From Pleurocapsa sp. PCC 7319 (GTDB lineage Bacteria > Cyanobacteriota > Cyanobacteriia > Cyanobacteriales > Xenococcaceae), in contig NZ_KB235922.1 in the NCBI RefSeq assembly GCF_000332195.1, forward strand, positions 3,569,322-3,633,321: a DNA stretch of 64,000 nt, given 5' to 3'. A program made the position numbers and the translations under genes. This document shows positions 1-64,000 of the stretch, piece after piece. The notes under the pieces were generated by a model. The model had not been told where the DNA came from. It was given only the letters and a program-made list of their open reading frames with translations, and searched no databases. The stretch's first letter is position 1. Each line of letters starts with the position of its first letter.

Positions 1-712
1 CAATCGCCTCTTGATAACTATTCATAGGAATTGCGTAATTGGAAGTCCCTCCAGATATGGCATTGACATTAGCCTCCCCATGAATACCGATCATCAAACC
101 CTCTTGGTTAAATACTGGTCCCCCACTCATACCAGGAAAGGCTTCGCCATTATAGATGAGAGAATAGCCGTTTTCTGTTGATTTGGGTAGTATACCAACC
201 AAGTTAGCTGGAAAGAAGCGATAGTAACGATTATCTTCTTTACGTAATTCTCCAGGATAGCCAGCAAAATAAATACTTTGTCCTTCATTCAAATTTCCCG
301 AATTACCTATTTCGGCTAATTGATAGTTCTGGTTAGTGGTGAATTGTAATATCGCTAAATCTAACCCTGGTAATTTTTTAATGCTGGCGGGATCAACTGG
401 ATGTTTTCTGCCGTCAATGGTCTGAACAATATATTCTCCAGGATTTTTCATAACGTGCCAGTTGGTTAACACGGTATAAACATTATTAGAATATTCAATC
501 AGTGAACCAGAACCAACACTAGCACCATCTATGCGCACAGTAATTTGCTTAGCACGAAGATTAACTTCTTCTGGAGTAAGAGTTTGAGCTAGTTGAGTAA
601 CTGAAGCTTTGGTAATTTGTGGTTGTAGGTTCAAAGCTAAGGCACTTAGTAGAAAGGTACAGCTGATTGTTCCTCCTACATATAGTTTGGTAATTTTCCC
701 AGAAAATTTCAT
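1..712 (-). CDS. Secreted trypsin-like serine protease, C-terminus cut by window edge
   Basis: About 237 codons are visible and the frame runs off the left edge. The N-terminus (MKFSGKITKLYVGG, then a hydrophobic stretch ending near LLSALALN) is a signal peptide or signal anchor, so the protein probably acts in the periplasm or outside. The chymotrypsin-fold triad is visible: His in TNWHV, Asp in GLDLAIL, Ser in GMSGGPVF. No PDZ domain is seen in the visible part. The start is the ATG at 710-712; another ATG four bases upstream is in a different frame. Family membership is clear; the substrate is unknown. Confidence 0.85.
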   Translation of the reverse strand, partial: MKFSGKITKLYVGGTISCTFLLSALALNLQPQITKASVTQLAQTLTPEEVNLRAKQITVRIDGASVGSGSLIEYSNNVYTVLTNWHVMKNPGEYIVQTIDGRKHPVDPASIKKLPGLDLAILQFTTNQNYQLAEIGNSGNLNEGQSIYFAGYPGELRKEDNRYYRFFPANLVGILPKSTENGYSLIYNGEAFPGMSGGPVFNQEGLMIGIHGEANVNAISGGTSNYAIPMNSYQEAI

Positions 713-928
713 TCATTTAACTCCGATAGGTCTAACTAAAAGTATTTATTGGTATTGACGTTAAAATCGATAATCGTTCCTTAACCAAATCTTTAGTTAG
801 AATCAACAAACCACGACAATAAAAAAACAGATTGAAATCTGTAATAGATAATCGATTATCAACTATCTTATTAATTCTCGAATAGTAACTGCCCTATGGT
901 CAAAAGTTATAGGTCAATATTCTCACTA

Positions 929-2470
929 TTACTCATCATAATCCCCACCAGAACCATACTTCCAGGCATCTAGCCAACGATGATAATAATACTGCTGAGT
1001 CGGAGATAAATTTTTGACTACTGGCTGAACTAATTTAGCTGCGCTATAAAAACTACCGTACATTGCCAAATTAAGATAGTGAGCAGTCCAATTGACCAGA
1101 GATTTGATTCCAATCTGCGGTATCAAAGGAACAACTAGCTTAGGATTGACTAGGGGTAGGGTCTTCGCCAGAGGGATAAATTGAATTACATCCTGTAAAA
1201 ATGGTTTGAGGACACTATCTCCTAAACGCTCCATCACTGCAAAGACGCCATTCATTAAATTATTAATTTGTTGTGGATTAACTTGCTTGCCCACCTCAAC
1301 ACTCATAGTTTGCTGAAATAGCCAGGTAACAGATATATTGGGTTGATAAGGTTGCAATATAGCTAAATCTTTACTGTTTAAACTATCTAAGGTTAGAGCT
1401 TCATTGATACCATAAGTCAGACGTTTGAGGTGACGTATCATTGCCCCAAAACCACCAAAGCTAACTGGAGATTGTCCTCCCGCACTATCTCCCACGGGTA
1501 AGATGCGATTAAACGGTAACTTGATCGGACTATTCTTGTAAGCAGGGAAAAAACCAAATAAAAATCGCTGAAATTCTAGCTGTTCTAAGCTAACGTTTTG
1601 ATATTCTGGTAGCAGTCTTAAATATTCCTCCATAAAGTATTCGAGGCTAGGTCTTTCGGGGTTAGCATCTAAGTAGCTAAACATATAGGTTGTACGACCA
1701 TCTCTGGCAGGAAACGCTTCCCAAAAATACTGGCAATAGTTGATGATGGGTGTAAAAGAATAAATTAAATCTCCTGTATTATTTTCAGGAAAGCCCTGGG
1801 CGCAGCTACCAACTACCACACAGACTGCTTCGGGTTTTGCACTTTTTCTTACCTGTTTAATGATTGGTGAAAAGTGACCCATAGCATCAATCAGCAAGCG
1901 AGTTTTAATTGCCTGTTCTCCTGCTTTTAGTATTACTCCATCAGGATGTACTTGGGCGGACTTAAACGCTGTGTTTTCCAGTAATAAACCACCAGCTTGA
2001 AGAAATTTTTGTTTTAGTGTTTCTAATAAATAAACTGGATCGACCCCGATATTTAAAACATCTTTTACCCATACTTCTTGTCCGTTTTGAAAACTAACTC
2101 GAGCAGGATTATATTCTGTGGCGATCGCCTGTTCTAATTCAGCTTCAGACAATAGCTCTAATTCAACCAAAGTGGCTAATTCTTGGCGGGAGATGTTCCA
2201 TTCTTGTGTTCTGCCTCGTAAAATTCCCCGCTCAATCAAGGTAACTTGCCAACCAAGTTTTTGTAATGCAGCACCCAACAAGATGCCTAATGTACCTCCA
2301 CAAATAACGATATCAACTTCGCAATCTTCCAAACATTCTGTACTTGTGTCAACTACATCTGGAGCATCTATATTTCCTGAGCGCAAAGCTGACCAAAACT
2401 TATCTGCTCTTCGCAGTCTTTCAAGGACATTATCAGGCTGTTGTGAGAGTATTTCTTCTGTTAAGCTCAT
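929..2470 (-). CDS. cruP: CruP-like lycopene cyclase family flavoprotein
   Basis: 513 residues. An N-terminal Rossmann dinucleotide-binding segment (ICGGTLGILLG, residues 56-66) is followed by GRTQEWNISRQEL (about 86-98), a motif I associate with the CruA/CruP group of cyanobacterial lycopene cyclases. A later GDSAGGQSPVSFGGFG block fits the second flavin-contact region. CruA and CruP are FAD proteins of carotenoid cyclisation; CruP is the shorter paralogue, whose cyclase activity is debated and which has been linked to carotenoid oxidative damage in plants. The length fits CruP better than CruA. The gene is followed upstream by the divergently regulated rbcR-like gene in the same orientation (39 bp gap). 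CruP versus a more distant geranylgeranyl-reductase-like flavoprotein is an inference. Confidence 0.7.
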   Translation of the reverse strand: MSLTEEILSQQPDNVLERLRRADKFWSALRSGNIDAPDVVDTSTECLEDCEVDIVICGGTLGILLGAALQKLGWQVTLIERGILRGRTQEWNISRQELATLVELELLSEAELEQAIATEYNPARVSFQNGQEVWVKDVLNIGVDPVYLLETLKQKFLQAGGLLLENTAFKSAQVHPDGVILKAGEQAIKTRLLIDAMGHFSPIIKQVRKSAKPEAVCVVVGSCAQGFPENNTGDLIYSFTPIINYCQYFWEAFPARDGRTTYMFSYLDANPERPSLEYFMEEYLRLLPEYQNVSLEQLEFQRFLFGFFPAYKNSPIKLPFNRILPVGDSAGGQSPVSFGGFGAMIRHLKRLTYGINEALTLDSLNSKDLAILQPYQPNISVTWLFQQTMSVEVGKQVNPQQINNLMNGVFAVMERLGDSVLKPFLQDVIQFIPLAKTLPLVNPKLVVPLIPQIGIKSLVNWTAHYLNLAMYGSFYSAAKLVQPVVKNLSPTQQYYYHRWLDAWKYGSGGDYDE

Positions 2471-2509
2471 CCGGTTAGTTATTAAGTATGTTAAGTACAG
2501 AATATCGAT

Positions 2510-3493
2510 TTAGGTGATCAAAGAGCGCTCCGCTGTAAGACCACTCAGATTAGTTTTACCGTTAGTCAATTTGGCGAGAATACTAGATTCTGGAAATGGA
2601 ATTTTCGGACTTTCAGTTAATAAATAGTCTAAAAAAGTTTCAGCTATAACTGAGAGTTTTTTTCCTGCTAAGTATGATACGTACCAACGACGCTTGATTG
2701 GAAAATGTTGAAAGTCTAAGATGGTTAATTCCCCTGATATTCCTTCCGAAATTAGGCAGTGTTCTGACAAAATTGAAATACCTAACCCTCCGGCGATCGC
2801 TTGTTTGATGGCTTCGTTACTGCCTAGCTCTAGTTTGACCTTTACTGATATTTTGTGCTTGTCAAATAATTCTAGAATTGCCTCTCTTGTCCCCGAACCA
2901 TACTCCCTCATAATAAAGGGACGATCATTTAAATGTTTTAGTTCAAGATTCTGCTGCTGTGCCAAGGGATGATCTTTTTTAGCTACTACTACCAAAGGAT
3001 TATCTAAAAATGATTTACTCTTCAAATCCATATCTTTGTGAGGATTACTAACTATATATAGATCATCTCTATTTTCTGACATTCTTTGCTGAATTTCTTG
3101 ATGATTAGTGACTTTCAAAGCAACATCAATCCCTGGATAGAGTTGACAAAAAGAGCCTAGTAACCTGGGGACAAAATATTTTGCCGTAGTAATTACAGCT
3201 AGTTTCAACTGCCCCTGTTTAGTTCCTTTCAAGTCAGCCACTTTCATCTCAAAGTTACTCAACTTTTCAAAGATATCCTGGCAAGTTTCCAGCAAATCTT
3301 CCCCAGCGTCAGTTAAATACAAACTTTTACCAATTTGTTCCAATAATGGCAGCCCTACTGCCTTAGTTAATTGTTTAACTTGACTAGAAACAGTTGGTTG
3401 AGTGATCAACAATTCTTCGGCTGCACGGGTAAAACTACCATTTCGTGCCACTGTCTCAAATACCTTTAATTGATGCAGAGTTGCTTGTATCAA
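2510..3493 (-). CDS. rbcR: LysR-family regulator, RbcR type
   Basis: 327 residues. The N-terminal winged helix-turn-helix (LHQLKVFETVARNGSFTRAA, about 6-25, then TQPTVSSQVKQL) is typical LysR; the rest is the effector-binding domain (about 90-300). The sequence closely resembles the cyanobacterial/plastid RbcR (CbbR-like) group, which controls RuBisCO and carbon-concentrating genes in response to photorespiratory metabolites. It lies just upstream of the CruP-like gene on the same strand. LysR regulators usually bind near their own promoter, so the 235-bp gap between this gene and the divergent glutaredoxin gene is the likely regulatory region. Assignment to RbcR rather than a paralogue such as NdhR/CmpR is moderately sure. 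Confidence 0.75.
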   Translation of the reverse strand: MIQATLHQLKVFETVARNGSFTRAAEELLITQPTVSSQVKQLTKAVGLPLLEQIGKSLYLTDAGEDLLETCQDIFEKLSNFEMKVADLKGTKQGQLKLAVITTAKYFVPRLLGSFCQLYPGIDVALKVTNHQEIQQRMSENRDDLYIVSNPHKDMDLKSKSFLDNPLVVVAKKDHPLAQQQNLELKHLNDRPFIMREYGSGTREAILELFDKHKISVKVKLELGSNEAIKQAIAGGLGISILSEHCLISEGISGELTILDFQHFPIKRRWYVSYLAGKKLSVIAETFLDYLLTESPKIPFPESSILAKLTNGKTNLSGLTAERSLIT

Positions 3494-3728
3494 AAGTTAC
3501 TTCTCCTTGTTTTTTCTCTAATTACTAATCTAATCATACACAAAAATCAATGATTATAAAAGAAATCATAATTTAAAGTATATGATAGGTGACTAAAAAA
3601 AATGTTATACATTTTTGTACAATGACTTTGATAGCTTGGAAAAAGCAGATAAATAGGTGAGTTCGGAATTCACAAGAAGCTAGACTTACCGCTATCTACA
3701 AGGTTCAATATTACTCAAACTTTAAATC

Positions 3729-4043
3729 ATGTTTGATTTTTTCAACTCAATACTTAATCGACATCCAGAACGGAATAAAGCTAACGTAGAGATATATACT
3801 TGGATGACTTGCCCTTTTTGTATTCGTGCCAAATTGCTTTTATGGTGGAAAGGGGTGAATTTCACTGAGTATAAAATAGATGGGAACGAAACAGCCCGTA
3901 ATAATATGGCACAAAGAGCCAACGGCAAAAGAACAGTTCCGCAAATTTTCCTCAATGATCGTCATTTAGGAGGCTGTGACGATCTTTACGATCTAGATGC
4001 CAGAAACGAGTTAGATCCTCTATTAGCCCAGTCACCCAACTGA
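3729..4043 (+). CDS. grxC: Glutaredoxin 3 (dithiol)
   Basis: 104 residues. The dithiol active site CPFC is at residues 28-31 after a beta strand (VEIYTWMT). The glutathione-contact loop RTVPQIF and the GGCDDL segment complete a normal glutaredoxin fold. It reduces disulphides and glutathione mixed disulphides in the cytosol. In many cyanobacteria this gene precedes glutathione synthetase (gshB); here it is followed convergently by an SGNH hydrolase gene, so that linkage is absent. The N-terminus (MFDFFNSILNRHPER) is slightly longer than the minimal fold, as is common in cyanobacteria. Confidence 0.93.
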   Translation: MFDFFNSILNRHPERNKANVEIYTWMTCPFCIRAKLLLWWKGVNFTEYKIDGNETARNNMAQRANGKRTVPQIFLNDRHLGGCDDLYDLDARNELDPLLAQSPN

Positions 4044-4047
4044 ACAG

Positions 4048-4062
4048 ACCAAGGATCTTGGT
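4048..4062. terminator. Short inverted repeat between convergent genes
   Basis: ACCAAG-GAT-CTTGGT forms a 6-bp stem with a 3-nt loop, followed by a short T-containing run. It lies between the stops of the convergent glutaredoxin and SGNH hydrolase genes, so it may be a weak bidirectional terminator. The T tract is poor. Confidence 0.35.
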
Positions 4063-4077
4063 TTCCATGCTGCGATA

Positions 4078-4782
4078 CTAGTTTGATTCCCACGCCATAA
4101 TATCTGCCAACAAGGTTTGATATCCACTAACGTTTGGATGTAAGCCATCCTCTCCTAGCTGGGTTTTGAGCCAGTCTTCTCCTCTAGATAGCCATAGATC
4201 AAAGATATCTAAATAGGGAATATTACGCTGCTGACAAGCCTGTAAAGTTGCTTCTTTGTAACGATATTGATCGAGGTGATTATAGTAAAGACAATTCATA
4301 AAGGGCATTTTGTCTCGATCAACTGGTGTCATGCCAATAAACAGTACTGGACAGAGATTTTGAGCAACATTTAGTAAATGGGCGATCTGTAATCTAAAAT
4401 CTTCCAAGTTAGTGTATGGTTTTCCTTCTGGCTTACCTACACGAGATGAATCGTTCACGCCAACAGAAAGCAGGATTAAATCTGGTAAACGGTTGCGTAA
4501 TTCACCACGACAACTAAATTCTTGTTCTAGACGCTGAGAAACTTGGGCTACGCGATCACCCCTGACTCCCAAATTATAGAGAACGTGACCTCCACCCTGG
4601 GGAGACATCCACTGACGGCGTAATCTTTCTACCCATCCGCCACCAACAAAATCTCCATAACCATAAATTAAACTATCTCCCAAAGCAACTACTTTCAAAG
4701 GTTGCTGACGTTTTAGCTTTTCTTGTAAGATGCCATTGTTACTGGTACTTAAAGTAGAATTGGCTGAAAAAATAGCTTGCAT
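4078..4782 (-). CDS. SGNH/GDSL-type hydrolase (lipase/esterase family)
   Basis: 234 residues. Block I (VVALGDSLIYGYG) carries the nucleophile Ser in GDSL at about residues 35-38. Block III is GVNDSS, and block V is GEDGLHPNVSGY with the Asp-x-x-His pair. This is a complete SGNH catalytic set. Enzymes of this family deacylate or hydrolyse esters, including lysophospholipids and acylated sugars. No convincing signal peptide is seen, so a cytosolic location is likely. The actual substrate cannot be inferred from the sequence. Confidence 0.88.
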   Translation of the reverse strand: MQAIFSANSTLSTSNNGILQEKLKRQQPLKVVALGDSLIYGYGDFVGGGWVERLRRQWMSPQGGGHVLYNLGVRGDRVAQVSQRLEQEFSCRGELRNRLPDLILLSVGVNDSSRVGKPEGKPYTNLEDFRLQIAHLLNVAQNLCPVLFIGMTPVDRDKMPFMNCLYYNHLDQYRYKEATLQACQQRNIPYLDIFDLWLSRGEDWLKTQLGEDGLHPNVSGYQTLLADIMAWESN

Positions 4783-5008
4783 AAAGAGTAATTAATTTAA
4801 AAATCAGAATATCTTATAAAGCACAAATTAACATTTAGAAACAATAGTACACAATTATCGTGGCAAATTAAAAGTAGAGTATAGCTGATCCCCTATTTGA
4901 TGGCGAATTAGGAATAATTTATATCAATTGTTAAACTGGATATATTAGTTAGCGGTTGTGACTGCACCTAGTCAATAATTTAGTTTAAAGGGTATCCCTA
5001 TTAATTTA

Positions 5009-5236
5009 ATGCAAAGAAAAAGTTCTTTTAACTCCTCTCAAATTATGTTTCGTTCCGAAGAACTAGTGAGTGCGGCTTCTAATCGTTACCGCATTACTGT
5101 TCAGGTTGCTAATCGTGCTAAACGCCGTCGTTATGAAGAACTAGAAAACTTTGACGATCCCACCATGAAACCGGTAATTCGTGCCATTATCGAAATGTCT
5201 GACGAATTAACTCAACCAGAAATTATTGGGGACTAG
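5009..5236 (+). CDS. rpoZ: DNA-directed RNA polymerase omega subunit
   Basis: 75 residues, the size of the short cyanobacterial omega. [20 protein letters not shown] and [11 protein letters not shown] are the conserved helices that wrap the C-terminus of the beta-prime subunit and help assemble and stabilise RNA polymerase, with a role in sigma recruitment in cyanobacteria. It is followed 34 bp downstream by the DUF1818 gene, the usual cyanobacterial neighbour arrangement as far as I recall. Confidence 0.92.
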
Positions 5237-5270
5237 TATTGCTGAACGAAAGTCAGAATTAAAATAATCA

Positions 5271-5636
5271 TTGGAACAATTTGTAAAAAGTGGGGATGGT
5301 TGGCGTGTTGGCTGGAGTCCCCACCATTCAAAATACCAAGGTTTAGTTGGTGCCAACGATTGGGCAATCGAGTTAACTCAAGCTGAACTGCTCGATTTTT
5401 GTCGCCTACTCAATCAGCTAGTAGCAACTATGAGTCAGATGGCGACTGAATTAATGGACGAGGAGAAAATTAGCTGTGAAGCTGAAACTGATTTGCTGTG
5501 GTTAGAAGTGGAAGGCTATCCTCACTCCTATTCACTGCGTTTAATTATTCACTGCGATCGCCGCTGTGAAGGAAATTGGTCTGAGGGTATAGCTCCCAAC
5601 TTAGTTGAAGCAATAAATTCATTAGAGTTAGGTTAG
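5271..5636 (+). CDS. DUF1818 family protein
   Basis: 121 residues starting at a TTG codon; no ATG is available before the conserved start EQFVKSGDGWRVGWSP. The segment GLVGANDWAIELTQAEL and the YSLRLIIH strand match the cyanobacterial DUF1818 family, whose function is not known. It is acidic and soluble with no membrane segment. The 34-bp distance from rpoZ suggests co-transcription. The TTG start has only a weak ribosome binding site, so translation may depend on upstream coupling. Confidence 0.75.
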   Translation: MEQFVKSGDGWRVGWSPHHSKYQGLVGANDWAIELTQAELLDFCRLLNQLVATMSQMATELMDEEKISCEAETDLLWLEVEGYPHSYSLRLIIHCDRRCEGNWSEGIAPNLVEAINSLELG

Positions 5637-5642
5637 ACATCT

Positions 5643-5774
5643 TTAAGTAGCTCCACCTAATAAAACGTCTAATAGAACAGTAAAAAAATTGAAGATGATT
5701 CTCCCTAATCTCTAACCCCTATCACCTAACCCCGATCTTAACCATTCCATGTTTAATAAAGTGGATTTACTTAA
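5643..5774. repeat. MITE-like palindromic element, copy 1
   Basis: A non-coding segment of about 130 bp whose ends are imperfect inverted repeats: TTAAGTAGCTCCACCTAATA at the left and GTTTAATAAAGTGGATTTAC running to TTAA at the right. A second, shorter copy with related ends and a similar CCCTA/CCCC-rich centre is at 53237-53338 (TTAAGTAGGTCAACCTAATT, AATAAAGTAGAGCTACTTAG). There is no ORF, consistent with a non-autonomous transposable element. Confidence 0.5.
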
Positions 5775-5904
5775 CTGTCTGTAATTAATTTAGATTGAGA
5801 TTTTACTCACATTTTCCTCAATTTAATACCACGAAGAACTAATTTTGCACTCAAACATACAACAGGAATTGCTATCAATTCAAATCTCAACCCAAATAAA
5901 TTAA

Positions 5905-6936
5905 ATGTGTATCAATAAACCTCCATTAATATCGGTTGTTATTCCTGTATACAATGGGGGGTATCCATTTGTTTACTGTTTATTAGCCATATCGCGGACA
6001 GAATTTTCAGACTGGGAGTTAATTGTGGTAGATGATGGCTCTACGGATGAGTCAGCAGCAATTGCTCGGAAATTCGAAGCGAAAGTATTACAAACCAATG
6101 GTAGGCAAGGACCGGGCAAAGCGCGGAATCTTGGTGCTGAAGCGGCGCAAGGGGATTATTTATGTTTTATTGATGCAGATTGTGAAGTGTGTGATGATGC
6201 AATCGCTCAATTAGCTCATATACTTAAGTCGCGATCTCCAATAGATGCTCTATTTGGTTCCTATGATGATGCTCCCAAAGCAACTAATTTTGTGGCTCAA
6301 TACAAAAATTTAATGCATCACTATGTTCATCAACAAGGTAACGAAGATGCCTCAACTTTTTGGGCAGGTTTCGGCGTAGTCAAGCGCAGTGTTTTTTTAG
6401 ATTTAGGTGGATTTAATACAAAACTTTATCCTCGTCCCAGTATTGAAGATATAGAACTAGGATATCGTCTTAAACAAGCTGGATTTGATATTTATTTAGC
6501 TAAAGATTTACAAGTAAAACATCATAAAGCATGGAACTTATTTGGTTTAGTTAAAACTGATGTTTTTGATCGCGGTATTCCATGGACAAAACTGTTACTT
6601 GCCAATAAATCGAACATTATTAACGACCTCAATCTAAAAACTAGTAACCGCGTTAGTGTAATTGCTACCTACAGTTTAATTCTTTGTTTGTTAGGAGCCT
6701 TGTTTAAGTTAACAGCAATTATTCCTGGTTTATTAATAGCAATTTTGCTACTATATCTTAACTGGGATGTATATCATTTCTTCTATAATAAGCGGGGAAT
6801 TGTATTCACAGCTAAAGTCATTCCTATGCACTGGCTTTATTATCTTTATTCTGGATTATCCTTGGCATTAGGGACTTTATCGCTCATCACTGACTTACTA
6901 GCTCAAAAGAACAAAGGTTTGATTTCAGAAGAATAG
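5905..6936 (+). CDS. Family 2 glycosyltransferase with C-terminal membrane helices
   Basis: 343 residues. The GT-A fold starts with SVVIPVYNGG, then VVDDGSTDES (nucleotide-sugar site), GPGKARNLGAE and FIDADCEV (DxD metal motif). The catalytic-base region is near RPSIEDIELGYRLKQAG (the ED motif). Residues about 250-335 contain two or three hydrophobic segments, so the enzyme is probably tethered to the inner face of the plasma membrane. It stands alone on the plus strand, divergent from or adjacent to the minus-strand glycan operon, and probably adds a sugar to a lipid-linked or exported glycan. Donor and acceptor are unknown. Confidence 0.85.
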   Translation: MCINKPPLISVVIPVYNGGYPFVYCLLAISRTEFSDWELIVVDDGSTDESAAIARKFEAKVLQTNGRQGPGKARNLGAEAAQGDYLCFIDADCEVCDDAIAQLAHILKSRSPIDALFGSYDDAPKATNFVAQYKNLMHHYVHQQGNEDASTFWAGFGVVKRSVFLDLGGFNTKLYPRPSIEDIELGYRLKQAGFDIYLAKDLQVKHHKAWNLFGLVKTDVFDRGIPWTKLLLANKSNIINDLNLKTSNRVSVIATYSLILCLLGALFKLTAIIPGLLIAILLLYLNWDVYHFFYNKRGIVFTAKVIPMHWLYYLYSGLSLALGTLSLITDLLAQKNKGLISEE

Positions 6937-6986
6937 GGATTAAACCCAAGGCAAATGGTAGAGCAAGCTACATAAGATAAATTTTC

Positions 6987-7859
6987 TCATTTTACCTTTT
7001 CCCAAAAAAATCCCGCAACATTAGCTACCTGAGAGAGAAAAAATAAACCTGATATCAAAATTTTGGGTTGTTCTGATGGCTGAGTAAAAGGATAGAAGAG
7101 CAAATTAAAGTAAAAAGATAATGGTTCAACTTCAAGCTGTTTAGATTGTCTTTGAGAATGCAACTGATGAAAGCAAAATGCTCCTCTGCCGTAACCAAAA
7201 TGCTGCCTCCAAAATGAAGCTAAACTCAGCTGATGATAATGGTTTACCTGAGCTTCGGGAACATACAACATGGGAAATTGACTATTCCAGCGATCGCAGA
7301 AATCTCGGTCTTCGGCAGCAGCAAGCGGAAACGATACATCAAATCCATTTAATGCTTTAAAATTAGCTGCAGGCGTAGCAATATTATTAGAAGCAAAAAA
7401 AGCATCCTTGCCTCTAGCTGAATTGTAATATTCATAGAGATAATCAATTAGCTTTTGCGAAGCAGTGGAGAAAAGGTTATTGTCTAAAGCATTAATCGTC
7501 TTACCGCCGATCATAGCATCTGGATTTTTTTTAAAGCCTTCTGCAAATCGCTCTAGCCAATCTGGGTTAGGCTGACAGTCATCGTCAGTAAAAGCTAAAA
7601 ATTCTCCTTGGGCTAATTCTGCACCTTTGTTTCTCGCAGTAGCAGGACCAGCATTGTTTTGACGCAATAATTTAATATTTAGATTATCTTTAAAAGGTAT
7701 AATTACATCATCTAGAGGTGTTTCACTACCATCATCCACCACAATAACTTCAAAATGATCGCCAGGATAGTCTAAAAGAGCGATCGCCTTTAAGCAACTT
7801 ACCAATCTTTCAGGACGATTATAGGTAGGAATAATAATTGAAAAAAACAGTTTATTCAT
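6987..7859 (-). CDS. Family 2 glycosyltransferase
   Basis: 290 residues. FSIIIPTYNRPERL opens the GT-A fold; VVDDGSETP and FTDDDCQPNPDWL provide the nucleotide and metal motifs, and AAAEDRDFCDRW is the acidic catalytic region. It is the last gene of a minus-strand run (14282 to 6987) and its start is 6 bp from the end of the flippase gene, so the two are very likely co-transcribed. The probable role is a sugar transfer step during assembly of the repeat unit exported by that flippase; the specificity cannot be read. Confidence 0.87.
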   Translation of the reverse strand: MNKLFFSIIIPTYNRPERLVSCLKAIALLDYPGDHFEVIVVDDGSETPLDDVIIPFKDNLNIKLLRQNNAGPATARNKGAELAQGEFLAFTDDDCQPNPDWLERFAEGFKKNPDAMIGGKTINALDNNLFSTASQKLIDYLYEYYNSARGKDAFFASNNIATPAANFKALNGFDVSFPLAAAEDRDFCDRWNSQFPMLYVPEAQVNHYHQLSLASFWRQHFGYGRGAFCFHQLHSQRQSKQLEVEPLSFYFNLLFYPFTQPSEQPKILISGLFFLSQVANVAGFFWEKVK

Positions 7860-7865
7860 GAATAA

Positions 7866-9374
7866 CTACTTAGAAGTTTCAATACTTTTAATTATTTCTA
7901 ATGTCGAGGCTATACCGTCTGGCAATAGTAACCAAAAGGCAACATAGTAAAATCCATAGGTAATAGATTTAGCAAAGAAATCTAAAAATAGACTATCGCT
8001 ATAGCTACTTAACCAACCTGTACTAAAATACAGACAGACAGCTGCCAAAATTGAGGCAATTAGTGGTCGCCACACTGCACCGATAAAATCTTGCCAGCCA
8101 AGAGGGGAAAATTTAAGACAGTAGCTAACTGCAGGGTAAGTTAACAAGCAAGTCCCTGTTAGGTAGCCGATTGCTACACCTAAAGCTCCCCATTGCGCGC
8201 CAATAACTACGGCAGTAATCATTACAGGAGTATGGATCAATGCCCAACGAAATTGTCTTTGAGTTTGACCGGTAGAAACATAAAACCATTTAGTAACGCG
8301 GTACATACTGACAACGTATACTGCTACTGCTAACAATCTAAATAGAGGTACCGCTTCAAGCCATTGTTCCCCTAGCAGCAGTAAAATAATGCTATGGGCT
8401 TCAACAAAGGAAAAAGCTAAGGCGGGCATACAAAAGGCAAAAATAGGCATCAACCCCTGACGAGAATATGATCTATATAGATCGTGGTTGTGCTGTACGC
8501 GACTTAGGCTGGAAACTGCCACATCAAACATAGGAAAGTAAACTTGTTCAAAGGGAAAGTATGCCCATTTGTACGCTACGCTATATAAACCTAGGGCATT
8601 TGCACCACTAACATAACCAATCAAGATGCGATCAAGGTGCATACCAATTCGAGTTAAAAAACGAAAGCCCGTTAAATGTTTACCATAGCTCATCGTTGAA
8701 TCTAGTTCTATATTTAATTTATCGTCTTTAATATATTTACTTGGTCGCCAGTCACAAACACACCATTGAGCGATACTTTGAGTTACCTGCATCACTGATA
8801 ATTGCAACACTAACGCCCAATATCCCCAGCCGATTTTAGCAGCAGTGATCGCAACTATAGAACTCAAAATTAGCGAGATCAATTCAATAATAGTTATTGT
8901 TCCAAACCGCATCTGCCTCTTTAATAAAGCTTTGTGCTGAAAAGCCAAACAAACACTAAACGCCCCCACCGCTAGTCCTAAAATCATACCTGTAAGTCTC
9001 TTCTCATAATAAAACCAGGCAATTACGGGAGCTAGCAAAGCAGTTATACCAATGAGTACACTATTAATTTTCAGCGATCGCCAAAAAATTGCACTGGCTT
9101 GTTGCCGATCTAAATAATCTTTTTGTATTACTGCTGTTTCAAGACCAAAGTTGCTTAGGCTATCTACCAGCAAAAATAGTGGAGTAATCATAGCTAACAG
9201 TCCAAAATCCTCAGGAGTTAGCAAGCGAGCTAAAATTGCAGTTGAGCCAATGCCCAAAATTAATTTTAAGGGTTGAGACGCGAAAGTAATCAAGCCAGAC
9301 TGAATTGATTTCTGTTTGAGATTAGCAGATAGTTCGTCGGTATTAAAATGCTGCTGACAAGGTTTCTGGCTCAT
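7866..9374 (-). CDS. Wzx-like lipopolysaccharide/exopolysaccharide flippase
   Basis: 502 residues with about twelve to fourteen hydrophobic segments. The start region (SGLITFASQPLKLILGIGST, ILARLLTPEDFGLLAM) is characteristic of the polysaccharide-transporter/MOP family, which flips lipid-linked oligosaccharides across the plasma membrane. It has an unusually long soluble N-terminal tail of about 25 residues. It is embedded between the sulfotransferase (8 bp gap) and a glycosyltransferase (6 bp gap), as expected in a Wzx/Wzy-type export locus. No clear Wzy polymerase is adjacent; the membrane protein at 15062 is one candidate. Confidence 0.88.
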   Translation of the reverse strand: MSQKPCQQHFNTDELSANLKQKSIQSGLITFASQPLKLILGIGSTAILARLLTPEDFGLLAMITPLFLLVDSLSNFGLETAVIQKDYLDRQQASAIFWRSLKINSVLIGITALLAPVIAWFYYEKRLTGMILGLAVGAFSVCLAFQHKALLKRQMRFGTITIIELISLILSSIVAITAAKIGWGYWALVLQLSVMQVTQSIAQWCVCDWRPSKYIKDDKLNIELDSTMSYGKHLTGFRFLTRIGMHLDRILIGYVSGANALGLYSVAYKWAYFPFEQVYFPMFDVAVSSLSRVQHNHDLYRSYSRQGLMPIFAFCMPALAFSFVEAHSIILLLLGEQWLEAVPLFRLLAVAVYVVSMYRVTKWFYVSTGQTQRQFRWALIHTPVMITAVVIGAQWGALGVAIGYLTGTCLLTYPAVSYCLKFSPLGWQDFIGAVWRPLIASILAAVCLYFSTGWLSSYSDSLFLDFFAKSITYGFYYVAFWLLLPDGIASTLEIIKSIETSK

Positions 9375-9382
9375 GTACTTCT

Positions 9383-10390
9383 CTATGCCTTAATAGAGCG
9401 TTTAATTTTGCCGAACGACCAATCTTTAGCTAAGTTGGCTTTCGCTGAAATACTACGCTGACTATTAATAAAATTATAAAAACGCTGTAGGTGGTCTAAA
9501 GGGGAACGTTCAGAAGTTGCGATCGCATAATCTAATACTTTTTGGTCGATCTTTTGAGGTAAATCGGGAATATTTCTGGTCGTTAAAGAATAACCCAATA
9601 AATCCAACATTGGCGCTGCTACTTTGGCTACTCGTTCTTGTTGGCGAGCGCTTAGTTTATCCTGCCATTGACCCGAACTCCCTTTACGTAGGTGTTTGGG
9701 ACTTTGCTGCTTCATGGTTTCAAAAGCAACATTGCGTTTGATTCTCGCGATCGCTTCTGAGGATAATTCTATTTCCAAATAAACTAATAATTTTTCTAAT
9801 TCCCTATCAAATGAATGTAGCAACCGTTCATAAAAAATAGGATAAATGTTTAATTCTGTTTGGTATTTTAAATATCCGCCTACGTGCTGCACCCATTGGC
9901 GGGTCATTTCTTCAAGTCGGTTGACTAAATAAGTTTCGGAATTTTGTTCGTAGTGGGGCGAACCATTTTTAAGTTTGTGTTCGGTAAAGGCAAATTTAGA
10001 ATAGGAAATAGCTACGTCGCGAGGGTCACGAATAACGTAAACAATTTTATTAAATTTGGGTAAAATAGATTTTGTTAAAGGATTTAAAGACGAATGAGTC
10101 CATACTTGGCTACACTGCTCAATATAACTATCTATGTCGGTAATTTCTTCTCGGAAAACACTACTAATACGACAGTAACAGCGTCCTTTTTCAATCGTTA
10201 AAAAATCCATTGAACTCTGTCCCGCAAAGCTTAACTGCCAATTCTTAGCTTGTTCTTGAATAGGGTGCTGTTGAATATAGCTGCGATGTTCTTTCCTTGT
10301 TTTTAACAGAATATTGCGAATAATATTGTAAAGCCAATAATTTCCGCTTTTGGGAACTCCTGCCTGTAAGATAGTCATTGCATTAAACAC
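9383..10390 (-). CDS. Sulfotransferase domain protein
   Basis: 335 residues. The 5'-phosphosulfate loop is AGVPKSGNYWL (about residues 10-20), a variant of the usual PKSGTTW. The 3'-phosphate motif IVYVIRDPRDVAISYSKF follows near residue 125. These bind PAPS, and the enzyme moves sulfate to a hydroxyl or amine. A later KQQSPKHLRKGSSGQWQDKL block resembles the RKGxxGDW motif of this superfamily. Position in a glycan operon between a glycosyltransferase and a flippase suggests sulfation of an extracellular polysaccharide precursor or a glycolipid; this is an inference from context. Confidence 0.85.
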   Translation of the reverse strand: MFNAMTILQAGVPKSGNYWLYNIIRNILLKTRKEHRSYIQQHPIQEQAKNWQLSFAGQSSMDFLTIEKGRCYCRISSVFREEITDIDSYIEQCSQVWTHSSLNPLTKSILPKFNKIVYVIRDPRDVAISYSKFAFTEHKLKNGSPHYEQNSETYLVNRLEEMTRQWVQHVGGYLKYQTELNIYPIFYERLLHSFDRELEKLLVYLEIELSSEAIARIKRNVAFETMKQQSPKHLRKGSSGQWQDKLSARQQERVAKVAAPMLDLLGYSLTTRNIPDLPQKIDQKVLDYAIATSERSPLDHLQRFYNFINSQRSISAKANLAKDWSFGKIKRSIKA

Positions 10391-10474
10391 TTATCATTAA
10401 TATGCTCGATAAAGGGAAGAAGATAGAGAAAATGAGCGATAAATTATAGATAGTCAAGCCTGCTGCTAAGTTTT

Positions 10475-11701
10475 CTAAAACATTGTTGATTTATGAACAA
10501 TTATTGGAGAAGTAGTATACCTAGCTTGAAGGCGATTGTAAATCTCTAAAAACCTTTGGTTGCGAGCCTGTTCGCTAAAATTATTAATAGCGCGAGCATG
10601 TCCTGCGTTGCCCATTTTGGCTGCTAACTGACGATCTGATAATAAGGAAATCAGATTTGTTGCCCAAGATTCCACATCCTCTGGAGAGGAGATCAAAAAC
10701 CCCGTTTCGCAATCGACTACAATTTCTGGTTGCGCTCCTACTGCCGAGGCTATTACCGCTGTACCACGCATCATGGCTTCAGTGGTAACATTGCCAAAAG
10801 GCTCAGCCCACTGAGAGGGGACTGCCTGTACCCAAGCACCTGCAAAATGCCGTTCCATTTCCGATTGGGGTAAATAACCCAACCAAGTCACCGCATCCAC
10901 AATACCCAAATCTCGGCTCAAAGTCTGTAGCTTATTTTTCTCTGCACCATCACCAGCAATCATAAGTTTGGCTTGAGGTACTTGTACCATAGCTTTAGCA
11001 AAAGCTTTTAAGAGAATATCTACGCCCTTTTCGGTTACTAAGCGTCCTGCATATACTACCGTGGGAATTAAGTTTAAGGGTAATCGCTCTTCCCTAACTG
11101 GTACGCCGTTATAAACTACTTCCACCGGTTTAATTCCCGCCTCTTCTAGCTTAGTTTTCATACCCTGACTTAAGGCTACTACCACATCAAAAGCATCCCG
11201 CCAATATGACCAAAGTTTATGCTGTACCATCAATACTGCCCAAGACTGAGTAGTAAGACAGCCGTTACGTAAACATACTGTTCCAGGGCTACTGTAGCAA
11301 TCACTACCATTAGGTAAGACTTTAGTTCCTGCGGGACAAATTGCTTTATAAACAGCAGTTTGATAGATGCAGGGAATATCTTTAAGCAGGGTTAAAATTG
11401 TTGGCGACATTTGCCACATAAACATTCTGACGTGGACTACATCGGGTCGAAATTCCTGCAAAATCTGGCGTAGTTTGAAATAAGCACTAGGATTAATCGT
11501 CTGAGATAAAACCTGTATCAAAGTATTAGTGCCAAAACAGCTATAGTCTGCTATGAATTTACTATCTTTTACTGGTGTGGCTAAGCTAGAAAACAACCTG
11601 ACATCGTGACCCGAATCGCGAAAACCCTGACGCAAGGAAAACATCTGTAATTCTGCCCCTCCCGTAGCCGTGCCGATGTCATGAATTAGAAGAATTTTCA
11701 T
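10475..11701 (-). CDS. Family 4 glycosyltransferase
   Basis: 408 residues of GT-B fold. The N-terminal domain starts ILLIHDIGTATGGAELQM; the donor domain has VVYAGRLVTEKGVDILLKAF, LMIAGDG and the C-terminal acidic motif EPFGNVTTEAMMRGTAVIAS (retaining ExxxxxxxE). It ends in a short cysteine-free tail. A central loop has a Cys cluster (CPAGTKVLPNGSDCYSSPGT, CLRNGC) seen in a subgroup of GT4 proteins. The downstream edge is close to the GT2 gene at 11705 (3 bp), so it belongs to the same operon. It probably builds the surface glycan; the sugar is unknown. Confidence 0.88.
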   Translation of the reverse strand: MKILLIHDIGTATGGAELQMFSLRQGFRDSGHDVRLFSSLATPVKDSKFIADYSCFGTNTLIQVLSQTINPSAYFKLRQILQEFRPDVVHVRMFMWQMSPTILTLLKDIPCIYQTAVYKAICPAGTKVLPNGSDCYSSPGTVCLRNGCLTTQSWAVLMVQHKLWSYWRDAFDVVVALSQGMKTKLEEAGIKPVEVVYNGVPVREERLPLNLIPTVVYAGRLVTEKGVDILLKAFAKAMVQVPQAKLMIAGDGAEKNKLQTLSRDLGIVDAVTWLGYLPQSEMERHFAGAWVQAVPSQWAEPFGNVTTEAMMRGTAVIASAVGAQPEIVVDCETGFLISSPEDVESWATNLISLLSDRQLAAKMGNAGHARAINNFSEQARNQRFLEIYNRLQARYTTSPIIVHKSTMF

Positions 11702-11704
11702 AGG

Positions 11705-12754
11705 TCAACTACGAACTAGTTCTCTAACATCCATTTGTTGGGCGGGAAAGTTGTTTCGTCTTTGTAGATGGGCTTGTTCGTGTCGGGAGGTTAGATAGTG
11801 ATTGAGAGTTTTTTCTACTGGTGCGAGTAAACCAAACATCACTAGTTTTTTAAGGAGACGATTGTCAATTCCTAATGTTAGTTTATCAACTATGGGAGAT
11901 AAGATCGTATCCCTACGTCGCCAACCTAACGCTTTGTGCTTTTGTGTGAAATAACTGTCTTCAGCTAAATTCCACTTTTCGCGCATTCGCTGCAAACTTT
12001 TAGTTTCCCAATTATCGCTCCAGCGAAGCATATAATAATGTAAATCGCTCCATTCTAAAGGAACTGCGGGAACATAAGTCACTAAACTATCAGGCTCAAA
12101 ATAAACCTTATAACCTGCTTCCATCACGTCCATACAAAAATCAATATGCTCTTTAGTATTGAGCATCAATTCGTCAAAATAGCCCAATTCCTCGAAAATA
12201 CTAGTTTTAACTAACATACAGTGAAACTCGCATAGTTCGGTTTCGCAACGCTGCATTTGCGATCGCCATTTCTTAGTCGCATGACCCTGCTTGTACATTT
12301 TTTCTCGCATCCGCCTTCTACCTTTAACATCGACAACAATACGAGATTCTCCACCAGCACAATGAATTTCTTCGTGTATTGGTTCGTGCTGACACATCAA
12401 AGGTCCAACCACCGCTGCCTTGGGGTCGCTTTCGGCACAATCTACCAATGCTTTCAACCAGCCAGGCTGCACCACAATATCGTTATCCGCAAAGACTACA
12501 TATTTAGTATCTACCTTAGCCAAACCCAAATTACGCGCCTGATTGGGATAAAGATAATAATTGGTTCTAATCAACTCAAACTCTTTGTGTTTTGCTTGAG
12601 CTTCTAGATAGTCTTTAACTGGTTGAGGAGAATTACCGTCTACATAGACGAGCTTAAAGGGAAATTTAGTATTTTGATAAATACTGGTCAATGATTGATG
12701 AGTATAGCTAAAACGTTCGCGAGGAACGACAACTATCGTAACTAAAGGATTCAT
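11705..12754 (-). CDS. Family 2 glycosyltransferase
   Basis: 349 residues. TIVVVPRERFSYTHQSLTSI replaces the usual YN motif at the start, YVDGNSPQPV and FADNDIVVQPGWL give the donor and metal sites, and LNTKEHIDFCMDVMEAG is the acidic catalytic block. This variant is typical of GT2 enzymes found with sulfotransferases. It starts 70 bp from the flavoprotein gene and ends 3 bp before the GT4 gene. A cytosolic, membrane-associated role in glycan assembly is the likely job. Confidence 0.85.
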   Translation of the reverse strand: MNPLVTIVVVPRERFSYTHQSLTSIYQNTKFPFKLVYVDGNSPQPVKDYLEAQAKHKEFELIRTNYYLYPNQARNLGLAKVDTKYVVFADNDIVVQPGWLKALVDCAESDPKAAVVGPLMCQHEPIHEEIHCAGGESRIVVDVKGRRRMREKMYKQGHATKKWRSQMQRCETELCEFHCMLVKTSIFEELGYFDELMLNTKEHIDFCMDVMEAGYKVYFEPDSLVTYVPAVPLEWSDLHYYMLRWSDNWETKSLQRMREKWNLAEDSYFTQKHKALGWRRRDTILSPIVDKLTLGIDNRLLKKLVMFGLLAPVEKTLNHYLTSRHEQAHLQRRNNFPAQQMDVRELVRS

Positions 12755-12824
12755 TAGCTTTAATCTCCATTTGATTTAATTAGCTAAATTCAATTGAGCT
12801 AACGACATTTTAATTAGATATAGC

Positions 12825-14282
12825 TTAATTAGATACAGCGATCGCTTCTTGATTAAGGTTAGAGTAAGCTTCCTTGCTATCGGTAAACTCTTCATGATAA
12901 GAGCGTTCGACGTTCACATTCCAAATATCATGTTGTTCGCCCAGAATATTTTTCGCTGCTAATAGACCAGTTAACATTGAGTGGTCGCTGTTATTATAGC
13001 GGTGCATACCATTACGACCTATTGTTTGTAAATTCTCAAATTTCTGAATGTATTCTTGAATTACTGTTACGTTTTGACGATACTCGTCGTCATAGACTGG
13101 GTAGGCTTTATATTGGCGTATTACCGTACCATCTCCGATCTTGACTTCTGGATCTACCAGCCCCAACGCTTTGACCTCACCGCTGGCGAGTTCAACTAAT
13201 TCTGCATCAGACATCTGCCATAATTTATCCCCTTCATTGCAGAAGTATTCCATTCCCAAACAGGTTTTACTTTGGTCGGGAACCATGGCTTTACTCCAGT
13301 TTTTAAAGTTTTGGATTCTGCCTACCTGAAACTTAGAACTGTGAATATAAATCCAGTTATCGGGAAATAATTCTGCTTGATCTACTACCAAAGATACGAT
13401 CAAGAAGTCGCGATATTTAAGGTTGTTAGCCGCTTTTAATATTTCTGCTGGTGGGGCAGGATTCATTTTTTTCAGCAGCAAAGATACGGGCATACTAGAA
13501 ACAAAGTTATCACCTTTTACTTTACTAGTTTCACCATTTTGCCTAATAACAACACTATTAATTTTATAGCTATCTTTTTCTATTTCCACTACTTCCGTAT
13601 TGAGATGTACGGGCGAACCTTTACTATTCAATTTTTGTTGAAAACGCTCCCACATTTGCCCCGGTCCATAGATGGGATAGTTAAATTCCTTGATTAACGT
13701 TTTGGTATTATTGCCACCAAATAAAGCATTAGTTATCACTTTTTTAAGAGACAACCCTTTGATGCGCTGAGCAGCCCAATCTGCCCTAATTTCTGTACAG
13801 GGTATACCCCAGACTTTTTCTGTATAGGTTTTAAAAAAAGTTTCATATAAACGTTTGCCAAAGCGATTAGAAACCCATTGCTCAAAGTTTTCTTCTATAG
13901 GATTGGGTTTAACTTGAGCCTTGAAGTAGCTCCACATAATTAGAACGCTATTTATTAAACCCAAATTAGATAGAGCATTACGAGGTTCTAAGGGATAACT
14001 GAAGAATCTATTTTTATAATAAATTCTCGACATACGAGGCACTTTGATAAATTCTTCTCCCATCACTTCTTGCCAAAGGGCCTCTACTTCACCAACTTTT
14101 GTGAAGAACCGATGTCCGCCAATATCAAAACGATAGCCTTTATAAGTTTCAGTACGAGATATGCCTCCTACCCGATCTGCTTTTTCAAATACTACTGACT
14201 TTTGACCGTGTTTGCTCAGTTCATAAGCCGCAGTAAGACCAGCAGGTCCACCACCAATTACAATCGTCGAAGTAAAGTTCAT
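12825..14282 (-). CDS. FAD-dependent oxidoreductase, UDP-galactopyranose-mutase-like
   Basis: 485 residues. IVIGGGPAGLTAAYELSKHG is the ADP-binding beta-alpha-beta unit, followed by VFEKADRVGGISRT and FDIGGHRFFTKV, the FAD signature shared by UDP-galactopyranose mutase and related amine-oxidase-fold proteins. FFKTYTEKVWGIPC resembles the mutase family. It is the promoter-proximal gene of the minus-strand glycan run. Plausible roles are conversion of a UDP-hexopyranose to a furanose or another redox-neutral sugar isomerisation. True Glf proteins are shorter (about 370-390 residues), so I keep the name generic. Confidence 0.8.
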   Translation of the reverse strand: MNFTSTIVIGGGPAGLTAAYELSKHGQKSVVFEKADRVGGISRTETYKGYRFDIGGHRFFTKVGEVEALWQEVMGEEFIKVPRMSRIYYKNRFFSYPLEPRNALSNLGLINSVLIMWSYFKAQVKPNPIEENFEQWVSNRFGKRLYETFFKTYTEKVWGIPCTEIRADWAAQRIKGLSLKKVITNALFGGNNTKTLIKEFNYPIYGPGQMWERFQQKLNSKGSPVHLNTEVVEIEKDSYKINSVVIRQNGETSKVKGDNFVSSMPVSLLLKKMNPAPPAEILKAANNLKYRDFLIVSLVVDQAELFPDNWIYIHSSKFQVGRIQNFKNWSKAMVPDQSKTCLGMEYFCNEGDKLWQMSDAELVELASGEVKALGLVDPEVKIGDGTVIRQYKAYPVYDDEYRQNVTVIQEYIQKFENLQTIGRNGMHRYNNSDHSMLTGLLAAKNILGEQHDIWNVNVERSYHEEFTDSKEAYSNLNQEAIAVSN

Positions 14283-15061
14283 GTATTTTGACCTTGGATG
14301 TTTTTATATGTCTATGTCTTGGTGTTACTCTAGAGGTTGTCTGAAAAGTATTTGATTATGTCAGTCTATTGGACACGAGGTAGATTATAGTGACTCCTCG
14401 AATCATAGTTTTAAAAGTTACGGGTATGACTTCATATATTATTGCCGTAATATTTCAATCAAATTAAACTCCGGTAAGCAACTTAGTAAAACAAAAACTT
14501 CAACATTTCTTTACTATTAATAGTTTAATTTTAAACATAAGCTCAATATTTTTTTAAGAGTTTTAAGAAATACTTAAATAAATAACGCATCAGTATTTGG
14601 CTTGTAGTAATTATACTATTGCGTCTAAGTGTTTTTACTATTATCGACAATTATAATTTCAATTTTTCTTTCTATAACTTAGATTGTGATAGCTTCATAG
14701 AAGCTTCATAAATTAACCACTTTTATCTTCAAATATGAAGTAAATGTAAAAAATGTACTAAGCAAATAACCATTTGCAATTTCTAATACTATTTTTAAAA
14801 CACGGAGCAAATCTATTTTTGAATCTATATTTAAGATCGAATTGTCATTTGGTATTTAAAATTATTGTATATATATTTTCAAAAATGTCTCTAAGTATAC
14901 ATTTATAGTACGTTAGTTTAAATTTTTTTTGGATATAACTATCAATTGAGTGTCAAATTAGAGTCTAAAATATAAAATTTTCGATAAATAAGCTGGCAAT
15001 TTTACAAAATAAAATAAATAAATTTGGGTTTACTTTTTAATATCTATACAGACAATAAACT
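14283..15061. other. Long AT-rich intergenic region
   Basis: 779 bp between two divergent glycan genes. I see no ORF of useful length, no tRNA-like or rRNA-like segment and no strong palindrome. It is very AT-rich with many T/A runs and probably holds the promoters for the divergent genes at 14282 and 15062. The last 60 bp upstream of 15062 are almost pure A/T. Confidence 0.6.
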
Positions 15062-16657
15062 ATGAAAATGGCTCGTCAAATAGCTGTAATAGCATTATTG
15101 TGGCTTATTTTTGTCAATCCAGGCATTATGACTAGTATTGATACCATTCGTAGGTTGAGTATGTCTCATGCCTGGTGGACTGGAACAGAAGAAGGCTTTC
15201 CTGGTAACAAAATAGTTATTAGTGTTAACGATAAAAAATATATTCCCTACGATCTGGGGCAATCGATACTAATGCTTCCAGGGGATTGGTTGGGAGAACA
15301 ATTAGGGCAGAGTATTAAAAATGAATTGATACGAGAACATTTTCGAGGGGCAATTGTAAGCTTTTTAATTTTTGTACCCCTTAATCTTTTAGCAGTTCTT
15401 ACTTGCTTTCGATTTCTCCGTCTTTTGAACTATTCAGAAAAAGTGTCAGGATTATCTAGCTTGGTTTGGTTAATTGGAACTAGTATCTTGTTTTATTCTA
15501 GTTTTCATCAACAAAATAATCAAATACTTTTGTTTGTTTTACTTAGTTATCAAGCTGCTTTGATGTATCTTATTAAGAACAAAAAATATTGGGCGATACT
15601 AAGCGGTGTTGCTTTAGGCTTTACTTTTATCATCAGAATCACTAATATTATCTATGTCGCTAGTATTTTGCTGTTTTTAATTGGATGCAATTTAAGCCGA
15701 GAAAAAACCAGATCGTTATCAGTAAGTTTTCGTCCTATACTTTTATGGATGAGCGGCTTTGTTCCTTTCTTATTATTAGAAAGAATACTAACTTATATTC
15801 GTTATGGTAGTTGGACGGCAACAACTGTATCGTTACACTTGCAGATTTATAATAAGGCAGGTGAGTTGATTAACTCTACAGATACAGTTGTTGAAGGAAC
15901 TACTAAAAGTTTTCCGTTTTTAAAATTACTAACTAAAGTTAAACCAGAAGCTTTATTCGCGCCATTTTTCTCACCTGAGAAGAGTATTTTTATCTATGAC
16001 CCTTTGGTATTACCCTGTTTAATTTTATTGGTAATTTGCTGGAAATACTTATCTAAATATATTAGATGGTATGTGATTGCAGCAACAGTTGGATTTTTAC
16101 TTCATCTATATATCTATTCTTGGAGTCTTGGATGGATCGATCAAGGTGCATGGGGAGCAAGATATCATATCACTTCTATTCATTTACTCTTAGTTCCCTT
16201 AATTCCTCTATTAATTCAAGGTGCAATCGAACAAATTGCTCAACGTAAAAATTTATTTAAGAAGATATTAATTTTAGGTGCTAGAGCTATCGTAGTGTTG
16301 GCTATTTGTATTCAGTTTTCTTCAATTGCTATTGATGGTGTTGTAGAAGCATATCAACAGCGGTTAGGAATTGGTTCTTCATTACGCATAGTACAGCGAT
16401 TTAAAAATATTTCAGAAATATTGAATGGTTCATCGATAAAAACAGATGTGAATATTACATCGCTAGAAGATTCTACTGAGACTATTGCTTTACAAGAAAA
16501 AATTGAAAGTAGATCTCGATGGAATATTTTGCCTTTTCTATATCAAAAAAAATTAGCAAAATCTCCACTAAACAAAATAATTCCTATCTTGATAGCGATT
16601 TGGGGATTAATCTTACTCGCTGCAATTGTTGCTACTATCAGAATATTTGTAGTTTAA
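15062..16657 (+). CDS. Polytopic membrane protein, possible GT39/polymerase-like
   Basis: 531 residues with about eleven hydrophobic segments. The first periplasmic loop (residues about 30-80) contains YDLGQSILMLPGDWLGEQ, and a large loop lies between about 260 and 310. The topology resembles GT-C glycosyltransferases (GT39-like) and O-antigen polymerase/ligase proteins, which use lipid-linked sugar donors on the periplasmic side. No signature residues are decisive. Its place next to the glycan operon makes a role in polymer assembly or ligation likely. The C-terminus ends in a final hydrophobic helix. Function is not assigned. Confidence 0.7.
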   Translation: MKMARQIAVIALLWLIFVNPGIMTSIDTIRRLSMSHAWWTGTEEGFPGNKIVISVNDKKYIPYDLGQSILMLPGDWLGEQLGQSIKNELIREHFRGAIVSFLIFVPLNLLAVLTCFRFLRLLNYSEKVSGLSSLVWLIGTSILFYSSFHQQNNQILLFVLLSYQAALMYLIKNKKYWAILSGVALGFTFIIRITNIIYVASILLFLIGCNLSREKTRSLSVSFRPILLWMSGFVPFLLLERILTYIRYGSWTATTVSLHLQIYNKAGELINSTDTVVEGTTKSFPFLKLLTKVKPEALFAPFFSPEKSIFIYDPLVLPCLILLVICWKYLSKYIRWYVIAATVGFLLHLYIYSWSLGWIDQGAWGARYHITSIHLLLVPLIPLLIQGAIEQIAQRKNLFKKILILGARAIVVLAICIQFSSIAIDGVVEAYQQRLGIGSSLRIVQRFKNISEILNGSSIKTDVNITSLEDSTETIALQEKIESRSRWNILPFLYQKKLAKSPLNKIIPILIAIWGLILLAAIVATIRIFVV

Positions 16658-16774
16658 TTGCATGAATATTGACTTACACCTCGCGGAGCGAGATCGCGAA
16701 ACTCCTGAATAATTGGATATCGCTGTATTTGTTGGTTTTTTGAGAAGGCGATCGCTAAATTTTGCTGAGTAATG

Positions 16775-17674
16775 TCAGATAAAACAAGCGATAGGAAATA
16801 GTAAATACTCCAAAAAGAAAAGTTTCCAAATGAACTGATAAAAATCGGCGATCGCGCTTTTTTCTTCTAGATCCACATAGCGACTACGCCACCATAATAA
16901 CCCTAGTAGCACTACATGACTGGCAATAAAAAAGCCAACATTAAGGGAAGTTAGCCAAAAGAAACCAGCAATAATCATCCCAAAATAGCAAATAGTAATC
17001 ACCCACCGAGAGAGATTAAATACAGCTAGCTTGCCGATCACAATAGTAAAGGTCTTGATATTATATTTTTTATCTCCCTCCAGATCGGGAACATCTTTAA
17101 AAATGGCGATCGCCACCGTAAACAATAAAATAAATAGAGTCAATGTCCAAACATAGGGGTTTAAGGCTTCTCTGCCATTCAATTTATCTCCATAGTGGAG
17201 AAACAGCCCGATATTAACGATAATTCCTCGTACCGTAAGGATACAAAAAGCAGCCCAAAAAGGAAATTGTTTTAAACGTATCGGTGGCAAAGAGTAAGCT
17301 GTACCAATAAACAAGCTAATAGCCACGGTGGCAAATAACCAGTTTCCTGATAGCCCAGCAATTAGCAAAGCGAAGATACCTGTAACACCTACAATTAATC
17401 GTCCTTGTTGGGGCGTAAATGCTCCCGAAGCAAGAGGAAGATTAGGCTTATTGATGCGGTCAATCTCAATATCGCAGAGTTGATTTAAACCAACAATATA
17501 TACATTGCCACAGACACAGGCTAACCAAACTGCCAGCATTTGTTCTAAATTTATCAGGGTAAGATCATTGCCTGTGGTAGCAATAGAAATTAAGTAAAGT
17601 GCCAAGACACTTAAACTAGTGCCAATAATTGTATGGGGGCGAGAAAATTTCCAGAAACTAGATAGTCTGGTCAT
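16775..17674 (-). CDS. hpt: Homogentisate phytyltransferase
   Basis: 299 residues, UbiA superfamily with about nine membrane helices. The first Asp-rich motif is NQLCDIEIDRINKPNLP (N64, D68, D72); the second is FKDVPDLEGDKKYNIKTF. The opening SSFWKFSRPHTIIGTSLS is typical of the cyanobacterial enzyme, which joins phytyl diphosphate to homogentisate and releases CO2, the committed step of tocopherol synthesis at the membrane. The gene is transcribed toward 16775 and is separate in function from the surrounding glycan genes. Confidence 0.9.
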   Translation of the reverse strand: MTRLSSFWKFSRPHTIIGTSLSVLALYLISIATTGNDLTLINLEQMLAVWLACVCGNVYIVGLNQLCDIEIDRINKPNLPLASGAFTPQQGRLIVGVTGIFALLIAGLSGNWLFATVAISLFIGTAYSLPPIRLKQFPFWAAFCILTVRGIIVNIGLFLHYGDKLNGREALNPYVWTLTLFILLFTVAIAIFKDVPDLEGDKKYNIKTFTIVIGKLAVFNLSRWVITICYFGMIIAGFFWLTSLNVGFFIASHVVLLGLLWWRSRYVDLEEKSAIADFYQFIWKLFFLEYLLFPIACFI

Positions 17675-17800
17675 AAATTAAGATCTTTGAATAAAGCTTA
17701 GTTGAATATAGCGCGATTAGCAGCTTAAAATGTCTGAATCTTGAATTTAGTTAACAGCTAAGAAATAGATTTGCTCGTTTAATCTTGTTTTACCTTAAAA

Positions 17801-17835
17801 AGCTTTAAGCTCTAAGCCTTAAGCTTTAAGCTCTA
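17801..17835. repeat. Heptanucleotide tandem repeat AGCTTTA
   Basis: Five consecutive 7-bp units: AGCTTTA, AGCTCTA, AGCCTTA, AGCTTTA, AGCTCTA. This is the short tandemly repeated repetitive (STRR) class common in cyanobacteria. It lies at one end of the 410-bp gap between hpt and murG. Confidence 0.85.
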
Positions 17836-17862
17836 AAGTTTACGCTTGGTAAACGGCTAACA

Positions 17863-17996
17863 GTGAGACAGTTCGTTGGCGGTGAAGCAGGGCGTTGGCG
17901 GGGTTCCCCCGCTTGAAGGAACTGTCGAGGGCGGGGGTTTCCCCCATGAACAACTTCATCAAGAAGAAACTGTCGAACCCGAAGGGCTTATAGCTA
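17863..17996. repeat. Composite hairpin repeat, long copy
   Basis: Starts GTGAGACAGTTCGTTGGC and ends CGAAGGGCTTATAGCT. A shorter 66-bp relative with the same ends is at 27891-27956. The core folds as CAGTTC...CGGGG-TTC-CCCCG...GAACTG. Compared with the short copy, this one carries an extra GTTGGC-containing duplication and a second GGGGG-TTT-CCCCC hairpin, so it looks like nested growth of one element. Confidence 0.75.
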
Positions 17997-18070
17997 TCGG
18001 GTTTAATGCCCCCAGCAAACGAAGTTTGGTGGTCTACAATTAGGAGAGGTTAAAGCCTCTTATAATTGGC

Positions 18071-18098
18071 TTACAGCTTACAGCTTACAGCTTATAGC
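18071..18098. repeat. Heptanucleotide tandem repeat TTACAGC
   Basis: Three perfect TTACAGC units and one TTATAGC. The murG stop codon (18085-18087, minus strand) lies in the third unit, so the repeat supplies the last residues of MurG. Confidence 0.85.
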
Positions 18099-19170
18099 TG
18101 CGGCTCTGCCGCTTTACTAGGTCACGAATAATAGCAGCCAATCTTTCTGCACTATCGGTAATAGCTAGAGCCTTGGCTTTGTTAGCCATCTCTTGTAATT
18201 GTTCAGGCGATCGCAACCATTGGCATACTTGTTCAGTAAGTATTTCGGCAGTTAGTACTGATTGTTGATAAACTACAGCAGCACCAGCGTCACCAAATTC
18301 TTGGGCATTATAGGTTTGATGATCTTCTGCAGCATAGGGATAGGGAATTAAAACTGCGGGAGTACCTGTAAAAGCTAATTCAGTTAATGTACCGGCCCCA
18401 GCACGGCTGATTGCTAGATTTGCTCTTTGTAATAATCCCGCCATATTGTCGTAGAAGGGCATCGAAATATATTGTGGATGTTTTAAGCTATCTGCTTCAG
18501 GATCGTTTTTGCCAGTAAGATGAACAATATATGCACCCATATCTAACCAAGTGTTAGCAGCTTTTCTAACTAGTTGATTGACTGCTACTGCTCCTTGAGA
18601 GCCACCGACAACTAAGATTACTATGGCATCCTCAGGAAGATCTAAATCTAAGGACTGGAGAGTGAGAAACTGAGGGCGAACAGGAGTACTAACATGAATT
18701 GTCTTAGCTTGAGGAAGATATTGAGCTGTTCCTGCACAACCCAAGGCTACGATATTACACCAACGACTAAGGAAACGGGTAACTTTACCAGGGATATAGT
18801 TAGATTCATGAATTACTGCCGGTATTTTTTGCAGACGTGCTGCTAAGATAGCAGGCGCAGCAATATATCCCCCCGTAGTAAATACAGCATTGATTTGATG
18901 TTCTTTGAGCAGTTTTTGAGTTTGAAAAATGGAGCCAATAAAGCCAGAGATAATTTTGAGGGTTTTAAAACTCAGGCGTTGCTGAAATCCTTCTACAGCA
19001 ATGGTGTTTAAGGGATAATCATCTGGTACCAGGCTGGTTTCTAAACGGTTAGCAGTTCCCAACCATTCAATCTCATACTCAGGTAACTGTTGAGCTAGAG
19101 CGATCGCCGGAAATAAATGTCCCCCAGTACCACTAGCTGCTATTAGTAGACGAGCCGAAGACGATGCCAC
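18085..19170 (-). CDS. murG: UDP-N-acetylglucosamine--N-acetylmuramyl-(pentapeptide) pyrophosphoryl-undecaprenol GlcNAc transferase
   Basis: 361 residues, GT-B fold. LLIAASGTGGHLFPAIALAQ is the glycine-rich lipid-I loop (residues about 8-27), HESNYIPGKVTRFL follows, and the C-terminal domain has VVGGSQGAVAVNQ and AGAGTLTELAFTGTPAVLIP. It adds GlcNAc to lipid I to form lipid II on the inner membrane face for peptidoglycan synthesis. The family usually has G-x-G-G in the first loop, as here. The last residues (about RQSRSYKL) are encoded inside a heptanucleotide repeat, so the C-terminus was probably reshaped by repeat insertion. Confidence 0.95.
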   Translation of the reverse strand: MASSSARLLIAASGTGGHLFPAIALAQQLPEYEIEWLGTANRLETSLVPDDYPLNTIAVEGFQQRLSFKTLKIISGFIGSIFQTQKLLKEHQINAVFTTGGYIAAPAILAARLQKIPAVIHESNYIPGKVTRFLSRWCNIVALGCAGTAQYLPQAKTIHVSTPVRPQFLTLQSLDLDLPEDAIVILVVGGSQGAVAVNQLVRKAANTWLDMGAYIVHLTGKNDPEADSLKHPQYISMPFYDNMAGLLQRANLAISRAGAGTLTELAFTGTPAVLIPYPYAAEDHQTYNAQEFGDAGAAVVYQQSVLTAEILTEQVCQWLRSPEQLQEMANKAKALAITDSAERLAAIIRDLVKRQSRSYKL

Positions 19171-19311
19171 AAATATTAACTCCCAATTCTACTTTCAATA
19201 ATGAACGTAGCTAAATATTAACTGCTAATTAGGATTAAAAAATGCAAGGGCAAGAAAATCGTCACTACTTACCCTTTTACTCATTCGTACACCTAGGCTC
19301 ATTGTTAGCTT

Positions 19312-21912
19312 TTAATATACAGAGGCAGCATTTTGTCTACTGTCTAAAACTTGTTGATATTGATAAAGCATTTGGCGACGTTTTTCCAGATTTCTTCTCT
19401 GACCAACCAACGTTTCATCAAGCATTCTTTTTATTTCTTGCTCTTGTTTCAATTGATTTTCTAGATAAAACAGCTCATTTTCAGTCGCAAGATTAGCTTT
19501 TCTTTGCAGCTTTTTCACTTTTTGACGTTGTGCCAGCAGTTCTTCTTCTTGTTCCTTCACCATTCGGGTTAAATCTGCCAAGTCTCGTTGTAAATTGAAC
19601 ACCATTGACTCCAGTTTTTCAATAGGAGCTATTTGAAGTTGCTGTTCATCTAAATCTGTAGCCAGCTTATTTTTCTTTGACTCTCTTGATAGAGAAGATA
19701 TGGTTTCCCACAATTCTTCTTTAGAGGAAGAACCTGGCAATTGTTTGGGAATCAAATTACCTCGCTGTTCTTCAAGAACATGATAATAAGAGTGGGAGTC
19801 AAACTGGGGATTGACACCATTAAAGATAACTCCCAACATATTGAGTCCAGATTGATCCAAAATTTCTTTAGTAAATCTAGCTTGTCCTTTTTCTACAGAA
19901 CCTGGTCTAACCACTAATAAAACTCCGTCAGCTGTACGTCCAATAATAGGAGCATCAGCAGTGAAATCCAACGCAGGAGTATCAAGAATAACGAAGTCAT
20001 AACGTTCTGTCCAATAATCCATCAGCATTCTCATTCTTTGAGAATCAAGAAGGGCAGCAGGAGATGGAGCAATAACCCCAGAAGTTAGCAAGTCAAGATT
20101 GGGCATAACTTTTTCAGTAACCGTTCTCGGGTCTATCTGTTCAGCAATAACATTACTCAGACCATTGTTGTTATAAATATCCCAGATACGATGTTGAATT
20201 GGGCTATGCAGGTTCGCGTCAACCAAGAGAACTTTATTCCCTACCTGAGCCATTGCCGCCGCTAAGTTGGCTGCAACTGTAGATTTACCCTCTTGAGAGC
20301 TAGAACTAGTAACTACAACACTTTTAATTGTTGCATCAGAGTTCAAAAACTGAATATTTGACTGTAACATCCGATAAGACTCACTCTGAGGCAAGGATGG
20401 ATATCCCCCAACCACTAACCTAGGAATTAGCTGATCTTGCTCAGATTCTGGAGGAAGGCTAGATAGCTTTGATTTATCAAGACTAGGAATTACACCCAAC
20501 GAATCATAGCCAAATAGCTGCCGAGCTTCTTCAACGGTTTTAATTGATTTGTCAGTAATCTCCAAGAGATAAATTATCCCTGCTGCTGCTAAAAGTGCCA
20601 GAGAACCAGAAGCTAAATAACCAACCGCACGAGAAGAAACTGGTTTATTGGGAATAACTGCATTGGAAATCACCCTAACATTACCGGGATCTTGACTTTC
20701 AGCAATTCTAACGGTCTGCAGCTGTTGCCACAAAATGTCATAAGTTGATTCAAATGATTTTACTTGTCTTTCTAGCAGCCGCAGTTTTTGCTCTATTTGA
20801 GGTACTTGTTTGATTTTTACCCGACGGTTTTGTTCGGTTTCAGTTAGACTATCAATCTGTTTCTGAAGACCAATATTGTTGGCTTCTAGCTTAATTAATT
20901 CACTGGTAAGCTCCTGTTGAATCATGCCAGATTTGCTGTTCTTCAATAGTTCTTTTGCCTGTTCTCCCCCAACGGATTGAGTTTGTTGATCTAGCAGTTT
21001 TTCTAAAGAACCGATTTGTTCTTTTAATTCGATTACGTTGGGACTATTGGCAGTGTAGCGTGCTTGAGCCGTCGCTAACTCTGATTCTGCTTGTTGAAGT
21101 TTAGCTATTGTTTCTCTAATTTCAGGCGACTGGCTAATCGTATTTAAAATTACCGCCTGCTCTGAATTTAATCCCAGTTTATCCTTTAAGTAATTAGCTT
21201 GAGATCTAGCATTATTTATTTGTCCCTTAGCTTTAGCTATTTCTGACTGTACTTCTTGTATGGAATCAATTAAAGCTTTAGTGTCTTCATCAGGAGAAAC
21301 GAACTCATTTGACTCTTTTAACTGGCGAATTTCAGCTTCGGTTCTTTGCAGAGCATCTTCTACTTTAGGTAATTGTTCTTCTAAAAATTCCCTAGCAGAA
21401 ACTGCCTCGGCTCGGTTAACTACGGTGTTATTCTCCAAATAATTTCTCACCAAAGTATTAACTACTTTCGCTGCTTCCTCAGGATTTTTGCTAGCAAATG
21501 AAACCTGTAAAATATCTGTGCCTGGTATGGAACCAACTTTAAGCTTGTTCTGAAATGCTGAAACACTTATTCGCTCACCCTCTTCATTTTTAAGTTCAAT
21601 TTCAGGATCACTGATGGTTTTTTTGATCAGGGGAACTGAGCGTAATACTTCAGCTTCAGTATCAATGGGATTGCCTTTATCAGCAACAGGTGAAAAAGCA
21701 CCTAGAGCTCTACTTGATTCTGATAGGGAGGAACTAACGGTGCTTTCTTTAAACTTTAACTTAGCTTCCGCCTGATATATATTTTCTTTGAGGGAGGTGG
21801 CAACAACCCCCAAAGTTAATACGGACAAGAATACTACTGACCCAGGAAGCCAACGTCTTTTAACTATTTCCCAATACTGGTCAACACCTACAGAAGTTTG
21901 CGAAGGATACAT
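19312..21912 (-). CDS. Wzc-like polysaccharide co-polymerase / BY-kinase
   Basis: 866 residues. A Wzz-type chain-length domain with a first membrane helix (about 22-41) leads to a long periplasmic coiled coil (about 170-400), a second helix (about 429-450) and a cytosolic ATPase. Walker A is SSSSQEGKST (about 536-545), A' is VLLVDANLHSP (561-571; the usual form is DADLRRP), and Walker B is VILDTPALD. These enzymes control polysaccharide chain length and export. Instead of a plain tyrosine tail, a further coiled coil (about 760-855) ends the protein; only MLYQYQQ and a final Tyr supply C-terminal tyrosines. It fits the nearby glycan genes. Kinase activity is inferred. Confidence 0.88.
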   Translation of the reverse strand: MYPSQTSVGVDQYWEIVKRRWLPGSVVFLSVLTLGVVATSLKENIYQAEAKLKFKESTVSSSLSESSRALGAFSPVADKGNPIDTEAEVLRSVPLIKKTISDPEIELKNEEGERISVSAFQNKLKVGSIPGTDILQVSFASKNPEEAAKVVNTLVRNYLENNTVVNRAEAVSAREFLEEQLPKVEDALQRTEAEIRQLKESNEFVSPDEDTKALIDSIQEVQSEIAKAKGQINNARSQANYLKDKLGLNSEQAVILNTISQSPEIRETIAKLQQAESELATAQARYTANSPNVIELKEQIGSLEKLLDQQTQSVGGEQAKELLKNSKSGMIQQELTSELIKLEANNIGLQKQIDSLTETEQNRRVKIKQVPQIEQKLRLLERQVKSFESTYDILWQQLQTVRIAESQDPGNVRVISNAVIPNKPVSSRAVGYLASGSLALLAAAGIIYLLEITDKSIKTVEEARQLFGYDSLGVIPSLDKSKLSSLPPESEQDQLIPRLVVGGYPSLPQSESYRMLQSNIQFLNSDATIKSVVVTSSSSQEGKSTVAANLAAAMAQVGNKVLLVDANLHSPIQHRIWDIYNNNGLSNVIAEQIDPRTVTEKVMPNLDLLTSGVIAPSPAALLDSQRMRMLMDYWTERYDFVILDTPALDFTADAPIIGRTADGVLLVVRPGSVEKGQARFTKEILDQSGLNMLGVIFNGVNPQFDSHSYYHVLEEQRGNLIPKQLPGSSSKEELWETISSLSRESKKNKLATDLDEQQLQIAPIEKLESMVFNLQRDLADLTRMVKEQEEELLAQRQKVKKLQRKANLATENELFYLENQLKQEQEIKRMLDETLVGQRRNLEKRRQMLYQYQQVLDSRQNAASVY

Positions 21913-22041
21913 AAAAAAATGCTATATTGAGCGAAGTTTATTTAATATATATTTAGAAAATGACTACATACGTAAATATGCTTAACATATAATAACTGAA
22001 TAATTACTAACTTTAAACAAAGTTTTGATGAAGCTAGCAAG

Positions 22042-23175
22042 TCATTTAAACTTGTACACTTGTTTAATCTCAGAAATTACTCGTGCTAAATCTGCATCAC
22101 TTAAGTTAGAACCAGAAGGTAGACACAAACCCTTTTGAAATAAATCTTCGGCCACCCCATTATTAATGCACTCGCAGTCAGCAAATACTGGTTGTAAATG
22201 CATTGGTTTCCAAACTGGTCTGGTTTCTATTTGTTTTGCTAGCAGTTGTAGACGTACTTGTTCTCGATCAATTCCCGCAATTTGGGGGTCAAAAGTTAAA
22301 CAACTTAACCAACGAGTACTCACTCCGTAATTGGGCTCTGGCATAAATTGAATACCCGGTAAATCTCCCAGAGCTTCACGATAAATTTCAAAGTTTTTGC
22401 GGCGGGCAGCTACTCTTTCCTTTAATACTAATAATTGTCCCCGACCAATGCCAGCTGAGATATTACTCAATCGATAATTAAAGCCTATTTCGGTATGCTC
22501 ATAATGGGGTTGAGGATCCCTTGCTTGAGTTGCCAGAAACTTAGCCTTGTCAATCAAGTTAAGATCATCAGAAACTAGCATTCCTCCACCAGAGGTAGTA
22601 ATTATTTTATTGCCATTAAAGGAGAAAATACCTGCACGTCCCCATGTTCCCGGAGAAGTATTTTTATAGGTTGCTCCCAAGGCTTCAGCCGCATCTTCAA
22701 TTACAGGAATCGAATAGCGATCGCAGATGGCTAAAATCGGTTCAAGATCGGCACTCTGACCATAGAGATGAACTAACAATACCGCTTTAGGTAGTTTTCC
22801 CTGTTTATCTCGTTTGGCTAAGGCATCTGCCAACAGGTTTGGATCCATGTTCCAGGAAAGGCGATCGCTATCGATAAATACTGGTTTGGCCCCCAAATAA
22901 GTTATGGGACTAGCACTAGCAATAAACGTAAAAGTCGAACAAAATACTTCATCCCCGGATTTAACCCCCACTAGCTTGAGAGCTAGATGTAAAGCTGCTG
23001 TACCTGAGGATAAAGCCGCAGAATATTTGGAGCCAACTACTTGAGAAAATTCTTGTTCAAAAGCATCTATATTAGGACCGACAGGGGCAACCCAATTAGT
23101 CTCAAAAGCTTCTTTAACAAATTCTAGTTCTTGCGCTCCCATGTGAGGAGTAGATAAAAGAATTGGCTGATTCAC
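22042..23175 (-). CDS. DegT/DnrJ/EryC1/StrS aminotransferase
   Basis: 377 residues, PLP fold type I. SSGTAALHLAL (about 57-66) binds phosphate, VIEDAAEALGA carries the Asp that pairs with the pyridine nitrogen, and the Schiff-base lysine is in FSFNGNKIITTSGGG (K190). Such enzymes put an amino group on a nucleotide-linked keto-sugar (for example perosamine- or bacillosamine-type sugars). With the neighbouring GT4 gene it probably provides and attaches an amino sugar of the surface glycan. The exact sugar cannot be inferred, and no partner dehydratase is in the window. Confidence 0.9.
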   Translation of the reverse strand: MNQPILLSTPHMGAQELEFVKEAFETNWVAPVGPNIDAFEQEFSQVVGSKYSAALSSGTAALHLALKLVGVKSGDEVFCSTFTFIASASPITYLGAKPVFIDSDRLSWNMDPNLLADALAKRDKQGKLPKAVLLVHLYGQSADLEPILAICDRYSIPVIEDAAEALGATYKNTSPGTWGRAGIFSFNGNKIITTSGGGMLVSDDLNLIDKAKFLATQARDPQPHYEHTEIGFNYRLSNISAGIGRGQLLVLKERVAARRKNFEIYREALGDLPGIQFMPEPNYGVSTRWLSCLTFDPQIAGIDREQVRLQLLAKQIETRPVWKPMHLQPVFADCECINNGVAEDLFQKGLCLPSGSNLSDADLARVISEIKQVYKFK

Positions 23176-23273
23176 TGGTGTTTAAAAATATATTCTTTGT
23201 CAAAAAGGATAATTGTTGTATTACTTTAATACAAAAAGGACATTGATTTGATTTTAAAAGTAGTTATAGCCAA

Positions 23274-24371
23274 CTAAGATTTTTGAGCTACAATTTCTTG
23301 GTAAACTGTCAAAGTTCTATCGTACATATGCTTGAATGTCAGTTCAGATTCATATTTCTGACGAGCTAATTTGCCCATACGACTTCTTTCTTGGTCATTA
23401 TCAATCAAATATGACAGCTTTTGACGTAGTTTTTCGGTATCATTGCGAGGGATAACGTACCCTGTTTCATTGTCAATGACAATTTCTTTAACTCCGCCAA
23501 CATCAGAAACTACCACGGGTAAACCAGCTCGCATCGCTTCGATAATCGTACAAGGTAAAGCTTCAAATTTTGAGATTAAGGTGAAAATTTGTACTTCTGC
23601 TAAAATTTTGGCTACGTCTTGACGAAAACCAAGGAACGCCACTTTTTTAGTTATTCCTAATTGTTCCACATGTTGACGAATTATTGGTAAATTAGGACCA
23701 TCCCCGACTAAAATTAATTGTGCATCAAGATCTTGAACAGCCTTAATTAGAGTTGAGTGATCTTTTGGTTCGTCAAAACGTGCCACCATAGCGATTTTAA
23801 TTGGATCAGATTTAGCAGGATTAGCCCTTAAGATGGGAACAACATCTTTCATGCCATTATGAACTGTTAGTAATTGCTGAGGATTCATACCTGCTGTAAA
23901 TCCAATCTGGCGATCAAATTCGGAAACACAAATTACCTTTTCTGTTAGAGGTACCATTAGTCTTTCCAGCCAGCGAAAAATAGTACGACTGGGCTCTGGT
24001 ATACCTGGAGTAAATGACCAGCCATGAGCAGTAAAAACACATGGAACTTTAGTAAGTTTGCTGGCAAGGCGACCTAATATTCCCGCTTTGCTGGAATGAG
24101 CCGCAATTAAATCTGGTTTGAATAGGTCAATTATGTGTAAGATGTATCGAAAGCTTTTGCCATCTGCAACTGGATTAATTTTTCTCTGTAGATACTCACA
24201 AGAAATTGACTCAATACCTGCTTGTCTTAGAATCTCATTATATATACCTTTTTGACCAGTGAGAACTAGAACTTTGTGTTGTTCTTCTTGTAAAGCAATG
24301 GCCAAATCTTGTACATGAACTTGAGCGCCCCCTATGGCGTCAGCTCTAGTAATTACAAATAGAATATTCAT
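23274..24371 (-). CDS. Family 4 glycosyltransferase
   Basis: 365 residues. NILFVITRADAIGGAQVHVQ opens the GT-B fold; HSSKAGILGRLA and TAHGWSF are typical of the EpsD/WbnH-like branch; the donor domain has IAMVARFDEPKDHSTLIKAV, LVGDGP and EALPCTIIEAMRAGLPVV with the two catalytic glutamates. It lies 98 bp upstream of the DegT aminotransferase on the same strand. The likely role is transfer of a sugar to a lipid-linked acceptor in glycan synthesis. Confidence 0.88.
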   Translation of the reverse strand: MNILFVITRADAIGGAQVHVQDLAIALQEEQHKVLVLTGQKGIYNEILRQAGIESISCEYLQRKINPVADGKSFRYILHIIDLFKPDLIAAHSSKAGILGRLASKLTKVPCVFTAHGWSFTPGIPEPSRTIFRWLERLMVPLTEKVICVSEFDRQIGFTAGMNPQQLLTVHNGMKDVVPILRANPAKSDPIKIAMVARFDEPKDHSTLIKAVQDLDAQLILVGDGPNLPIIRQHVEQLGITKKVAFLGFRQDVAKILAEVQIFTLISKFEALPCTIIEAMRAGLPVVVSDVGGVKEIVIDNETGYVIPRNDTEKLRQKLSYLIDNDQERSRMGKLARQKYESELTFKHMYDRTLTVYQEIVAQKS

Positions 24372-24608
24372 TTTTAACTGCGTAAAAAAATCGTGGGATA
24401 AAAGTTTGAGAAAACCGTCTAAATAGAATGATAAGTGAAAATACTTAGATAATATATATTTTTTTGATAAAGTAGCAATTTGACTGCCTAAAGTAGAATA
24501 TTGACTCCTGTCGAATTTAGATAGCTAAAGTCGCAGTTAGATGATAAAAAATGGTTTATTTTGGGGAACTATGGAGTCATCAGTGTACTTTTGAAGAGAC
24601 AGTTAACT

Positions 24609-25589
24609 ATGGCTTTTTCGGCTTATTCATCAACTAACTATTCACCAGGAGATTGTGTGCCAGTGGTGCAAACTTGGAATCTGGGAAAAATTTACCGCAC
24701 TGGCTTTTGGATGAATCAAAAGATAGAATCTCTGAAAAATTGTTCTCTCAGTATTTGTCGTGGAGAAACTTTTGGTCTATTAGGACCAAACGGAGCCGGA
24801 AAAACGACCCTCCTCAAAACTTTGCTAGGTATTACCCGTCCCACCACAGGGAGAGCTCTCATTTTTGGTAAATCCATTGGCGATCGCACTGTTAAGCAAA
24901 AGATTGGCTATTTGCCTGAAAATGCCTATCTCTATGATTTTTTAACTGCTTGGGAGTTTTTAGAATTTATTGCTGGGTTATTCCAAATTCCCCACGGCAA
25001 ACAGCATAAACGGATTACTGAATTATTAGACTTGGTTGGGCTGGCTCGTTCCACTGCTCGCAAAAAGAAACTCAAGCAGTATTCTAAAGGGATGTTGCAA
25101 AGAGTGGGAATGGCACAAGCTCTAATTAACGATCCTGAAATTGTGTTTTTAGATGAACCCATGTCGGGACTCGATCCCATGGGTCGCTATCGAATGCGAG
25201 AAATTGTTTTATCTCTTAAACAAGAAGGCAAGACAATCTTTTTTAATTCCCATATACTATCTGATATCGAACAGATTTGCGATCGCATTGCTTTTTTAGC
25301 TTTGGGGGAATTAATTTGTCAGGGTTCTCTAGATGAATTACTGGGGACTAGCGATGCTTATCAGGCAACTGTTGCTGGAGGTAACTCCGAATCTTTAGCA
25401 CCTTGGATGACTAATTTAACTGAGGAAAATAATCGTTGGCATGGTCAGCTCAAAGTTGAACCAAATCGGTTTATGACTCATCTTGATGATGTTGAGGCCA
25501 AGTTAGTCAGTCTAAAGTTAGCTAGACCTTCTTTGGAAGAGTTTTTCATGGAGCAACTACGAGCCAGAGGAATTGAAGTTAGTCGCTGA
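24609..25589 (+). CDS. ABC transporter ATP-binding protein (ABC-2 type)
   Basis: 326 residues from the ATG at 24609. An in-frame TTG at 24561 would add 16 residues, but the downstream ATG followed by MAFSAYSST looks more natural. Walker A is GPNGAGKTT, the signature is YSKGMLQRVG, and Walker B is IVFLDEPMSGLDP. The C-terminal 80 residues are the extension seen in ABC-2 exporter ATPases (NatA/CcmA-like). No permease is adjacent on this strand, so its partner is elsewhere. Substrate unknown. Confidence 0.85.
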   Translation: MAFSAYSSTNYSPGDCVPVVQTWNLGKIYRTGFWMNQKIESLKNCSLSICRGETFGLLGPNGAGKTTLLKTLLGITRPTTGRALIFGKSIGDRTVKQKIGYLPENAYLYDFLTAWEFLEFIAGLFQIPHGKQHKRITELLDLVGLARSTARKKKLKQYSKGMLQRVGMAQALINDPEIVFLDEPMSGLDPMGRYRMREIVLSLKQEGKTIFFNSHILSDIEQICDRIAFLALGELICQGSLDELLGTSDAYQATVAGGNSESLAPWMTNLTEENNRWHGQLKVEPNRFMTHLDDVEAKLVSLKLARPSLEEFFMEQLRARGIEVSR

Positions 25590-25615
25590 ATAGTTATTTG
25601 GTCGAAAACCAGACT

Positions 25616-25650
25616 AAATGCCTAGACTAACTAACTAATTTAGGCATTTT
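25616..25650. terminator. Bidirectional terminator-like hairpin
   Basis: A perfect 9-bp inverted repeat, AAATGCCTA and TAGGCATTT, with a 16-nt loop, followed by TTTT on the plus strand. It sits between the convergent ABC ATPase and DUF1815 genes, where it could end transcription from both sides. The stem is AT-rich and moderate in strength. Confidence 0.7.
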
Positions 25651-25679
25651 AATGTAGATATTTTTCATCAAGATCTTAG

Positions 25680-26042
25680 TTACACACGCTCTTTAGCTTG
25701 AGAACTTTCTGAATGAATCGCTTCAGATTCAGAAGAGGGAGTCTGATATTTAATTAAATCCGCCAAATCTTGTAGTTGGTTAATTGCTTCGGCTCCTTCT
25801 AATTTCATTAGTTCCCGGTCATCTCTCATTTCCGTCCAGGTGATTCCATAGTCTGAAACTAAAAAACGGATTAGATGATCATCTCCCAAACTAACCATAA
25901 ACGAAGCACTATTCATTTCACCACCACAAGTGTAGCAAGAGGCTAGATAACCTCTTCCTTCTAAGGCGATCGCCAATGCCTGAAGAGTCATCACTAAATT
26001 CTGTACAAATTGACGATGCTGTTGTGCAAGTCTAATAAACAC
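25680..26042 (-). CDS. DUF1815 family protein
   Basis: 120 residues. The start MFIRLAQQHRQFVQNLVMTL and the central GYLASCYTCGGEMNSASFMV match the cyanobacterial DUF1815 family of unknown function. A CxxC pair (CYTC) lies near residue 40 and could bind metal or form a disulphide. No membrane segments are seen and the C-terminus is Ser/Glu-rich. It is a conserved small soluble cyanobacterial protein. Confidence 0.8.
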   Translation of the reverse strand: MFIRLAQQHRQFVQNLVMTLQALAIALEGRGYLASCYTCGGEMNSASFMVSLGDDHLIRFLVSDYGITWTEMRDDRELMKLEGAEAINQLQDLADLIKYQTPSSESEAIHSESSQAKERV

Positions 26043-26181
26043 TTTGTTCCTCCGAACACCTTTTCATATTGTAAACGGTTTTGTAATTTTTTATATTTTC
26101 TTAATATTTTTCTGGGCGCTTTCCTCTGGGTAGATGAATTGAGCAATTAATCATCAGTCTAATTAAGTTTAATCCAATTTT

Positions 26182-26955
26182 CTATTTTGACTCAGATTCA
26201 AGGGGTTCAGATTTTAAGACAATAGTACAGAGAGGAATTACGCTTTGATCTTCTAAAACAGCTTCTAAATTTAACTCGGGTGCAGATAATCCAGCAACTG
26301 TCAGAGAAAACTCAAAGCCACTTTGATTAGATGAGGGAATATCTGGATATCGTTGGATGACGACCGGGCGACGTAATTCAACAGGAGCCTCCAAAAGGGT
26401 TTGTGATTGATAAATGACTCTTAAGATCTTGGCGGGAGATTGTTTGCCTAATACCCAGCCTTTAACCATAATCGAGCCAGCGATCGCCATTGAATCTACT
26501 TTGGGCGTAAGAATTCCAAAGCCCCATAATGTATCAAAATTATTTTTAGGCAGAGTTTTTTGAATATCGACTACCTTAATTGGAGTTTTAATTTGCTGTA
26601 GCCAATTTTGCGATCTCGTTAATGCCTGTTGAGCTTGTTTGAATTGTGACTGTAACAGATTAAATGCTTTTTGTTGCTCAAATAATTCCTTTTTATAACG
26701 TTGCGCCTCAGCAGTATTTTTTTGCAATTTCAACTGAGTTTCTCCCAGTTCTACCTGAAAACCTTGATTAATTTGCAGAAGAGCCTGGGTCTGAGCCAAC
26801 TCTTGCTGAGATTTTTCTAAATCAGTTCTCAAATTTTCTATTGTCGACTCCGCTTTTTTTAACTTGGCTTCAGCTTGTTGAGCTTGCTGTGCTTGTTGCT
26901 TGTATTTATCAAAATCTCCTTCAGAAAGCCAATTTGCTAGTTTTAGAAGCCTCAA
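26182..26955 (-). CDS. Coiled-coil protein of unknown function
   Basis: 257 residues. Residues about 15-125 are a long Gln/Ala/Leu-rich coiled coil (KQQAQQAQQAEAKLKKAEST). The C-terminal 130 residues look like a beta-rich domain (MAIAGSIMVKGWVLG, GFEFSLTVAGL) similar in feel to sugar-binding or glycosyltransferase-associated domains that describe properties such as 'convert to another carbohydrate'. I do not recognise a named family. No signal peptide or membrane helix is evident. It is separated from both neighbours by promoter-sized gaps. Confidence 0.6.
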   Translation of the reverse strand: MRLLKLANWLSEGDFDKYKQQAQQAQQAEAKLKKAESTIENLRTDLEKSQQELAQTQALLQINQGFQVELGETQLKLQKNTAEAQRYKKELFEQQKAFNLLQSQFKQAQQALTRSQNWLQQIKTPIKVVDIQKTLPKNNFDTLWGFGILTPKVDSMAIAGSIMVKGWVLGKQSPAKILRVIYQSQTLLEAPVELRRPVVIQRYPDIPSSNQSGFEFSLTVAGLSAPELNLEAVLEDQSVIPLCTIVLKSEPLESESK

Positions 26956-27086
26956 ATCTTTACTCCTTAAACAGTTTAGTAATATGAGCCAGTTAAATTT
27001 TAGCTCAAGATAATATTATTCTTGAGATTGACAGTACATCAGTTTACAGTAAATTATTGCCATTATTGTCTTCAATAAGATACTAC

Positions 27087-27848
27087 ATGAGTCCTCATCA
27101 TCTCCCATCAATTGTGCGTTTAGAACAGGTTGGTCTCAAGGCTACTATTGGCTCTAATTTTTTGTTACAGGACATCTCATTTACAATTCAACCAGGAGAT
27201 AAAATAGCGATAGTCGGTGCATCTGGGGCAGGAAAAACATCGTTACTACGACTGCTTAACCGTTTAGTTTCTCCCGATTTGGGAACAGTCTACTTTCAAG
27301 AGCAACCAAGACAAAAACTGACCTCTATTCAACTACGCCGTCGAGTAGTTTTGGTTGCTCAAGAGCCCAAGCTACTTGGGATGAATACTCTAGAAGCTCT
27401 GAGCTATCCATTACACTTACAGAAATTAGCAGAGACAGAAATTCGCCACAGGATTGAAACTTGGATGGATAGATTGCGAATATCCCCAGAATGGCTTAAT
27501 AAAACTGAACTTCAGCTATCTCTAGGACAAAGACAATTAATTGCGATCGCTCGTGCTTTAGTAATGAATCCCCAGGTGTTACTGTTAGATGAGCCGACAT
27601 CAGCTTTAGACGTAGGTATTGCTAATCATCTTTTAAATGTTCTAGAAGACTTAAACCAGAAGCAAAACCTAACTATCATCATGGTCAATCATCAACTGGA
27701 ATTAATTAAAAATTTCTGCGATCGCATTCTATATTTAAATGCAGGAAGATTAGAAGAAGACATTGGAGCTACTGAAGCTGATTGGTTAAGACTAAGACAA
27801 AAGTTACTTCAACTACAAGCTGCTCAAGAACAAGAATGGCTTGAATAG
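27087..27848 (+). CDS. ABC transporter ATP-binding protein
   Basis: 253 residues from the ATG at 27087; an in-frame TTG at 27057 would add ten residues. Walker A is GASGAGKTS, the signature is LSLGQRQLIAIARAL (Gln before Arg as in phosphate or amino acid importers) and Walker B is VLLLDEPTSALD. The D-loop, and the H-loop in MVNHQLEL, are present. The overall pattern is that of a small importer-type or FbpC/PstB-like ATPase; related proteins with a FetB partner (YbbL/FetA type) are an alternative. No permease of that kind is adjacent. Confidence 0.83.
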   Translation: MSPHHLPSIVRLEQVGLKATIGSNFLLQDISFTIQPGDKIAIVGASGAGKTSLLRLLNRLVSPDLGTVYFQEQPRQKLTSIQLRRRVVLVAQEPKLLGMNTLEALSYPLHLQKLAETEIRHRIETWMDRLRISPEWLNKTELQLSLGQRQLIAIARALVMNPQVLLLDEPTSALDVGIANHLLNVLEDLNQKQNLTIIMVNHQLELIKNFCDRILYLNAGRLEEDIGATEADWLRLRQKLLQLQAAQEQEWLE

Positions 27849-27890
27849 CTAAGTTATTAGCTTTTATTTAAGTTGACTTTAGATCTGATA

Positions 27891-27956
27891 GTGAGACAGT
27901 TCGTTGGCGGGGTTCCCCCGCTTAAAGAAACTGTCGAACCCGAAGGGCTAATAGCT
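27891..27956. repeat. Composite hairpin repeat, short copy
   Basis: GTGAGACAGTTCGTTGGC, then GGGG-TTC-CCCC, then GAAACTGTCGAACCCGAAGG and GCTAATAGCT. It shares both ends with the longer copy at 17863-17996. It lies between the convergent ABC ATPase and LivH-type permease genes, and the GC hairpin could also act as a terminator. Confidence 0.75.
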
Positions 27957-27965
27957 GAAGACTGA

Positions 27966-28835
27966 TTAAACTTTTTTAATTTGGTTCCTGGCAAACAATC
28001 CGTTAGGTCTGAAGGTTAAAGCTAAAATTACTAAGGCAAAACCAATAATTTCTCGATAGCTACCGCCTAAATATGCTGCAGCGAGAGATTCCCCAATACC
28101 GTAAAATACTCCAGCGATCGCAATGCCCCATGGACTATTCAACCCGCCAATAATTGCTGTAGCAAAGGCTTTTAACCCTAGCATTGTTCCCATACCAGCG
28201 GAGACATTGTAGATTGGTGCAATCAGAATACCAGCCACTCCTGCTAAAACTGTTGATAATGCATAAGAAAATGCGATCGCTCCCTCCACATTAATGCCCA
28301 TAATTTTGGCAGTCTCTGGATTTTCACTCGTCGCCAGAAAAGCTTTACCCCATAAAGTATGAGTAAAAGTAAAACGAATCATCAAGGCGATCGCTATACC
28401 GACTATGGGAATCAGTAATTCCAGGGGATAAACACCAAAATCCAAAATATTAATGGGTGTTTTAGCTAAAAATGAAGGATAGGCGCGAACTTCTTTGCCG
28501 AAAGTAAGCATGGCTAAGTTTTCAGCGATAATGCCGACAGCAATCGTAGTCAGTAACCAGGAGTTGGAACCATCTACTGCAAATGGTCTTACTGCCAATC
28601 TTTCAACGATTAAGCCAAAAACAGCGCAGATAATTAACGACAAAGGAATGGCGATCGCAATATGCCACTCCCAAGTGATATTAAATACATAACAGACAAC
28701 TGCCCCCAACATCACCGAAGCACCTTGGGAAAAATTCATCGTATTAGAAACGGAATAGGTGATCTGGAATCCCAAGGCAATCAAACTATAAACGCTACCA
28801 ATAGCAATACCAGAAATAATAAATTGCTGTAACAT
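27966..28835 (-). CDS. Branched-chain/neutral amino acid ABC permease (LivH/NatD type)
   Basis: 289 residues, about eight membrane helices. FIISGIAIGSVYSLIALGFQ and NTMNFSQGASVMLGAV are hallmarks of the LivH family, and AFATAIIGGLNSPWGIAIAG is the cytosolic EAA-like loop region that contacts the ATPase. In cyanobacteria the NatD subunit of the N-I neutral amino acid importer belongs here; a urea permease UrtB is an alternative but normally longer. The other Nat/Liv subunits are not adjacent, which is common for the cyanobacterial nat genes. Confidence 0.85.
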   Translation of the reverse strand: MLQQFIISGIAIGSVYSLIALGFQITYSVSNTMNFSQGASVMLGAVVCYVFNITWEWHIAIAIPLSLIICAVFGLIVERLAVRPFAVDGSNSWLLTTIAVGIIAENLAMLTFGKEVRAYPSFLAKTPINILDFGVYPLELLIPIVGIAIALMIRFTFTHTLWGKAFLATSENPETAKIMGINVEGAIAFSYALSTVLAGVAGILIAPIYNVSAGMGTMLGLKAFATAIIGGLNSPWGIAIAGVFYGIGESLAAAYLGGSYREIIGFALVILALTFRPNGLFARNQIKKV

Positions 28836-28887
28836 AATTCTTCGATTCTAAATATCCCAAAGCTTTTAACATAAGATATTGGTTCAA

Positions 28888-28922
28888 AGGGAATAGGGAA
28901 TAGATAATAGGGAATAGGGAAT
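28888..28922. repeat. Heptanucleotide tandem repeat AGGGAAT
   Basis: Five 7-bp units: AGGGAAT, AGGGAAT, AGATAAT, AGGGAAT, AGGGAAT. It is an STRR-type repeat in the gap upstream of the LivH-type permease gene and could affect its promoter spacing. Confidence 0.85.
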
Positions 28923-29053
28923 GTCCTAATGTTTTCTCGTAGTGCTTTCACTTAAATACTCTAGGTGATTACTGCAATTTTTCATGGTTTCGTACGTAGT
29001 AAATGGTATTCAATACTTTTTTGAAATTAATTTAAGATTACTGAGAGACTACT

Positions 29054-29287
29054 ATGAAACTTACCTACCGTGGCATAAACTATAAATCCCGAAAAACAGC
29101 AATTGATCCCAAACATTTAAGTGGAGGCATTCCCACCACCAAATATCGGCTTTCTAATCATCAAGATTCTAATAAAGTTATCTTAATCAGACCTATACAT
29201 TACTTTACCTATCGTGGTGTTAGCTATACTAAGCAACTTATATTTGATAATCGAACCAAATTTTTGCTTGATATCGACAGACAGTAA
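29054..29287 (+). CDS. DUF4278 family small protein
   Basis: 77 residues. It carries two copies of the DUF4278 signature: KLTYRGINYKSRK at the start and FTYRGVSYTKQL near residue 50. DUF4278 proteins are small cyanobacterial proteins of unknown function, often induced by stress. The gene is 33 bp upstream of the phosphatase gene on the same strand and may be transcribed with it. Confidence 0.8.
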   Translation: MKLTYRGINYKSRKTAIDPKHLSGGIPTTKYRLSNHQDSNKVILIRPIHYFTYRGVSYTKQLIFDNRTKFLLDIDRQ

Positions 29288-29320
29288 TAGATAAAAAAGT
29301 ACTTTTATCCCATTAAGATC

Positions 29321-29986
29321 ATGTCCCAAACAGTTTGGATAGCCAGACATGGCAATCGTCTCGATTTTGTTAACCCCGAATGGTTCAATACCGCAGCCAG
29401 ACGTTACGATCCTCCCTTATCGGAGGATGGTTTGATGCAAGCTATGGAATTAGCACAAAGATTAAAACCGGAAAATATCAATCACATCTTTGCCTCTCCT
29501 TTTTTAAGAACTATCCAAACTGCTAACCAGGTGGCAAAAGTTCTAAATCTGCCAATTAAACTAGAGGCTGGTTTAAGTGAATGGCACAATCAAGATTGGA
29601 TGACAGAAATACCTGAAACTCACCCTCCAGATTTTTTGGCTGAACAATTTCCCTTAATTGATTGGAGCTATAGCTCGTACCTCACCCCTCAATATCCTGA
29701 AAGTGAAACTGAAGTGAATCAACGTACGGAAGCAACTGTCAAGCAGCTTGTGCAAGAATTTTCAGATGATCTGCTGATTGTCGGACATGGTGCCTCAGTA
29801 TTGGGTGTTACTCAAGGATTGGTAACCAATACGCCTGAAAATAAAATTCCTCTATGTTGTTTAACTAAAGTTATCCAGAGCGATTGGCTTTGCCAGTGCG
29901 CGCAGCGCAATCGCAGTTGGAAATTAGAATTTTTTGCCGATACTTCTCATTTAAGCCAAACTGAATCTCAAGTTAGATTTAATTAA
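29321..29986 (+). CDS. Histidine phosphatase family protein
   Basis: 221 residues. The phosphohistidine motif is WIARHGNRLDF (RHG near residue 9), FASPFLRTIQTA carries the second Arg, SEWHN/E is the acid region, and LLIVGHGASVLG supplies the second catalytic His. This is the UBASH3/Sts-like branch of the phosphoglycerate-mutase superfamily. Residues 189-197 (WLCQCAQRN) are encoded by a 27-bp insertion between Asp and Arg; without it the strand would read VIQSD-RSWKLE. The insertion is near the C-terminus and probably tolerated. Confidence 0.88.
   Translation: MSQTVWIARHGNRLDFVNPEWFNTAARRYDPPLSEDGLMQAMELAQRLKPENINHIFASPFLRTIQTANQVAKVLNLPIKLEAGLSEWHNQDWMTEIPETHPPDFLAEQFPLIDWSYSSYLTPQYPESETEVNQRTEATVKQLVQEFSDDLLIVGHGASVLGVTQGLVTNTPENKIPLCCLTKVIQSDWLCQCAQRNRSWKLEFFADTSHLSQTESQVRFN
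29885..29911. repeat. 27-bp insert splitting a HIP1 site (copy 1)
   Basis: The palindrome GCGATCGC is split as GCGAT (29880-29884), 27 bp, CGC (29912-29914). The insert begins with the stem TGGC-TTT-GCCA and then has TGCGC-GCA-GCGCA. It ends in AT, repeating the AT before the insertion. It adds nine codons in frame to the histidine phosphatase gene. Confidence 0.8.
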
Positions 29987-30038
29987 CTCTCAAAACTCTT
30001 ATTTAATAAGGGTTCAGGAACAAACATTTGGATTCAAA

Positions 30039-30911
30039 TCATCCTAAGATCATTCCTGCCAGCAAAATAAAACCGAACCAGACATTTTGCCCTAACAGTT
30101 GACCATAGACAGAAGGCGGAATATTAGGTTGGCGTAACATTAAATATTGCCAAACCCAACCAACTGTAGCTAGAACTAGACTGACCCAAAAAGCCAAACT
30201 CAAACCTAGTTGGACACCTAGATAAGCCAGCAAACTTGCCGTAATTCCATAAAAAACACCGATCGCTTCTGGAGTAAATTTACCAAAAAAGATAGCACTA
30301 GAATTAATCCCAACTCTGAGATCGTCTTCGCGATCGGAAAGGGCATAGGCAGTATCAAAACCCAGAGTCCAGGCTACTGTCGCTCCCCAAAGTATCCAAG
30401 TGGTAGGTTCAATTTTGGCTGTTACTGCTGTCCAACTGATCAGCACTGCAAAACCCCAGGTTAAAGATAAAACCAACTGGGGGACAGGAATTACTCGCTT
30501 GGCTAAAGGATAAACAACAATCAGAGGAACGGCAGCCAGACAAAGGATAAAACTAAGACGGTTAAGATATAAAGCCAATATCGCAGCGCAGATTAGGGCG
30601 ATCGCAAAAATGACAATGCCGACTTTCACGGAAATGGCACGAGATGCTAAGGGACGAGACTTGGTTCGAGCTACCTGAGAGTCAATATCTTTATCCCAAA
30701 GATCGTTGATGACACAACCTGCCGCACTAGTAGCTAAAGTTCCCAAAATTATTACCCCCACTAGAGGTATAGGAGGAGTCCCTTTGGCTGCCAAAAAAAC
30801 TGCCCATAATGCAGGAATCATCAGAATTAATCTTCCTGCTGGTTTATCCCAACGCAAAAGGCGAATCACTTGCTGCCAGATTGGTTCCTTGGTGAGTTGA
30901 TACTGAGTCAT
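30039..30911 (-). CDS. ubiA: 4-hydroxybenzoate polyprenyltransferase
   Basis: 290 residues, UbiA fold with about eight or nine membrane helices. RLLRWDKPAGRLILMIPALW is the N-terminal signature; the Asp-rich motifs are NDLWDKDIDSQVARTKSRPL and YALSDREDDLRVG. It transfers a polyprenyl chain to 4-hydroxybenzoate; in cyanobacteria this is the proposed solanesyl transfer of plastoquinone synthesis. The protein is membrane-embedded. The gene converges with the phosphatase gene; a weak imperfect hairpin (29994-30014) lies between them. Confidence 0.92.
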   Translation of the reverse strand: MTQYQLTKEPIWQQVIRLLRWDKPAGRLILMIPALWAVFLAAKGTPPIPLVGVIILGTLATSAAGCVINDLWDKDIDSQVARTKSRPLASRAISVKVGIVIFAIALICAAILALYLNRLSFILCLAAVPLIVVYPLAKRVIPVPQLVLSLTWGFAVLISWTAVTAKIEPTTWILWGATVAWTLGFDTAYALSDREDDLRVGINSSAIFFGKFTPEAIGVFYGITASLLAYLGVQLGLSLAFWVSLVLATVGWVWQYLMLRQPNIPPSVYGQLLGQNVWFGFILLAGMILG

Positions 30912-31126
30912 ATTTATAGTTTTTGAACAATCTTAGAAAATTTTAATATTGAGTTGTGATAAATATATAGAAATTTTAAGTTTTAATGCTTTTGTTCGCA
31001 TTATCCATGAGATTATAAGATTACTTTAACAATATGATTGAGAAAAGTTATTGGTCTAAAAGACTTTTCGTCGTTAATTTTATCCATAAATCTGCCCTTA
31101 AAAGAAGTTAAACTCAGACAATTGCC

Positions 31127-32737
31127 ATGAATAAACAGATTATTGCAGCGATCGATATCGGCACTAACTCAATCCACATGGTAATTGTTAGGATAGAGCC
31201 TTCGCTTCCGGCTTTTACAGTAATTGCCAAAGAAAAAGATACAGTTCGTTTAGGCGATCGCGATCCAGCAACAGGAAAACTAACTCCAGAAGCGATCCAA
31301 CGTTCCCTTGCTACCTTAAGACGCTGTAAAGATTTGGCTACTAGCTTAAACGCTAGTCAAATTATTGCCGTGGCAACCAGTGCATCCAGAGAAGCTCCCA
31401 ATGGACAGGATTTTCTGCGTCAAATTGAAGAGGAGTTAGGTATCGTTGTCAATCTCATTTCAGGACAGGAAGAAGCCCGGCGAATTTATCTGGGCGTGTT
31501 GTCGGGGATGGATTTCAATGAAAAGCCTCATATCATTATTGATATCGGTGGTGGTTCTACAGAATTAATCTTGGCAGATATTCACGAACCTCGCTTTTTA
31601 AGCAGTACCAAAGTTGGTGCAGTACGCTTGTCTAAAGAGTTTGTGACCACCGATCCAATTAGCGATCGAGAGTTAAAAGTATTGCGAGCTTACGTGAGAG
31701 GAATGCTAGAGCGTTCAGTGGATGGAATTTGGCAACAATTACAACTAAATGAAGTTCCCCATGCCGTTGGCACATCAGGCACCATTGAAACATTAGCAGT
31801 AATTCATGCTAGAGACGAACTAGATACAGTGCCCGACCCCCTCAATGGCTATGAGATGAGTCGTAAAGACATCGAAAAAATGGTCAAAAAGCTGGCAAAA
31901 ATGAGTTATGAGGAACGGTTAGATGTACCGGGGATTTCCGAAAGACGAGCCGAAATTATTGTACCAGGGGCGGTTATTTTGCTAGAAGCAATGAGGATGC
32001 TTAAGCTAGACTCGATCATGATTTGTGAACGGGCATTGCGGGAAGGCATCATAGTTGATTGGATGTTAACTCGTGGCTTAATAAATAGTCGATTACGGTA
32101 TCAAAACGAAGTCAAAAGCCGCAACGTGCTCAAGATTGCTCAAAAGTATCATGTTGACTTAGATTACAGCCAACGGGTGGCACAGTTTGCTTTAAGTATC
32201 TTCGATCAGCTAAAAGGCGTATTGCATTCCTGGGGAACAGAAGAAAGAGAATTATTATGGTCGGCAGCAATTCTGCACAATTCTGGCGTATATATTAGTC
32301 ATTCATCTCACCATAAGCATTCTTACTATCTGATTCGCAATGCCGAGCTACTGGGCTTTACGGAATTAGAATTAGAACTAATTGCGAATATTGCCCGCTA
32401 CCATCGCAAAAGTAAGCCCAGGAAAAAACACGATGCTTATCATAAGCTCCCTCATAAGGAGTACCAGCAAATAGTAAAGCAATTGAGTGCTATTCTCAGA
32501 CTAGCGGTAGCTCTAGACCGGAGAAATCAAGGTGCGATCGCTGGAGTAACCTGCCAATATGATAGTCATCATCGCTCACTTAAGTTTCTGATTCAGCCTT
32601 CAGAAGTAGGTGATAAGTGCGCTTTAGAATTATGGAATCTGAGTTATAAGAAAGAAATCTTTGAAGAAGAATTTGATGTTGAACTGACTGCAACTATCTC
32701 GGAAACTAAATTGCCTATTGCTACTATGAAGGCATAG
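31127..32737 (+). CDS. ppx: Exopolyphosphatase / guanosine pentaphosphatase (Ppx/GppA)
   Basis: 536 residues. The ASKHA domain has the phosphate-1 motif IAAIDIGTNSIHMVIV and phosphate-2 IIDIGGGSTELIL. A C-terminal HD-type helical domain begins near residue 325 (HNSGVYISHSSHHKHSYYLI). The enzyme removes terminal phosphates from polyphosphate or converts pppGpp to ppGpp. The length is that of full two-domain Ppx proteins. It stands alone, with a promoter-length gap before it. Confidence 0.93.
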   Translation: MNKQIIAAIDIGTNSIHMVIVRIEPSLPAFTVIAKEKDTVRLGDRDPATGKLTPEAIQRSLATLRRCKDLATSLNASQIIAVATSASREAPNGQDFLRQIEEELGIVVNLISGQEEARRIYLGVLSGMDFNEKPHIIIDIGGGSTELILADIHEPRFLSSTKVGAVRLSKEFVTTDPISDRELKVLRAYVRGMLERSVDGIWQQLQLNEVPHAVGTSGTIETLAVIHARDELDTVPDPLNGYEMSRKDIEKMVKKLAKMSYEERLDVPGISERRAEIIVPGAVILLEAMRMLKLDSIMICERALREGIIVDWMLTRGLINSRLRYQNEVKSRNVLKIAQKYHVDLDYSQRVAQFALSIFDQLKGVLHSWGTEERELLWSAAILHNSGVYISHSSHHKHSYYLIRNAELLGFTELELELIANIARYHRKSKPRKKHDAYHKLPHKEYQQIVKQLSAILRLAVALDRRNQGAIAGVTCQYDSHHRSLKFLIQPSEVGDKCALELWNLSYKKEIFEEEFDVELTATISETKLPIATMKA

Positions 32738-32806
32738 TGATCAACTAGGTCTTATTCAAACGCTGAAAGCTATCAGATTGATAGATTGAGACTATTAACA
32801 CTTTGG

Positions 32807-33613
32807 TTAGTTTTCGATCTCTTTAGCAAAGTTTTGATCTGCAATGTCTTTGGCAAGGACATACCACTGGTTGTTAGATATGCATCTTATTTCGTCGTCG
32901 TTGGGAAGAATATCCCTATCTAGGAAGCCTGAAAGAAGATGGTGTTGCTTGCCGATACAAAGATCTAATGCTTTACGAACCTTATTCAATCCATAGTTTC
33001 CTCGATGAATCATTTGTGCATTAAATATTAAAATATCTCTAGGTTCTAGCTCGATAAGAATACCTCCTGGAAGTTTTTCACTGTTGATGTGTCCGTTCAG
33101 TTCAAGCCGTACATTTCTCTCTAGCTCAGAATCCCAGCGTTTATGGGTACCTGGAACTAGTTCAATACCTTTTTCTGCTATCAGTGGAATCCGAATATGC
33201 AGACTAAGAATGTTATTTTGCTCTTGGGCTTGAATAGAATCTTCAATTAGGCTGTATTGAAGATCTCTGTGCCAATAAGGAGTCTTAGTGTTGGTATAAG
33301 GATTAAAAAATAGCTGAGTATTGTGAAAATTGATTCCTTTGCCGAACATTTTCTCTATTAAGTCTGTAAGTTGTTCAGGCGCAATCAACTCGAAGAACTT
33401 TATCCTTTCGCTTTTGTTATTTTTGAAATACCTAGGATGAGTTAATGAGTGCATATTGATGAGTTGATGCTCAATCAATGCATCTCCATTTTCATTAAGC
33501 CATCGATCGTAAATAAGATCGACAATGATGGTTATTTTCTCGATCTCATCTTGATTCAAGAGTTTTTTGATAACGGCATAACCTCGCTCGGCATACTGCT
33601 TGCTTATTTCCAT
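32807..33613 (-). CDS. Phytanoyl-CoA dioxygenase family (PhyH) protein
   Basis: 268 residues. The Fe(II) ligands are visible: HRD in TPYWHRDLQYS (H115, D117) and the distal His in AQMIHRGNYG (H203), with R213 in KVRKALDL placed to bind 2-oxoglutarate. The fold is complete, so an active Fe(II)/2-oxoglutarate hydroxylase is likely. Substrates in this family range from lipids to ectoine and natural products, so none is assigned. It is convergent with ppx and divergent from the TPR-acetyltransferase gene (80 bp gap). Confidence 0.85.
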   Translation of the reverse strand: MEISKQYAERGYAVIKKLLNQDEIEKITIIVDLIYDRWLNENGDALIEHQLINMHSLTHPRYFKNNKSERIKFFELIAPEQLTDLIEKMFGKGINFHNTQLFFNPYTNTKTPYWHRDLQYSLIEDSIQAQEQNNILSLHIRIPLIAEKGIELVPGTHKRWDSELERNVRLELNGHINSEKLPGGILIELEPRDILIFNAQMIHRGNYGLNKVRKALDLCIGKQHHLLSGFLDRDILPNDDEIRCISNNQWYVLAKDIADQNFAKEIEN

Positions 33614-33693
33614 ATTTTTCCCTAAAAATATTTTATTAATAGCCAGAAGTTAATATAAATGAAGCTAATTCAAGTCAGGTATCAAATTAGATC

Positions 33694-34971
33694 ATGACAG
33701 CAGAAATAAAGGCGATCGCCAGTAACTCAAACTGGTCTGAAGTTTATGATTTAGCCGATACTTACAGAAATCAGCAACAATGGCAGAATGCTGCCATAGC
33801 GTTTCAAAGGGCAATCGAACTTAGACCAGATTTTTTTTGGTCTTATCATCACCTGGGAGATGTTTTCACTCAACTGCGACAATGGAAACAGGCAGCGATC
33901 GCCTATCGTCGCGCAGTACAACTTGACCCGAACTTTTTTTGGTCTTGGCATAATCTAGCCGATGCTCTCACAAAGTTAAAACAATGGGAACAAGCAGCGA
34001 TCGCCTATCGCTCCGCAGTACAACTTGACCCGAACTTTTTTTGGTCTTGGCATAATCTAGCCGATGCTTTAATTAATCTACAACAATGGGATCGAGCGAT
34101 CGCTAGTTATCTCCAAGCGATTCACCTACAGCCCAGTAACCAACTTGTCTATCAAAAATTGGGAACGGCTTTTAAACAAAGAGGTAATCTAGAAGAATCA
34201 ATTCAATATTATCGTCAAGTAATACAATCTCCAGAGCCAAATTCAATTTTTAGTATCTTCAAAACCCAGCCACAATTATTACTGGATTTTGCCGATACTC
34301 TGACCAAAGAACATCAAGCGATCGGAGCGATTATTCTCTATTACTTACTTTTAGAGCTTCAGCCCTATCAGGATCGGGTTTTGCAACAACTGGCTCAGTT
34401 ACTACAGCAGCAAAATCAGTTAGAGAGAAACCTTCTCTACCGTCGCCAAAAACTGGAAAGTGAATCAAATAGCGAATTACTAAGCAGGTTGAAACCAAGC
34501 CCCATCCCAAAACCAAAAACCCCTAATCTTCCTGGGCGAATTATAGTCAACAGCGATTGCGCTGTTCAGCCAAATCAACTGGAAGATTTATGCAGCGCGG
34601 TAGGCTGGTCACGCCGTCCTCTGAACAGGGTTCAACAAGCTTTAGATAATAGTTTTAGCTACATTGCAGCTTGGCATATTCACAATCAGGAACAACGATT
34701 GATTGGATTTGCTAGAGCTGTTTCAGACGGTACTTTTCATGCCACTATGCTGGATATACTAGTTCATCCTAATTTCCAAAATAGAGGTTTAGGGAAAACT
34801 ATTGTCACCAATCTAATTGAACAACTTCGTCAATCAGGAGTTAAGGATATTACCTTATTTGCCAGTCCACATATTGTCGATTTTTATCATAAATTAGGAT
34901 TTATCTCCCAACCCAACAATCTTCAATGGATGCTGTGGTCTTTTGATTTAGATGATCATTTCAAGTCTTAA
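33694..34971 (+). CDS. TPR-GNAT fusion protein
   Basis: 425 residues. Residues about 17-175 are four to five tetratricopeptide repeats; repeats two and three (FFWSWHNLADALTKLKQWEQ) are nearly identical at the DNA level. Residues about 285-420 are a GNAT acetyltransferase: ATMLDILVHPNFQNRGLGKT is the acetyl-CoA loop (Q/RxxGxG/A), and LFASPHIVDFYHKLGF is the C-terminal part. The TPR part probably presents a protein or peptide target to the acetyltransferase. An active CoA site is likely; the target is unknown. Confidence 0.87.
   Translation: MTAEIKAIASNSNWSEVYDLADTYRNQQQWQNAAIAFQRAIELRPDFFWSYHHLGDVFTQLRQWKQAAIAYRRAVQLDPNFFWSWHNLADALTKLKQWEQAAIAYRSAVQLDPNFFWSWHNLADALINLQQWDRAIASYLQAIHLQPSNQLVYQKLGTAFKQRGNLEESIQYYRQVIQSPEPNSIFSIFKTQPQLLLDFADTLTKEHQAIGAIILYYLLLELQPYQDRVLQQLAQLLQQQNQLERNLLYRRQKLESESNSELLSRLKPSPIPKPKTPNLPGRIIVNSDCAVQPNQLEDLCSAVGWSRRPLNRVQQALDNSFSYIAAWHIHNQEQRLIGFARAVSDGTFHATMLDILVHPNFQNRGLGKTIVTNLIEQLRQSGVKDITLFASPHIVDFYHKLGFISQPNNLQWMLWSFDLDDHFKS
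33893..34068 (+). repeat. Recent 102-bp tandem duplication inside the TPR region
   Basis: A 74-bp block starting GCAGCGATCGCCTATCG and ending CTAGCCGATGCT occurs at about 33893-33966 and again 102 bp (34 residues, one TPR unit) downstream, with only a few differences. This indicates recent expansion or gene conversion of TPR units. Confidence 0.85.
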
Positions 34972-35225
34972 ATTGTCTCAGCGATCGCTTAGACTACGGC
35001 GAATTTTTCAGATTTTTATGTTTTAGAGGTTGACATAATTGTTTAGGTTTATTATATTAATTACGTATCGTATCGTTAAATTTCTTTTTGCTCTTTCAAT
35101 GTGTTGGATAAATACTGATTGACAGACCGAAGTATTCAATTGATTACCTAAGATTAATAAACTCAGATCACATTTAGAACTTTTACTTTAATATTTTACT
35201 AAACGTAACGAAATAAAAAATAAAA

Positions 35226-35663
35226 ATGAATTCAACAACACAATCGCAACAGATACAAGACAAAGCAAAAATATGCGAGTTGACCGAACAATGGCGATCG
35301 CTCTGGAGTCCTCAAGATAAAACCTTCACAGGCAAAGGTTTTGAGAACCTCTTTGCTACAGAAGAAAACGAAATCTTAGTTTTTGATAATTTCGATGATG
35401 GTGTGGTGGTGCTGCATAGCCTTCAGAAATATCTTGATACCTGGATTCCAGTAATGGAGAACTTTAGCTACTGGGAAATTAAGTTAGAAGATAACCTAAG
35501 CATCTCAATCGAGGGAAATTTGGCAGTCAGTACTTTTTCCTGGATTGGTGCTGGAAGAACCAAAGATGGACAGGAAGTAAAAGCTAGGCAGTACGGTACG
35601 CATACTTGGAAACGCCTTGATGGTGAATGGCGATTAGTACACGAACATTTAACTGTTGGTTAA
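35226..35663 (+). CDS. NTF2/SnoaL-like protein
   Basis: 145 residues. It has an N-terminal helix (KAKICELTEQWRSLWSP), a strand LVFDNFDDGVVVLHSLQ, and the terminal strands VKARQYGTHTWKRLDGEWRL with VHEHLTVG, all typical of the NTF2-like/SnoaL/DUF4440 fold that binds small molecules or acts as a hydrolase/isomerase. A near-identical but broken copy is at 37935-38372. It is directly followed, in the same frame, by the tail of an aldo/keto reductase. Confidence 0.8.
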   Translation: MNSTTQSQQIQDKAKICELTEQWRSLWSPQDKTFTGKGFENLFATEENEILVFDNFDDGVVVLHSLQKYLDTWIPVMENFSYWEIKLEDNLSISIEGNLAVSTFSWIGAGRTKDGQEVKARQYGTHTWKRLDGEWRLVHEHLTVG

Positions 35664-35750
35664 AAGCTTAGAAAAGAAAATATTGCAGCTAGTTCAATTA
35701 AGCTTACTAAGGAGGAAATAAACTTATTAAATAAAATACCAGCAGCTTGA
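35664..35750 (+). pseudogene. C-terminal relic of an aldo/keto reductase
   Basis: Directly after the NTF2 stop, the same frame reads KLRKENIAASSIKLTKEEI and continues NLLNKIPAA before TGA. This matches the end of aldo/keto reductases (compare LEENMAAADITLTLKQIEAL in the intact gene at 57573). The catalytic barrel is gone, so this is a deletion remnant joined to the NTF2 gene. A diverged second copy is at 36518-36598, and the first 24 bp recur at 38373. Confidence 0.75.
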
Positions 35751-35846
35751 GTATAACTCATAATTATATTTGATGGTTATCTTGTAATTTTGCCGAATGA
35801 CTAAATCTTTAGAGCGACGGAAAAACTAGAAACAATAACTGTCAAA

Positions 35847-36197
35847 TCATTGAATTCTCTCGTTTTCGATTAAAGATTCTAATTGCGATATTAATTCTGG
35901 AAGATTATTTTTAACGGTATTCCAAACAATTTTTAAATTAACTTGAAAATACTCGTGAGCCATAACATTTCGCATATCGCCTACAATACGCCAAGGTATT
36001 TTTGGATAACGCAATTGGATTTCTATTGGAATATTGGTAGCTGCTTCTCCAATTATCAAAAAATCGTATAAAACTGCTTTAGCGATGGTGTCGTTATTTT
36101 GAAAATCAGCAAAACTCATATTAACTAAGCGATTTTGAATAGCCAAACTAGCTTGCATCATATCTTTAATACGAAACTGCCAATCTCTAGAAGGCAT
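35847..36197 (-). CDS. hepT: HepT-like toxin (DUF86, HEPN RNase)
   Basis: 116 residues, all-helical HEPN domain. The RNase motif R-x4-H-x-Y is RNVMAHEY (R76, H81, Y83). In the HepT/MntA systems the toxin is a ribonuclease that is silenced by AMP attached to the motif tyrosine by the antitoxin. Its start overlaps the end of the antitoxin gene by 11 bp, so antitoxin is made first. The pair sits between two aldo/keto reductase tail relics. Confidence 0.9.
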   Translation of the reverse strand: MPSRDWQFRIKDMMQASLAIQNRLVNMSFADFQNNDTIAKAVLYDFLIIGEAATNIPIEIQLRYPKIPWRIVGDMRNVMAHEYFQVNLKIVWNTVKNNLPELISQLESLIENERIQ

Positions 36198-36477
36198 GAA
36201 TCAAATTCTCTGTTACTACTTCTCTTAAGTGTTCTCGTAAAGCATCTTTAGTTCCTATGTCCACCGAACAATCCAAGATATCTTCTAAAAACAATCGTAC
36301 TTTTATTAGCTCGAATAATCCAACTTCACCATCAAATTCTACTAAAAAATCAACATCGCTATCAATTTTTGCTTCATCTCGTGCAACCGAACCAAATAAA
36401 TCTAGAGATTTTACTTTCATTTTCTGAAGTTCTTCTCGGTGTAAAGTAATAATTTTTAAAACTTCGTCTTTTTTCAT
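36187..36477 (-). CDS. mntA: MntA-like nucleotidyltransferase antitoxin
   Basis: 96 residues from the ATG at 36477; an upstream in-frame TTG at 36507 would add ten. The minimal nucleotidyltransferase motif GSVARDEAKIDSDVD (residues 29-43) provides the catalytic aspartates (D41, D43), and FLVEFDG gives the third acidic region. It transfers AMP to HepT in characterised pairs. It is the first gene of a two-gene operon with hepT. Confidence 0.9.
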   Translation of the reverse strand: MKKDEVLKIITLHREELQKMKVKSLDLFGSVARDEAKIDSDVDFLVEFDGEVGLFELIKVRLFLEDILDCSVDIGTKDALREHLREVVTENLIHAF

Positions 36478-36517
36478 TTTAATCTTGATTCTAGATACGA
36501 CAATCAATTCTTATTTA

Positions 36518-36598
36518 GAGAAAAATATTGCAGGTAGTTACTTTAGCTTGCTAAGGAGGAAATAAACCTCTTAAATAAAATACCAGTAGCTCGATTAG
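36518..36598 (+). pseudogene. Second, diverged aldo/keto reductase tail relic
   Basis: AATATTGCAGGTAG, GCTTGCTAAGGAGGAAATAA and TTAAATAAAATACCAG align with the relic at 35664-35750 at roughly three bases in four or better, but a one-base deletion breaks the frame. The pair forms direct repeats on either side of hepT/mntA. Confidence 0.65.
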
Positions 36599-36657
36599 AT
36601 TTCATAATTAAATATTGCGATCGCAACTTCAAAAAAATCCCATGCTATTTATGATAA

Positions 36658-37386
36658 TCGAACGCTGACCAAGGATTATTTGGCATTGAAGATAATTTTC
36701 TCAAGCTTCGTTCTGTCGAAGTTCAAGAAAAAATAGGCAAAGAATTAGCCAAACAAAACTTAGAAATGGGTTGTTTTGTCAATAACCTAATCTTTGATCG
36801 CCCTACCTTCGTCAGCGACTCTACCGAAGCTAGAGAAGTAATATTACAACAATTACAAGAAACCATCGAAGTAGCCAAAAGAGTTAATGGTAAATACGTT
36901 ACTACTCTTTCTGGAATTTTCGATCCCAGTTTAGACCGAGATTATCAGACTGCCAATGTGATAGAAAACCTTAAATATTGTGCGGAAATAGCGGAAAAAG
37001 CAGGAATAGTTCTGGGTATTGAAGCTATTACAGGAAAATGGTGGAAAGGTACTTTTGTAACTACAATTCCTCATGCTTATCTAATTGTAAAAGCAGTCAA
37101 TAGTCCCGCCGTAAAACTAATTTTTGATACTTTTCAAACGCAGATGGAAACAGGCAACATTATTGCCAATATCGATCGCGTCTGGGATGAGATTGCTTTG
37201 TTTCAGATTGCCGACGCACCCCAAAGAACAGAACCCGATAGCGGTGAAATGAATTACGGTCACATCCTCAAACATATTCAAGCAAAAGGATATAACGGAC
37301 TGATTGAAATGGAACATTCTATTTCTCAACCTGGCAAAGCTGGGGAACAAGCAGTAATAGATTTCTATAAAAACTTTGCTTATTAA
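36658..37386 (+). pseudogene. N-terminally truncated TIM-barrel isomerase (hydroxypyruvate isomerase-like)
   Basis: From the ATG at 36766 it gives 206 residues; coding similarity continues upstream to 36658 (DQGLFGIEDNFLKLRS) with no start before the TAA just ahead. LGIEAITGKWW, LIFDTFQTQMETGNI and GLIEMEHSIS match the hydroxypyruvate isomerase/sugar-phosphate-isomerase barrel, with the metal-binding Glu and Asp in GIEAI, FDTFQ and EMEHS. The first one or two barrel strands are missing, so function is doubtful. It is followed 13 bp later by a VOC gene with a good ribosome binding site. Confidence 0.75.
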
Positions 37387-37399
37387 CAAGGAGAGAAAT

Positions 37400-37834
37400 A
37401 TGAGTAGTGCTTTTGACTATATGAGTTTTGACCACGTAATGATTTGCGTGCCAAATTATCAAGAAACTATTCAATGGTATAAAGATAAACTCGATGCCAC
37501 CATTGAAAGAGAATGGACTGTAGACGAATTGCCCGATCTAAAATTAGCCTACCTCAACATTCATGGGTTTCGTTTAGAGGTAGTTGGCAGCACCCAAGCA
37601 AAAACGGGAATGCCTAATGCTTCGGACTTTGGCGCATCTTTACGCATTACTGGCATCGGACATTTTTGTTTTCGAGTTGATGATGTGGACGCTGCTTTAG
37701 CAGAAATGAATAATCGCGGTGTTCCTACTTTTGTCGATGCTGCTGATTATCCCAACGTCGGACGTAGAGTTGGTTTTGTCAAAGATAACAATGGCAACAT
37801 TATCGAGTTTGCAGGAACGCTTAAAGGAAAATAA
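37400..37834 (+). CDS. VOC/glyoxalase-like protein
   Basis: 144 residues from the ATG at 37400, which has AAGGAG upstream; a TTG at 37376 is less likely. Two beta-alpha-beta-beta-beta modules are visible: FDHVMICVPNYQETIQWYKD and IGHFCFRVDDVDAALAEM, ending RVGFVKDNNGNIIEFAG. His in DHV, Glu in RLEVVG, His in GHF and Glu in IIEF are the usual metal ligands. It is a paralogue of the gene at 43508. The substrate is unknown; glyoxalase and dioxygenase activities are possible. Confidence 0.87.
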   Translation: MSSAFDYMSFDHVMICVPNYQETIQWYKDKLDATIEREWTVDELPDLKLAYLNIHGFRLEVVGSTQAKTGMPNASDFGASLRITGIGHFCFRVDDVDAALAEMNNRGVPTFVDAADYPNVGRRVGFVKDNNGNIIEFAGTLKGK

Positions 37835-37934
37835 ATAACCATTAATTCAGTAAAGCTATTTATCTTGAAACAACAAATCTAGCTAAATTTATTTGTCAAA
37901 TACTTTAACCAAACAATTCGTATTTATTAAAAAG

Positions 37935-38372
37935 ATGAACCCAACAATACAATCTTAATTAGAAACAGACAAAACTACGATTCAACACCTAACCGCACAG
38001 TGGATTGATGCTTGGAGTCCTCAAGATAAAACCTTCACAGACAAAGGTTTTGAGAACCTCTTTGCTACAGAAGAAAACGAAATCTTAGTTTTTGATAATT
38101 TCGATGATGGTGTGGTGGTGCTGTATAGCCTTCAGGAATATCTTGATACCTGGATTCCAGTAATGAAGAACTTTAGCTACTGGGAAATTAAGTTAGAAGA
38201 TAACCTAAGCATCTCAATCGAGGGAAATTTGGCAGTCAGTACTTTTTCCTGGATTGGTGGTGGAAGAACTAAAGATGGACAGGAAGTAAAAGCTAGACAG
38301 TACGGTACGCATACTTGGAAACGTCTTGATGGTGAATGGCGTTTGGTACACGAACATTTAACTGCTGGTTAA
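37935..38372 (+). pseudogene. Duplicate NTF2/SnoaL gene with early stop
   Basis: Exactly the same length (438 bp) as the gene at 35226-35663. From TGGAGTCCTCAAGATAAAAC to the end the two are nearly identical, but the first about 75 bp differ and codon 8 (37956-37958) is TAA. No good start follows until GTG codons inside the fold, so it is most likely inactive. The sharp switch in similarity suggests gene conversion or a recombination crossover. The aldo/keto reductase tail begins again just after its stop. Confidence 0.85.
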
Positions 38373-38523
38373 AAGCTTAGAAAAGAAAATATTGCAACAA
38401 TTTGAGCAACAATCTAAAAGATTTTTGGCATAAAAATTAGTAAGGTTTTAAAGATTTCAATTGGAGATTGACAATCATGTCTCAACATTTTTATTAATTT
38501 TAGTTTTCCAATGGGAGTAAAAA

Positions 38524-39132
38524 ATGAATTATCGATTTACCAAAGTATTGATTTTCTCTCTAGTATCTAGCCTATTTTTGCCATATTTAATTAATATTCC
38601 CACATTAAACTTATCAAGCTTTGTAATTGCACAAACATCTAATTCAAAACAAGATTGGGAGAATATTATGCAACGTCTTGATGAACTCAATTATCAAGGC
38701 AATATAGTCGCTGTGCGATCGCATTTTGTAGTTAATTCAGAACAGGTAGAGGAATTTATTGATCGAGCAGCAGAAGTAGCAGCTTTCACTAACGGTAAAG
38801 ATAGCCCTGTTTTATATCGATTTTTTCAGAATATCGAACAACCCAATCAATTCGTTCTTTTTGAACAATGGTCGGATAGAAGCGCGCTTCAAAAAAACAG
38901 GAATACTACTCACGGAAAAGAATTTCAAAACAAGCTTGCACAATTAATTACAGAACCAGTGCAAGTAAGAATATATCAACCTGCTTCTGAACCAGCTAAA
39001 GGAGATGGCAAAGTAAATCGATCATTAGTTGAAGCACAACCAGGAGCAACTCCCACTATTTCTAAAACCCGCGAAAGAGGCGTATCTGGCAGGAATTGTT
39101 TGCCGATCTCGATTATGCCGATAACAAGTTGA
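38524..39132 (+). CDS. Secreted antibiotic-biosynthesis-monooxygenase-like (ABM) protein
   Basis: 202 residues. An N-terminal signal peptide (MNYRFTKVLIFSLVSSLFLP to about FVIAQ) precedes an ABM domain at about 55-155: NIVAVRSHFVVNSEQVEEFI, VLYRFFQNIEQPNQFVLFEQ and an HGKEFQNKL helix. Such ferredoxin-like domains act on quinones, haem or reactive metabolites. The final about 20 residues (GVSGRNCLPISIMPITS) look like a frameshifted tail running over the NTF2 remnant at 39096, so the native protein probably continued into an NTF2 domain. Confidence 0.75.
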   Translation: MNYRFTKVLIFSLVSSLFLPYLINIPTLNLSSFVIAQTSNSKQDWENIMQRLDELNYQGNIVAVRSHFVVNSEQVEEFIDRAAEVAAFTNGKDSPVLYRFFQNIEQPNQFVLFEQWSDRSALQKNRNTTHGKEFQNKLAQLITEPVQVRIYQPASEPAKGDGKVNRSLVEAQPGATPTISKTRERGVSGRNCLPISIMPITS

Positions 39133-39338
39133 CCCGTTTTTATCAGGTAGAGGTAGAAGGAGATCTCGCCTTTTCTTCTTTCACTGCTGATGCCATTGTC
39201 GAATCTAATGGTGAAAGGACTATAATGCCCGTCTTCTATACTCTTGGCTGGCGCAAAACTGCTAACGGATGGCGCATAATTCACGAACATGGCTCCAATC
39301 TGATTACTGAGGACTCTCCAGTTAGTCAGCCTAGATAG
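39096..39338 (+). pseudogene. C-terminal half of an NTF2/SnoaL domain, frameshifted
   Basis: LFADLDYADNKLTRFYQVEV and FYTLGWRKTANGWRIIHEHG are the last strands of an NTF2-like fold. The frame is shifted against the upstream ABM gene, and an earlier stretch (KEAYLAG, near 39075) lies in the third frame, so at least two indels occurred. Read together with 38524 this suggests a former ABM-NTF2 two-domain gene. Confidence 0.65.
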
Positions 39339-39374
39339 CAGAATTATCAAACATAAAAACTTCAAATAGATAAA

Positions 39375-40301
39375 ATGCACATTCAAAAACTCAAAAAAAT
39401 AGCGATCGCACCAAAGGCGAGGCGCTGCGCGATCGCACTTAGCTGCTTCTTTACTTCGACTTTCTTTACTACTCTATCAACTAAGGCAGAGCCAAAAACC
39501 TCTCCAATGACAGGGGCAGAAATTCTGGAAGTTGTTTCGGGAAACACAACAGTCGGTACTTTCAGCGATCGCTCTTTGAGCTATGCAGTTTTTGTTGAAC
39601 CTAACGGTCGATTAATTGGACGTATCTCAGACGGAAACTCCGAAAAAATTGAACTAGGCAGTTGGCGCGTTGACAAAAATATGCTTTGTGGTCGTTGGGA
39701 TAATCTCAAAGAGGGTGAAGAAAATTGCTTTACCTATCATCGCGTTGGTTCTAATGTCCATGCCTATAACACCGATGGTAGTTTAGATCGCATTCAGTTT
39801 TTCGTCGATGGCGATCCTTACAATCTTCAACAGGCTGCATTAATTTCAAAACAAGATGCAAACAATTCTACTCAAGTAGAAACAGAAGTTCGTAAATTTA
39901 TCACTGCTTGGGGTGAAGCCTGGAGTCCCAAAGAAAATGCTACTGAATTTACCCGAGACTCTATTGAACCTTTTTATCTGCAAACTGAGGAATTATTGGG
40001 ATTTGATTTTACCGACGCTGAATCACGAACTGTTTTTAAAGGCGTTCAAATTCATCACGATACTTGGTCGGCTTTTGTTCAAGGTTATGATTACTGGACT
40101 TTTACTCCTGTAACAGAAAGCATTCGCGTATATCCTCAATCAGATCGAGCAGCAGCAGCAACCCTTTACGTTGATAACTATGGCAGAAAACCTGATGGGA
40201 CAGAATTTAACGCACGCGCTCACGCCACCTTATTACTGGAAAAACGAGATGGCAATTGGGTTATCGTTCACGAAAATATTTGGGGTCCCGTAAACGAGTA
40301 G
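39375..40301 (+). CDS. Secreted two-domain protein with C-terminal NTF2-like domain
   Basis: 308 residues. A hydrophobic signal region (CAIALSCFFTSTFFTTLSTK) is followed by a beta-rich domain (about 42-150) with two cysteines (MLCGRWD, ENCFTYH) that could form a disulphide, and an NTF2-like domain (about 165-305; KFITAWGEAWSPKE, AHATLLLEKRDGNWVI). A 27-bp HIP1-splitting insert lies in the charged start of the signal peptide (residues about 11-20). The first domain resembles small periplasmic stress proteins, but I cannot name it. It probably acts in the periplasm. Confidence 0.72.
   Translation: MHIQKLKKIAIAPKARRCAIALSCFFTSTFFTTLSTKAEPKTSPMTGAEILEVVSGNTTVGTFSDRSLSYAVFVEPNGRLIGRISDGNSEKIELGSWRVDKNMLCGRWDNLKEGEENCFTYHRVGSNVHAYNTDGSLDRIQFFVDGDPYNLQQAALISKQDANNSTQVETEVRKFITAWGEAWSPKENATEFTRDSIEPFYLQTEELLGFDFTDAESRTVFKGVQIHHDTWSAFVQGYDYWTFTPVTESIRVYPQSDRAAAATLYVDNYGRKPDGTEFNARAHATLLLEKRDGNWVIVHENIWGPVNE
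39407..39433. repeat. 27-bp insert splitting a HIP1 site (copy 2)
   Basis: GCGAT (39402-39406), 27 bp, CGC (39434-39436). The insert starts CGCACCAAAGGCG and ends GCGCTGCGCGAT, so here a full HIP1 palindrome appears at both borders. It adds nine codons near the start of the secreted NTF2-type gene. Confidence 0.65.
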
Positions 40302-40385
40302 CAATTGATAATTATGTCTTTGTCCATCACAGGTGCAAGTCAGACTTCAATCAATTCTATTACCATTATCTAAAAATTTGGCGAT

Positions 40386-40412
40386 CAGCTTCGCTGGTGG
40401 GCGGAGCCTAAT
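40386..40412. repeat. 27-bp insert splitting a HIP1 site (copy 3)
   Basis: GCGAT (40381-40385), 27 bp, CGC (40413-40415), non-coding. The insert begins CAGC-TTC-GCTG and continues GGGC-GGA-GCCT, ending AAT. It lies where the N-terminus of the truncated SDR gene at 40424 should be. Confidence 0.75.
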
Positions 40413-40423
40413 CGCTATTTGTT

Positions 40424-41017
40424 TTGCTCTTTGTAAAACTATTAAAACTAAATAAAGATATTGAACAATTGTTTGTAGGAATAGATGAGCAATTAGAAAA
40501 GCGAATAGGTAGTAATTCCCTTGATATTCTGGTTAACAATGCAGGTGTGATTGAGTTTGGCACTGTAGAGAATAGTTCAGAAGAAGCCTTTGATAAAGTG
40601 TTTTCCGTAAATGTTAAAGGTACTTATTTTGTTACTCAGCAAGCTTTAAAAAGAATGCCCAATGGCGGACGGATTATTAATACTACCTCTACTGCTGCAA
40701 GAATTACCGAACCTGAATATGGAATTTATTCTATGTCAAAAGGAACAATTGAAGTTTTTACTAAAACCTTAGCCAAAGAATTAGGTTCTCGAAATATTGC
40801 CGTTAATGCCATTTCTCCAGGATGGATTGAAACCGATCTTAACCGAGATTTCTGGCGAGAAAATCCAGAAGTACCAGCACAAGCTGCTCGTATGTCTACT
40901 TTAAAAAGAACTGGAACAGTATTAGATATAGCTGGTATTGCCGTATTTTTAGCATCAACTGAAGCTAGTTTTATCACAGGACAAATTGTAGAAGCTAGTG
41001 GCGGTTATTATCTCTAA
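40424..41017 (+). pseudogene. Short-chain dehydrogenase lacking its N-terminal cofactor loop
   Basis: 197 residues. ILVNNAG, INTTSTAARI, YSMSKGTIEVF (catalytic Tyr and Lys) and the C-terminal GQIVEASGGYYL show a classical SDR. The Gly-rich TGxxxGxG loop is absent; a scrap of it, SITGASQ, is seen about 100 bp upstream (near 40325), separated by a stop and by a 27-bp HIP1 insert. The protein probably cannot bind NAD(P) and is likely inactive, though the frame is otherwise intact. Confidence 0.75.
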
Positions 41018-41083
41018 CCTTTAAATACTCTTACAGATTGGAAAAAATTATCGAGAAAACAACTTGATTATGAGGTAATAGTT

Positions 41084-41521
41084 ATGAAATCTCAAGAAAC
41101 GATATTAGCAAGAGTAAAACAGTGGGAAGCAGCCTGGAATGTCGGTAGCGATGAGTTTTCAATGGATCGTTTTAAAGATCTATATGTCAAGGATGAAAGC
41201 CTTGTTGCTTACGATCTAACTTCTCCTCAAACTCCAAGCATTCTTCGCGGTTATGAGCAGTATGTTCGAGTTTGGCAGCCTTTTATGCAAGCATATTCAC
41301 CTTGGAATATAAAAATAAATGACGATCTTGTTATTCATGCTGGAGATGAAATAAGCGTAGCTACTTTTACTTGGAAAGCTTGGGGAACAGTGAAAGCCGA
41401 CGGTCAAGAAATTTCTACCGAACTTCATGCCACTCTTGTCTTTGAAAATCATAACGGTATATGGCAAATCGTACACGAACATATTTCTACTCCCGTTCGA
41501 GATAATGCCTCAATTGTTTGA
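41084..41521 (+). CDS. NTF2/SnoaL-like protein
   Basis: 145 residues. ARVKQWEAAWNVGSDEFSMD is the opening helix, and TELHATLVFENHNGIWQIV then HEHIS form the last strands. It is a paralogue of the genes at 35226 and 39375 but clearly diverged. It lies between two SDR genes on the same strand and may work on related small molecules. No catalytic residues can be assigned. Confidence 0.78.
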   Translation: MKSQETILARVKQWEAAWNVGSDEFSMDRFKDLYVKDESLVAYDLTSPQTPSILRGYEQYVRVWQPFMQAYSPWNIKINDDLVIHAGDEISVATFTWKAWGTVKADGQEISTELHATLVFENHNGIWQIVHEHISTPVRDNASIV

Positions 41522-41612
41522 ACGCCAATATTTGAAGATTTATAGAGTAGTCAAATATCAAAAATATAGTTAAAAAATTTCACAAATTTTATTTTTTTCA
41601 AGGAGTAAAAAA

Positions 41613-42389
41613 ATGAACATACAGAATCAAAACAAGGTAGCCTTAATTACTGGCGCAAATAAAGGGCTTGGATTCGGAATAGCCAGAAAACTAGGCAAAC
41701 AAGGTATTACAGTCTTAATTGGGGCGCGTAACCAAGAACAAGGCAAAAAAGCAGTTGAAAAATTGAGGTTTGAAGAGATTGAAGCACATTTTATCAAACT
41801 AGACGTAAGCGATTGGCAAAGCCACCTTACTTCGCTAGATCGCACTTCGATTGAATCGGCTTATAATGCGATCGCCGAGCAATATGGCAAACTAGATATC
41901 TTGGTTAACAATGCAGGAGTTAACTTAGAATTTTCGGCAGGTTTACCCGCACCAAGTCAAGTAAGTCTCGATGTTCTCAAACAAACCTTTGAGATTAATT
42001 ATTTTGGAGTTGTCGCTGTCACTCAAGCAATGCTGCCGTTAGTTCACAAATCTGATGCTGGCAGAATTGTTAATATCTCTAGCGATATGGCTTCTTTGAC
42101 TCTACATCAAGACCCCAATTTTAAGTTTTACAATTACAAACAACTTGCTTATGATTCATCCAAAACAGCAGTAAACGCTTTTACTGTTCATTTAGCACAC
42201 GAATTAAAAGACACCAACATTAAAGTTAATTCCGCTCATCCTGGTTGGGTTAAGACTGATATGGGAACAGATGCAGGAGAGTTAAGCATAGAAGAAGGTG
42301 CAGCAACACCAGTTTGGTTAGCAACATTACCTGAAGAGGGAGCAACTGGTGGTTATTTTGATGAAAAGCAACAACCTATGCCTTGGTAA
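41613..42389 (+). CDS. Short-chain dehydrogenase/reductase (carbonyl-reductase-like)
   Basis: 258 residues. Cofactor loop TGANKGLGFG (14-23), ILVNNAGVN, catalytic Ser in VNISSDMA and the LAYDSSKTAV Tyr-Lys pair are all present, so an active NAD(P)H-dependent reductase is likely. Residues 68-76 (WQSHLTSLD) come from a 27-bp HIP1-splitting insert in the LDVSD-RTSIESAYN stretch. The insert falls in a surface loop before alpha-D and leaves the frame open. A relic at 46744 shows the same stretch without the insert. Confidence 0.9.
   Translation: MNIQNQNKVALITGANKGLGFGIARKLGKQGITVLIGARNQEQGKKAVEKLRFEEIEAHFIKLDVSDWQSHLTSLDRTSIESAYNAIAEQYGKLDILVNNAGVNLEFSAGLPAPSQVSLDVLKQTFEINYFGVVAVTQAMLPLVHKSDAGRIVNISSDMASLTLHQDPNFKFYNYKQLAYDSSKTAVNAFTVHLAHELKDTNIKVNSAHPGWVKTDMGTDAGELSIEEGAATPVWLATLPEEGATGGYFDEKQQPMPW
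41814..41840. repeat. 27-bp insert splitting a HIP1 site (copy 4)
   Basis: GCGAT (41809-41813), 27 bp, CGC (41841-41843). It starts TGGC-AAA-GCCA and ends CTAGAT. It separates Asp from Arg in the SDR, and the related fragment at 46744-46800 carries the unsplit GCGATCGC at the same place. Confidence 0.85.
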
Positions 42390-42481
42390 TTTTCACAGGA
42401 TAATTAAAACTCAACACAACTAGTTTGGAAAAAATCCTAATATCAAATTTCAACATCGAAATTAAAACAAAACTTGATTCA

Positions 42482-42535
42482 ATGCGAATTGACCACGTTA
42501 TGATTAGCGTTCTCAAATATCAACAAACGCTTTAA
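42482..42535 (+). pseudogene. N-terminal relic of a VOC protein
   Basis: The frame from the ATG at 42482 reads MRIDHVMISVLKYQQTL then stop, matching the start of the VOC gene at 43508 (MQIDHVMLSVPNYQETL). The 12 bp upstream, AACTTGATTCAA, are also shared, so it is a truncated duplicate of that gene's 5' end. Confidence 0.85.
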
Positions 42536-42575
42536 TTTAAAAAAGATTTGTAAAAAAAGATAATTACATACAAAA

Positions 42576-43475
42576 ATGGCTAACTTACAACAAAAACGCT
42601 CCGAAAATGTTGACGGTGATTTTTATGTCGATCGCTCTTGTATCAACTGCGATACCTGTCGTTGGATGGCTCCTAATATTTACCGTCAGGAAGGTTCTAA
42701 ATCTGCTGTATACCATCAACCAAGCAATCCAGATGAACGTATTCAAGCATTGGAAGCACTGCTAGCCTGTCCGACAGCTTCGATTGGTACGATCGAGAAA
42801 CCCCAAGAAATCAAGCAGGTACAGTCGAGATTTCCGCTTTTAATAGCTGACAATGTCTATCATTGTGGCTATCACTCAGAATCTTCTTTTGGTGCTGCAA
42901 GTTACTTAATTCGACGTCCCGAAGGGAATATTTTGGTAGATTCCCCTCGTTTCGCCCCCCCATTGGTCAAGCAAATTGAACAAATGGGAGGAGTTAAATA
43001 TCTGTATCTTACCCATCGCGATGATGTTGCCGACCATCGTAAATTTAATGACCATTTTGGTTGCGATAAGCCTGACGGCATAGCTATGCAACGCATTTTG
43101 CATCAAGATGAGATTTCTCAATCTACAAAAGATGTAGAAATTGTTTTAACTGGTACGGATAATTATCAGTTAGCTGACGATCTGCTAGTTATTGTCGTCC
43201 CTGGTCATACTAAAGGACATACGATTTTACTGTACGATAACAAATTCTTATTTACTGGCGATCATTTGGCATGGTCTGATAAAGAACATCAGCTAATCGC
43301 TTTTCGTCGTGCTTGTTGGTATTCGTGGACGGAGTTAACCAAATCGATGGCAAAGCTAACTAACTACAATTTTGAATGGGTGTTACCAGGTCATGGCAGA
43401 CGCTATCATGCAGATGCTCAAAAAATGCAGCAGGAATTAGTAAAATGCCTTGAATGGATGCAGGAGGTGGCATGA
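42576..43475 (+). CDS. Ferredoxin-metallo-beta-lactamase fusion protein
   Basis: 299 residues. An N-terminal 4Fe-4S ferredoxin-like domain has CINCDTC (C22, C25, C28) and a fourth Cys in ACPTASIG (C65). The metallo-beta-lactamase domain follows (about 85-295): the metal motif THRDDVADH is a variant of HxHxDH, with VVPGHTKGH, FTGDHL and the final LPGHGRR. Enzymes with this pairing are thought to bind metal and do redox-linked hydrolysis, but their substrates are unclear. The first His of HxHxDH is kept and the second position is Asp, so metal affinity may differ. It sits in a VOC/SDR island. Confidence 0.85.
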   Translation: MANLQQKRSENVDGDFYVDRSCINCDTCRWMAPNIYRQEGSKSAVYHQPSNPDERIQALEALLACPTASIGTIEKPQEIKQVQSRFPLLIADNVYHCGYHSESSFGAASYLIRRPEGNILVDSPRFAPPLVKQIEQMGGVKYLYLTHRDDVADHRKFNDHFGCDKPDGIAMQRILHQDEISQSTKDVEIVLTGTDNYQLADDLLVIVVPGHTKGHTILLYDNKFLFTGDHLAWSDKEHQLIAFRRACWYSWTELTKSMAKLTNYNFEWVLPGHGRRYHADAQKMQQELVKCLEWMQEVA

Positions 43476-43507
43476 ATTCTAAATTAAACCGAACATAACT
43501 TGATTCA

Positions 43508-43924
43508 ATGCAAATTGACCACGTAATGCTTAGCGTTCCCAACTATCAAGAAACGCTTCAATGGTATCAAGAAAAATTCGGTGCAACCATAGAAAAAGAA
43601 TGGACTGTAGATGAATTCCCCGATTTACAACTAGCTTATCTAGATGTTCGAGGTTTTCGGATTGAAGTTGTAGGTACGACTCAAGCGCGTTCGGGAATGC
43701 CCAAGATGTCAGATTTTGGAGAAGCTTTACGCACAACAGGCGTGGGACATTTTTGCTTTCGAGTAGATAGCGTTGATGATGCGATCGCGGAATTAAATAA
43801 AAAAGGCGTACCAACATTTATCGAAGCATTTGATGCACCTCAAGTTGGGGTAAGAGTTGGCTTTGTCAAAGACAATAACGGCAATATAATTGAGTTCTCA
43901 GGTGCAATGAATTCTGCTCAATAA
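43508..43924 (+). CDS. VOC/glyoxalase-like protein
   Basis: 138 residues with two beta-alpha-beta-beta-beta modules: IDHVMLSVPNYQETLQWYQE and VGHFCFRVDSVDDAIAEL, ending RVGFVKDNNGNIIEFSG. It is a close paralogue of 37400. The usual metal ligands (His in IDHV, Glu in RIEVVG, His in VGHF, Glu in IIEF) are all present. It starts 32 bp after the ferredoxin-lactamase gene, so co-transcription is likely. Confidence 0.88.
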   Translation: MQIDHVMLSVPNYQETLQWYQEKFGATIEKEWTVDEFPDLQLAYLDVRGFRIEVVGTTQARSGMPKMSDFGEALRTTGVGHFCFRVDSVDDAIAELNKKGVPTFIEAFDAPQVGVRVGFVKDNNGNIIEFSGAMNSAQ

Positions 43925-44095
43925 ATAAAGTAACTTCTTAAACATGGAAATAGATCGCTTGTGAATAAATAGCGATCGCTTTTCTTGAAAACGCAAGAAA
44001 AAGAAAAAATGAGCAAGATCTGACAAGACAATTTTACTGACGGGTTTTTAAGCTAACTAAAAGTTTTCTACGCAAACTAACCAGGATATACAGTC

Positions 44096-44938
44096 ATGAC
44101 AAATATTGAAACAAAAAAAGTCTTAATTACTGGTGTTTCTTCAGGTTTGGGTCGGGCTTTAGCTCAGAAAATTTTAGAACGGGGTGGCTGTGTTGCTGGT
44201 ACTCTGCGAGACAAGTCACAGATGAGTGAATTTGAAGCACTTGCTCCAGGACGTGCAGTCGCAGTAGAAATGGATATTACCAATCCCGAACAAGTTAAGG
44301 TTGGAGTGGAAAAAGCGATCACCACTTTTGGTCAGATTGATGTATTGGCTAACAATGCGGGACACGGTTTAGTAGGTGCAATTGAAGAAACTAGCGATCT
44401 CGAAGCTCAACGAATGCTCGATACCAATTTTTTGGGTAATCTGAGAGTTACTCGCGCCATACTTCCGCAGATGCGCCAACAAAAAAGTGGTCACATTATT
44501 AATTATTCAGCTATTGGTGGTTTTACTGGCTTTCCCGGTCTTGGGGTATACAGTGCAGCTAAAGCAGCTGTAGATATTATGGGGGAAGCTTTAGCAGCAG
44601 AAGTTAAACCGTTGGGAATCAATGTCACTATTTTAACCGTAGGTATATTTCGGACTGATTTTGCAGGACGCTCTTTACAGCATACAGAACAAGTCTTAGA
44701 TGACTACCAAGAAACCCCCGCAGGTAAATTTCGAGGATTTATCGATAATCTTTCAGGAAATCAGCCCAACGATCCCGAGCTAGCAGCCGAGGCAATAATC
44801 AAGCTGATTGAATCGGACAAACCACCGTTGCACTTAGCTTTAGGTAATGATGCGATTAAAACGATTCAGGATAAAATCGAACGTTTGCAGCAAGATGTTA
44901 GAGCTTGGCAAGAAGTTTCTGCTTCTACAGCTTATTAA
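44096..44938 (+). CDS. Short-chain dehydrogenase/reductase
   Basis: 280 residues. VLITGVSSGLGRALAQKILE is the cofactor loop, VLANNAGHGLVG the NNAG motif, INYSAIGG carries Ser and VYSAAKAAVDIMG the Tyr-Lys pair. All four catalytic elements are present. The C-terminal extension (about 230-280) is longer than in minimal SDRs and may form the substrate lid. It acts on an unknown alcohol or carbonyl. It is a single gene with about 170 bp upstream. Confidence 0.9.
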   Translation: MTNIETKKVLITGVSSGLGRALAQKILERGGCVAGTLRDKSQMSEFEALAPGRAVAVEMDITNPEQVKVGVEKAITTFGQIDVLANNAGHGLVGAIEETSDLEAQRMLDTNFLGNLRVTRAILPQMRQQKSGHIINYSAIGGFTGFPGLGVYSAAKAAVDIMGEALAAEVKPLGINVTILTVGIFRTDFAGRSLQHTEQVLDDYQETPAGKFRGFIDNLSGNQPNDPELAAEAIIKLIESDKPPLHLALGNDAIKTIQDKIERLQQDVRAWQEVSASTAY

Positions 44939-44975
44939 ATCAAAAAGATTCAACTAAATCAATTTTACTAATTTT

Positions 44976-45233
44976 ATGAAATTTGAATATACATATACGC
45001 GCTTAAATGTCGCTAACTATCAAGTCTGTAAAGAGTTTTACCGCGATATATTGGGATTTGAAGTTATCTTTACCGATGATAAGGAAGAATATACCGAACT
45101 AGCTACAGGTCAAACTCAGATTACTATCTTCAACCGTCAGAAATTGGGAACTTTTGTTAATGCGTCTGAAAATATTAGTTATGACCCTAACTATGCAGGA
45201 GTGGTATTAAGCTTTCAGTGTCTTGGTTTTTAA
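44976..45233 (+). pseudogene. Truncated VOC protein
   Basis: 85 residues. FEYTYTRLNVANYQVCKEFY and ILGFEVIFTDDKEEYTELAT are the first VOC module, then ISYDPNYAGVVLSF ends early and the frame stops after QCLGF. The second module is missing, as if a deletion joined it to the foreign sequence at 45218. Confidence 0.75.
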
Positions 45234-45523
45234 GCGATCGCCTTACTTTTACTGAATTAGCAGCTACCTTTGAGCGAGTCACGGGTATTCTCGCAGAATA
45301 TCAATCAATGAGCGATGAAGATTTTTTAGCTCTTGATATATCTAATGTCCACGATCCGCTCAATCAATTTAAGTTTCACCGTCAATATGGTCCTTATCGC
45401 GACCATGAAACGTTAAGAAAAATCTATCCTAACTTAATGAATTTTGAAGCTTGGCTGCAACATACCAATTGGAGAGGTGAATCTCAAGAGGTTCAAAAAA
45501 ATGCCATAACAGGCAGCAAATAA
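45218..45523 (+). pseudogene. Unidentified C-terminal fragment joined to the VOC relic
   Basis: 101 residues from a GTG that overlaps the truncated VOC gene by 16 bp. SNVHDPLNQFKFHRQYGPYR and FEAWLQHTNWRGESQ look like the end of a larger helical protein, but I do not recognise the family. It has no plausible ribosome binding site, so it is probably not translated as such. The junction lies next to GCGATCGC. Confidence 0.45.
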
Positions 45524-45579
45524 ACTTACTGGCGATCGCTATATTCAATTAAAACAATACTAATAAGGAGTTAATTACA

Positions 45580-46479
45580 ATGACCAAACCAAATATTTTG
45601 GTTCTTGGTGCTACGGGGAAAGTTGGTGGTGAAGTAATAAATCAGCTACAAAATAATAAAGATATTAATGTAGTAGCTGCTACTCGTTCTTCAGACAAAG
45701 CCAAAGCGTTTAAAGACAAAAGCATTGACAGCGTAATTTTAGACTTAGATAATCCAGAAACGATCGCCCCTGCACTGAAAAATATAGACAGAGCATTATT
45801 ACTAACCGGCTACACCGTTGATATGCTTAGACAAAGCAAGCGATTTCTCGATACAGCCAAACAAACAGGAGTCAAACACATCGTTCACATCGGCGCATCT
45901 ACCGCACCTACTAATGAAGTGGCTCATTGGGGATGGCATCAATTTATTGAGTCATATATTGAAAAACTAGGCTTTGGCTACACCCATCTACGTCCCGAAG
46001 CCTTCATGCAAAACCTATTTGGCTTTGGTTGGCTCAATAATGGGGTAATTACTAACTATATTGGTAATGCTCGTTGGAGTTGGATCGATTGTTATGACTT
46101 GGCTGCGGTGGTAGTGCAAACTTTATTACATCCAGACAAATATGCGGGTCAAACTATACCTCTTGGTTACGATGCCAAAACAATGGACGAGGTAGCTCAA
46201 ATTCTCACAGAAGTTGTCGGACAACCATTTAAGATCGAAGCTCATCCGACCAAAGAGTTTTTAAACAATGCTCTACAAGAGGGAGTAGAAGGAGTCTATC
46301 CTAATGCCTATATGAAATGTGTGTATACTCAATTCGAGTTAAACGTAGCCGATAAAATCCCCGAAGCCGATCGCACTTTCAATAATTTTGAAGCCATAGT
46401 AGGACGCAAACCAAATACCTGGAAAGATTTTGCCGTAAACTATCGCGAACAACTTACCAAATACGAGCGTCAAATATAG
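45580..46479 (+). CDS. NmrA-like NAD(P)-binding protein
   Basis: 299 residues. The atypical SDR loop ILVLGATGKVGGEVI (5-19) and KHIVHIGASTAPTNEVA fit the NmrA/SDR-a5 group (TMR/HSCARG and quinone-reductase-like proteins). There is no YxxxK dyad in the usual place, as in NmrA regulators, so it may sense NADP(H) or reduce quinones. The last codons overlap the antitoxin gene on the other strand by 10 bp. Confidence 0.87.
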   Translation: MTKPNILVLGATGKVGGEVINQLQNNKDINVVAATRSSDKAKAFKDKSIDSVILDLDNPETIAPALKNIDRALLLTGYTVDMLRQSKRFLDTAKQTGVKHIVHIGASTAPTNEVAHWGWHQFIESYIEKLGFGYTHLRPEAFMQNLFGFGWLNNGVITNYIGNARWSWIDCYDLAAVVVQTLLHPDKYAGQTIPLGYDAKTMDEVAQILTEVVGQPFKIEAHPTKEFLNNALQEGVEGVYPNAYMKCVYTQFELNVADKIPEADRTFNNFEAIVGRKPNTWKDFAVNYREQLTKYERQI

Positions 46480-46685
46480 TCTTTAAAGTCTTCTAAAGGC
46501 TCATCGAAATCATCACTCATCCAAACCTTACCTTTTGCACTACCTCTTTTCAAAGGACGTTTTACTGGTGAAATCTTTGCTACTGGCTTATTGTCCCGAA
46601 CAATTGTAATTTCTTCACCCTCAATCGCCATGTCTAATAATTTTGCTAAATTTGTTTTAGCTTGAGTTATATCTACCTGAGTCAT
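46470..46685 (-). CDS. Phd/YefM-family antitoxin, no adjacent toxin
   Basis: 71 residues from the ATG at 46685. TQVDITQAKTNLAKLLDMAI and GEEITIVRDNKPVAKISPV are the Phd/YefM DNA-binding fold; the C-terminal tail (WMSDDFDEPLEDFKD) would wrap a PIN or RelE toxin. The normal place for a toxin gene is immediately downstream, but there the convergent NmrA gene begins, overlapping by 10 bp, so this antitoxin is an orphan here. Confidence 0.83.
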   Translation of the reverse strand: MTQVDITQAKTNLAKLLDMAIEGEEITIVRDNKPVAKISPVKRPLKRGSAKGKVWMSDDFDEPLEDFKDYI

Positions 46686-46743
46686 AGTCTGAATTTGATT
46701 TTCTATTAATAATTGACTGTAGGAGTAGCAAAATAAACGCACA

Positions 46744-46800
46744 CTCGAAAATATCGACGCACATTTTATCCAGCTAGACGTAAGCGATCGCACGCTTTAA
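46744..46800 (+). pseudogene. Internal relic of a short-chain dehydrogenase
   Basis: Reads LENIDAHFIQLDVSDRTL then stop. It matches residues about 53-80 of the SDR at 41613 (EEIEAHFIKLDVSD), including an intact GCGATCGC exactly where that gene has the 27-bp insert. It is a tiny fragment beside MAPEG and has no own start. Confidence 0.8.
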
Positions 46801-47243
46801 TTAGCTGCAAAAGTAGATTGCCAAACAATATGTCCTGCCATGGCAAATGTCACCCAAAGCCCCAACTGATATGATAAGTTACGCCAGGGCTGAAGTGCTT
46901 TTAGATAGCTAATCGTATGAGCGATTCTGCCGATTACAAATAGTGGTAGATAAATCTCAACTCCTCTTGACCAACAATCTAATTGTATATAGGCGATCGC
47001 TATAAATAGGAAAATGGGAATATTTTCACCATCATTACGCAGTACACTTTGGGCTCGATCAACTAGTTCACCTTGTTTTGTAGCATCAGGCTTAGAACCA
47101 AACAATTTATCAAACATTGCTGCATCTTCGGGATTGTCAAAACCGCGATGTTTATATCGTTCATATCCCTGGACTAAAACCACTGCGAACATTTTTAAAA
47201 ACAGCACCACCACCGTCAGTCCATAAATTTTCCAACTATCCAT
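46797..47243 (-). CDS. MAPEG family membrane protein
   Basis: 148 residues with four hydrophobic segments. LVQGYERYKHRGFDNPED and VDRAQSVLRNDGENIPIFLF (E-N motif) match membrane-associated proteins in eicosanoid and glutathione metabolism. Such proteins conjugate glutathione to lipophilic electrophiles or reduce hydroperoxides. The start has AGGAGA upstream. An insertion sequence begins 31 bp upstream of the start codon and separates the gene from its original promoter. Confidence 0.87.
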   Translation of the reverse strand: MDSWKIYGLTVVVLFLKMFAVVLVQGYERYKHRGFDNPEDAAMFDKLFGSKPDATKQGELVDRAQSVLRNDGENIPIFLFIAIAYIQLDCWSRGVEIYLPLFVIGRIAHTISYLKALQPWRNLSYQLGLWVTFAMAGHIVWQSTFAAN

Positions 47244-47273
47244 AACTTATTTCTCCTATTGTTAAATTAATAA

Positions 47274-48367
47274 CTGACGTTACGCACTCTTGAGCAAATG
47301 TAATTCGCACATAGCTTGTTTCAAAGCAGTGACATAAATACGATTTCTCAGGGCAAAATGGTTCATTTTGTGTTTCAATTTTAGACATTCCAATTGAAAT
47401 GCAGCATAGACGGACATAAAAATGTGATTGCTTTGAGTGCGGATTGATTTAGTTGGAGATTTCGCCAAACCAGTATTGGACTTGAGTGTTTTATGAAAGA
47501 CTTCCACGTTCCACCGTTTTTGATAGATTGCTTCAAGTTTGGTCACATCACAGTTAAAATCGCTACAAGCCAAATACAAAATGCCAATACTTCCATCTTT
47601 GTTTGTAAAGACTTGACGGTGGAGTAAAACAGGAAAATCTAATCCTTTAAGCCACCCCCTAATTAGCTTTTTTTCTGACCATTCAAGAGAATCTATTCGG
47701 CAAAAATGACCTTGTTTCTTACTTTCCTCACTCACCGCTACTGTACGATTACTTTTGATTGCCATGATGAAATGCTTCTTTAAATCTTGGCGAATAAAAG
47801 TCATGTTTTCTTTAGAAGAAAACCAACTATCGGCTAGCACGTACTTATATTTAAGCTGATTTCTCTGACAAATCTTTAATTGATTTCGAGTCAGCTCATT
47901 TTTAGTTACTGTTCCTCTTCGTTTCTCTTTTCGAGTTTTTAAATCACAGAATTTTATAGGTTTTTTGATAATATTAAACCCGACTGGTAAGCTGATATTT
48001 TCTACACTGTAGACATAATTGATGATGTTAATTCCCTTAACTGAGCGTTTTGATTGATGGTCATGACAGGGCAAACCAATTCACTTTCTTGTGTATAAGG
48101 TTTTTTCTCAATCGTGTCATCTACAATCAGTACCCCTTCTTCTTGTTCAGACTCTCTTACTACTGGTTTTACTAGTTTCCATAGCTCTTTCGAGTTCAGG
48201 TCTTTGTTCGATAAGAAACGAGTTATTTTGTCATGACTGATACTTCCTCCCAGTGCTTTAGATAATCCTGTTGCTGTTATCTGTCCAAATGAGCTGATAA
48301 TATAATCGCTGTATAATTCCAAAAGCTTCATGTTCATCTCAATATGATAGCTTTTGCGTAACGTCAG
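47274..48367 (-). mobile_element. Insertion sequence (IS4/IS701-like DDE), 1.09 kb
   Basis: Terminal inverted repeats: the left end reads CTGACGTTACGCA and the right end TGCGTAACGTCAG. The flanking 7-bp TTAATAA at 47267-47273 and 48368-48374 is a direct repeat, the target duplication. The transposase inside is on the minus strand, in two frames. It is inserted just upstream of the MAPEG gene. Confidence 0.87.
47280..48337 (-). pseudogene. Frameshifted DDE transposase
   Basis: The first part (from 48337, about 90 useful residues, MNMKLLELYSDYIISSFG) holds GVLIVDDTIEKKPYTQESEL with the first catalytic Asp. The second part (47280-48074) continues KRSVKGINIINYV and holds YVLADSWFSSKENM (second Asp) and WNVEVFHKTLKSNTG (the catalytic Glu region). 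A one-base loss near 48060 (after ELVC) breaks the frame. If the element is still mobile, it needs another copy's transposase or a translational frameshift. Confidence 0.8.
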
Positions 48368-48551
48368 TTAATAAAATAAGCCACAAATTACACCTTAATT
48401 TAGACGTTGCAAGTTGAATCACCCAATAGTGTAAACTATGGACTATACTCCAAGGTCAAGAGTAAAAAGATGCGAATTGGTTGCTTAGCAAAATGTTCGG
48501 GCTTGTCGATCAATTCGATACGATTTTATTTACTTATGGAGAAACAAAATT

Positions 48552-48626
48552 ATGAGTGATTAAAAAACAGCTTTAATAACTGGTGTAAATCGTGGGATTG
48601 GATTTGCGACTAACATTCAATTATAA
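48552..48626 (+). pseudogene. N-terminal relic of a short-chain dehydrogenase with early stop
   Basis: Starts MSD, stop, then KTALITGVNRGIGFATNIQL and stop. The TGxxxGxG loop is clear. It resembles the SDR genes and relics at 54284 and 56733. It is the only recognisable thing in the 325-bp gap between the insertion sequence and the Uma2 gene. Confidence 0.75.
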
Positions 48627-48699
48627 TAACTTCCCAATTGAGACGTGTGATAAAACATTAATTGAATTATTATGCAATAAATTAGCTTTAATTAATCTC

Positions 48700-49269
48700 T
48701 TATCCTCTTTGTAATACTCGATCGGCTGTTAAATCGTTTTGTGCTAATAAAGGTGAGTAAATGCGATCGCTACCTCGATAAACTTTTTCCTCATAAAAAC
48801 CTTCAACCAATTCCAAAATTGTTACTTTCTGTTGAATTGCATCTACGATCCAATATTCGCTAATTCCTCTGGCTGCGTACTCACTGCGCTTGTAACGATA
48901 ATCTCGCTTTTCTTGATTAGGACTGACAACTTCTACAGCCAGAATAGGTGGTGGCATATCCATTAAGATAATCGATCTAGTCGCACCTTCGAGTACCGTC
49001 GCCAATTCCTCGGATAACACAAGTAAATCTGGTAAGCGTACAGATACTCTTGCCCCACTAACGGCTATCTCTGTTTTCATGGTCAGTCGATAAGAAGGAA
49101 TACCCTGTTGGAGCAAATATGCTAGCAAAAACATGGCAATTCGGCGATTAATTTCGCTCTCCGAAGGCATCCAGATTAATTCTCCATTTTCTAGTTCGTA
49201 TAAATTATCCGTGCCATCATCATAAGCAAGGAACTCTTCTAGAGACATTTTCTGAGTGGTAGTGGTCAT
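48700..49269 (-). CDS. Uma2 family protein (DUF820)
   Basis: 189 residues. LEEFLAYDDGTDNLYELENG is the typical start, LPDLLVLSEEL and ILAVEVVSPNQEKRDYRYKR provide the D-ExK nuclease-like core, and EYWIVDAIQQKVTILEL closes the fold. Uma2 proteins are abundant in cyanobacteria and look like PD-(D/E)xK nucleases of unknown role. A second family member is at 55526. Confidence 0.87.
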   Translation of the reverse strand: MTTTTQKMSLEEFLAYDDGTDNLYELENGELIWMPSESEINRRIAMFLLAYLLQQGIPSYRLTMKTEIAVSGARVSVRLPDLLVLSEELATVLEGATRSIILMDMPPPILAVEVVSPNQEKRDYRYKRSEYAARGISEYWIVDAIQQKVTILELVEGFYEEKVYRGSDRIYSPLLAQNDLTADRVLQRG

Positions 49270-49321
49270 TTTTAGAATTCCTCAGGAGTTTATTCGATCC
49301 TATCATTTGGCTCATCTTAGC

Positions 49322-49342
49322 TCTGACTTTTCACGGTATCTT
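49322..49342. repeat. Left copy of a 21-bp inverted repeat bounding a 3-kb region
   Basis: TCTGACTTTTCACGG-Y-ATCTT. The reverse complement occurs at 52334-52354 with one mismatch. Just inside, TAATAATGTTCGCTAAC (about 49363-49379) resembles the terminal repeat of the IS4-type element (TAACAATATTCGCTAAC in its right end read outward to inward). Confidence 0.75.
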
Positions 49343-50059
49343 GGGTCGAAAAAAAACTAGGTAATAATGTTCGCTAACTTTTGTTCAATCTTGAGGTTTC
49401 CTCAACCAAATCTGACAAACCCATTGAAAGTGTACTCATCCCTCGCTCCAAAGCTTCAATTCGACCACGACGTGATAGAGCTTCAACCGCTTTCAAATAA
49501 GCTTGACTTCCAGCTTTATAGTCATTCTAAATAGGAAACATATGAAATAATATAAGCTAGATGAGAAATCAATCAGGTTAGATGACTTATAGTGTAGATT
49601 TGCGAAAGCGGGTAGTGGACTTTGTAGCGGCTGGAGGCTCCAAAGCCGAAGCATCAAGAAGATATGAGGTAAGTCTATGGTGTGTGAATGATTGGTGTCG
49701 AAGAAAGAATTTGACTCCAGCACCACAACTTGGAAGAAAGCGAAAACTAGACTCTCTAGCAATTGCCCAACATATTCAAGAAAATCCAGATGCTTTGTTA
49801 AGAGAAAGGGCGCAATATTTTGGAGTGCATACGAGTGCTATTGGGTATGCCCAGAAGCAAATGAAGTTAACTCGTAAAAAAAACGCTGAAATACACTGAA
49901 CGTAAGCATAGTGAGCGAATCAGCTTTCTGAGAAATTTACGTAAAATTGTCATTCTTGACGGATCAAGCAATTTAGTTTACTTGGATGAATCAGGCTTTG
50001 AAGAATATGTCTATCGTCCTTATGGCTGGTCAAAACGAGGACAAAAAACTTACGGCGAT

Positions 50060-50086
50060 TGCCCGAAGGGCAGTGGCTTCGCCAAT
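50060..50086. repeat. 27-bp insert splitting a HIP1 site (copy 5)
   Basis: GCGAT (50055-50059), 27 bp, CGC (50087-50089). It starts TGCCC-GAA-GGGCA and continues TGGC-TTC-GCCA, ending AT. In the transposase it adds nine codons (CPKGSGFAN) between Asp and Arg of YGD-RNGKRG. Confidence 0.87.
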
Positions 50087-50372
50087 CGCAATGGTAAAAG
50101 AGGAACAAGAACAAGTCTGATAGCTGGCAAAAGAGGCAAAGAGTTGTTAGCACCAGTTCTTTTTAAAGGAAGTAAATGGTGCTTTATGGTTTAATCAATG
50201 GCTCGAAGAGCATCTAATTCCCGAATTGAAACCAAACTCCACTCTAATTCTTGATAATGCGGCATTTCATCGCAAGGATGATGTGTTTCGCATTGCCGAA
50301 CAAGCGGGTCACAAAGTTTTGTTTTTACCACCCTATTCACCTGATTTTAATCGTATCGAACAAGACTTTGCG

Positions 50373-50395
50373 ACGCGAAGCTAATCCTTTAGGGC
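50373..50395. repeat. Small GC-richer insert in the transposase gene
   Basis: A 23-bp segment (ACGCGAAGCTAATCCTTTAG, GGC) separates GCG from ATCCTCAAAAAAAGA where other IS630 transposases read a continuous DFAILK(K/R)R. It shifts the frame. I infer it is another small dispersed repeat of the cyanobacterial type. Confidence 0.5.
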
Positions 50396-50759
50396 ATCCT
50401 CAAAAAAAGACGTATTTATTCCGCTCCTGGTACTTCCTTGGATGACATCGTTAAATCATACGGAAATTATTTAGAATGACTATACCTAAATATTGATGAC
50501 GAGAAGGATTGCCATTTTTGGTGACAAAAATCGGCTCATGGGACATCCATTTGTAATACCAATAACGACCACCCTTTTTTCCTTTAGCTTGGTAGCGCAC
50601 AATCCAACAACCAGACGGAGCAATTTCACCTTCGTCCCTTATGTCTTGAATATCTTGTTGGAGTTGTTTAATAAGATGTTTAAGTTCATCTAGACGAGTG
50701 GCTAGATCCTTCTGTTGACGGGCATTAGCCATAGTTCAGCTCAGAAATAATCGGATATA

Positions 50760-52318
50760 GTTGTGTAACAAAGCTCGCCAACTATATTCTCATTCTAGTC
50801 CTCTCCAAAGTTACAATCAACTCGCTTCTAAACTTCAACCAGGGGAGCGTAATTGCCATCCTTCACATAAAGATTGCAGCTCTAAAAAGCCACGCCATAA
50901 CACCGTGATGCCAATATTACTCTTTCGGCGATGACTCAAGTAACCGCCCAAACGAGCTACAGCTTGTATCGCCCAAGCTACCGTTAAATCTACTGCGGTG
51001 ACTGATTTTCCAAATTTGGCAGCTAAAACCTCAATTTGTACCTGATTTAAAATTGAAGATGCAGGTGCATCTGGTTTGGTTCGATGAACATAGGTCATTT
51101 TTAACAATTGTGCAGCGATATTCGTTAAAAATCCCAGTAAAACTTGCATACTATCTCCAGATAGACGATAGCTTTCCGCTTTACACCCTGACTTGAGAAT
51201 TTTATGATATTCTTCAATTCGCCAACGGTAAGTATACCATCGTAAAATGGTTTGTGCTTGTTCCCCATTGGTAACGGGTTCGGAGGTCAAGATCATCCAT
51301 TCTACGGGTTCACAGCCTTCTGGGGGGTCAATTTCTACGGCATAAACCCCATAAACTTCAAAATATTCTGGTTCTTTCATTCTGGCAGGACTGCGAAGTT
51401 TGATGGGTGCATATCTAATTGCCAGAGTAGCGGTTCGCTCTTTTCGATTTGGGGTTTTGGCTAATTCTACTGCTACTTCCATCTTGATAGATTGAGATGG
51501 GAGCCATGACCATAAATAACTGTTTGACTCTGATAATGCCCTATTATGTGCTGCTCTTACCACTAACCCTGTATTTGCGGTTTGACTGACTTGTTCAAAG
51601 ACTTCCGCGATATCTCCTTCTCGGTCAAATACATGAATTACTTTGGTGCTAATACTCTCTGGTTCGGATTTTTCTAAGAGTTTCTGGACGGATTGGAGAG
51701 CTTCTATCCATTTATAAGATTCTTTTTGTTCAATCGGACGTCTTCTTGCTTCCGCTTGCTTTTTCTGCTTCTGTTTCTGAGTTAAACTCTTACTTTCTTC
51801 ATGATTTCGATGCCACAGTTTTTCTGTTAATAATCCTATGGGTTGTCCATTCTCCCCATTTACAGCTAAGGTGCTATGTAAAATTAGTCCATTCCCACCA
51901 TTGCCAATGGGTCCATATTCGGCTCTTTTTTCGCGGATTTTCTTGTAATCGAGATAGGTTGTATCTCCTACTGCTAATACGATTGAGAGTTCTTTAATCT
52001 GCTCTGCTGTTTGAAGATGATAGGGTTGGCACACACTGTTTAGGCTAGTTTTCGGATTGGCAAAGAATTCATAAGCTCTTTTCAGGTCACTTGCTCTCTC
52101 AAAAATCGCGGAGAGTGGTTTGCCATATTTTAACGATAATCTCGATTCGATGAACATAGCCCTTTTGGTTAAACGCTGATCTCCAAAGTCACATTTTTCG
52201 GTTATTAAATTTTTGGTCTGATTCATTCACCACTCAAAATCTGCTCAATTATTTTGCTCTATCGAGAGGGCAGATTTCTCGAAATGGATAAAATTGTTAG
52301 CGAATATTGTTACACAAC
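50760..52318 (-). mobile_element. IS4-family (Tn5-like) insertion sequence, about 1.56 kb
   Basis: Imperfect inverted ends: the left reads GTTGTGTAACAAAGCTCGCC, the right (complement) GTTGTGTAACAATATTCGCT; 12 identical bases, then partial matches. The intact transposase is inside. The outer limits are uncertain because further inverted repeats lie outside at 49322 and 52334; a larger unit of about 3 kb is possible. Confidence 0.75.
50835..52226 (-). CDS. IS4-family (Tn5-like) transposase
   Basis: 463 residues, intact. ITEKCDFGDQRLTKRAMFIE opens the family domain; AVGDTTYLDYKK has the first Asp, VIHVFDREGDIAEVFEQ the second, and the YREK-type motif is YRWRIEEYHKILKSGCKAE. All DDE elements are present, so the element may be active. 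It uses a cut-and-paste mechanism in characterised relatives. It lies next to the disrupted hypothetical gene and between inverted end sequences. Confidence 0.92.
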   Translation of the reverse strand: MNQTKNLITEKCDFGDQRLTKRAMFIESRLSLKYGKPLSAIFERASDLKRAYEFFANPKTSLNSVCQPYHLQTAEQIKELSIVLAVGDTTYLDYKKIREKRAEYGPIGNGGNGLILHSTLAVNGENGQPIGLLTEKLWHRNHEESKSLTQKQKQKKQAEARRRPIEQKESYKWIEALQSVQKLLEKSEPESISTKVIHVFDREGDIAEVFEQVSQTANTGLVVRAAHNRALSESNSYLWSWLPSQSIKMEVAVELAKTPNRKERTATLAIRYAPIKLRSPARMKEPEYFEVYGVYAVEIDPPEGCEPVEWMILTSEPVTNGEQAQTILRWYTYRWRIEEYHKILKSGCKAESYRLSGDSMQVLLGFLTNIAAQLLKMTYVHRTKPDAPASSILNQVQIEVLAAKFGKSVTAVDLTVAWAIQAVARLGGYLSHRRKSNIGITVLWRGFLELQSLCEGWQLRSPG

Positions 52319-52333
52319 TTATATACCCTTCAA

Positions 52334-52354
52334 AAGATGCCGTGAAAAGTCAGA
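52334..52354. repeat. Right copy of a 21-bp inverted repeat bounding a 3-kb region
   Basis: Reverse complement of 49322-49342 with one mismatch. With the adjacent IS4 end, the similarity extends over roughly 60 bp in an imperfect way. Confidence 0.75.
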
Positions 52355-52449
52355 TCTTAGCTTTGCAATTGTTCTAAAAGTTCGAGCAGAAAAGAGCGAT
52401 CGCTTTCTATTAATTGTTGAATTTAAAAATCAGCAGTAACTCAAAAATA

Positions 52450-53151
52450 TTACGCCCCTCTAGCACTCATCGCAGGAATTTGAATTTCTTTGATACAAGT
52501 TGAACGGGATAAAGACAAAATGCAATCAATAACGCTCAACAAATCTGATAAAGGGATAGCATTGCTTTCAGGTTGTCCAGCTTGCTTGAGATCGTCTAAT
52601 ACTTCAGGAGTAGCGATATTTCCAGGATTGATAATTGTGACTGCAATGCGATCGCTGCGTAATTCTTCTCTAAGCGCATGAACGACACCTCGCAAACCAA
52701 ACTTTGATGCTGTGTTAGCAACTTCTCGTGCAGGAAAATTATCCAAACCCGATAACGCCCCCATAAAAATTACTTTTGGGTTTGCACCTTGACGCAGGGC
52801 GGGTAATAAAGATTTAACCAGACGAATTGGTGCTAAAAGATTCACAGCGATAACATTTTCTATGTCTTCATCAGCGCATCGTTCAAAAGAATACTCTTTG
52901 GTAAAAGCATTAGTTTCCCATGTACCTCCCATGTATAAAAGTGCATCCAAAGGAGAATTACCAACTGCAAGTTTTACAGTTTCAATTCCTGCTTTAGTGC
53001 TAATGTCTGCTTCGATCCAATTGCCAAAATTAGCCCGAGAACGAGAGACAGTAATTAATTCGGTAGTAGAAGACAAGATATGCTCGCTAACTGCAGCACC
53101 GATACCACGACTAGCACCAACTACAAGAATTTTTTGAAATTTACGAGCCAC
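52450..53151 (-). CDS. Short-chain dehydrogenase-like protein with altered active site
   Basis: 233 residues. Cofactor loop VVGASRGIGAAV (10-21) and ADIST are standard, but the NNAG motif is LLYMGGTW and the catalytic Tyr position of YxxxK is Asn (N146 in ANTASK, with K150 present). Ser134 is kept in GALSGL. The enzyme may have another activity, or bind NAD(P) without classic reduction. The C-terminus (CIKEIQIPAMSARGA) is normal. It is the only copy here with this change. Confidence 0.82.
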   Translation of the reverse strand: MARKFQKILVVGASRGIGAAVSEHILSSTTELITVSRSRANFGNWIEADISTKAGIETVKLAVGNSPLDALLYMGGTWETNAFTKEYSFERCADEDIENVIAVNLLAPIRLVKSLLPALRQGANPKVIFMGALSGLDNFPAREVANTASKFGLRGVVHALREELRSDRIAVTIINPGNIATPEVLDDLKQAGQPESNAIPLSDLLSVIDCILSLSRSTCIKEIQIPAMSARGA

Positions 53152-53236
53152 GTTCGAGTCACCTCAAATTTATTTTCTCAAACTTACCAAAGACAAAAGG
53201 AGCAAACAAATGAATGTCCAAGAACCTAAAATAGTA

Positions 53237-53338
53237 TTAAGTAGGTCAACCTAATTAAACGTAAAATAAAAATCCCTACTCCCTTATTCCCCCAAGTCTG
53301 CTTATCGGTTTAATGTTTAATAAAGTAGAGCTACTTAG
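53237..53338. repeat. MITE-like palindromic element, copy 2
   Basis: About 102 bp with ends TTAAGTAGGTCAACCTAATT and TGTTTAATAAAGTAGAGCTA running to CTTAG. It is related to 5643-5774 but has a shorter, different centre. No coding sequence. Confidence 0.5.
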
Positions 53339-53350
53339 TTACAGGTGGTA

Positions 53351-53428
53351 ATTACAAGATTGGATTGGCGATCGCCAATTACTTCAACGTTGTCATCGCA
53401 GTATTTCTAACCACAAAAATCTTGTAAT
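53351..53428. promoter_or_regulatory. Nested inverted repeats upstream of the GNAT gene
   Basis: ATTACAAGATT at 53351-53361 pairs with AATCTTGTAAT at 53418-53428; between them, TTGGCGATCGCCAA is an extended HIP1 palindrome. It lies just upstream of the gene at 53476, so it could fold in the leader RNA or be a relic of a mobile repeat. Confidence 0.4.
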
Positions 53429-53460
53429 CTACAATATCGGCAAGATCGCTAACTATTCAT

Positions 53461-53466
53461 AGGAGG
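53461..53466 (+). promoter_or_regulatory. Ribosome binding site that supports a TTG start
   Basis: AGGAGG nine bases before the TTG at 53476; no better start is seen for the GNAT protein. Confidence 0.8.
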
Positions 53467-53475
53467 GAAAAGAAG

Positions 53476-54261
53476 TTGAATCCTCTATTAGATCGACTGA
53501 TATATGACAACTTTGTTGAAGCCACTAGGGAATTTGGACGTTGGGGTCGCTCGAATCAATTAATCGAGCAAGACGGACTGATGTGCATCCTCGGAGGTAC
53601 GACTTTTCCTATATTTACTAATTGTGTTGTTCGCCTCGATCGCCAGATACCTGCAAGAGAGGCGATCGACAGAGCAAAATCTTGGTTTCAACCTCATGCT
53701 AGAGATTTTACTATTTACACTTACGGAGAAGAAGATCGAGATTTAGAAGAGCAATTAAGCTCCTTACAGCTACAGCAATTGTTTGATACCCCTGTTATGG
53801 TTTTAGATTCTGAGGTAGAAATACCCGATATTCCCGCTTCTGTTGAAATTAAAGTAGCTGATAGTGAGAAAGATATTTTAGATGTACGTCATGTAAATAG
53901 CCTTGGTTTTGAAACCCTTGAAATTCCCAGAGAACATACCGAAGCGATTTTTGGAGTTCCTCACAGACTGCTTTCTCCTAAGATAATTACCTATATCGCC
54001 TATCTTGACGGTCAACCAGCTTCTACTGCCATGACTATTATGACCGAATTAGTAGCTGGAATCTACTGGGTAAGTACTACTCCTCAAGCTAGAGGTTTGG
54101 GCTTAAGTACTATTTGTACGAGTTTGGCTAGTAACGCAGGGTTTCAACGAGGAGCGCGAATAGCTACCCTTCAAGCATCGCCAATGGGCGAATCAGTTTA
54201 TCAACGAATTGGATATCGCAGTATCGATCGTCTGAAATGTTTTTTGGTGTCACCTAGTTAA
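53476..54261 (+). CDS. GNAT family N-acetyltransferase
   Basis: 261 residues from a TTG preceded by AGGAGG. The C-terminal half holds the acetyl-CoA loop in TTPQARGLGLSTICTSL (Q/RxxGxG) and ATLQASPMGESVYQRIGYRS. The N-terminal 110 residues form an extra domain with no clear relative. It probably acetylates a small molecule or peptide. It is alone on the strand, downstream of the MITE-like element and of nested inverted repeats. Confidence 0.83.
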   Translation: MNPLLDRLIYDNFVEATREFGRWGRSNQLIEQDGLMCILGGTTFPIFTNCVVRLDRQIPAREAIDRAKSWFQPHARDFTIYTYGEEDRDLEEQLSSLQLQQLFDTPVMVLDSEVEIPDIPASVEIKVADSEKDILDVRHVNSLGFETLEIPREHTEAIFGVPHRLLSPKIITYIAYLDGQPASTAMTIMTELVAGIYWVSTTPQARGLGLSTICTSLASNAGFQRGARIATLQASPMGESVYQRIGYRSIDRLKCFLVSPS

Positions 54262-54283
54262 AAACTTTACTTCCTATATTCTA

Positions 54284-54408
54284 ATGAATGATAAATCAGT
54301 CAAAACAGCATTAATTACGGGTGCAAATCGTGGAATTGGATTTGCGATCACGCAGCGTCAGACTTTGCCCAATTGCTAGAACTTCTTCAAACATCATATC
54401 AACAATAA
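54284..54408 (+). pseudogene. Chimeric relic: SDR N-terminus joined to a foreign C-terminus
   Basis: MNDKSVKTALITGANRGIGF is an SDR start. After GCGATC the frame changes and another frame (54350-54408) reads HAASDFAQLLELLQTSYQQ to a stop, typical of the end of another protein that I cannot name. The join is at a HIP1-like GCGATCACGC sequence. The fragment ends 6 bp before the quinone oxidoreductase start. Confidence 0.7.
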
Positions 54409-54414
54409 ATCATC

Positions 54415-55422
54415 ATGAAAGCTTACCAAGTTCAAACTACAGAGAATAAAAACGATCTAGTATTGACTGAATTACCCAAGCCTCAACCTGGTTTCGGACA
54501 AGTGCTGATTAAGGTAAGAGCAACCGCACTCAACTATCGCGATTTAATTGTCTTGCAAGGACAGTATCAGGGACAGAAATCTCCTGTAATTCCCATGTCC
54601 GATGGTACTGGAGAAGTAGTGGCGGTAGGGGAAGGGGTAACTCGCGTGAAAGTAGGAGATCGCGTTGCCGGTACTTTCTTTCAAGATTGGATTTCTGGCA
54701 AGATTACTCGTTCTGTCATGTCTTCCGATCTCGGTGGCGCTATTGATGGGATGCTATCTGAATACGTAGTACTAAACCAGGATGGTGTAGTTTTAATTCC
54801 CGAACATCTAAGCTATACAGAAGCTGCAACTTTGCCCTGTGCTGCTGTTACTGCCTGGCACGCTCTTGTTACTAAAGGTAATCTGCAAGCAGGGGAAACT
54901 GTATTGGTGTTAGGTACGGGAGGAGTTTCTGGATTCGCTACCAAGTTTGCCAAATTAAAGGGCGCAAAAGTAATTGCCACCTCCAGTAGCGATCGCAAAT
55001 TAGAACAAATGCGAGAATTGGGAGCAGATCTGACTATTAATTACAAAACTACTCCTGACTGGGAAAAACAGGTTTACGAGCTAACCGAACGGACAGGGGT
55101 TGACCATGTAGTTGAAGTCGGTGGTGCGGGAACACTAGCTAAATCGTTACAAGCTGTTTGCTATGGCGGACAAGTACATTTAATTGGAGTTTTAACTGGC
55201 TTTGGTGGTGAAATTAGTCCCCTGCCGATTATGTTGAAAAGCGTGACTGTAAATGGCATTTACGTAGGAAGTAGGGAAATATTTGAGACGATGAATCAGG
55301 CAATTTCTCAGGCTCAATTAAAGCCTGTCATTGATCGCGTTTTTCCGTTTGCAGAAGCTAAAGCAGCTTATCAATATCTCCAAAGTGGTTCTCATTTCGG
55401 CAAGGTGGTAATTGAAATTTAA
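54415..55422 (+). CDS. NAD(P)-dependent alcohol dehydrogenase / quinone oxidoreductase (MDR family)
   Basis: 335 residues. GroES-like N-terminus with MSDGTGEVVAVGEGVTRVKV, then the Rossmann loop VLVLGTGGVSGFATKFAKLK and the C-terminal SGSHFGKVVIEI. The usual zinc-binding Cys and His pattern is absent, so it belongs to the zinc-independent quinone oxidoreductase-like branch. It reduces enones or quinones with NADPH. It follows an SDR relic and precedes a Uma2 gene. Confidence 0.88.
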   Translation: MKAYQVQTTENKNDLVLTELPKPQPGFGQVLIKVRATALNYRDLIVLQGQYQGQKSPVIPMSDGTGEVVAVGEGVTRVKVGDRVAGTFFQDWISGKITRSVMSSDLGGAIDGMLSEYVVLNQDGVVLIPEHLSYTEAATLPCAAVTAWHALVTKGNLQAGETVLVLGTGGVSGFATKFAKLKGAKVIATSSSDRKLEQMRELGADLTINYKTTPDWEKQVYELTERTGVDHVVEVGGAGTLAKSLQAVCYGGQVHLIGVLTGFGGEISPLPIMLKSVTVNGIYVGSREIFETMNQAISQAQLKPVIDRVFPFAEAKAAYQYLQSGSHFGKVVIEI

Positions 55423-55525
55423 GTAAGAAGTAAAAGCTAATGACTTGTTTAGTTAATCAGTTAATTGAATTCTCTAGATGGCTTAAAATCTAGATAGTTG
55501 CTGGTGTTTCATACCCACTAAAATT

Positions 55526-56095
55526 ATGATTCAGGTCAAGCCAAGGTTTCAAAGCTTTGAAGAATATTTAGTCTATGACGATGGCACGGATAAGCTATAC
55601 GAACTATTCAATGGAGAATTAATCGAAGTGCCTCCAGAATCGGGAATAAATGTCCAAATTGCCAATCGTCTTTTTCTAATGTTTGCTCTTTTACTTGGCA
55701 CAGATAGAGTAAGAGGGCATGGATTAGAAGTAGAAGTAAATGGCGAACCGAGAAACCGCTATCCCGATTTGACGATCTTGCGGGAAGAACATATCGAACA
55801 ATTGGCAAAGCGTAATACGGTTCGTTTAACTATGTCTCCTCCTTTACTGGTAGCGGAAGTAGTCAGTCCTGGAGAATTACAGCGCAATCGTGATTACATT
55901 GCTAAACGAGTACAATACCAAGACTGTGGTATTCCTGAATATTGGATTATCGATCCTGAAGCTCAAACAGTATTAATTTTGGAATTATCTGAAGGGAACT
56001 ATCAGGAGAAGGGTAATTTTTCTGGTCGATCGCAACTGCTTTCGTCACAGTTTCCCAAACTCAATTTTACAGTAGGGCAAATTTTTAATAACTAG
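55526..56095 (+). CDS. Uma2 family protein (DUF820)
   Basis: 189 residues. SFEEYLVYDDGTDKLYELFN, RYPDLTILREEH and LLVAEVVSPGELQRNRDYIA with EYWIIDPEAQTVLILEL follow the family pattern, with a D-ExK-like core. It is similar in length to the gene at 48700 but only distantly related in sequence. Role unknown. Confidence 0.87.
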   Translation: MIQVKPRFQSFEEYLVYDDGTDKLYELFNGELIEVPPESGINVQIANRLFLMFALLLGTDRVRGHGLEVEVNGEPRNRYPDLTILREEHIEQLAKRNTVRLTMSPPLLVAEVVSPGELQRNRDYIAKRVQYQDCGIPEYWIIDPEAQTVLILELSEGNYQEKGNFSGRSQLLSSQFPKLNFTVGQIFNN

Positions 56096-56225
56096 TCTAT
56101 ATCCAAGTAGAAAATAGGTTTAAATAAGAGATTGTCAAGTAATTATCGAATCGCGATCGCTGTAAAAAAGATTGAACGACAGAATAAATTGTCCTGACGT
56201 ATTAACTCAATTTACATAACAACAA

Positions 56226-56669
56226 CTAAACAGTCGAGGAACGGTTTTTTTCAACAAAATTCTTGAGATTTGATAGTAAAAAATCCCATACCTGCAACAT
56301 TTGAAGATATATTGGTTCGGATTGAATATTTTTTTGTTCTAATGTTAAAGTAGTGCCATTGTCTTGTTCAGACAGGCTATAGCAAATTGTGACGTAATTT
56401 TGAGAGGTTCGTTCTGTCCCATGATTAGTACTCCAATATGTATATTGAAATTTTTCATTAGGTAATAAAACATCAATTTTGCCGTAATCACTAAAGCTAT
56501 TGCCGTCAACGTTTCCTTTGCAAATTATTTCGCTATCTACTTGCCAGTCTGAAATAACTTCTTCTAAGGGGTAATATTGAACAATTTTATTGGAATTAGT
56601 TAAAGCATCAAACACTTCATTAGTAGGTGCATTGATAAGCAGTGTTTTCTCGATTGAGAAAATTTCCAT
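56226..56669 (-). CDS. SRPBCC/AHSA1-like protein
   Basis: 147 residues. IEKTLLINAPTNEVFDALTN is the START/Bet v1-like start, YYPLEEVISDWQVDSEIIC follows, and TLEQKNIQSEPIYLQMLQVW is the C-terminal helix region. The fold binds hydrophobic ligands. No catalytic residues are known for this branch. It faces the SDR gene at 56733 divergently with a 63-bp gap, so the two may share a regulatory region. Confidence 0.85.
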   Translation of the reverse strand: MEIFSIEKTLLINAPTNEVFDALTNSNKIVQYYPLEEVISDWQVDSEIICKGNVDGNSFSDYGKIDVLLPNEKFQYTYWSTNHGTERTSQNYVTICYSLSEQDNGTTLTLEQKNIQSEPIYLQMLQVWDFLLSNLKNFVEKNRSSTV

Positions 56670-56732
56670 AATTTGTTTTTTCTACCTCAATAATTAGCTG
56701 AATTTTAAATTATACGGAATATCAACAACACT

Positions 56733-57431
56733 ATGAACAATCAAAAAATTGCTTTAATTACGGGTGCAAATCGCGGTATCGGATATGCGATCGCCCACGG
56801 ATTGCTAAAAGCAGATTTTCAAGTGATTATTGGTTCTAGATCGCTCGACAAAGGTAAAGCAGCAGCCGAACAACTCAATTCACCCTTAGTTAGTGTGGTA
56901 GAAATTGATATTGCTGAGGATGATAGTATTAACAAGGCTTTTAATGAGTTAAACGACAAAATAGATCGCCTGGACGTATTAGTTAATAACGCAGGTATCT
57001 ATCCTGACAATGGTTTCAATATTCTGACTATCAATCGCGATTTGTTAACTAAAACCTTAAATGCAAATACCTTTGGGGCGATTAAGACAACACAAATATT
57101 TCTCCCCTTACTTGAAAAAGCCGACCAAGCAAGAATTATCAACTACTCCAGTGGTTACGGACAATTAGCGGGACTTTCTGCTGGCGTACCGAGTTATTGC
57201 TTATCGAAACTAACTCTCAATGGGGCAACGATTATGTTGGCGGATGCTTTAGCCAGTAAAAATATTACTGTCAATGCTGTCGATCCTGGCTGGGTAAGTT
57301 CGGATATGGGGGGAGAAAATGCACCAAGAACCACCGAACAAGGTGCGGATACAGCAGTTTGGTTAGCTACGATTGATGCAGTTAAAGATAGTGGAAAACT
57401 GTGGCGCGATCGCTCTGTTGTTTCCTTGTAA
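56733..57431 (+). CDS. Short-chain dehydrogenase/reductase
   Basis: 232 residues. LITGANRGIGYAIAHGLL, LDVLVNNAGIY, INYSSGYGQLA (Ser) and PSYCLSKLTLNG (Tyr-Lys) are complete. It lacks a long C-terminal extension, ending WRDRSVVSL. It is closest in this window to the relics at 48552 and 54284 (shared ITGANRGIGF/Y start), so those may be decayed duplicates. An NADPH carbonyl reductase is the likely function. Confidence 0.9.
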   Translation: MNNQKIALITGANRGIGYAIAHGLLKADFQVIIGSRSLDKGKAAAEQLNSPLVSVVEIDIAEDDSINKAFNELNDKIDRLDVLVNNAGIYPDNGFNILTINRDLLTKTLNANTFGAIKTTQIFLPLLEKADQARIINYSSGYGQLAGLSAGVPSYCLSKLTLNGATIMLADALASKNITVNAVDPGWVSSDMGGENAPRTTEQGADTAVWLATIDAVKDSGKLWRDRSVVSL

Positions 57432-57572
57432 TCATTTATATTTAATTTCACCCACCTACTTATATAAAGAGAAATGCCATTATCACCGTACTTTCTTTAG
57501 CTCGAACTAGACAAGCTAAGTTTTTTTGATATAATATTTACATTACGTTTCGTTTTAAATAAAAAAGCAACT

Positions 57573-58445
57573 ATGAAAAACACAACAGCAGTAGCTCAAA
57601 CTTACAGTATCGGCGAAGACTTAACAGTTAATCGCCTTGGTTATGGCGCAATGCGTCTTTCAGGACAACCAGGAAACTTTGGAGCTTATCCTGACTGGGA
57701 GGGAGGAGAACAGCTTTTACGTCGTGCAGTTGAGCTAGGAGTAAACTTTATCGATACCGCAGAAGCATATGGTGCAGGATTCAATGAAGAAATCATTGCT
57801 TCAGCTTTGCATCCATATAAACAAGACCTGGTTATTGCTACTAAGGGCGGAATAAACAAACCCGCACCAGATAAAATTCTAGCTGATGCTTCACCAGAAT
57901 TTCTGCGGAGTGGTGTAGAAGGCAGCCTACAAAGGCTAAAACTGGAACAAATCGATCTATATCAATTACATCGTCCAGACCCGAAAGTTCCCTTTGCTGA
58001 GTCTATAGGAGCATTAAAAGAACTAAAAGATGAAGGGAAAATTCGTCATCTCGGTCTATCCAACGTAACTGTAGAACAGATTGAACAGGCGCGTCAGATA
58101 GTGCCAATTGTGTCAGTGCAGAATAAATTTAGTATCAGCGATCGCTCGATGGAGAATGTCTTAGATTACTGTACCAAAAACGATATCGCTTTTATTCCTC
58201 ATGGTTCATTAGACGCACATCCCCTAAAACAAGGCGCACCTCTAGCCAATGCAGAGGGAATCATAGCAGATATTGCTCAGAGTAAAGGTGTCAAACCTAA
58301 TCAAATTGCTTTGGCATGGTTACTTCATCGCGCGCCAAATATCATTTTAATTCCAGGAACTACAACTATTGCTCACTTAGAGGAAAATATGGCTGCTGCC
58401 GATATTACTCTTACTTTAAAACAGATAGAGGCTTTAAACCATTAA
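57573..58445 (+). CDS. Aldo/keto reductase
   Basis: 290 residues, TIM barrel. RLGYGAMRLSG opens the fold; NFIDTAEAYGAGFNEEIIAS carries catalytic Asp and Tyr, LVIATKGGINKP the Lys and LYQLHRPDP the His. The C-terminal IILIPGTTTIAHLEENMAAA binds the cofactor phosphate. It reduces aldehydes or ketones with NADPH. It is the only intact family member in the window, while fragments of others lie at 35664 and 36518. Confidence 0.92.
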   Translation: MKNTTAVAQTYSIGEDLTVNRLGYGAMRLSGQPGNFGAYPDWEGGEQLLRRAVELGVNFIDTAEAYGAGFNEEIIASALHPYKQDLVIATKGGINKPAPDKILADASPEFLRSGVEGSLQRLKLEQIDLYQLHRPDPKVPFAESIGALKELKDEGKIRHLGLSNVTVEQIEQARQIVPIVSVQNKFSISDRSMENVLDYCTKNDIAFIPHGSLDAHPLKQGAPLANAEGIIADIAQSKGVKPNQIALAWLLHRAPNIILIPGTTTIAHLEENMAAADITLTLKQIEALNH

Positions 58446-58608
58446 AAAGCACTTGCTTTAATGCAATATTGAAATAAACTCTTTAATTAGGATTTGCTCA
58501 GAAAGTTTGAACCATTGAGCTAAAGGGCACCTCGAAAAATTGAGCAATTCAGTCCATCGCTTGCTATTTCTTATAGATTACATCGCAATTTAGAAAATAA
58601 TTCTTTTT

Positions 58609-59883
58609 TTGACATCTATCAGCAGAAGTATTATTGTACTAATATCAAGCAGTACGCAAGTTAGTAATTTTTCAGTGAGCAAAGATCTTGGCAAAACTCT
58701 ATTGGCTAGAACCGATACTATAGTCGACAGTTGGATTAAAACTATTCAGAAGGATGTTGATATAGAGAGTTCTAAAGGGATGACATACCAGGCTGTACGT
58801 AATAGTATTCCTTTAGTTGTAGAAGCTCTCGCTACTTTGCTTTCTCAAGCATTAACCAATCAACCACAAAAGCTAGAAGATAAAGGTTGGGAACATGGAA
58901 TTATGAGAGCCGAACAAGGCTATGATGTAGCTGAGATCGTGCGAGAATATAGTTTATTACGCAAAATTATTTTTACGATCTTAAAACCAGATTTGCTGGT
59001 TAAATCTGGGGATGAAATACTGAAAGCAATCGAACTTGTTGATTCATTAATAGATCGCGTCATTTCTCTATCTCTAGAAAGTTATCTTGAAACCCAATTA
59101 CAAGAACTCGAACAAGTACGGGGTCAACTATTGCTTACCAACCAAGAATTGACTCGTCTGGTAGCAACGCAAAAAGAAGATATTTCTCATTTGGCACACG
59201 AATTAAAGTCTCCTCTTAATTCAATCATGGGTTTTTCTACCCTGCTATTACAACAACAGCAAAAAGTTACTCAAGGCAAAGATACATCTTTGAGTCTACA
59301 ACTTACCGAAAAGGTAATTACAAATAGCAGACAACTACTGCGTTTAATTAACGATATTCTCGAAATTTCTCGCTACGAAACCGGAAAAATACAATTAAAT
59401 TTGCAATCAACTGACTTGCGATCGCTTATTCGAGTGATCACAGAAACTTTAGAAATTTCTACTATTCAGAAAAACTTAGAAATAATCTTAAACTGCGATC
59501 TCGCTCCCGAACAAATACGCACCGATCCTCTAAAATTACAGCAAATTATTACTAATTTGCTTAGCAACGCTATTCGTTATACCGATTCAGGAACTATTAC
59601 GATAACCTGTCTTACCGACAACAATGACCAATGGTCACTTATTGTTACCGATACTGGAGTTGGTATAGATCCCGAAGCTCAGACCCAAGTTTTTGAACCT
59701 TATTATCGAGCTAGCTCGAAAGGCAGCTACTCTCCTCATAGTACTGGTTTGGGATTAGCTATTGTGGACAAGTTAGTCAAACTACTTCAGGGTGAAATAG
59801 ACTTAGTTTCCCAACCCGGAGAGGGTTCTACTTTTACCGTAACTTTTCCGACAACGATTACAGACAAGGAAACAGAAAATTAG
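58609..59883 (+). CDS. Sensor histidine kinase with RsbRD-like N-terminus
   Basis: 424 residues from TTG at 58609; a GTG at 58675 (SKDLGKTLL) is an alternative start. Residues about 25-165 look like the RsbRD_N all-helical sensor domain. HisKA has HLAHELKSPLNS with the phospho-accepting His at about 197, and the ATPase domain has DPLKLQQIITNLLSNAIRY (N box), DTGVGIDPEAQ (G1) and STGLGLAIVDKL (G2). No response regulator is adjacent, so it is an orphan kinase, probably cytosolic. Confidence 0.85.
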   Translation: MTSISRSIIVLISSSTQVSNFSVSKDLGKTLLARTDTIVDSWIKTIQKDVDIESSKGMTYQAVRNSIPLVVEALATLLSQALTNQPQKLEDKGWEHGIMRAEQGYDVAEIVREYSLLRKIIFTILKPDLLVKSGDEILKAIELVDSLIDRVISLSLESYLETQLQELEQVRGQLLLTNQELTRLVATQKEDISHLAHELKSPLNSIMGFSTLLLQQQQKVTQGKDTSLSLQLTEKVITNSRQLLRLINDILEISRYETGKIQLNLQSTDLRSLIRVITETLEISTIQKNLEIILNCDLAPEQIRTDPLKLQQIITNLLSNAIRYTDSGTITITCLTDNNDQWSLIVTDTGVGIDPEAQTQVFEPYYRASSKGSYSPHSTGLGLAIVDKLVKLLQGEIDLVSQPGEGSTFTVTFPTTITDKETEN

Positions 59884-60026
59884 TTTTTAACATCGTAATC
59901 GTCAAGTTATAAGTGTAAAAGTCTGATGATATATCGAAGATTATCAAGCTAAGGAGTGATGTTGCATTAAACTTACCTTAGTACCAAGTTTGTTGAGTCT
60001 ACCAACAATCTATCCATTTTTGTTTT

Positions 60027-61475
60027 ATGTCAACTCCTCAACCATCTAGTGAATCAGAAAATGCATCACTTTCAGTTTCCAAGTCCCAATTTAATTTTTG
60101 GCAACTATGGAATATGAACTTCGGTTTTTTAGGAATTCAATTTGGCTGGGGACTACAGATGGCCAATATGAGTGCTATTTTTGAGCATTTAGGCGCCAGC
60201 GCAGCTCAATTACCGATTCTTTGGATTGCTGCTCCTTTAACCGGTTTGTTGGTTCAACCTATTGTCGGTAATTTAAGTGACTATACTTGGAATTCTTTGG
60301 GCCGAAGGCGACCATATTTTTTAGTAGGGGCAATTCTAGCTTCTATAGCCTTAGTAGCAATGCCTAATTGCTCTAATCTTTGGCTGGCAGCAGGATTATT
60401 ATGGATTTTAGATACGAGTGCGAACGTGAGTATGGTGCCGTTTCGAGCTTTTGTCGGCGATTTGTTACCCAAAAAGCAAAGAACGAAAGGTTTTGCGATG
60501 CAGAGTATTATGCTGGGCTTGGGAGCGGTTTCGGCATCAGCTCTGCCTTGGGTATTAAGTCAAGTTTTTCATGTTAGTAATATTAGTGGTAGTTTGGGGA
60601 AAATCCCTCTCACAGTAGAAATTTCGTTTTACATTGGGAGTCTACTATTTTTGGGTACTGTATTGTGGACAATTGTAACTACTCCTGAGTATCCACCGCC
60701 AAATTTAGCTAAGTTTGAGCGTTTAAGAGCCAAAAGAGGCGGTATTACCAGTAGTCTACGAGAAACTTGGCAGACTTTAGGACAAATGCCAGGGAAGATG
60801 CAGCAATTAGCGAGGGTACAGTTTTTTACTTGGTTGGGTATATTTTGTTTTTTGCTTTATTTTCCTCCTGCGGTGGCTTGGAATATTTTTGGTGCCACAA
60901 GTCAGAATTCAATACTCTATAGCGAAGGAGTGGAATGGGCGGGAATTTGTTTTGCAGTATATAATGCGGTTTGCATCGGCTTTTCTTTTGTTTTGCCCCG
61001 TATTGCTCAGAGACTTGGTCGTCCCGTAACTCACAGTTTGTGCTTGCTTTGCGGCGGAATTAGTTTGATTTCTCTGTTAATAATTACCAATCAATATTTG
61101 CTACTCCTAGCAATGGTGGGTTTAGGAATAGCATGGTCTAGTGCTTTGATTATGCCTTACGCTATGTTGAGCGGTTCAATTCCACCCCAGCGTCAGGGGA
61201 TTTACCAGGGAATATTTAATTTTTTTGTTGTACTGCCAGAAATTACAGTTTCTCTGGGTTTTGGGTGGGTTATGCAGCATTTTCTCCATGAGAATCGTCT
61301 TTTAGCTGTGGTCATCGGTGGAGTATTTTTGGTCATCGCGGCGGGGTTAACTTTATTAGTTCAATCTAGCCCCGTTGATAATTTGACAATCGAGATGAAA
61401 AACTTAGAGACTCAAGAAGAAAGAGCTTCTAAACTGGCAGAAAGTAATGCAGCAAATGAGCAAAAAACATCATGA
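60027..61475 (+). CDS. MFS transporter, GPH/SLC45-like
   Basis: 482 residues with about twelve membrane helices. WNMNFGFLGIQFGWGLQMAN and PIVGNLSDYTWNSLGRRRPY (loop 2-3 motif) resemble glycoside-pentoside-hexuronide or SLC45 sucrose-type carriers. The signature helix-loop DTSANVSMVPFRAFVGDLLP is also typical. Substrate is probably a sugar or similar solute, coupled to a cation. Its stop codon overlaps the start of the next gene (ATGA), so translation is coupled. Confidence 0.87.
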   Translation: MSTPQPSSESENASLSVSKSQFNFWQLWNMNFGFLGIQFGWGLQMANMSAIFEHLGASAAQLPILWIAAPLTGLLVQPIVGNLSDYTWNSLGRRRPYFLVGAILASIALVAMPNCSNLWLAAGLLWILDTSANVSMVPFRAFVGDLLPKKQRTKGFAMQSIMLGLGAVSASALPWVLSQVFHVSNISGSLGKIPLTVEISFYIGSLLFLGTVLWTIVTTPEYPPPNLAKFERLRAKRGGITSSLRETWQTLGQMPGKMQQLARVQFFTWLGIFCFLLYFPPAVAWNIFGATSQNSILYSEGVEWAGICFAVYNAVCIGFSFVLPRIAQRLGRPVTHSLCLLCGGISLISLLIITNQYLLLLAMVGLGIAWSSALIMPYAMLSGSIPPQRQGIYQGIFNFFVVLPEITVSLGFGWVMQHFLHENRLLAVVIGGVFLVIAAGLTLLVQSSPVDNLTIEMKNLETQEERASKLAESNAANEQKTS

Positions 61476-64000
61476 TTAGTCAATTTGGTCGCTTGCCTCA
61501 ACTCTTACTGTTAGCCGTAACAGTATTGACTTATAACGTCATGGCTATGGCGAGTGCTAATTCTCTTTTTGTCAGTCATGTTGGGGCTGGAGAACTGCCG
61601 ATCGCGTTTATTTTGATTGGCTTATGTTCTCTTCCTGCTTATGGTGCTTTTTCTCAGGTTGCCGATCGCTATAGTCGTCCCCAGATATTTCGCTATGTGT
61701 TGTTAATCTCAATTGTTATGATGTTGGGATTAAGGCTGTTGATTAGTCTGGATCTGGCTTGGATTTATTATGCTCTTTTAATCACGATTTTTTTTCAGTG
61801 GGATTTTAATAATAATATTCTTTATCCTGGACTCCTAACGGATTATTTTACTACCCTGGAATATAAGCAATATGCTCCCTATATTGGGATGGCTCAGGCA
61901 GTAGGTACTCTCTTGGGTGGTGGTTTGACTATTTTGCTCTCCCGTTACTTTCCCAGTCGGGAATTACTATTGGCTTTGCCATTATTTATGGCGATCGCTT
62001 TTGGACAATTAATATATTTAGAAAAATCTCAACGTCGTCTCCAAACTCCTACCAAGGAATCAGACATCAGTATCGTCGAATCTTTAAGAACATTACCCGA
62101 TCTGTGCCGACGTTATCCTTTAGTGTTATTTTTGGCTACTAGCACTTATTTACTCGTAATTATTTATATAACTTCCGAATTTCTTTGGTTCAATATTTAT
62201 GGACAATACTTCAATGAATCAAAATTAACCGCATTTTTGGGATTAATGCGGATGATTATTTCCCTCATCCAAGTGGTATTCCTGTACGGTATTACTCGTC
62301 CCTTACTTAAATGGGTAGGTGTAGCTCGGTTAAATGCAGTGTATCCAGTTACTACTCTCTTGAGCCTTGGAGGTTTGCTGCTTAATTTTAATTTAGCTTC
62401 AGCGATTGGACTACATATCAATGGAGATGCACTCTATAAATCAATTAATCTTCCCATACATCAGCTAAACTACAACGGCATTCCCCATCAGTTTGTCGGC
62501 AGAATTCGGGCATTGAGCGATGGTTTGATTTATTCTCTGGGGTTAACTTTAGCTGGAGTAGTTTTGTGGGTCTGTCATTTTTATTTGAGCTTGGTGCAAA
62601 TAACTTGGTTGGCAGCTGCCTTGACCCTAATTTTATTACTAGTGCGTTTACCAATGGGTCGGTTCTATGCCCAGAGTCTGGAGGAAATGATTCGCTCTGA
62701 TACAATTAATTTAGATGATTTTAGCGATGAAGGAACTCCATTACCACCTCAGTCAGGCAAGGTAATTCGGGAATTTCTGGCAGATAGCGATCGCTACACT
62801 CAAATTAAGGGATTGGAATTAGCTGCCAATGTCGGGAATCCGAGTCAGTTTTTTCCTGAGATCAAAGTTTTATTACCTGATGCTGATAATTTGCTACGTC
62901 AAGAAATACTCAAGCTGTTTAGCAGCGATCGCGATGAAGTAACACTACAAAAGTTTGCCCATTTATTGACTGATAATCATCCTACTGTAAGAGCAACTGC
63001 TCTAGAGGTTTTGATTGCTAACCAATATACTTTTGAATCATCACAGCTAGAAGTGTTAATTGACGACAGTGATGAGGAAGTAAAAATATTAGGCTTAATT
63101 GCCGCGTTTCAATGTACCAATTCCGAAGATCTAGACCTCAATGTTGCCGAGCAATTTTGGCAGTCGGAATTATCTGACACTATTGCCAAAGCAATTTCTA
63201 GAGTTGTTCGTTATAGCCGAAATCCCGAATTTATTACCCTGATTGAATATTTACTACCTCGATCCAGTCCAGTAGCTAAGCAGGAAGCATTAGCAGCTCT
63301 GGCTAGCTTAGCTTTACCTCAAGACCATAATTTGGCAAAATTGGCTCGATCTGAAATTGGTCATTTTGAACCTTCAGTCAGAATTGCGGCATATAAGTTA
63401 TTGGAAATTACTCATTCTGCCGAAATGTTAGATGTTGTTGCTACTGGATTAAAAGATCATCATCCACGAGTTCGTCAACAGGTAGCCAGCACTTTGGCGG
63501 CATTTGGCAAAGATGGTTTAAAGATCGCCAAAACTAACCTGGCGGCTGATAATCCTGATGTGGTTAACACGGCGATCGCTACTATTGGTAAAATTAGAAG
63601 CAAACGCGCTAACGAAATCTTATTCACCCACCTGACTCCAGAGTTTCAGCAATTAGCTCTAACTCGCAAGTGGCAACAGCAAATACCCGCTCAAGATCCT
63701 AGCTGGAAATTACTGGCGGTAGCTATTGAAGATTATCAGCAACGTCTACTGCAAAAGGTTTTGTATATCCTCTCCTGTTTAGGGTATTCCCGCACGGTTA
63801 ATTTAGTACAGCGTATTTTGGCAACCAGCGATCGTCGTGATTTAGCTAACGCGGTGGAAGTCTTGTCTTCGATCAATCACCGTCGTTTTATTCAACCTTT
63901 GATACCTTTATTGGAACAAGCTGTAGCGGAACAACCTCCAAATCAAATCGAGTCTTCTCCCCAATGGTTAAGAAATAAAGGCTATAAATTACTACTGGAA
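61472..64000 (+). CDS. MFS-like transporter with C-terminal HEAT repeats, cut by window edge
   Basis: 843 codons are visible and the frame runs off the right edge. The start ATG overlaps the preceding stop (ATGA). The first about 400 residues hold ten to twelve hydrophobic segments (QLLLLAVTVLTYNVMAMASA; DFNNNILYPGLLTDYFTTLE). From about residue 430 the protein turns soluble, with repeats such as KGLELAANVGNPSQFFPEIK and TVRATALEVLIANQY that look like HEAT/Armadillo helices. The architecture recalls nucleotide-transporter-like MFS proteins with a cytosolic HEAT scaffold in cyanobacteria. It probably works with the preceding MFS gene. Confidence 0.85.
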   Translation, partial: MISQFGRLPQLLLLAVTVLTYNVMAMASANSLFVSHVGAGELPIAFILIGLCSLPAYGAFSQVADRYSRPQIFRYVLLISIVMMLGLRLLISLDLAWIYYALLITIFFQWDFNNNILYPGLLTDYFTTLEYKQYAPYIGMAQAVGTLLGGGLTILLSRYFPSRELLLALPLFMAIAFGQLIYLEKSQRRLQTPTKESDISIVESLRTLPDLCRRYPLVLFLATSTYLLVIIYITSEFLWFNIYGQYFNESKLTAFLGLMRMIISLIQVVFLYGITRPLLKWVGVARLNAVYPVTTLLSLGGLLLNFNLASAIGLHINGDALYKSINLPIHQLNYNGIPHQFVGRIRALSDGLIYSLGLTLAGVVLWVCHFYLSLVQITWLAAALTLILLLVRLPMGRFYAQSLEEMIRSDTINLDDFSDEGTPLPPQSGKVIREFLADSDRYTQIKGLELAANVGNPSQFFPEIKVLLPDADNLLRQEILKLFSSDRDEVTLQKFAHLLTDNHPTVRATALEVLIANQYTFESSQLEVLIDDSDEEVKILGLIAAFQCTNSEDLDLNVAEQFWQSELSDTIAKAISRVVRYSRNPEFITLIEYLLPRSSPVAKQEALAALASLALPQDHNLAKLARSEIGHFEPSVRIAAYKLLEITHSAEMLDVVATGLKDHHPRVRQQVASTLAAFGKDGLKIAKTNLAADNPDVVNTAIATIGKIRSKRANEILFTHLTPEFQQLALTRKWQQQIPAQDPSWKLLAVAIEDYQQRLLQKVLYILSCLGYSRTVNLVQRILATSDRRDLANAVEVLSSINHRRFIQPLIPLLEQAVAEQPPNQIESSPQWLRNKGYKLLLE

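Follow-up and report, generated by a model that had tools for sequence, protein, structure and literature searches.

The window, that is, the whole 64,000-nucleotide stretch of Pleurocapsa sp. PCC 7319 DNA that was analysed, raises the question of whether the short inserts of fixed length found splitting HIP1 palindromes in it form a family of mobile repeats and, if so, whether that family belongs to a kind already known. An earlier note on this DNA had placed five such sites in one family. All five coordinates read as it claimed, and membership was upheld for the sites at 29880, 40381, 41809 and 50055, the one at 39402 being discarded for its poor pairing and its lack of a covariance-model match. 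The features concerned are the following.

29880..29914, minus strand: SDR5-type element plus the flanking HIP1 halves (GCGAT, double hairpin of 25 nt at 29885-29909, AT, CGC); 9/9 pairs; 57.2 bits
29321..29986, plus strand: ORF of 221 aa, His_Phos_1 family (Pfam E 8e-28), with element 29880 in frame near its C-terminus
39402..39436, no strand assigned: fifth site, non-member; an intact HIP1 octamer at either end with 19 nt between them; 6/9 pairs; no model match at E 0.1
40381..40415, minus strand: SDR5-type element, CAGC-TTC-GCTG stem variant; 8/9 pairs; 46.2 bits; row of the model's own alignment
41809..41843, minus strand: SDR5-type element, decayed-looking; 7/9 pairs; 40.2 bits; row of the model's own alignment
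41613..42389, plus strand: short-chain dehydrogenase ORF of 258 aa (Pfam adh_short E 4.7e-47), with element 41809 in frame
50055..50089, plus strand: SDR5-type element within an IS630-type insertion sequence, where the frame is open; 9/9 pairs; 50.3 bits
49322..50700, plus strand: IS630-type stretch, present in four copies in a 1.653-Mb block of the contig (100% identity over 1379 bp), each with element 50055; HTH_Tnp_IS630 in ORF 49582-49899

The covariance model matched four of the five window sites with E-values from 7e-9 to 1.1e-5, although 40381 and 41809, as rows of its alignment, match by construction, and it is 29880 and 50055 that lie outside that alignment. The second stem, reported earlier for at least three copies, is present in all four true ones, and is imperfect in the two with 8/9 (40381) and 7/9 (41809) pairs overall. 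Element 40381 is intergenic and precedes an N-terminally short dehydrogenase ORF (40424-41017). The IS630-type copies have reading frames interrupted at two or more points, and a second transposase-like ORF (window 50835-52226, minus strand; Tnp_DNA_bind, DDE_Tnp_1) adjoins the copy in the window.

Rewriting the site pattern as GCGAT-N-ATCGC gave a sharper signal, and upon searching against other spacings the excess of one fixed length became apparent at every scale, N25 standing out in window, block and genome. GCGAT-N25-ATCGC occurs five times in the window versus zero to two times at each other spacing between 0 and 60, and 35 times in the 1.653-Mb block versus 2-11 times at other spacings between 18 and 60, with the exception of N22 (17 sites). 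The complete genome (7,386,997 bases, 10 contigs) contains 139 N25 sites, background included, versus 5 for a reversed control pattern. The block also holds 1413 HIP1 octamers, and many background sites are bounded by them. Interiors of the N25 sites were scored, in both orientations, for the nine pairs of a 5-bp stem with a 3-nt loop, one base, and a 4-bp stem with a 3-nt loop. At least seven of the nine pairs formed in 23 of the 35 N25 sites of the block, where shuffled interiors predict 0.19, these 23 elements not being all independent because four of them sit in identical copies of one insertion sequence. The same level was reached by the first 25 nt of 5 of the 221 control sites at N26-N60. 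Perfect 5-1-4 double hairpins with perfect HIP1 flanks numbered 17, and those lacking HIP1-like flanks (at least four mismatches of 10) numbered 19, which is the level of whole shuffled sequence (18-45).

The architecture of the element, two adjacent hairpins (5-3-5 / 1 / 4-3-4, or 13+1+11) filling the 25 nt between the HIP1 halves, was evaluated on the 47 oriented sequences of the covariance model, hand-picked among the 70 distinct 25-mers that form 7/9 pairs or more. Standard pairs occupy 97.9% of the pair cells versus 81.5% in shuffles, the former percentage being inflated by the hand selection at that pairing level, and slid structures on the same alignment drop to 21-42% pairing. Double-sided changes were found in 59 cells versus 12.5 in shuffles, and at eight of the nine pairs, even though variety is lowered by the many rows that come from loci found with a pattern fixing most stem letters; the earlier observation that stem bases change together is thus borne out. 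The loop-closing pair is C-G in 46 of 47 sequences for each loop, cells of G-U type amount to 2 of 423, and where a stem changes, both partners of the pair are almost always replaced, as is also seen in the 18 distinct elements of the unselected block. Loops are all-purine or all-pyrimidine in 142 of 147 and 143 of 147 elements, the counts for the 70 distinct 25-mers being 65 and 68; by our estimate about a quarter would be expected for random loop bases. An identical architecture, with a 4-bp hairpin that often reads CGCC-NNN-GGCG, appears among the sites listed for a genome of another family (G043).

Loci found with the stem-fixing pattern were compared among themselves and against the block. 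Filled loci L020, L024 and L054 align, respectively, to the empty regions L078, L078 and L071, which are 27 bp shorter and retain an intact GCGATCGC; these three clean pairs are similar regions within one metagenome-assembled genome, Pleurocapsa sp. MO_192.B19. In a fourth clean pair, L101 of MO_192.B19 aligns with PCC 7319 over 897 bp at 80%, the empty site reading GCCATCGC without the 27 bp, and by our own reading the frame continues through the insert of L101. Most other spanning rows of the comparison are filled on both sides. Four rows of L070/L103 versus L080 labelled as empty were dropped as poor alignments (64-67% identity), as was that of L071 versus L024, probably an empty HIP1 with a badly aligned right flank. 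For the phosphatase ORF carrying 29880, all ten same-genus orthologues examined (of 12 relatives, G001 and G010 having been left out with matches that end short of the site) display an 8- or 9-residue gap, so that this copy is absent from ten orthologues. At the DNA level an intact HIP1 was found in one of these ten empty sites (G008, L244), either at the place itself or, going by the outer anchors, one codon away, and is absent in the other nine, in which the target is consequently not preserved. Regarding the ORF around 41809, its best PDB match (5o98) shows a 9-residue gap at the element, and the second one (5l51) gaps elsewhere; among the relatives' loci compared with window 38500-42600, no alignment spanned 40381 or 41809. 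The 27-bp-shorter empty loci fit the proposal of the earlier note that each insert could be 25 bp plus a duplicated AT, a duplication read from symmetry, since a 27-nt insert without it yields an identical sequence.

Elements are less confined to genes than their target. With a simple ORF caller, 10 of the 23 block elements lie in ORFs versus 1167 of the 1413 HIP1 octamers (p 3e-5), the 13 elements outside including the four IS copies, counted there because their transposase is split. Among the ten located in ORFs, one (2718984) contains the called ORF start and five fall within 15% of the ORF length from either end. Of five carriers outside the window searched with Pfam, two had no match; the others were a WD40-repeat protein and, carrying the element close to their C-termini, a formyltransferase-like and a dihydrouridine-synthase-like protein. 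Moreover, no stop codon interrupts any of the six frames in 11 of the 18 distinct block elements; among 35-mers the share is 20% for shuffled and 1.6% for random genomic ones, which is suggestive, but no more, of a stop-poor composition.

Of the 291 genomes sampled from the order, 93 displayed model matches (E <=0.01), covering 17 family codes, with a best E <=1e-4 in 63 of them; at most 23 candidates were scored per genome, and about three chance genomes are expected at this threshold, E-values being rough owing to a short calibration. A strict letter pattern, tried as the measure of distribution, reached 11 of the 291 genomes and was rejected as an undercount; named records containing it include Scytonema, Tolypothrix, Nostoc, Komarekiella, Calothrix, Symploca and Lyngbya. 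In a class-level sample, matches were found in 11 of 194 genomes, eight in the order; the other three lie outside it, and each gave a single weak match. Matches were obtained in 9 of the 13 genomes of the genus, weak and solitary ones in some cases, and none in G007, G008, G010 and G011, so that same-genus genomes span from 0 to at least 23 matches. Frequent stems are common to distant genomes. The strict pattern also occurs six times (L036, L059, L065, L073, L096, L114) in an assembly named Chloroflexaceae bacterium SM1_2_4, possibly through cyanobacterial contamination or mislabelling.

Repeats of this type have reportedly been described before: Elhai and co-workers are said to have defined in 2008 eight SDR families of 21-27 nt, confined to a coherent subgroup, Nostoc and its relatives, and to have counted them with the smallest units for which sequences indicate mobility. 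SDR4, SDR5 and SDR6 reportedly share a structure backed by compensatory mutations, SDR5 is said to be located only in HIP1, and RNA intermediates are said to have been suggested for SDRs. The present elements likewise form two stems with compensatory changes, and with 25 nt plus AT they fall in the reported size class; on the contrary, their abundance in a Pleurocapsa-like genome and their presence in 17 family codes differ from the Nostoc subgroup for which SDR5 was reportedly described. As stated in PMC4390886 (citing Elhai et al. 2008, Genome Res 18:1484), SDR5 inserts precisely between bases 3 and 4 of HIP1, and directed cutting at HIP1 had earlier been suggested as a partial explanation. 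The placement found here is the same (GCG-AT..AT-CGC frame, with empty sites reading as the octamer in the three clean pairs). The present elements agree with SDR5 in every feature compared, namely placement in HIP1, paired stems and length, and on these features are of SDR5 type. The feature is real and well supported, its kind is already known, and the view that the family is unusual as a kind has to be given up, SDR5 within HIP1 being already published according to PMC4390886. A literature search, mostly outside subscription papers, returned PMC4390886 as the sole paper treating SDR5 together with HIP1, and for Pleurocapsa and HIP1 a match concerning HIP1 PCR typing, which says little about priority.

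Other tiny repeats resemble these elements to a lesser extent. REP/REPIN sequences are likewise tiny, non-autonomous, many-copied and built of paired hairpins, but a GTAG or CGTC tag adjoins their hairpin, and neither occurs in our 35-nt consensus; they also differ from the present elements, which have one palindromic octamer as site, an apparent 2-bp duplication and a weak Y1 association. Nezha and other bacterial MITEs are likewise non-autonomous and would need an enzyme in trans, the unit here being of only 25 nt. Rickettsia palindromic elements reportedly also sit in frame inside protein genes, as is clear here at 29880 and L101 and less so at 41809, but they are ~100-150 bp long and not tied to one octamer, versus 27 bp here, and the likeness is a resemblance only.

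How might such units move? The 25-nt double hairpin lies between the HIP1 halves, the central AT of the octamer is found on both of its sides, and empty alleles are 27 bp shorter. Together with the spacing excess, the covariation and the patchy distribution, these observations make it quite probable that we are dealing with SDR5-like mobile repeats, non-autonomous and site-specific. At the centre of the palindrome (GCG^AT), a staggered cut of 2 nt would accept the unit, and gap filling would duplicate the AT. Because pairing and exact geometry are kept while the stem letters vary, an enzyme acting in trans would recognise a folded single strand, DNA or RNA. Some copies would multiply by riding on the IS630-type element, and the presence of element 50055 in four identical IS copies does attribute part of the copy number to it. 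Considering that 27 is a multiple of three and that the unit is poor in stop codons, insertion into an ORF would add nine residues and could be tolerated. The near absence of G-U pairs leans towards DNA folding, or towards a copying process that makes perfect palindromes, over slow drift of an RNA.

Hairpins could instead be selected for a cellular role, as terminators, mRNA stability elements or protein-binding sites in RNA or DNA, with HIP1 as part of the site and no need of recent mobility. The strong covariation of pairs would suit such a role, as would the location of 13 of 23 block elements outside called ORFs when most HIP1 octamers lie inside them, but empty sites that differ by 27 bp, copies in frame within protein genes and within an insertion sequence, and the range of match numbers within the genus make this most improbable. 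Template switching deserves slightly more credit, yet is still quite unlikely: snap-back DNA synthesis at HIP1 (quasi-palindrome correction) would make the hairpins and keep them perfect, covariation then reflecting a copying error and not an enzyme that reads structure. Near-complete pair swaps with hardly any G-U type cells are what it predicts, and loop triplets of both purines and pyrimidines are those that inversion of a single hairpin would give; nonetheless, the fixed 13+1+11 geometry, the C-G closure of both loops and the recurrence of frequent stems in distant genomes indicate a common source.

Among the possible mobilisers, a RAYT/IS200-type Y1 transposase moving a REPIN-like element is very doubtful. 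Two adjacent hairpins in a short non-autonomous unit recall REPINs, at least 14 Y1 matches (PF01797) were found in the PCC 7319 genome, and Y1 is weakly enriched in element-bearing genomes (90 of 93 versus 168 of 198 others; Fisher p 0.0024 before any correction for genome size or kinship, either of which may be the cause). Against this, Y1 is present nearly everywhere (258 of 291 genomes of the order), GTAG and CGTC are missing from the 35-nt consensus, IS200-type insertion is not known to make a target duplication, and three bearers have no Y1 match, namely G238 (12 element matches, 88% complete), G256 (65% complete) and G108 (two weak matches); as a marker of the mobiliser, Y1 was rejected for its near-ubiquity and weak enrichment. 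Insertion of an RNA by a reverse transcriptase is unlikely, but would account for recognition at the level of structure, and RVT_1 genes (PF00078) are indeed found in 17 of 20 chosen genomes, PCC 7319 not being among them. They are, however, present in 9 of 12 bearers versus 8 of 8 genomes without matches, bearers lacking them being G043 (17 matches), G238 and G108, so that this marker was also set aside for lack of association in these 20 genomes; in addition, paired RNA would by our reasoning be expected to drift through some G-U pairs, of which there are almost none. The Y1 and reverse transcriptase profile searches thus revealed no mobilising enzyme for the SDR5-type repeats, and past movement may be due to an enzyme since lost.

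The 139 N25 sites of the genome (background included), the four same-genus genomes without match and the clean empty sites together make the way in which SDR5-type repeats move testable. They also supply proteins with nine-residue insertions as a ready-made natural series, and they bear on the puzzle of why HIP1 is so abundant. Possible additions to what is known comprise the high copy number in a Pleurocapsa-like genome, the spread over the order, in-frame insertions, chains and the loop rule; the in-frame phosphatase insertion absent from ten orthologues is a useful complement to the SDR5 picture, as are scale, host and loop rule. More tentatively, the 25-nt unit may be defined by its fold and not by its letters, an enzyme in trans moving the double hairpin, single-stranded and of constant geometry, to the HIP1 centre across the order and spreading nine-residue peptides into proteins, with GCG-ending units rebuilding HIP1 alongside so that chains grow.

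Chains of a 25-nt unit, AT, a 22-nt unit and AT were found at C7:3201210, 4057225 and 4187910, and a longer tandem array of 25- and 22-nt double-hairpin units with AT between them lies near 4004150 (C7:4004150-4004350). In chained units the preceding one ends in GCG, the exception being the pair at 2959362, and GCG-AT is in this way rebuilt beside it; from this handful of cases, GCG-ending units would appear to regenerate GCG-AT as chains form. Regarding the N22 peak, 3 of the 17 sites turned out to be the follow-on unit of a chain headed by a 25-nt unit, in several others a 13-nt hairpin precedes a GCG-ending stretch, and the remainder look like background.
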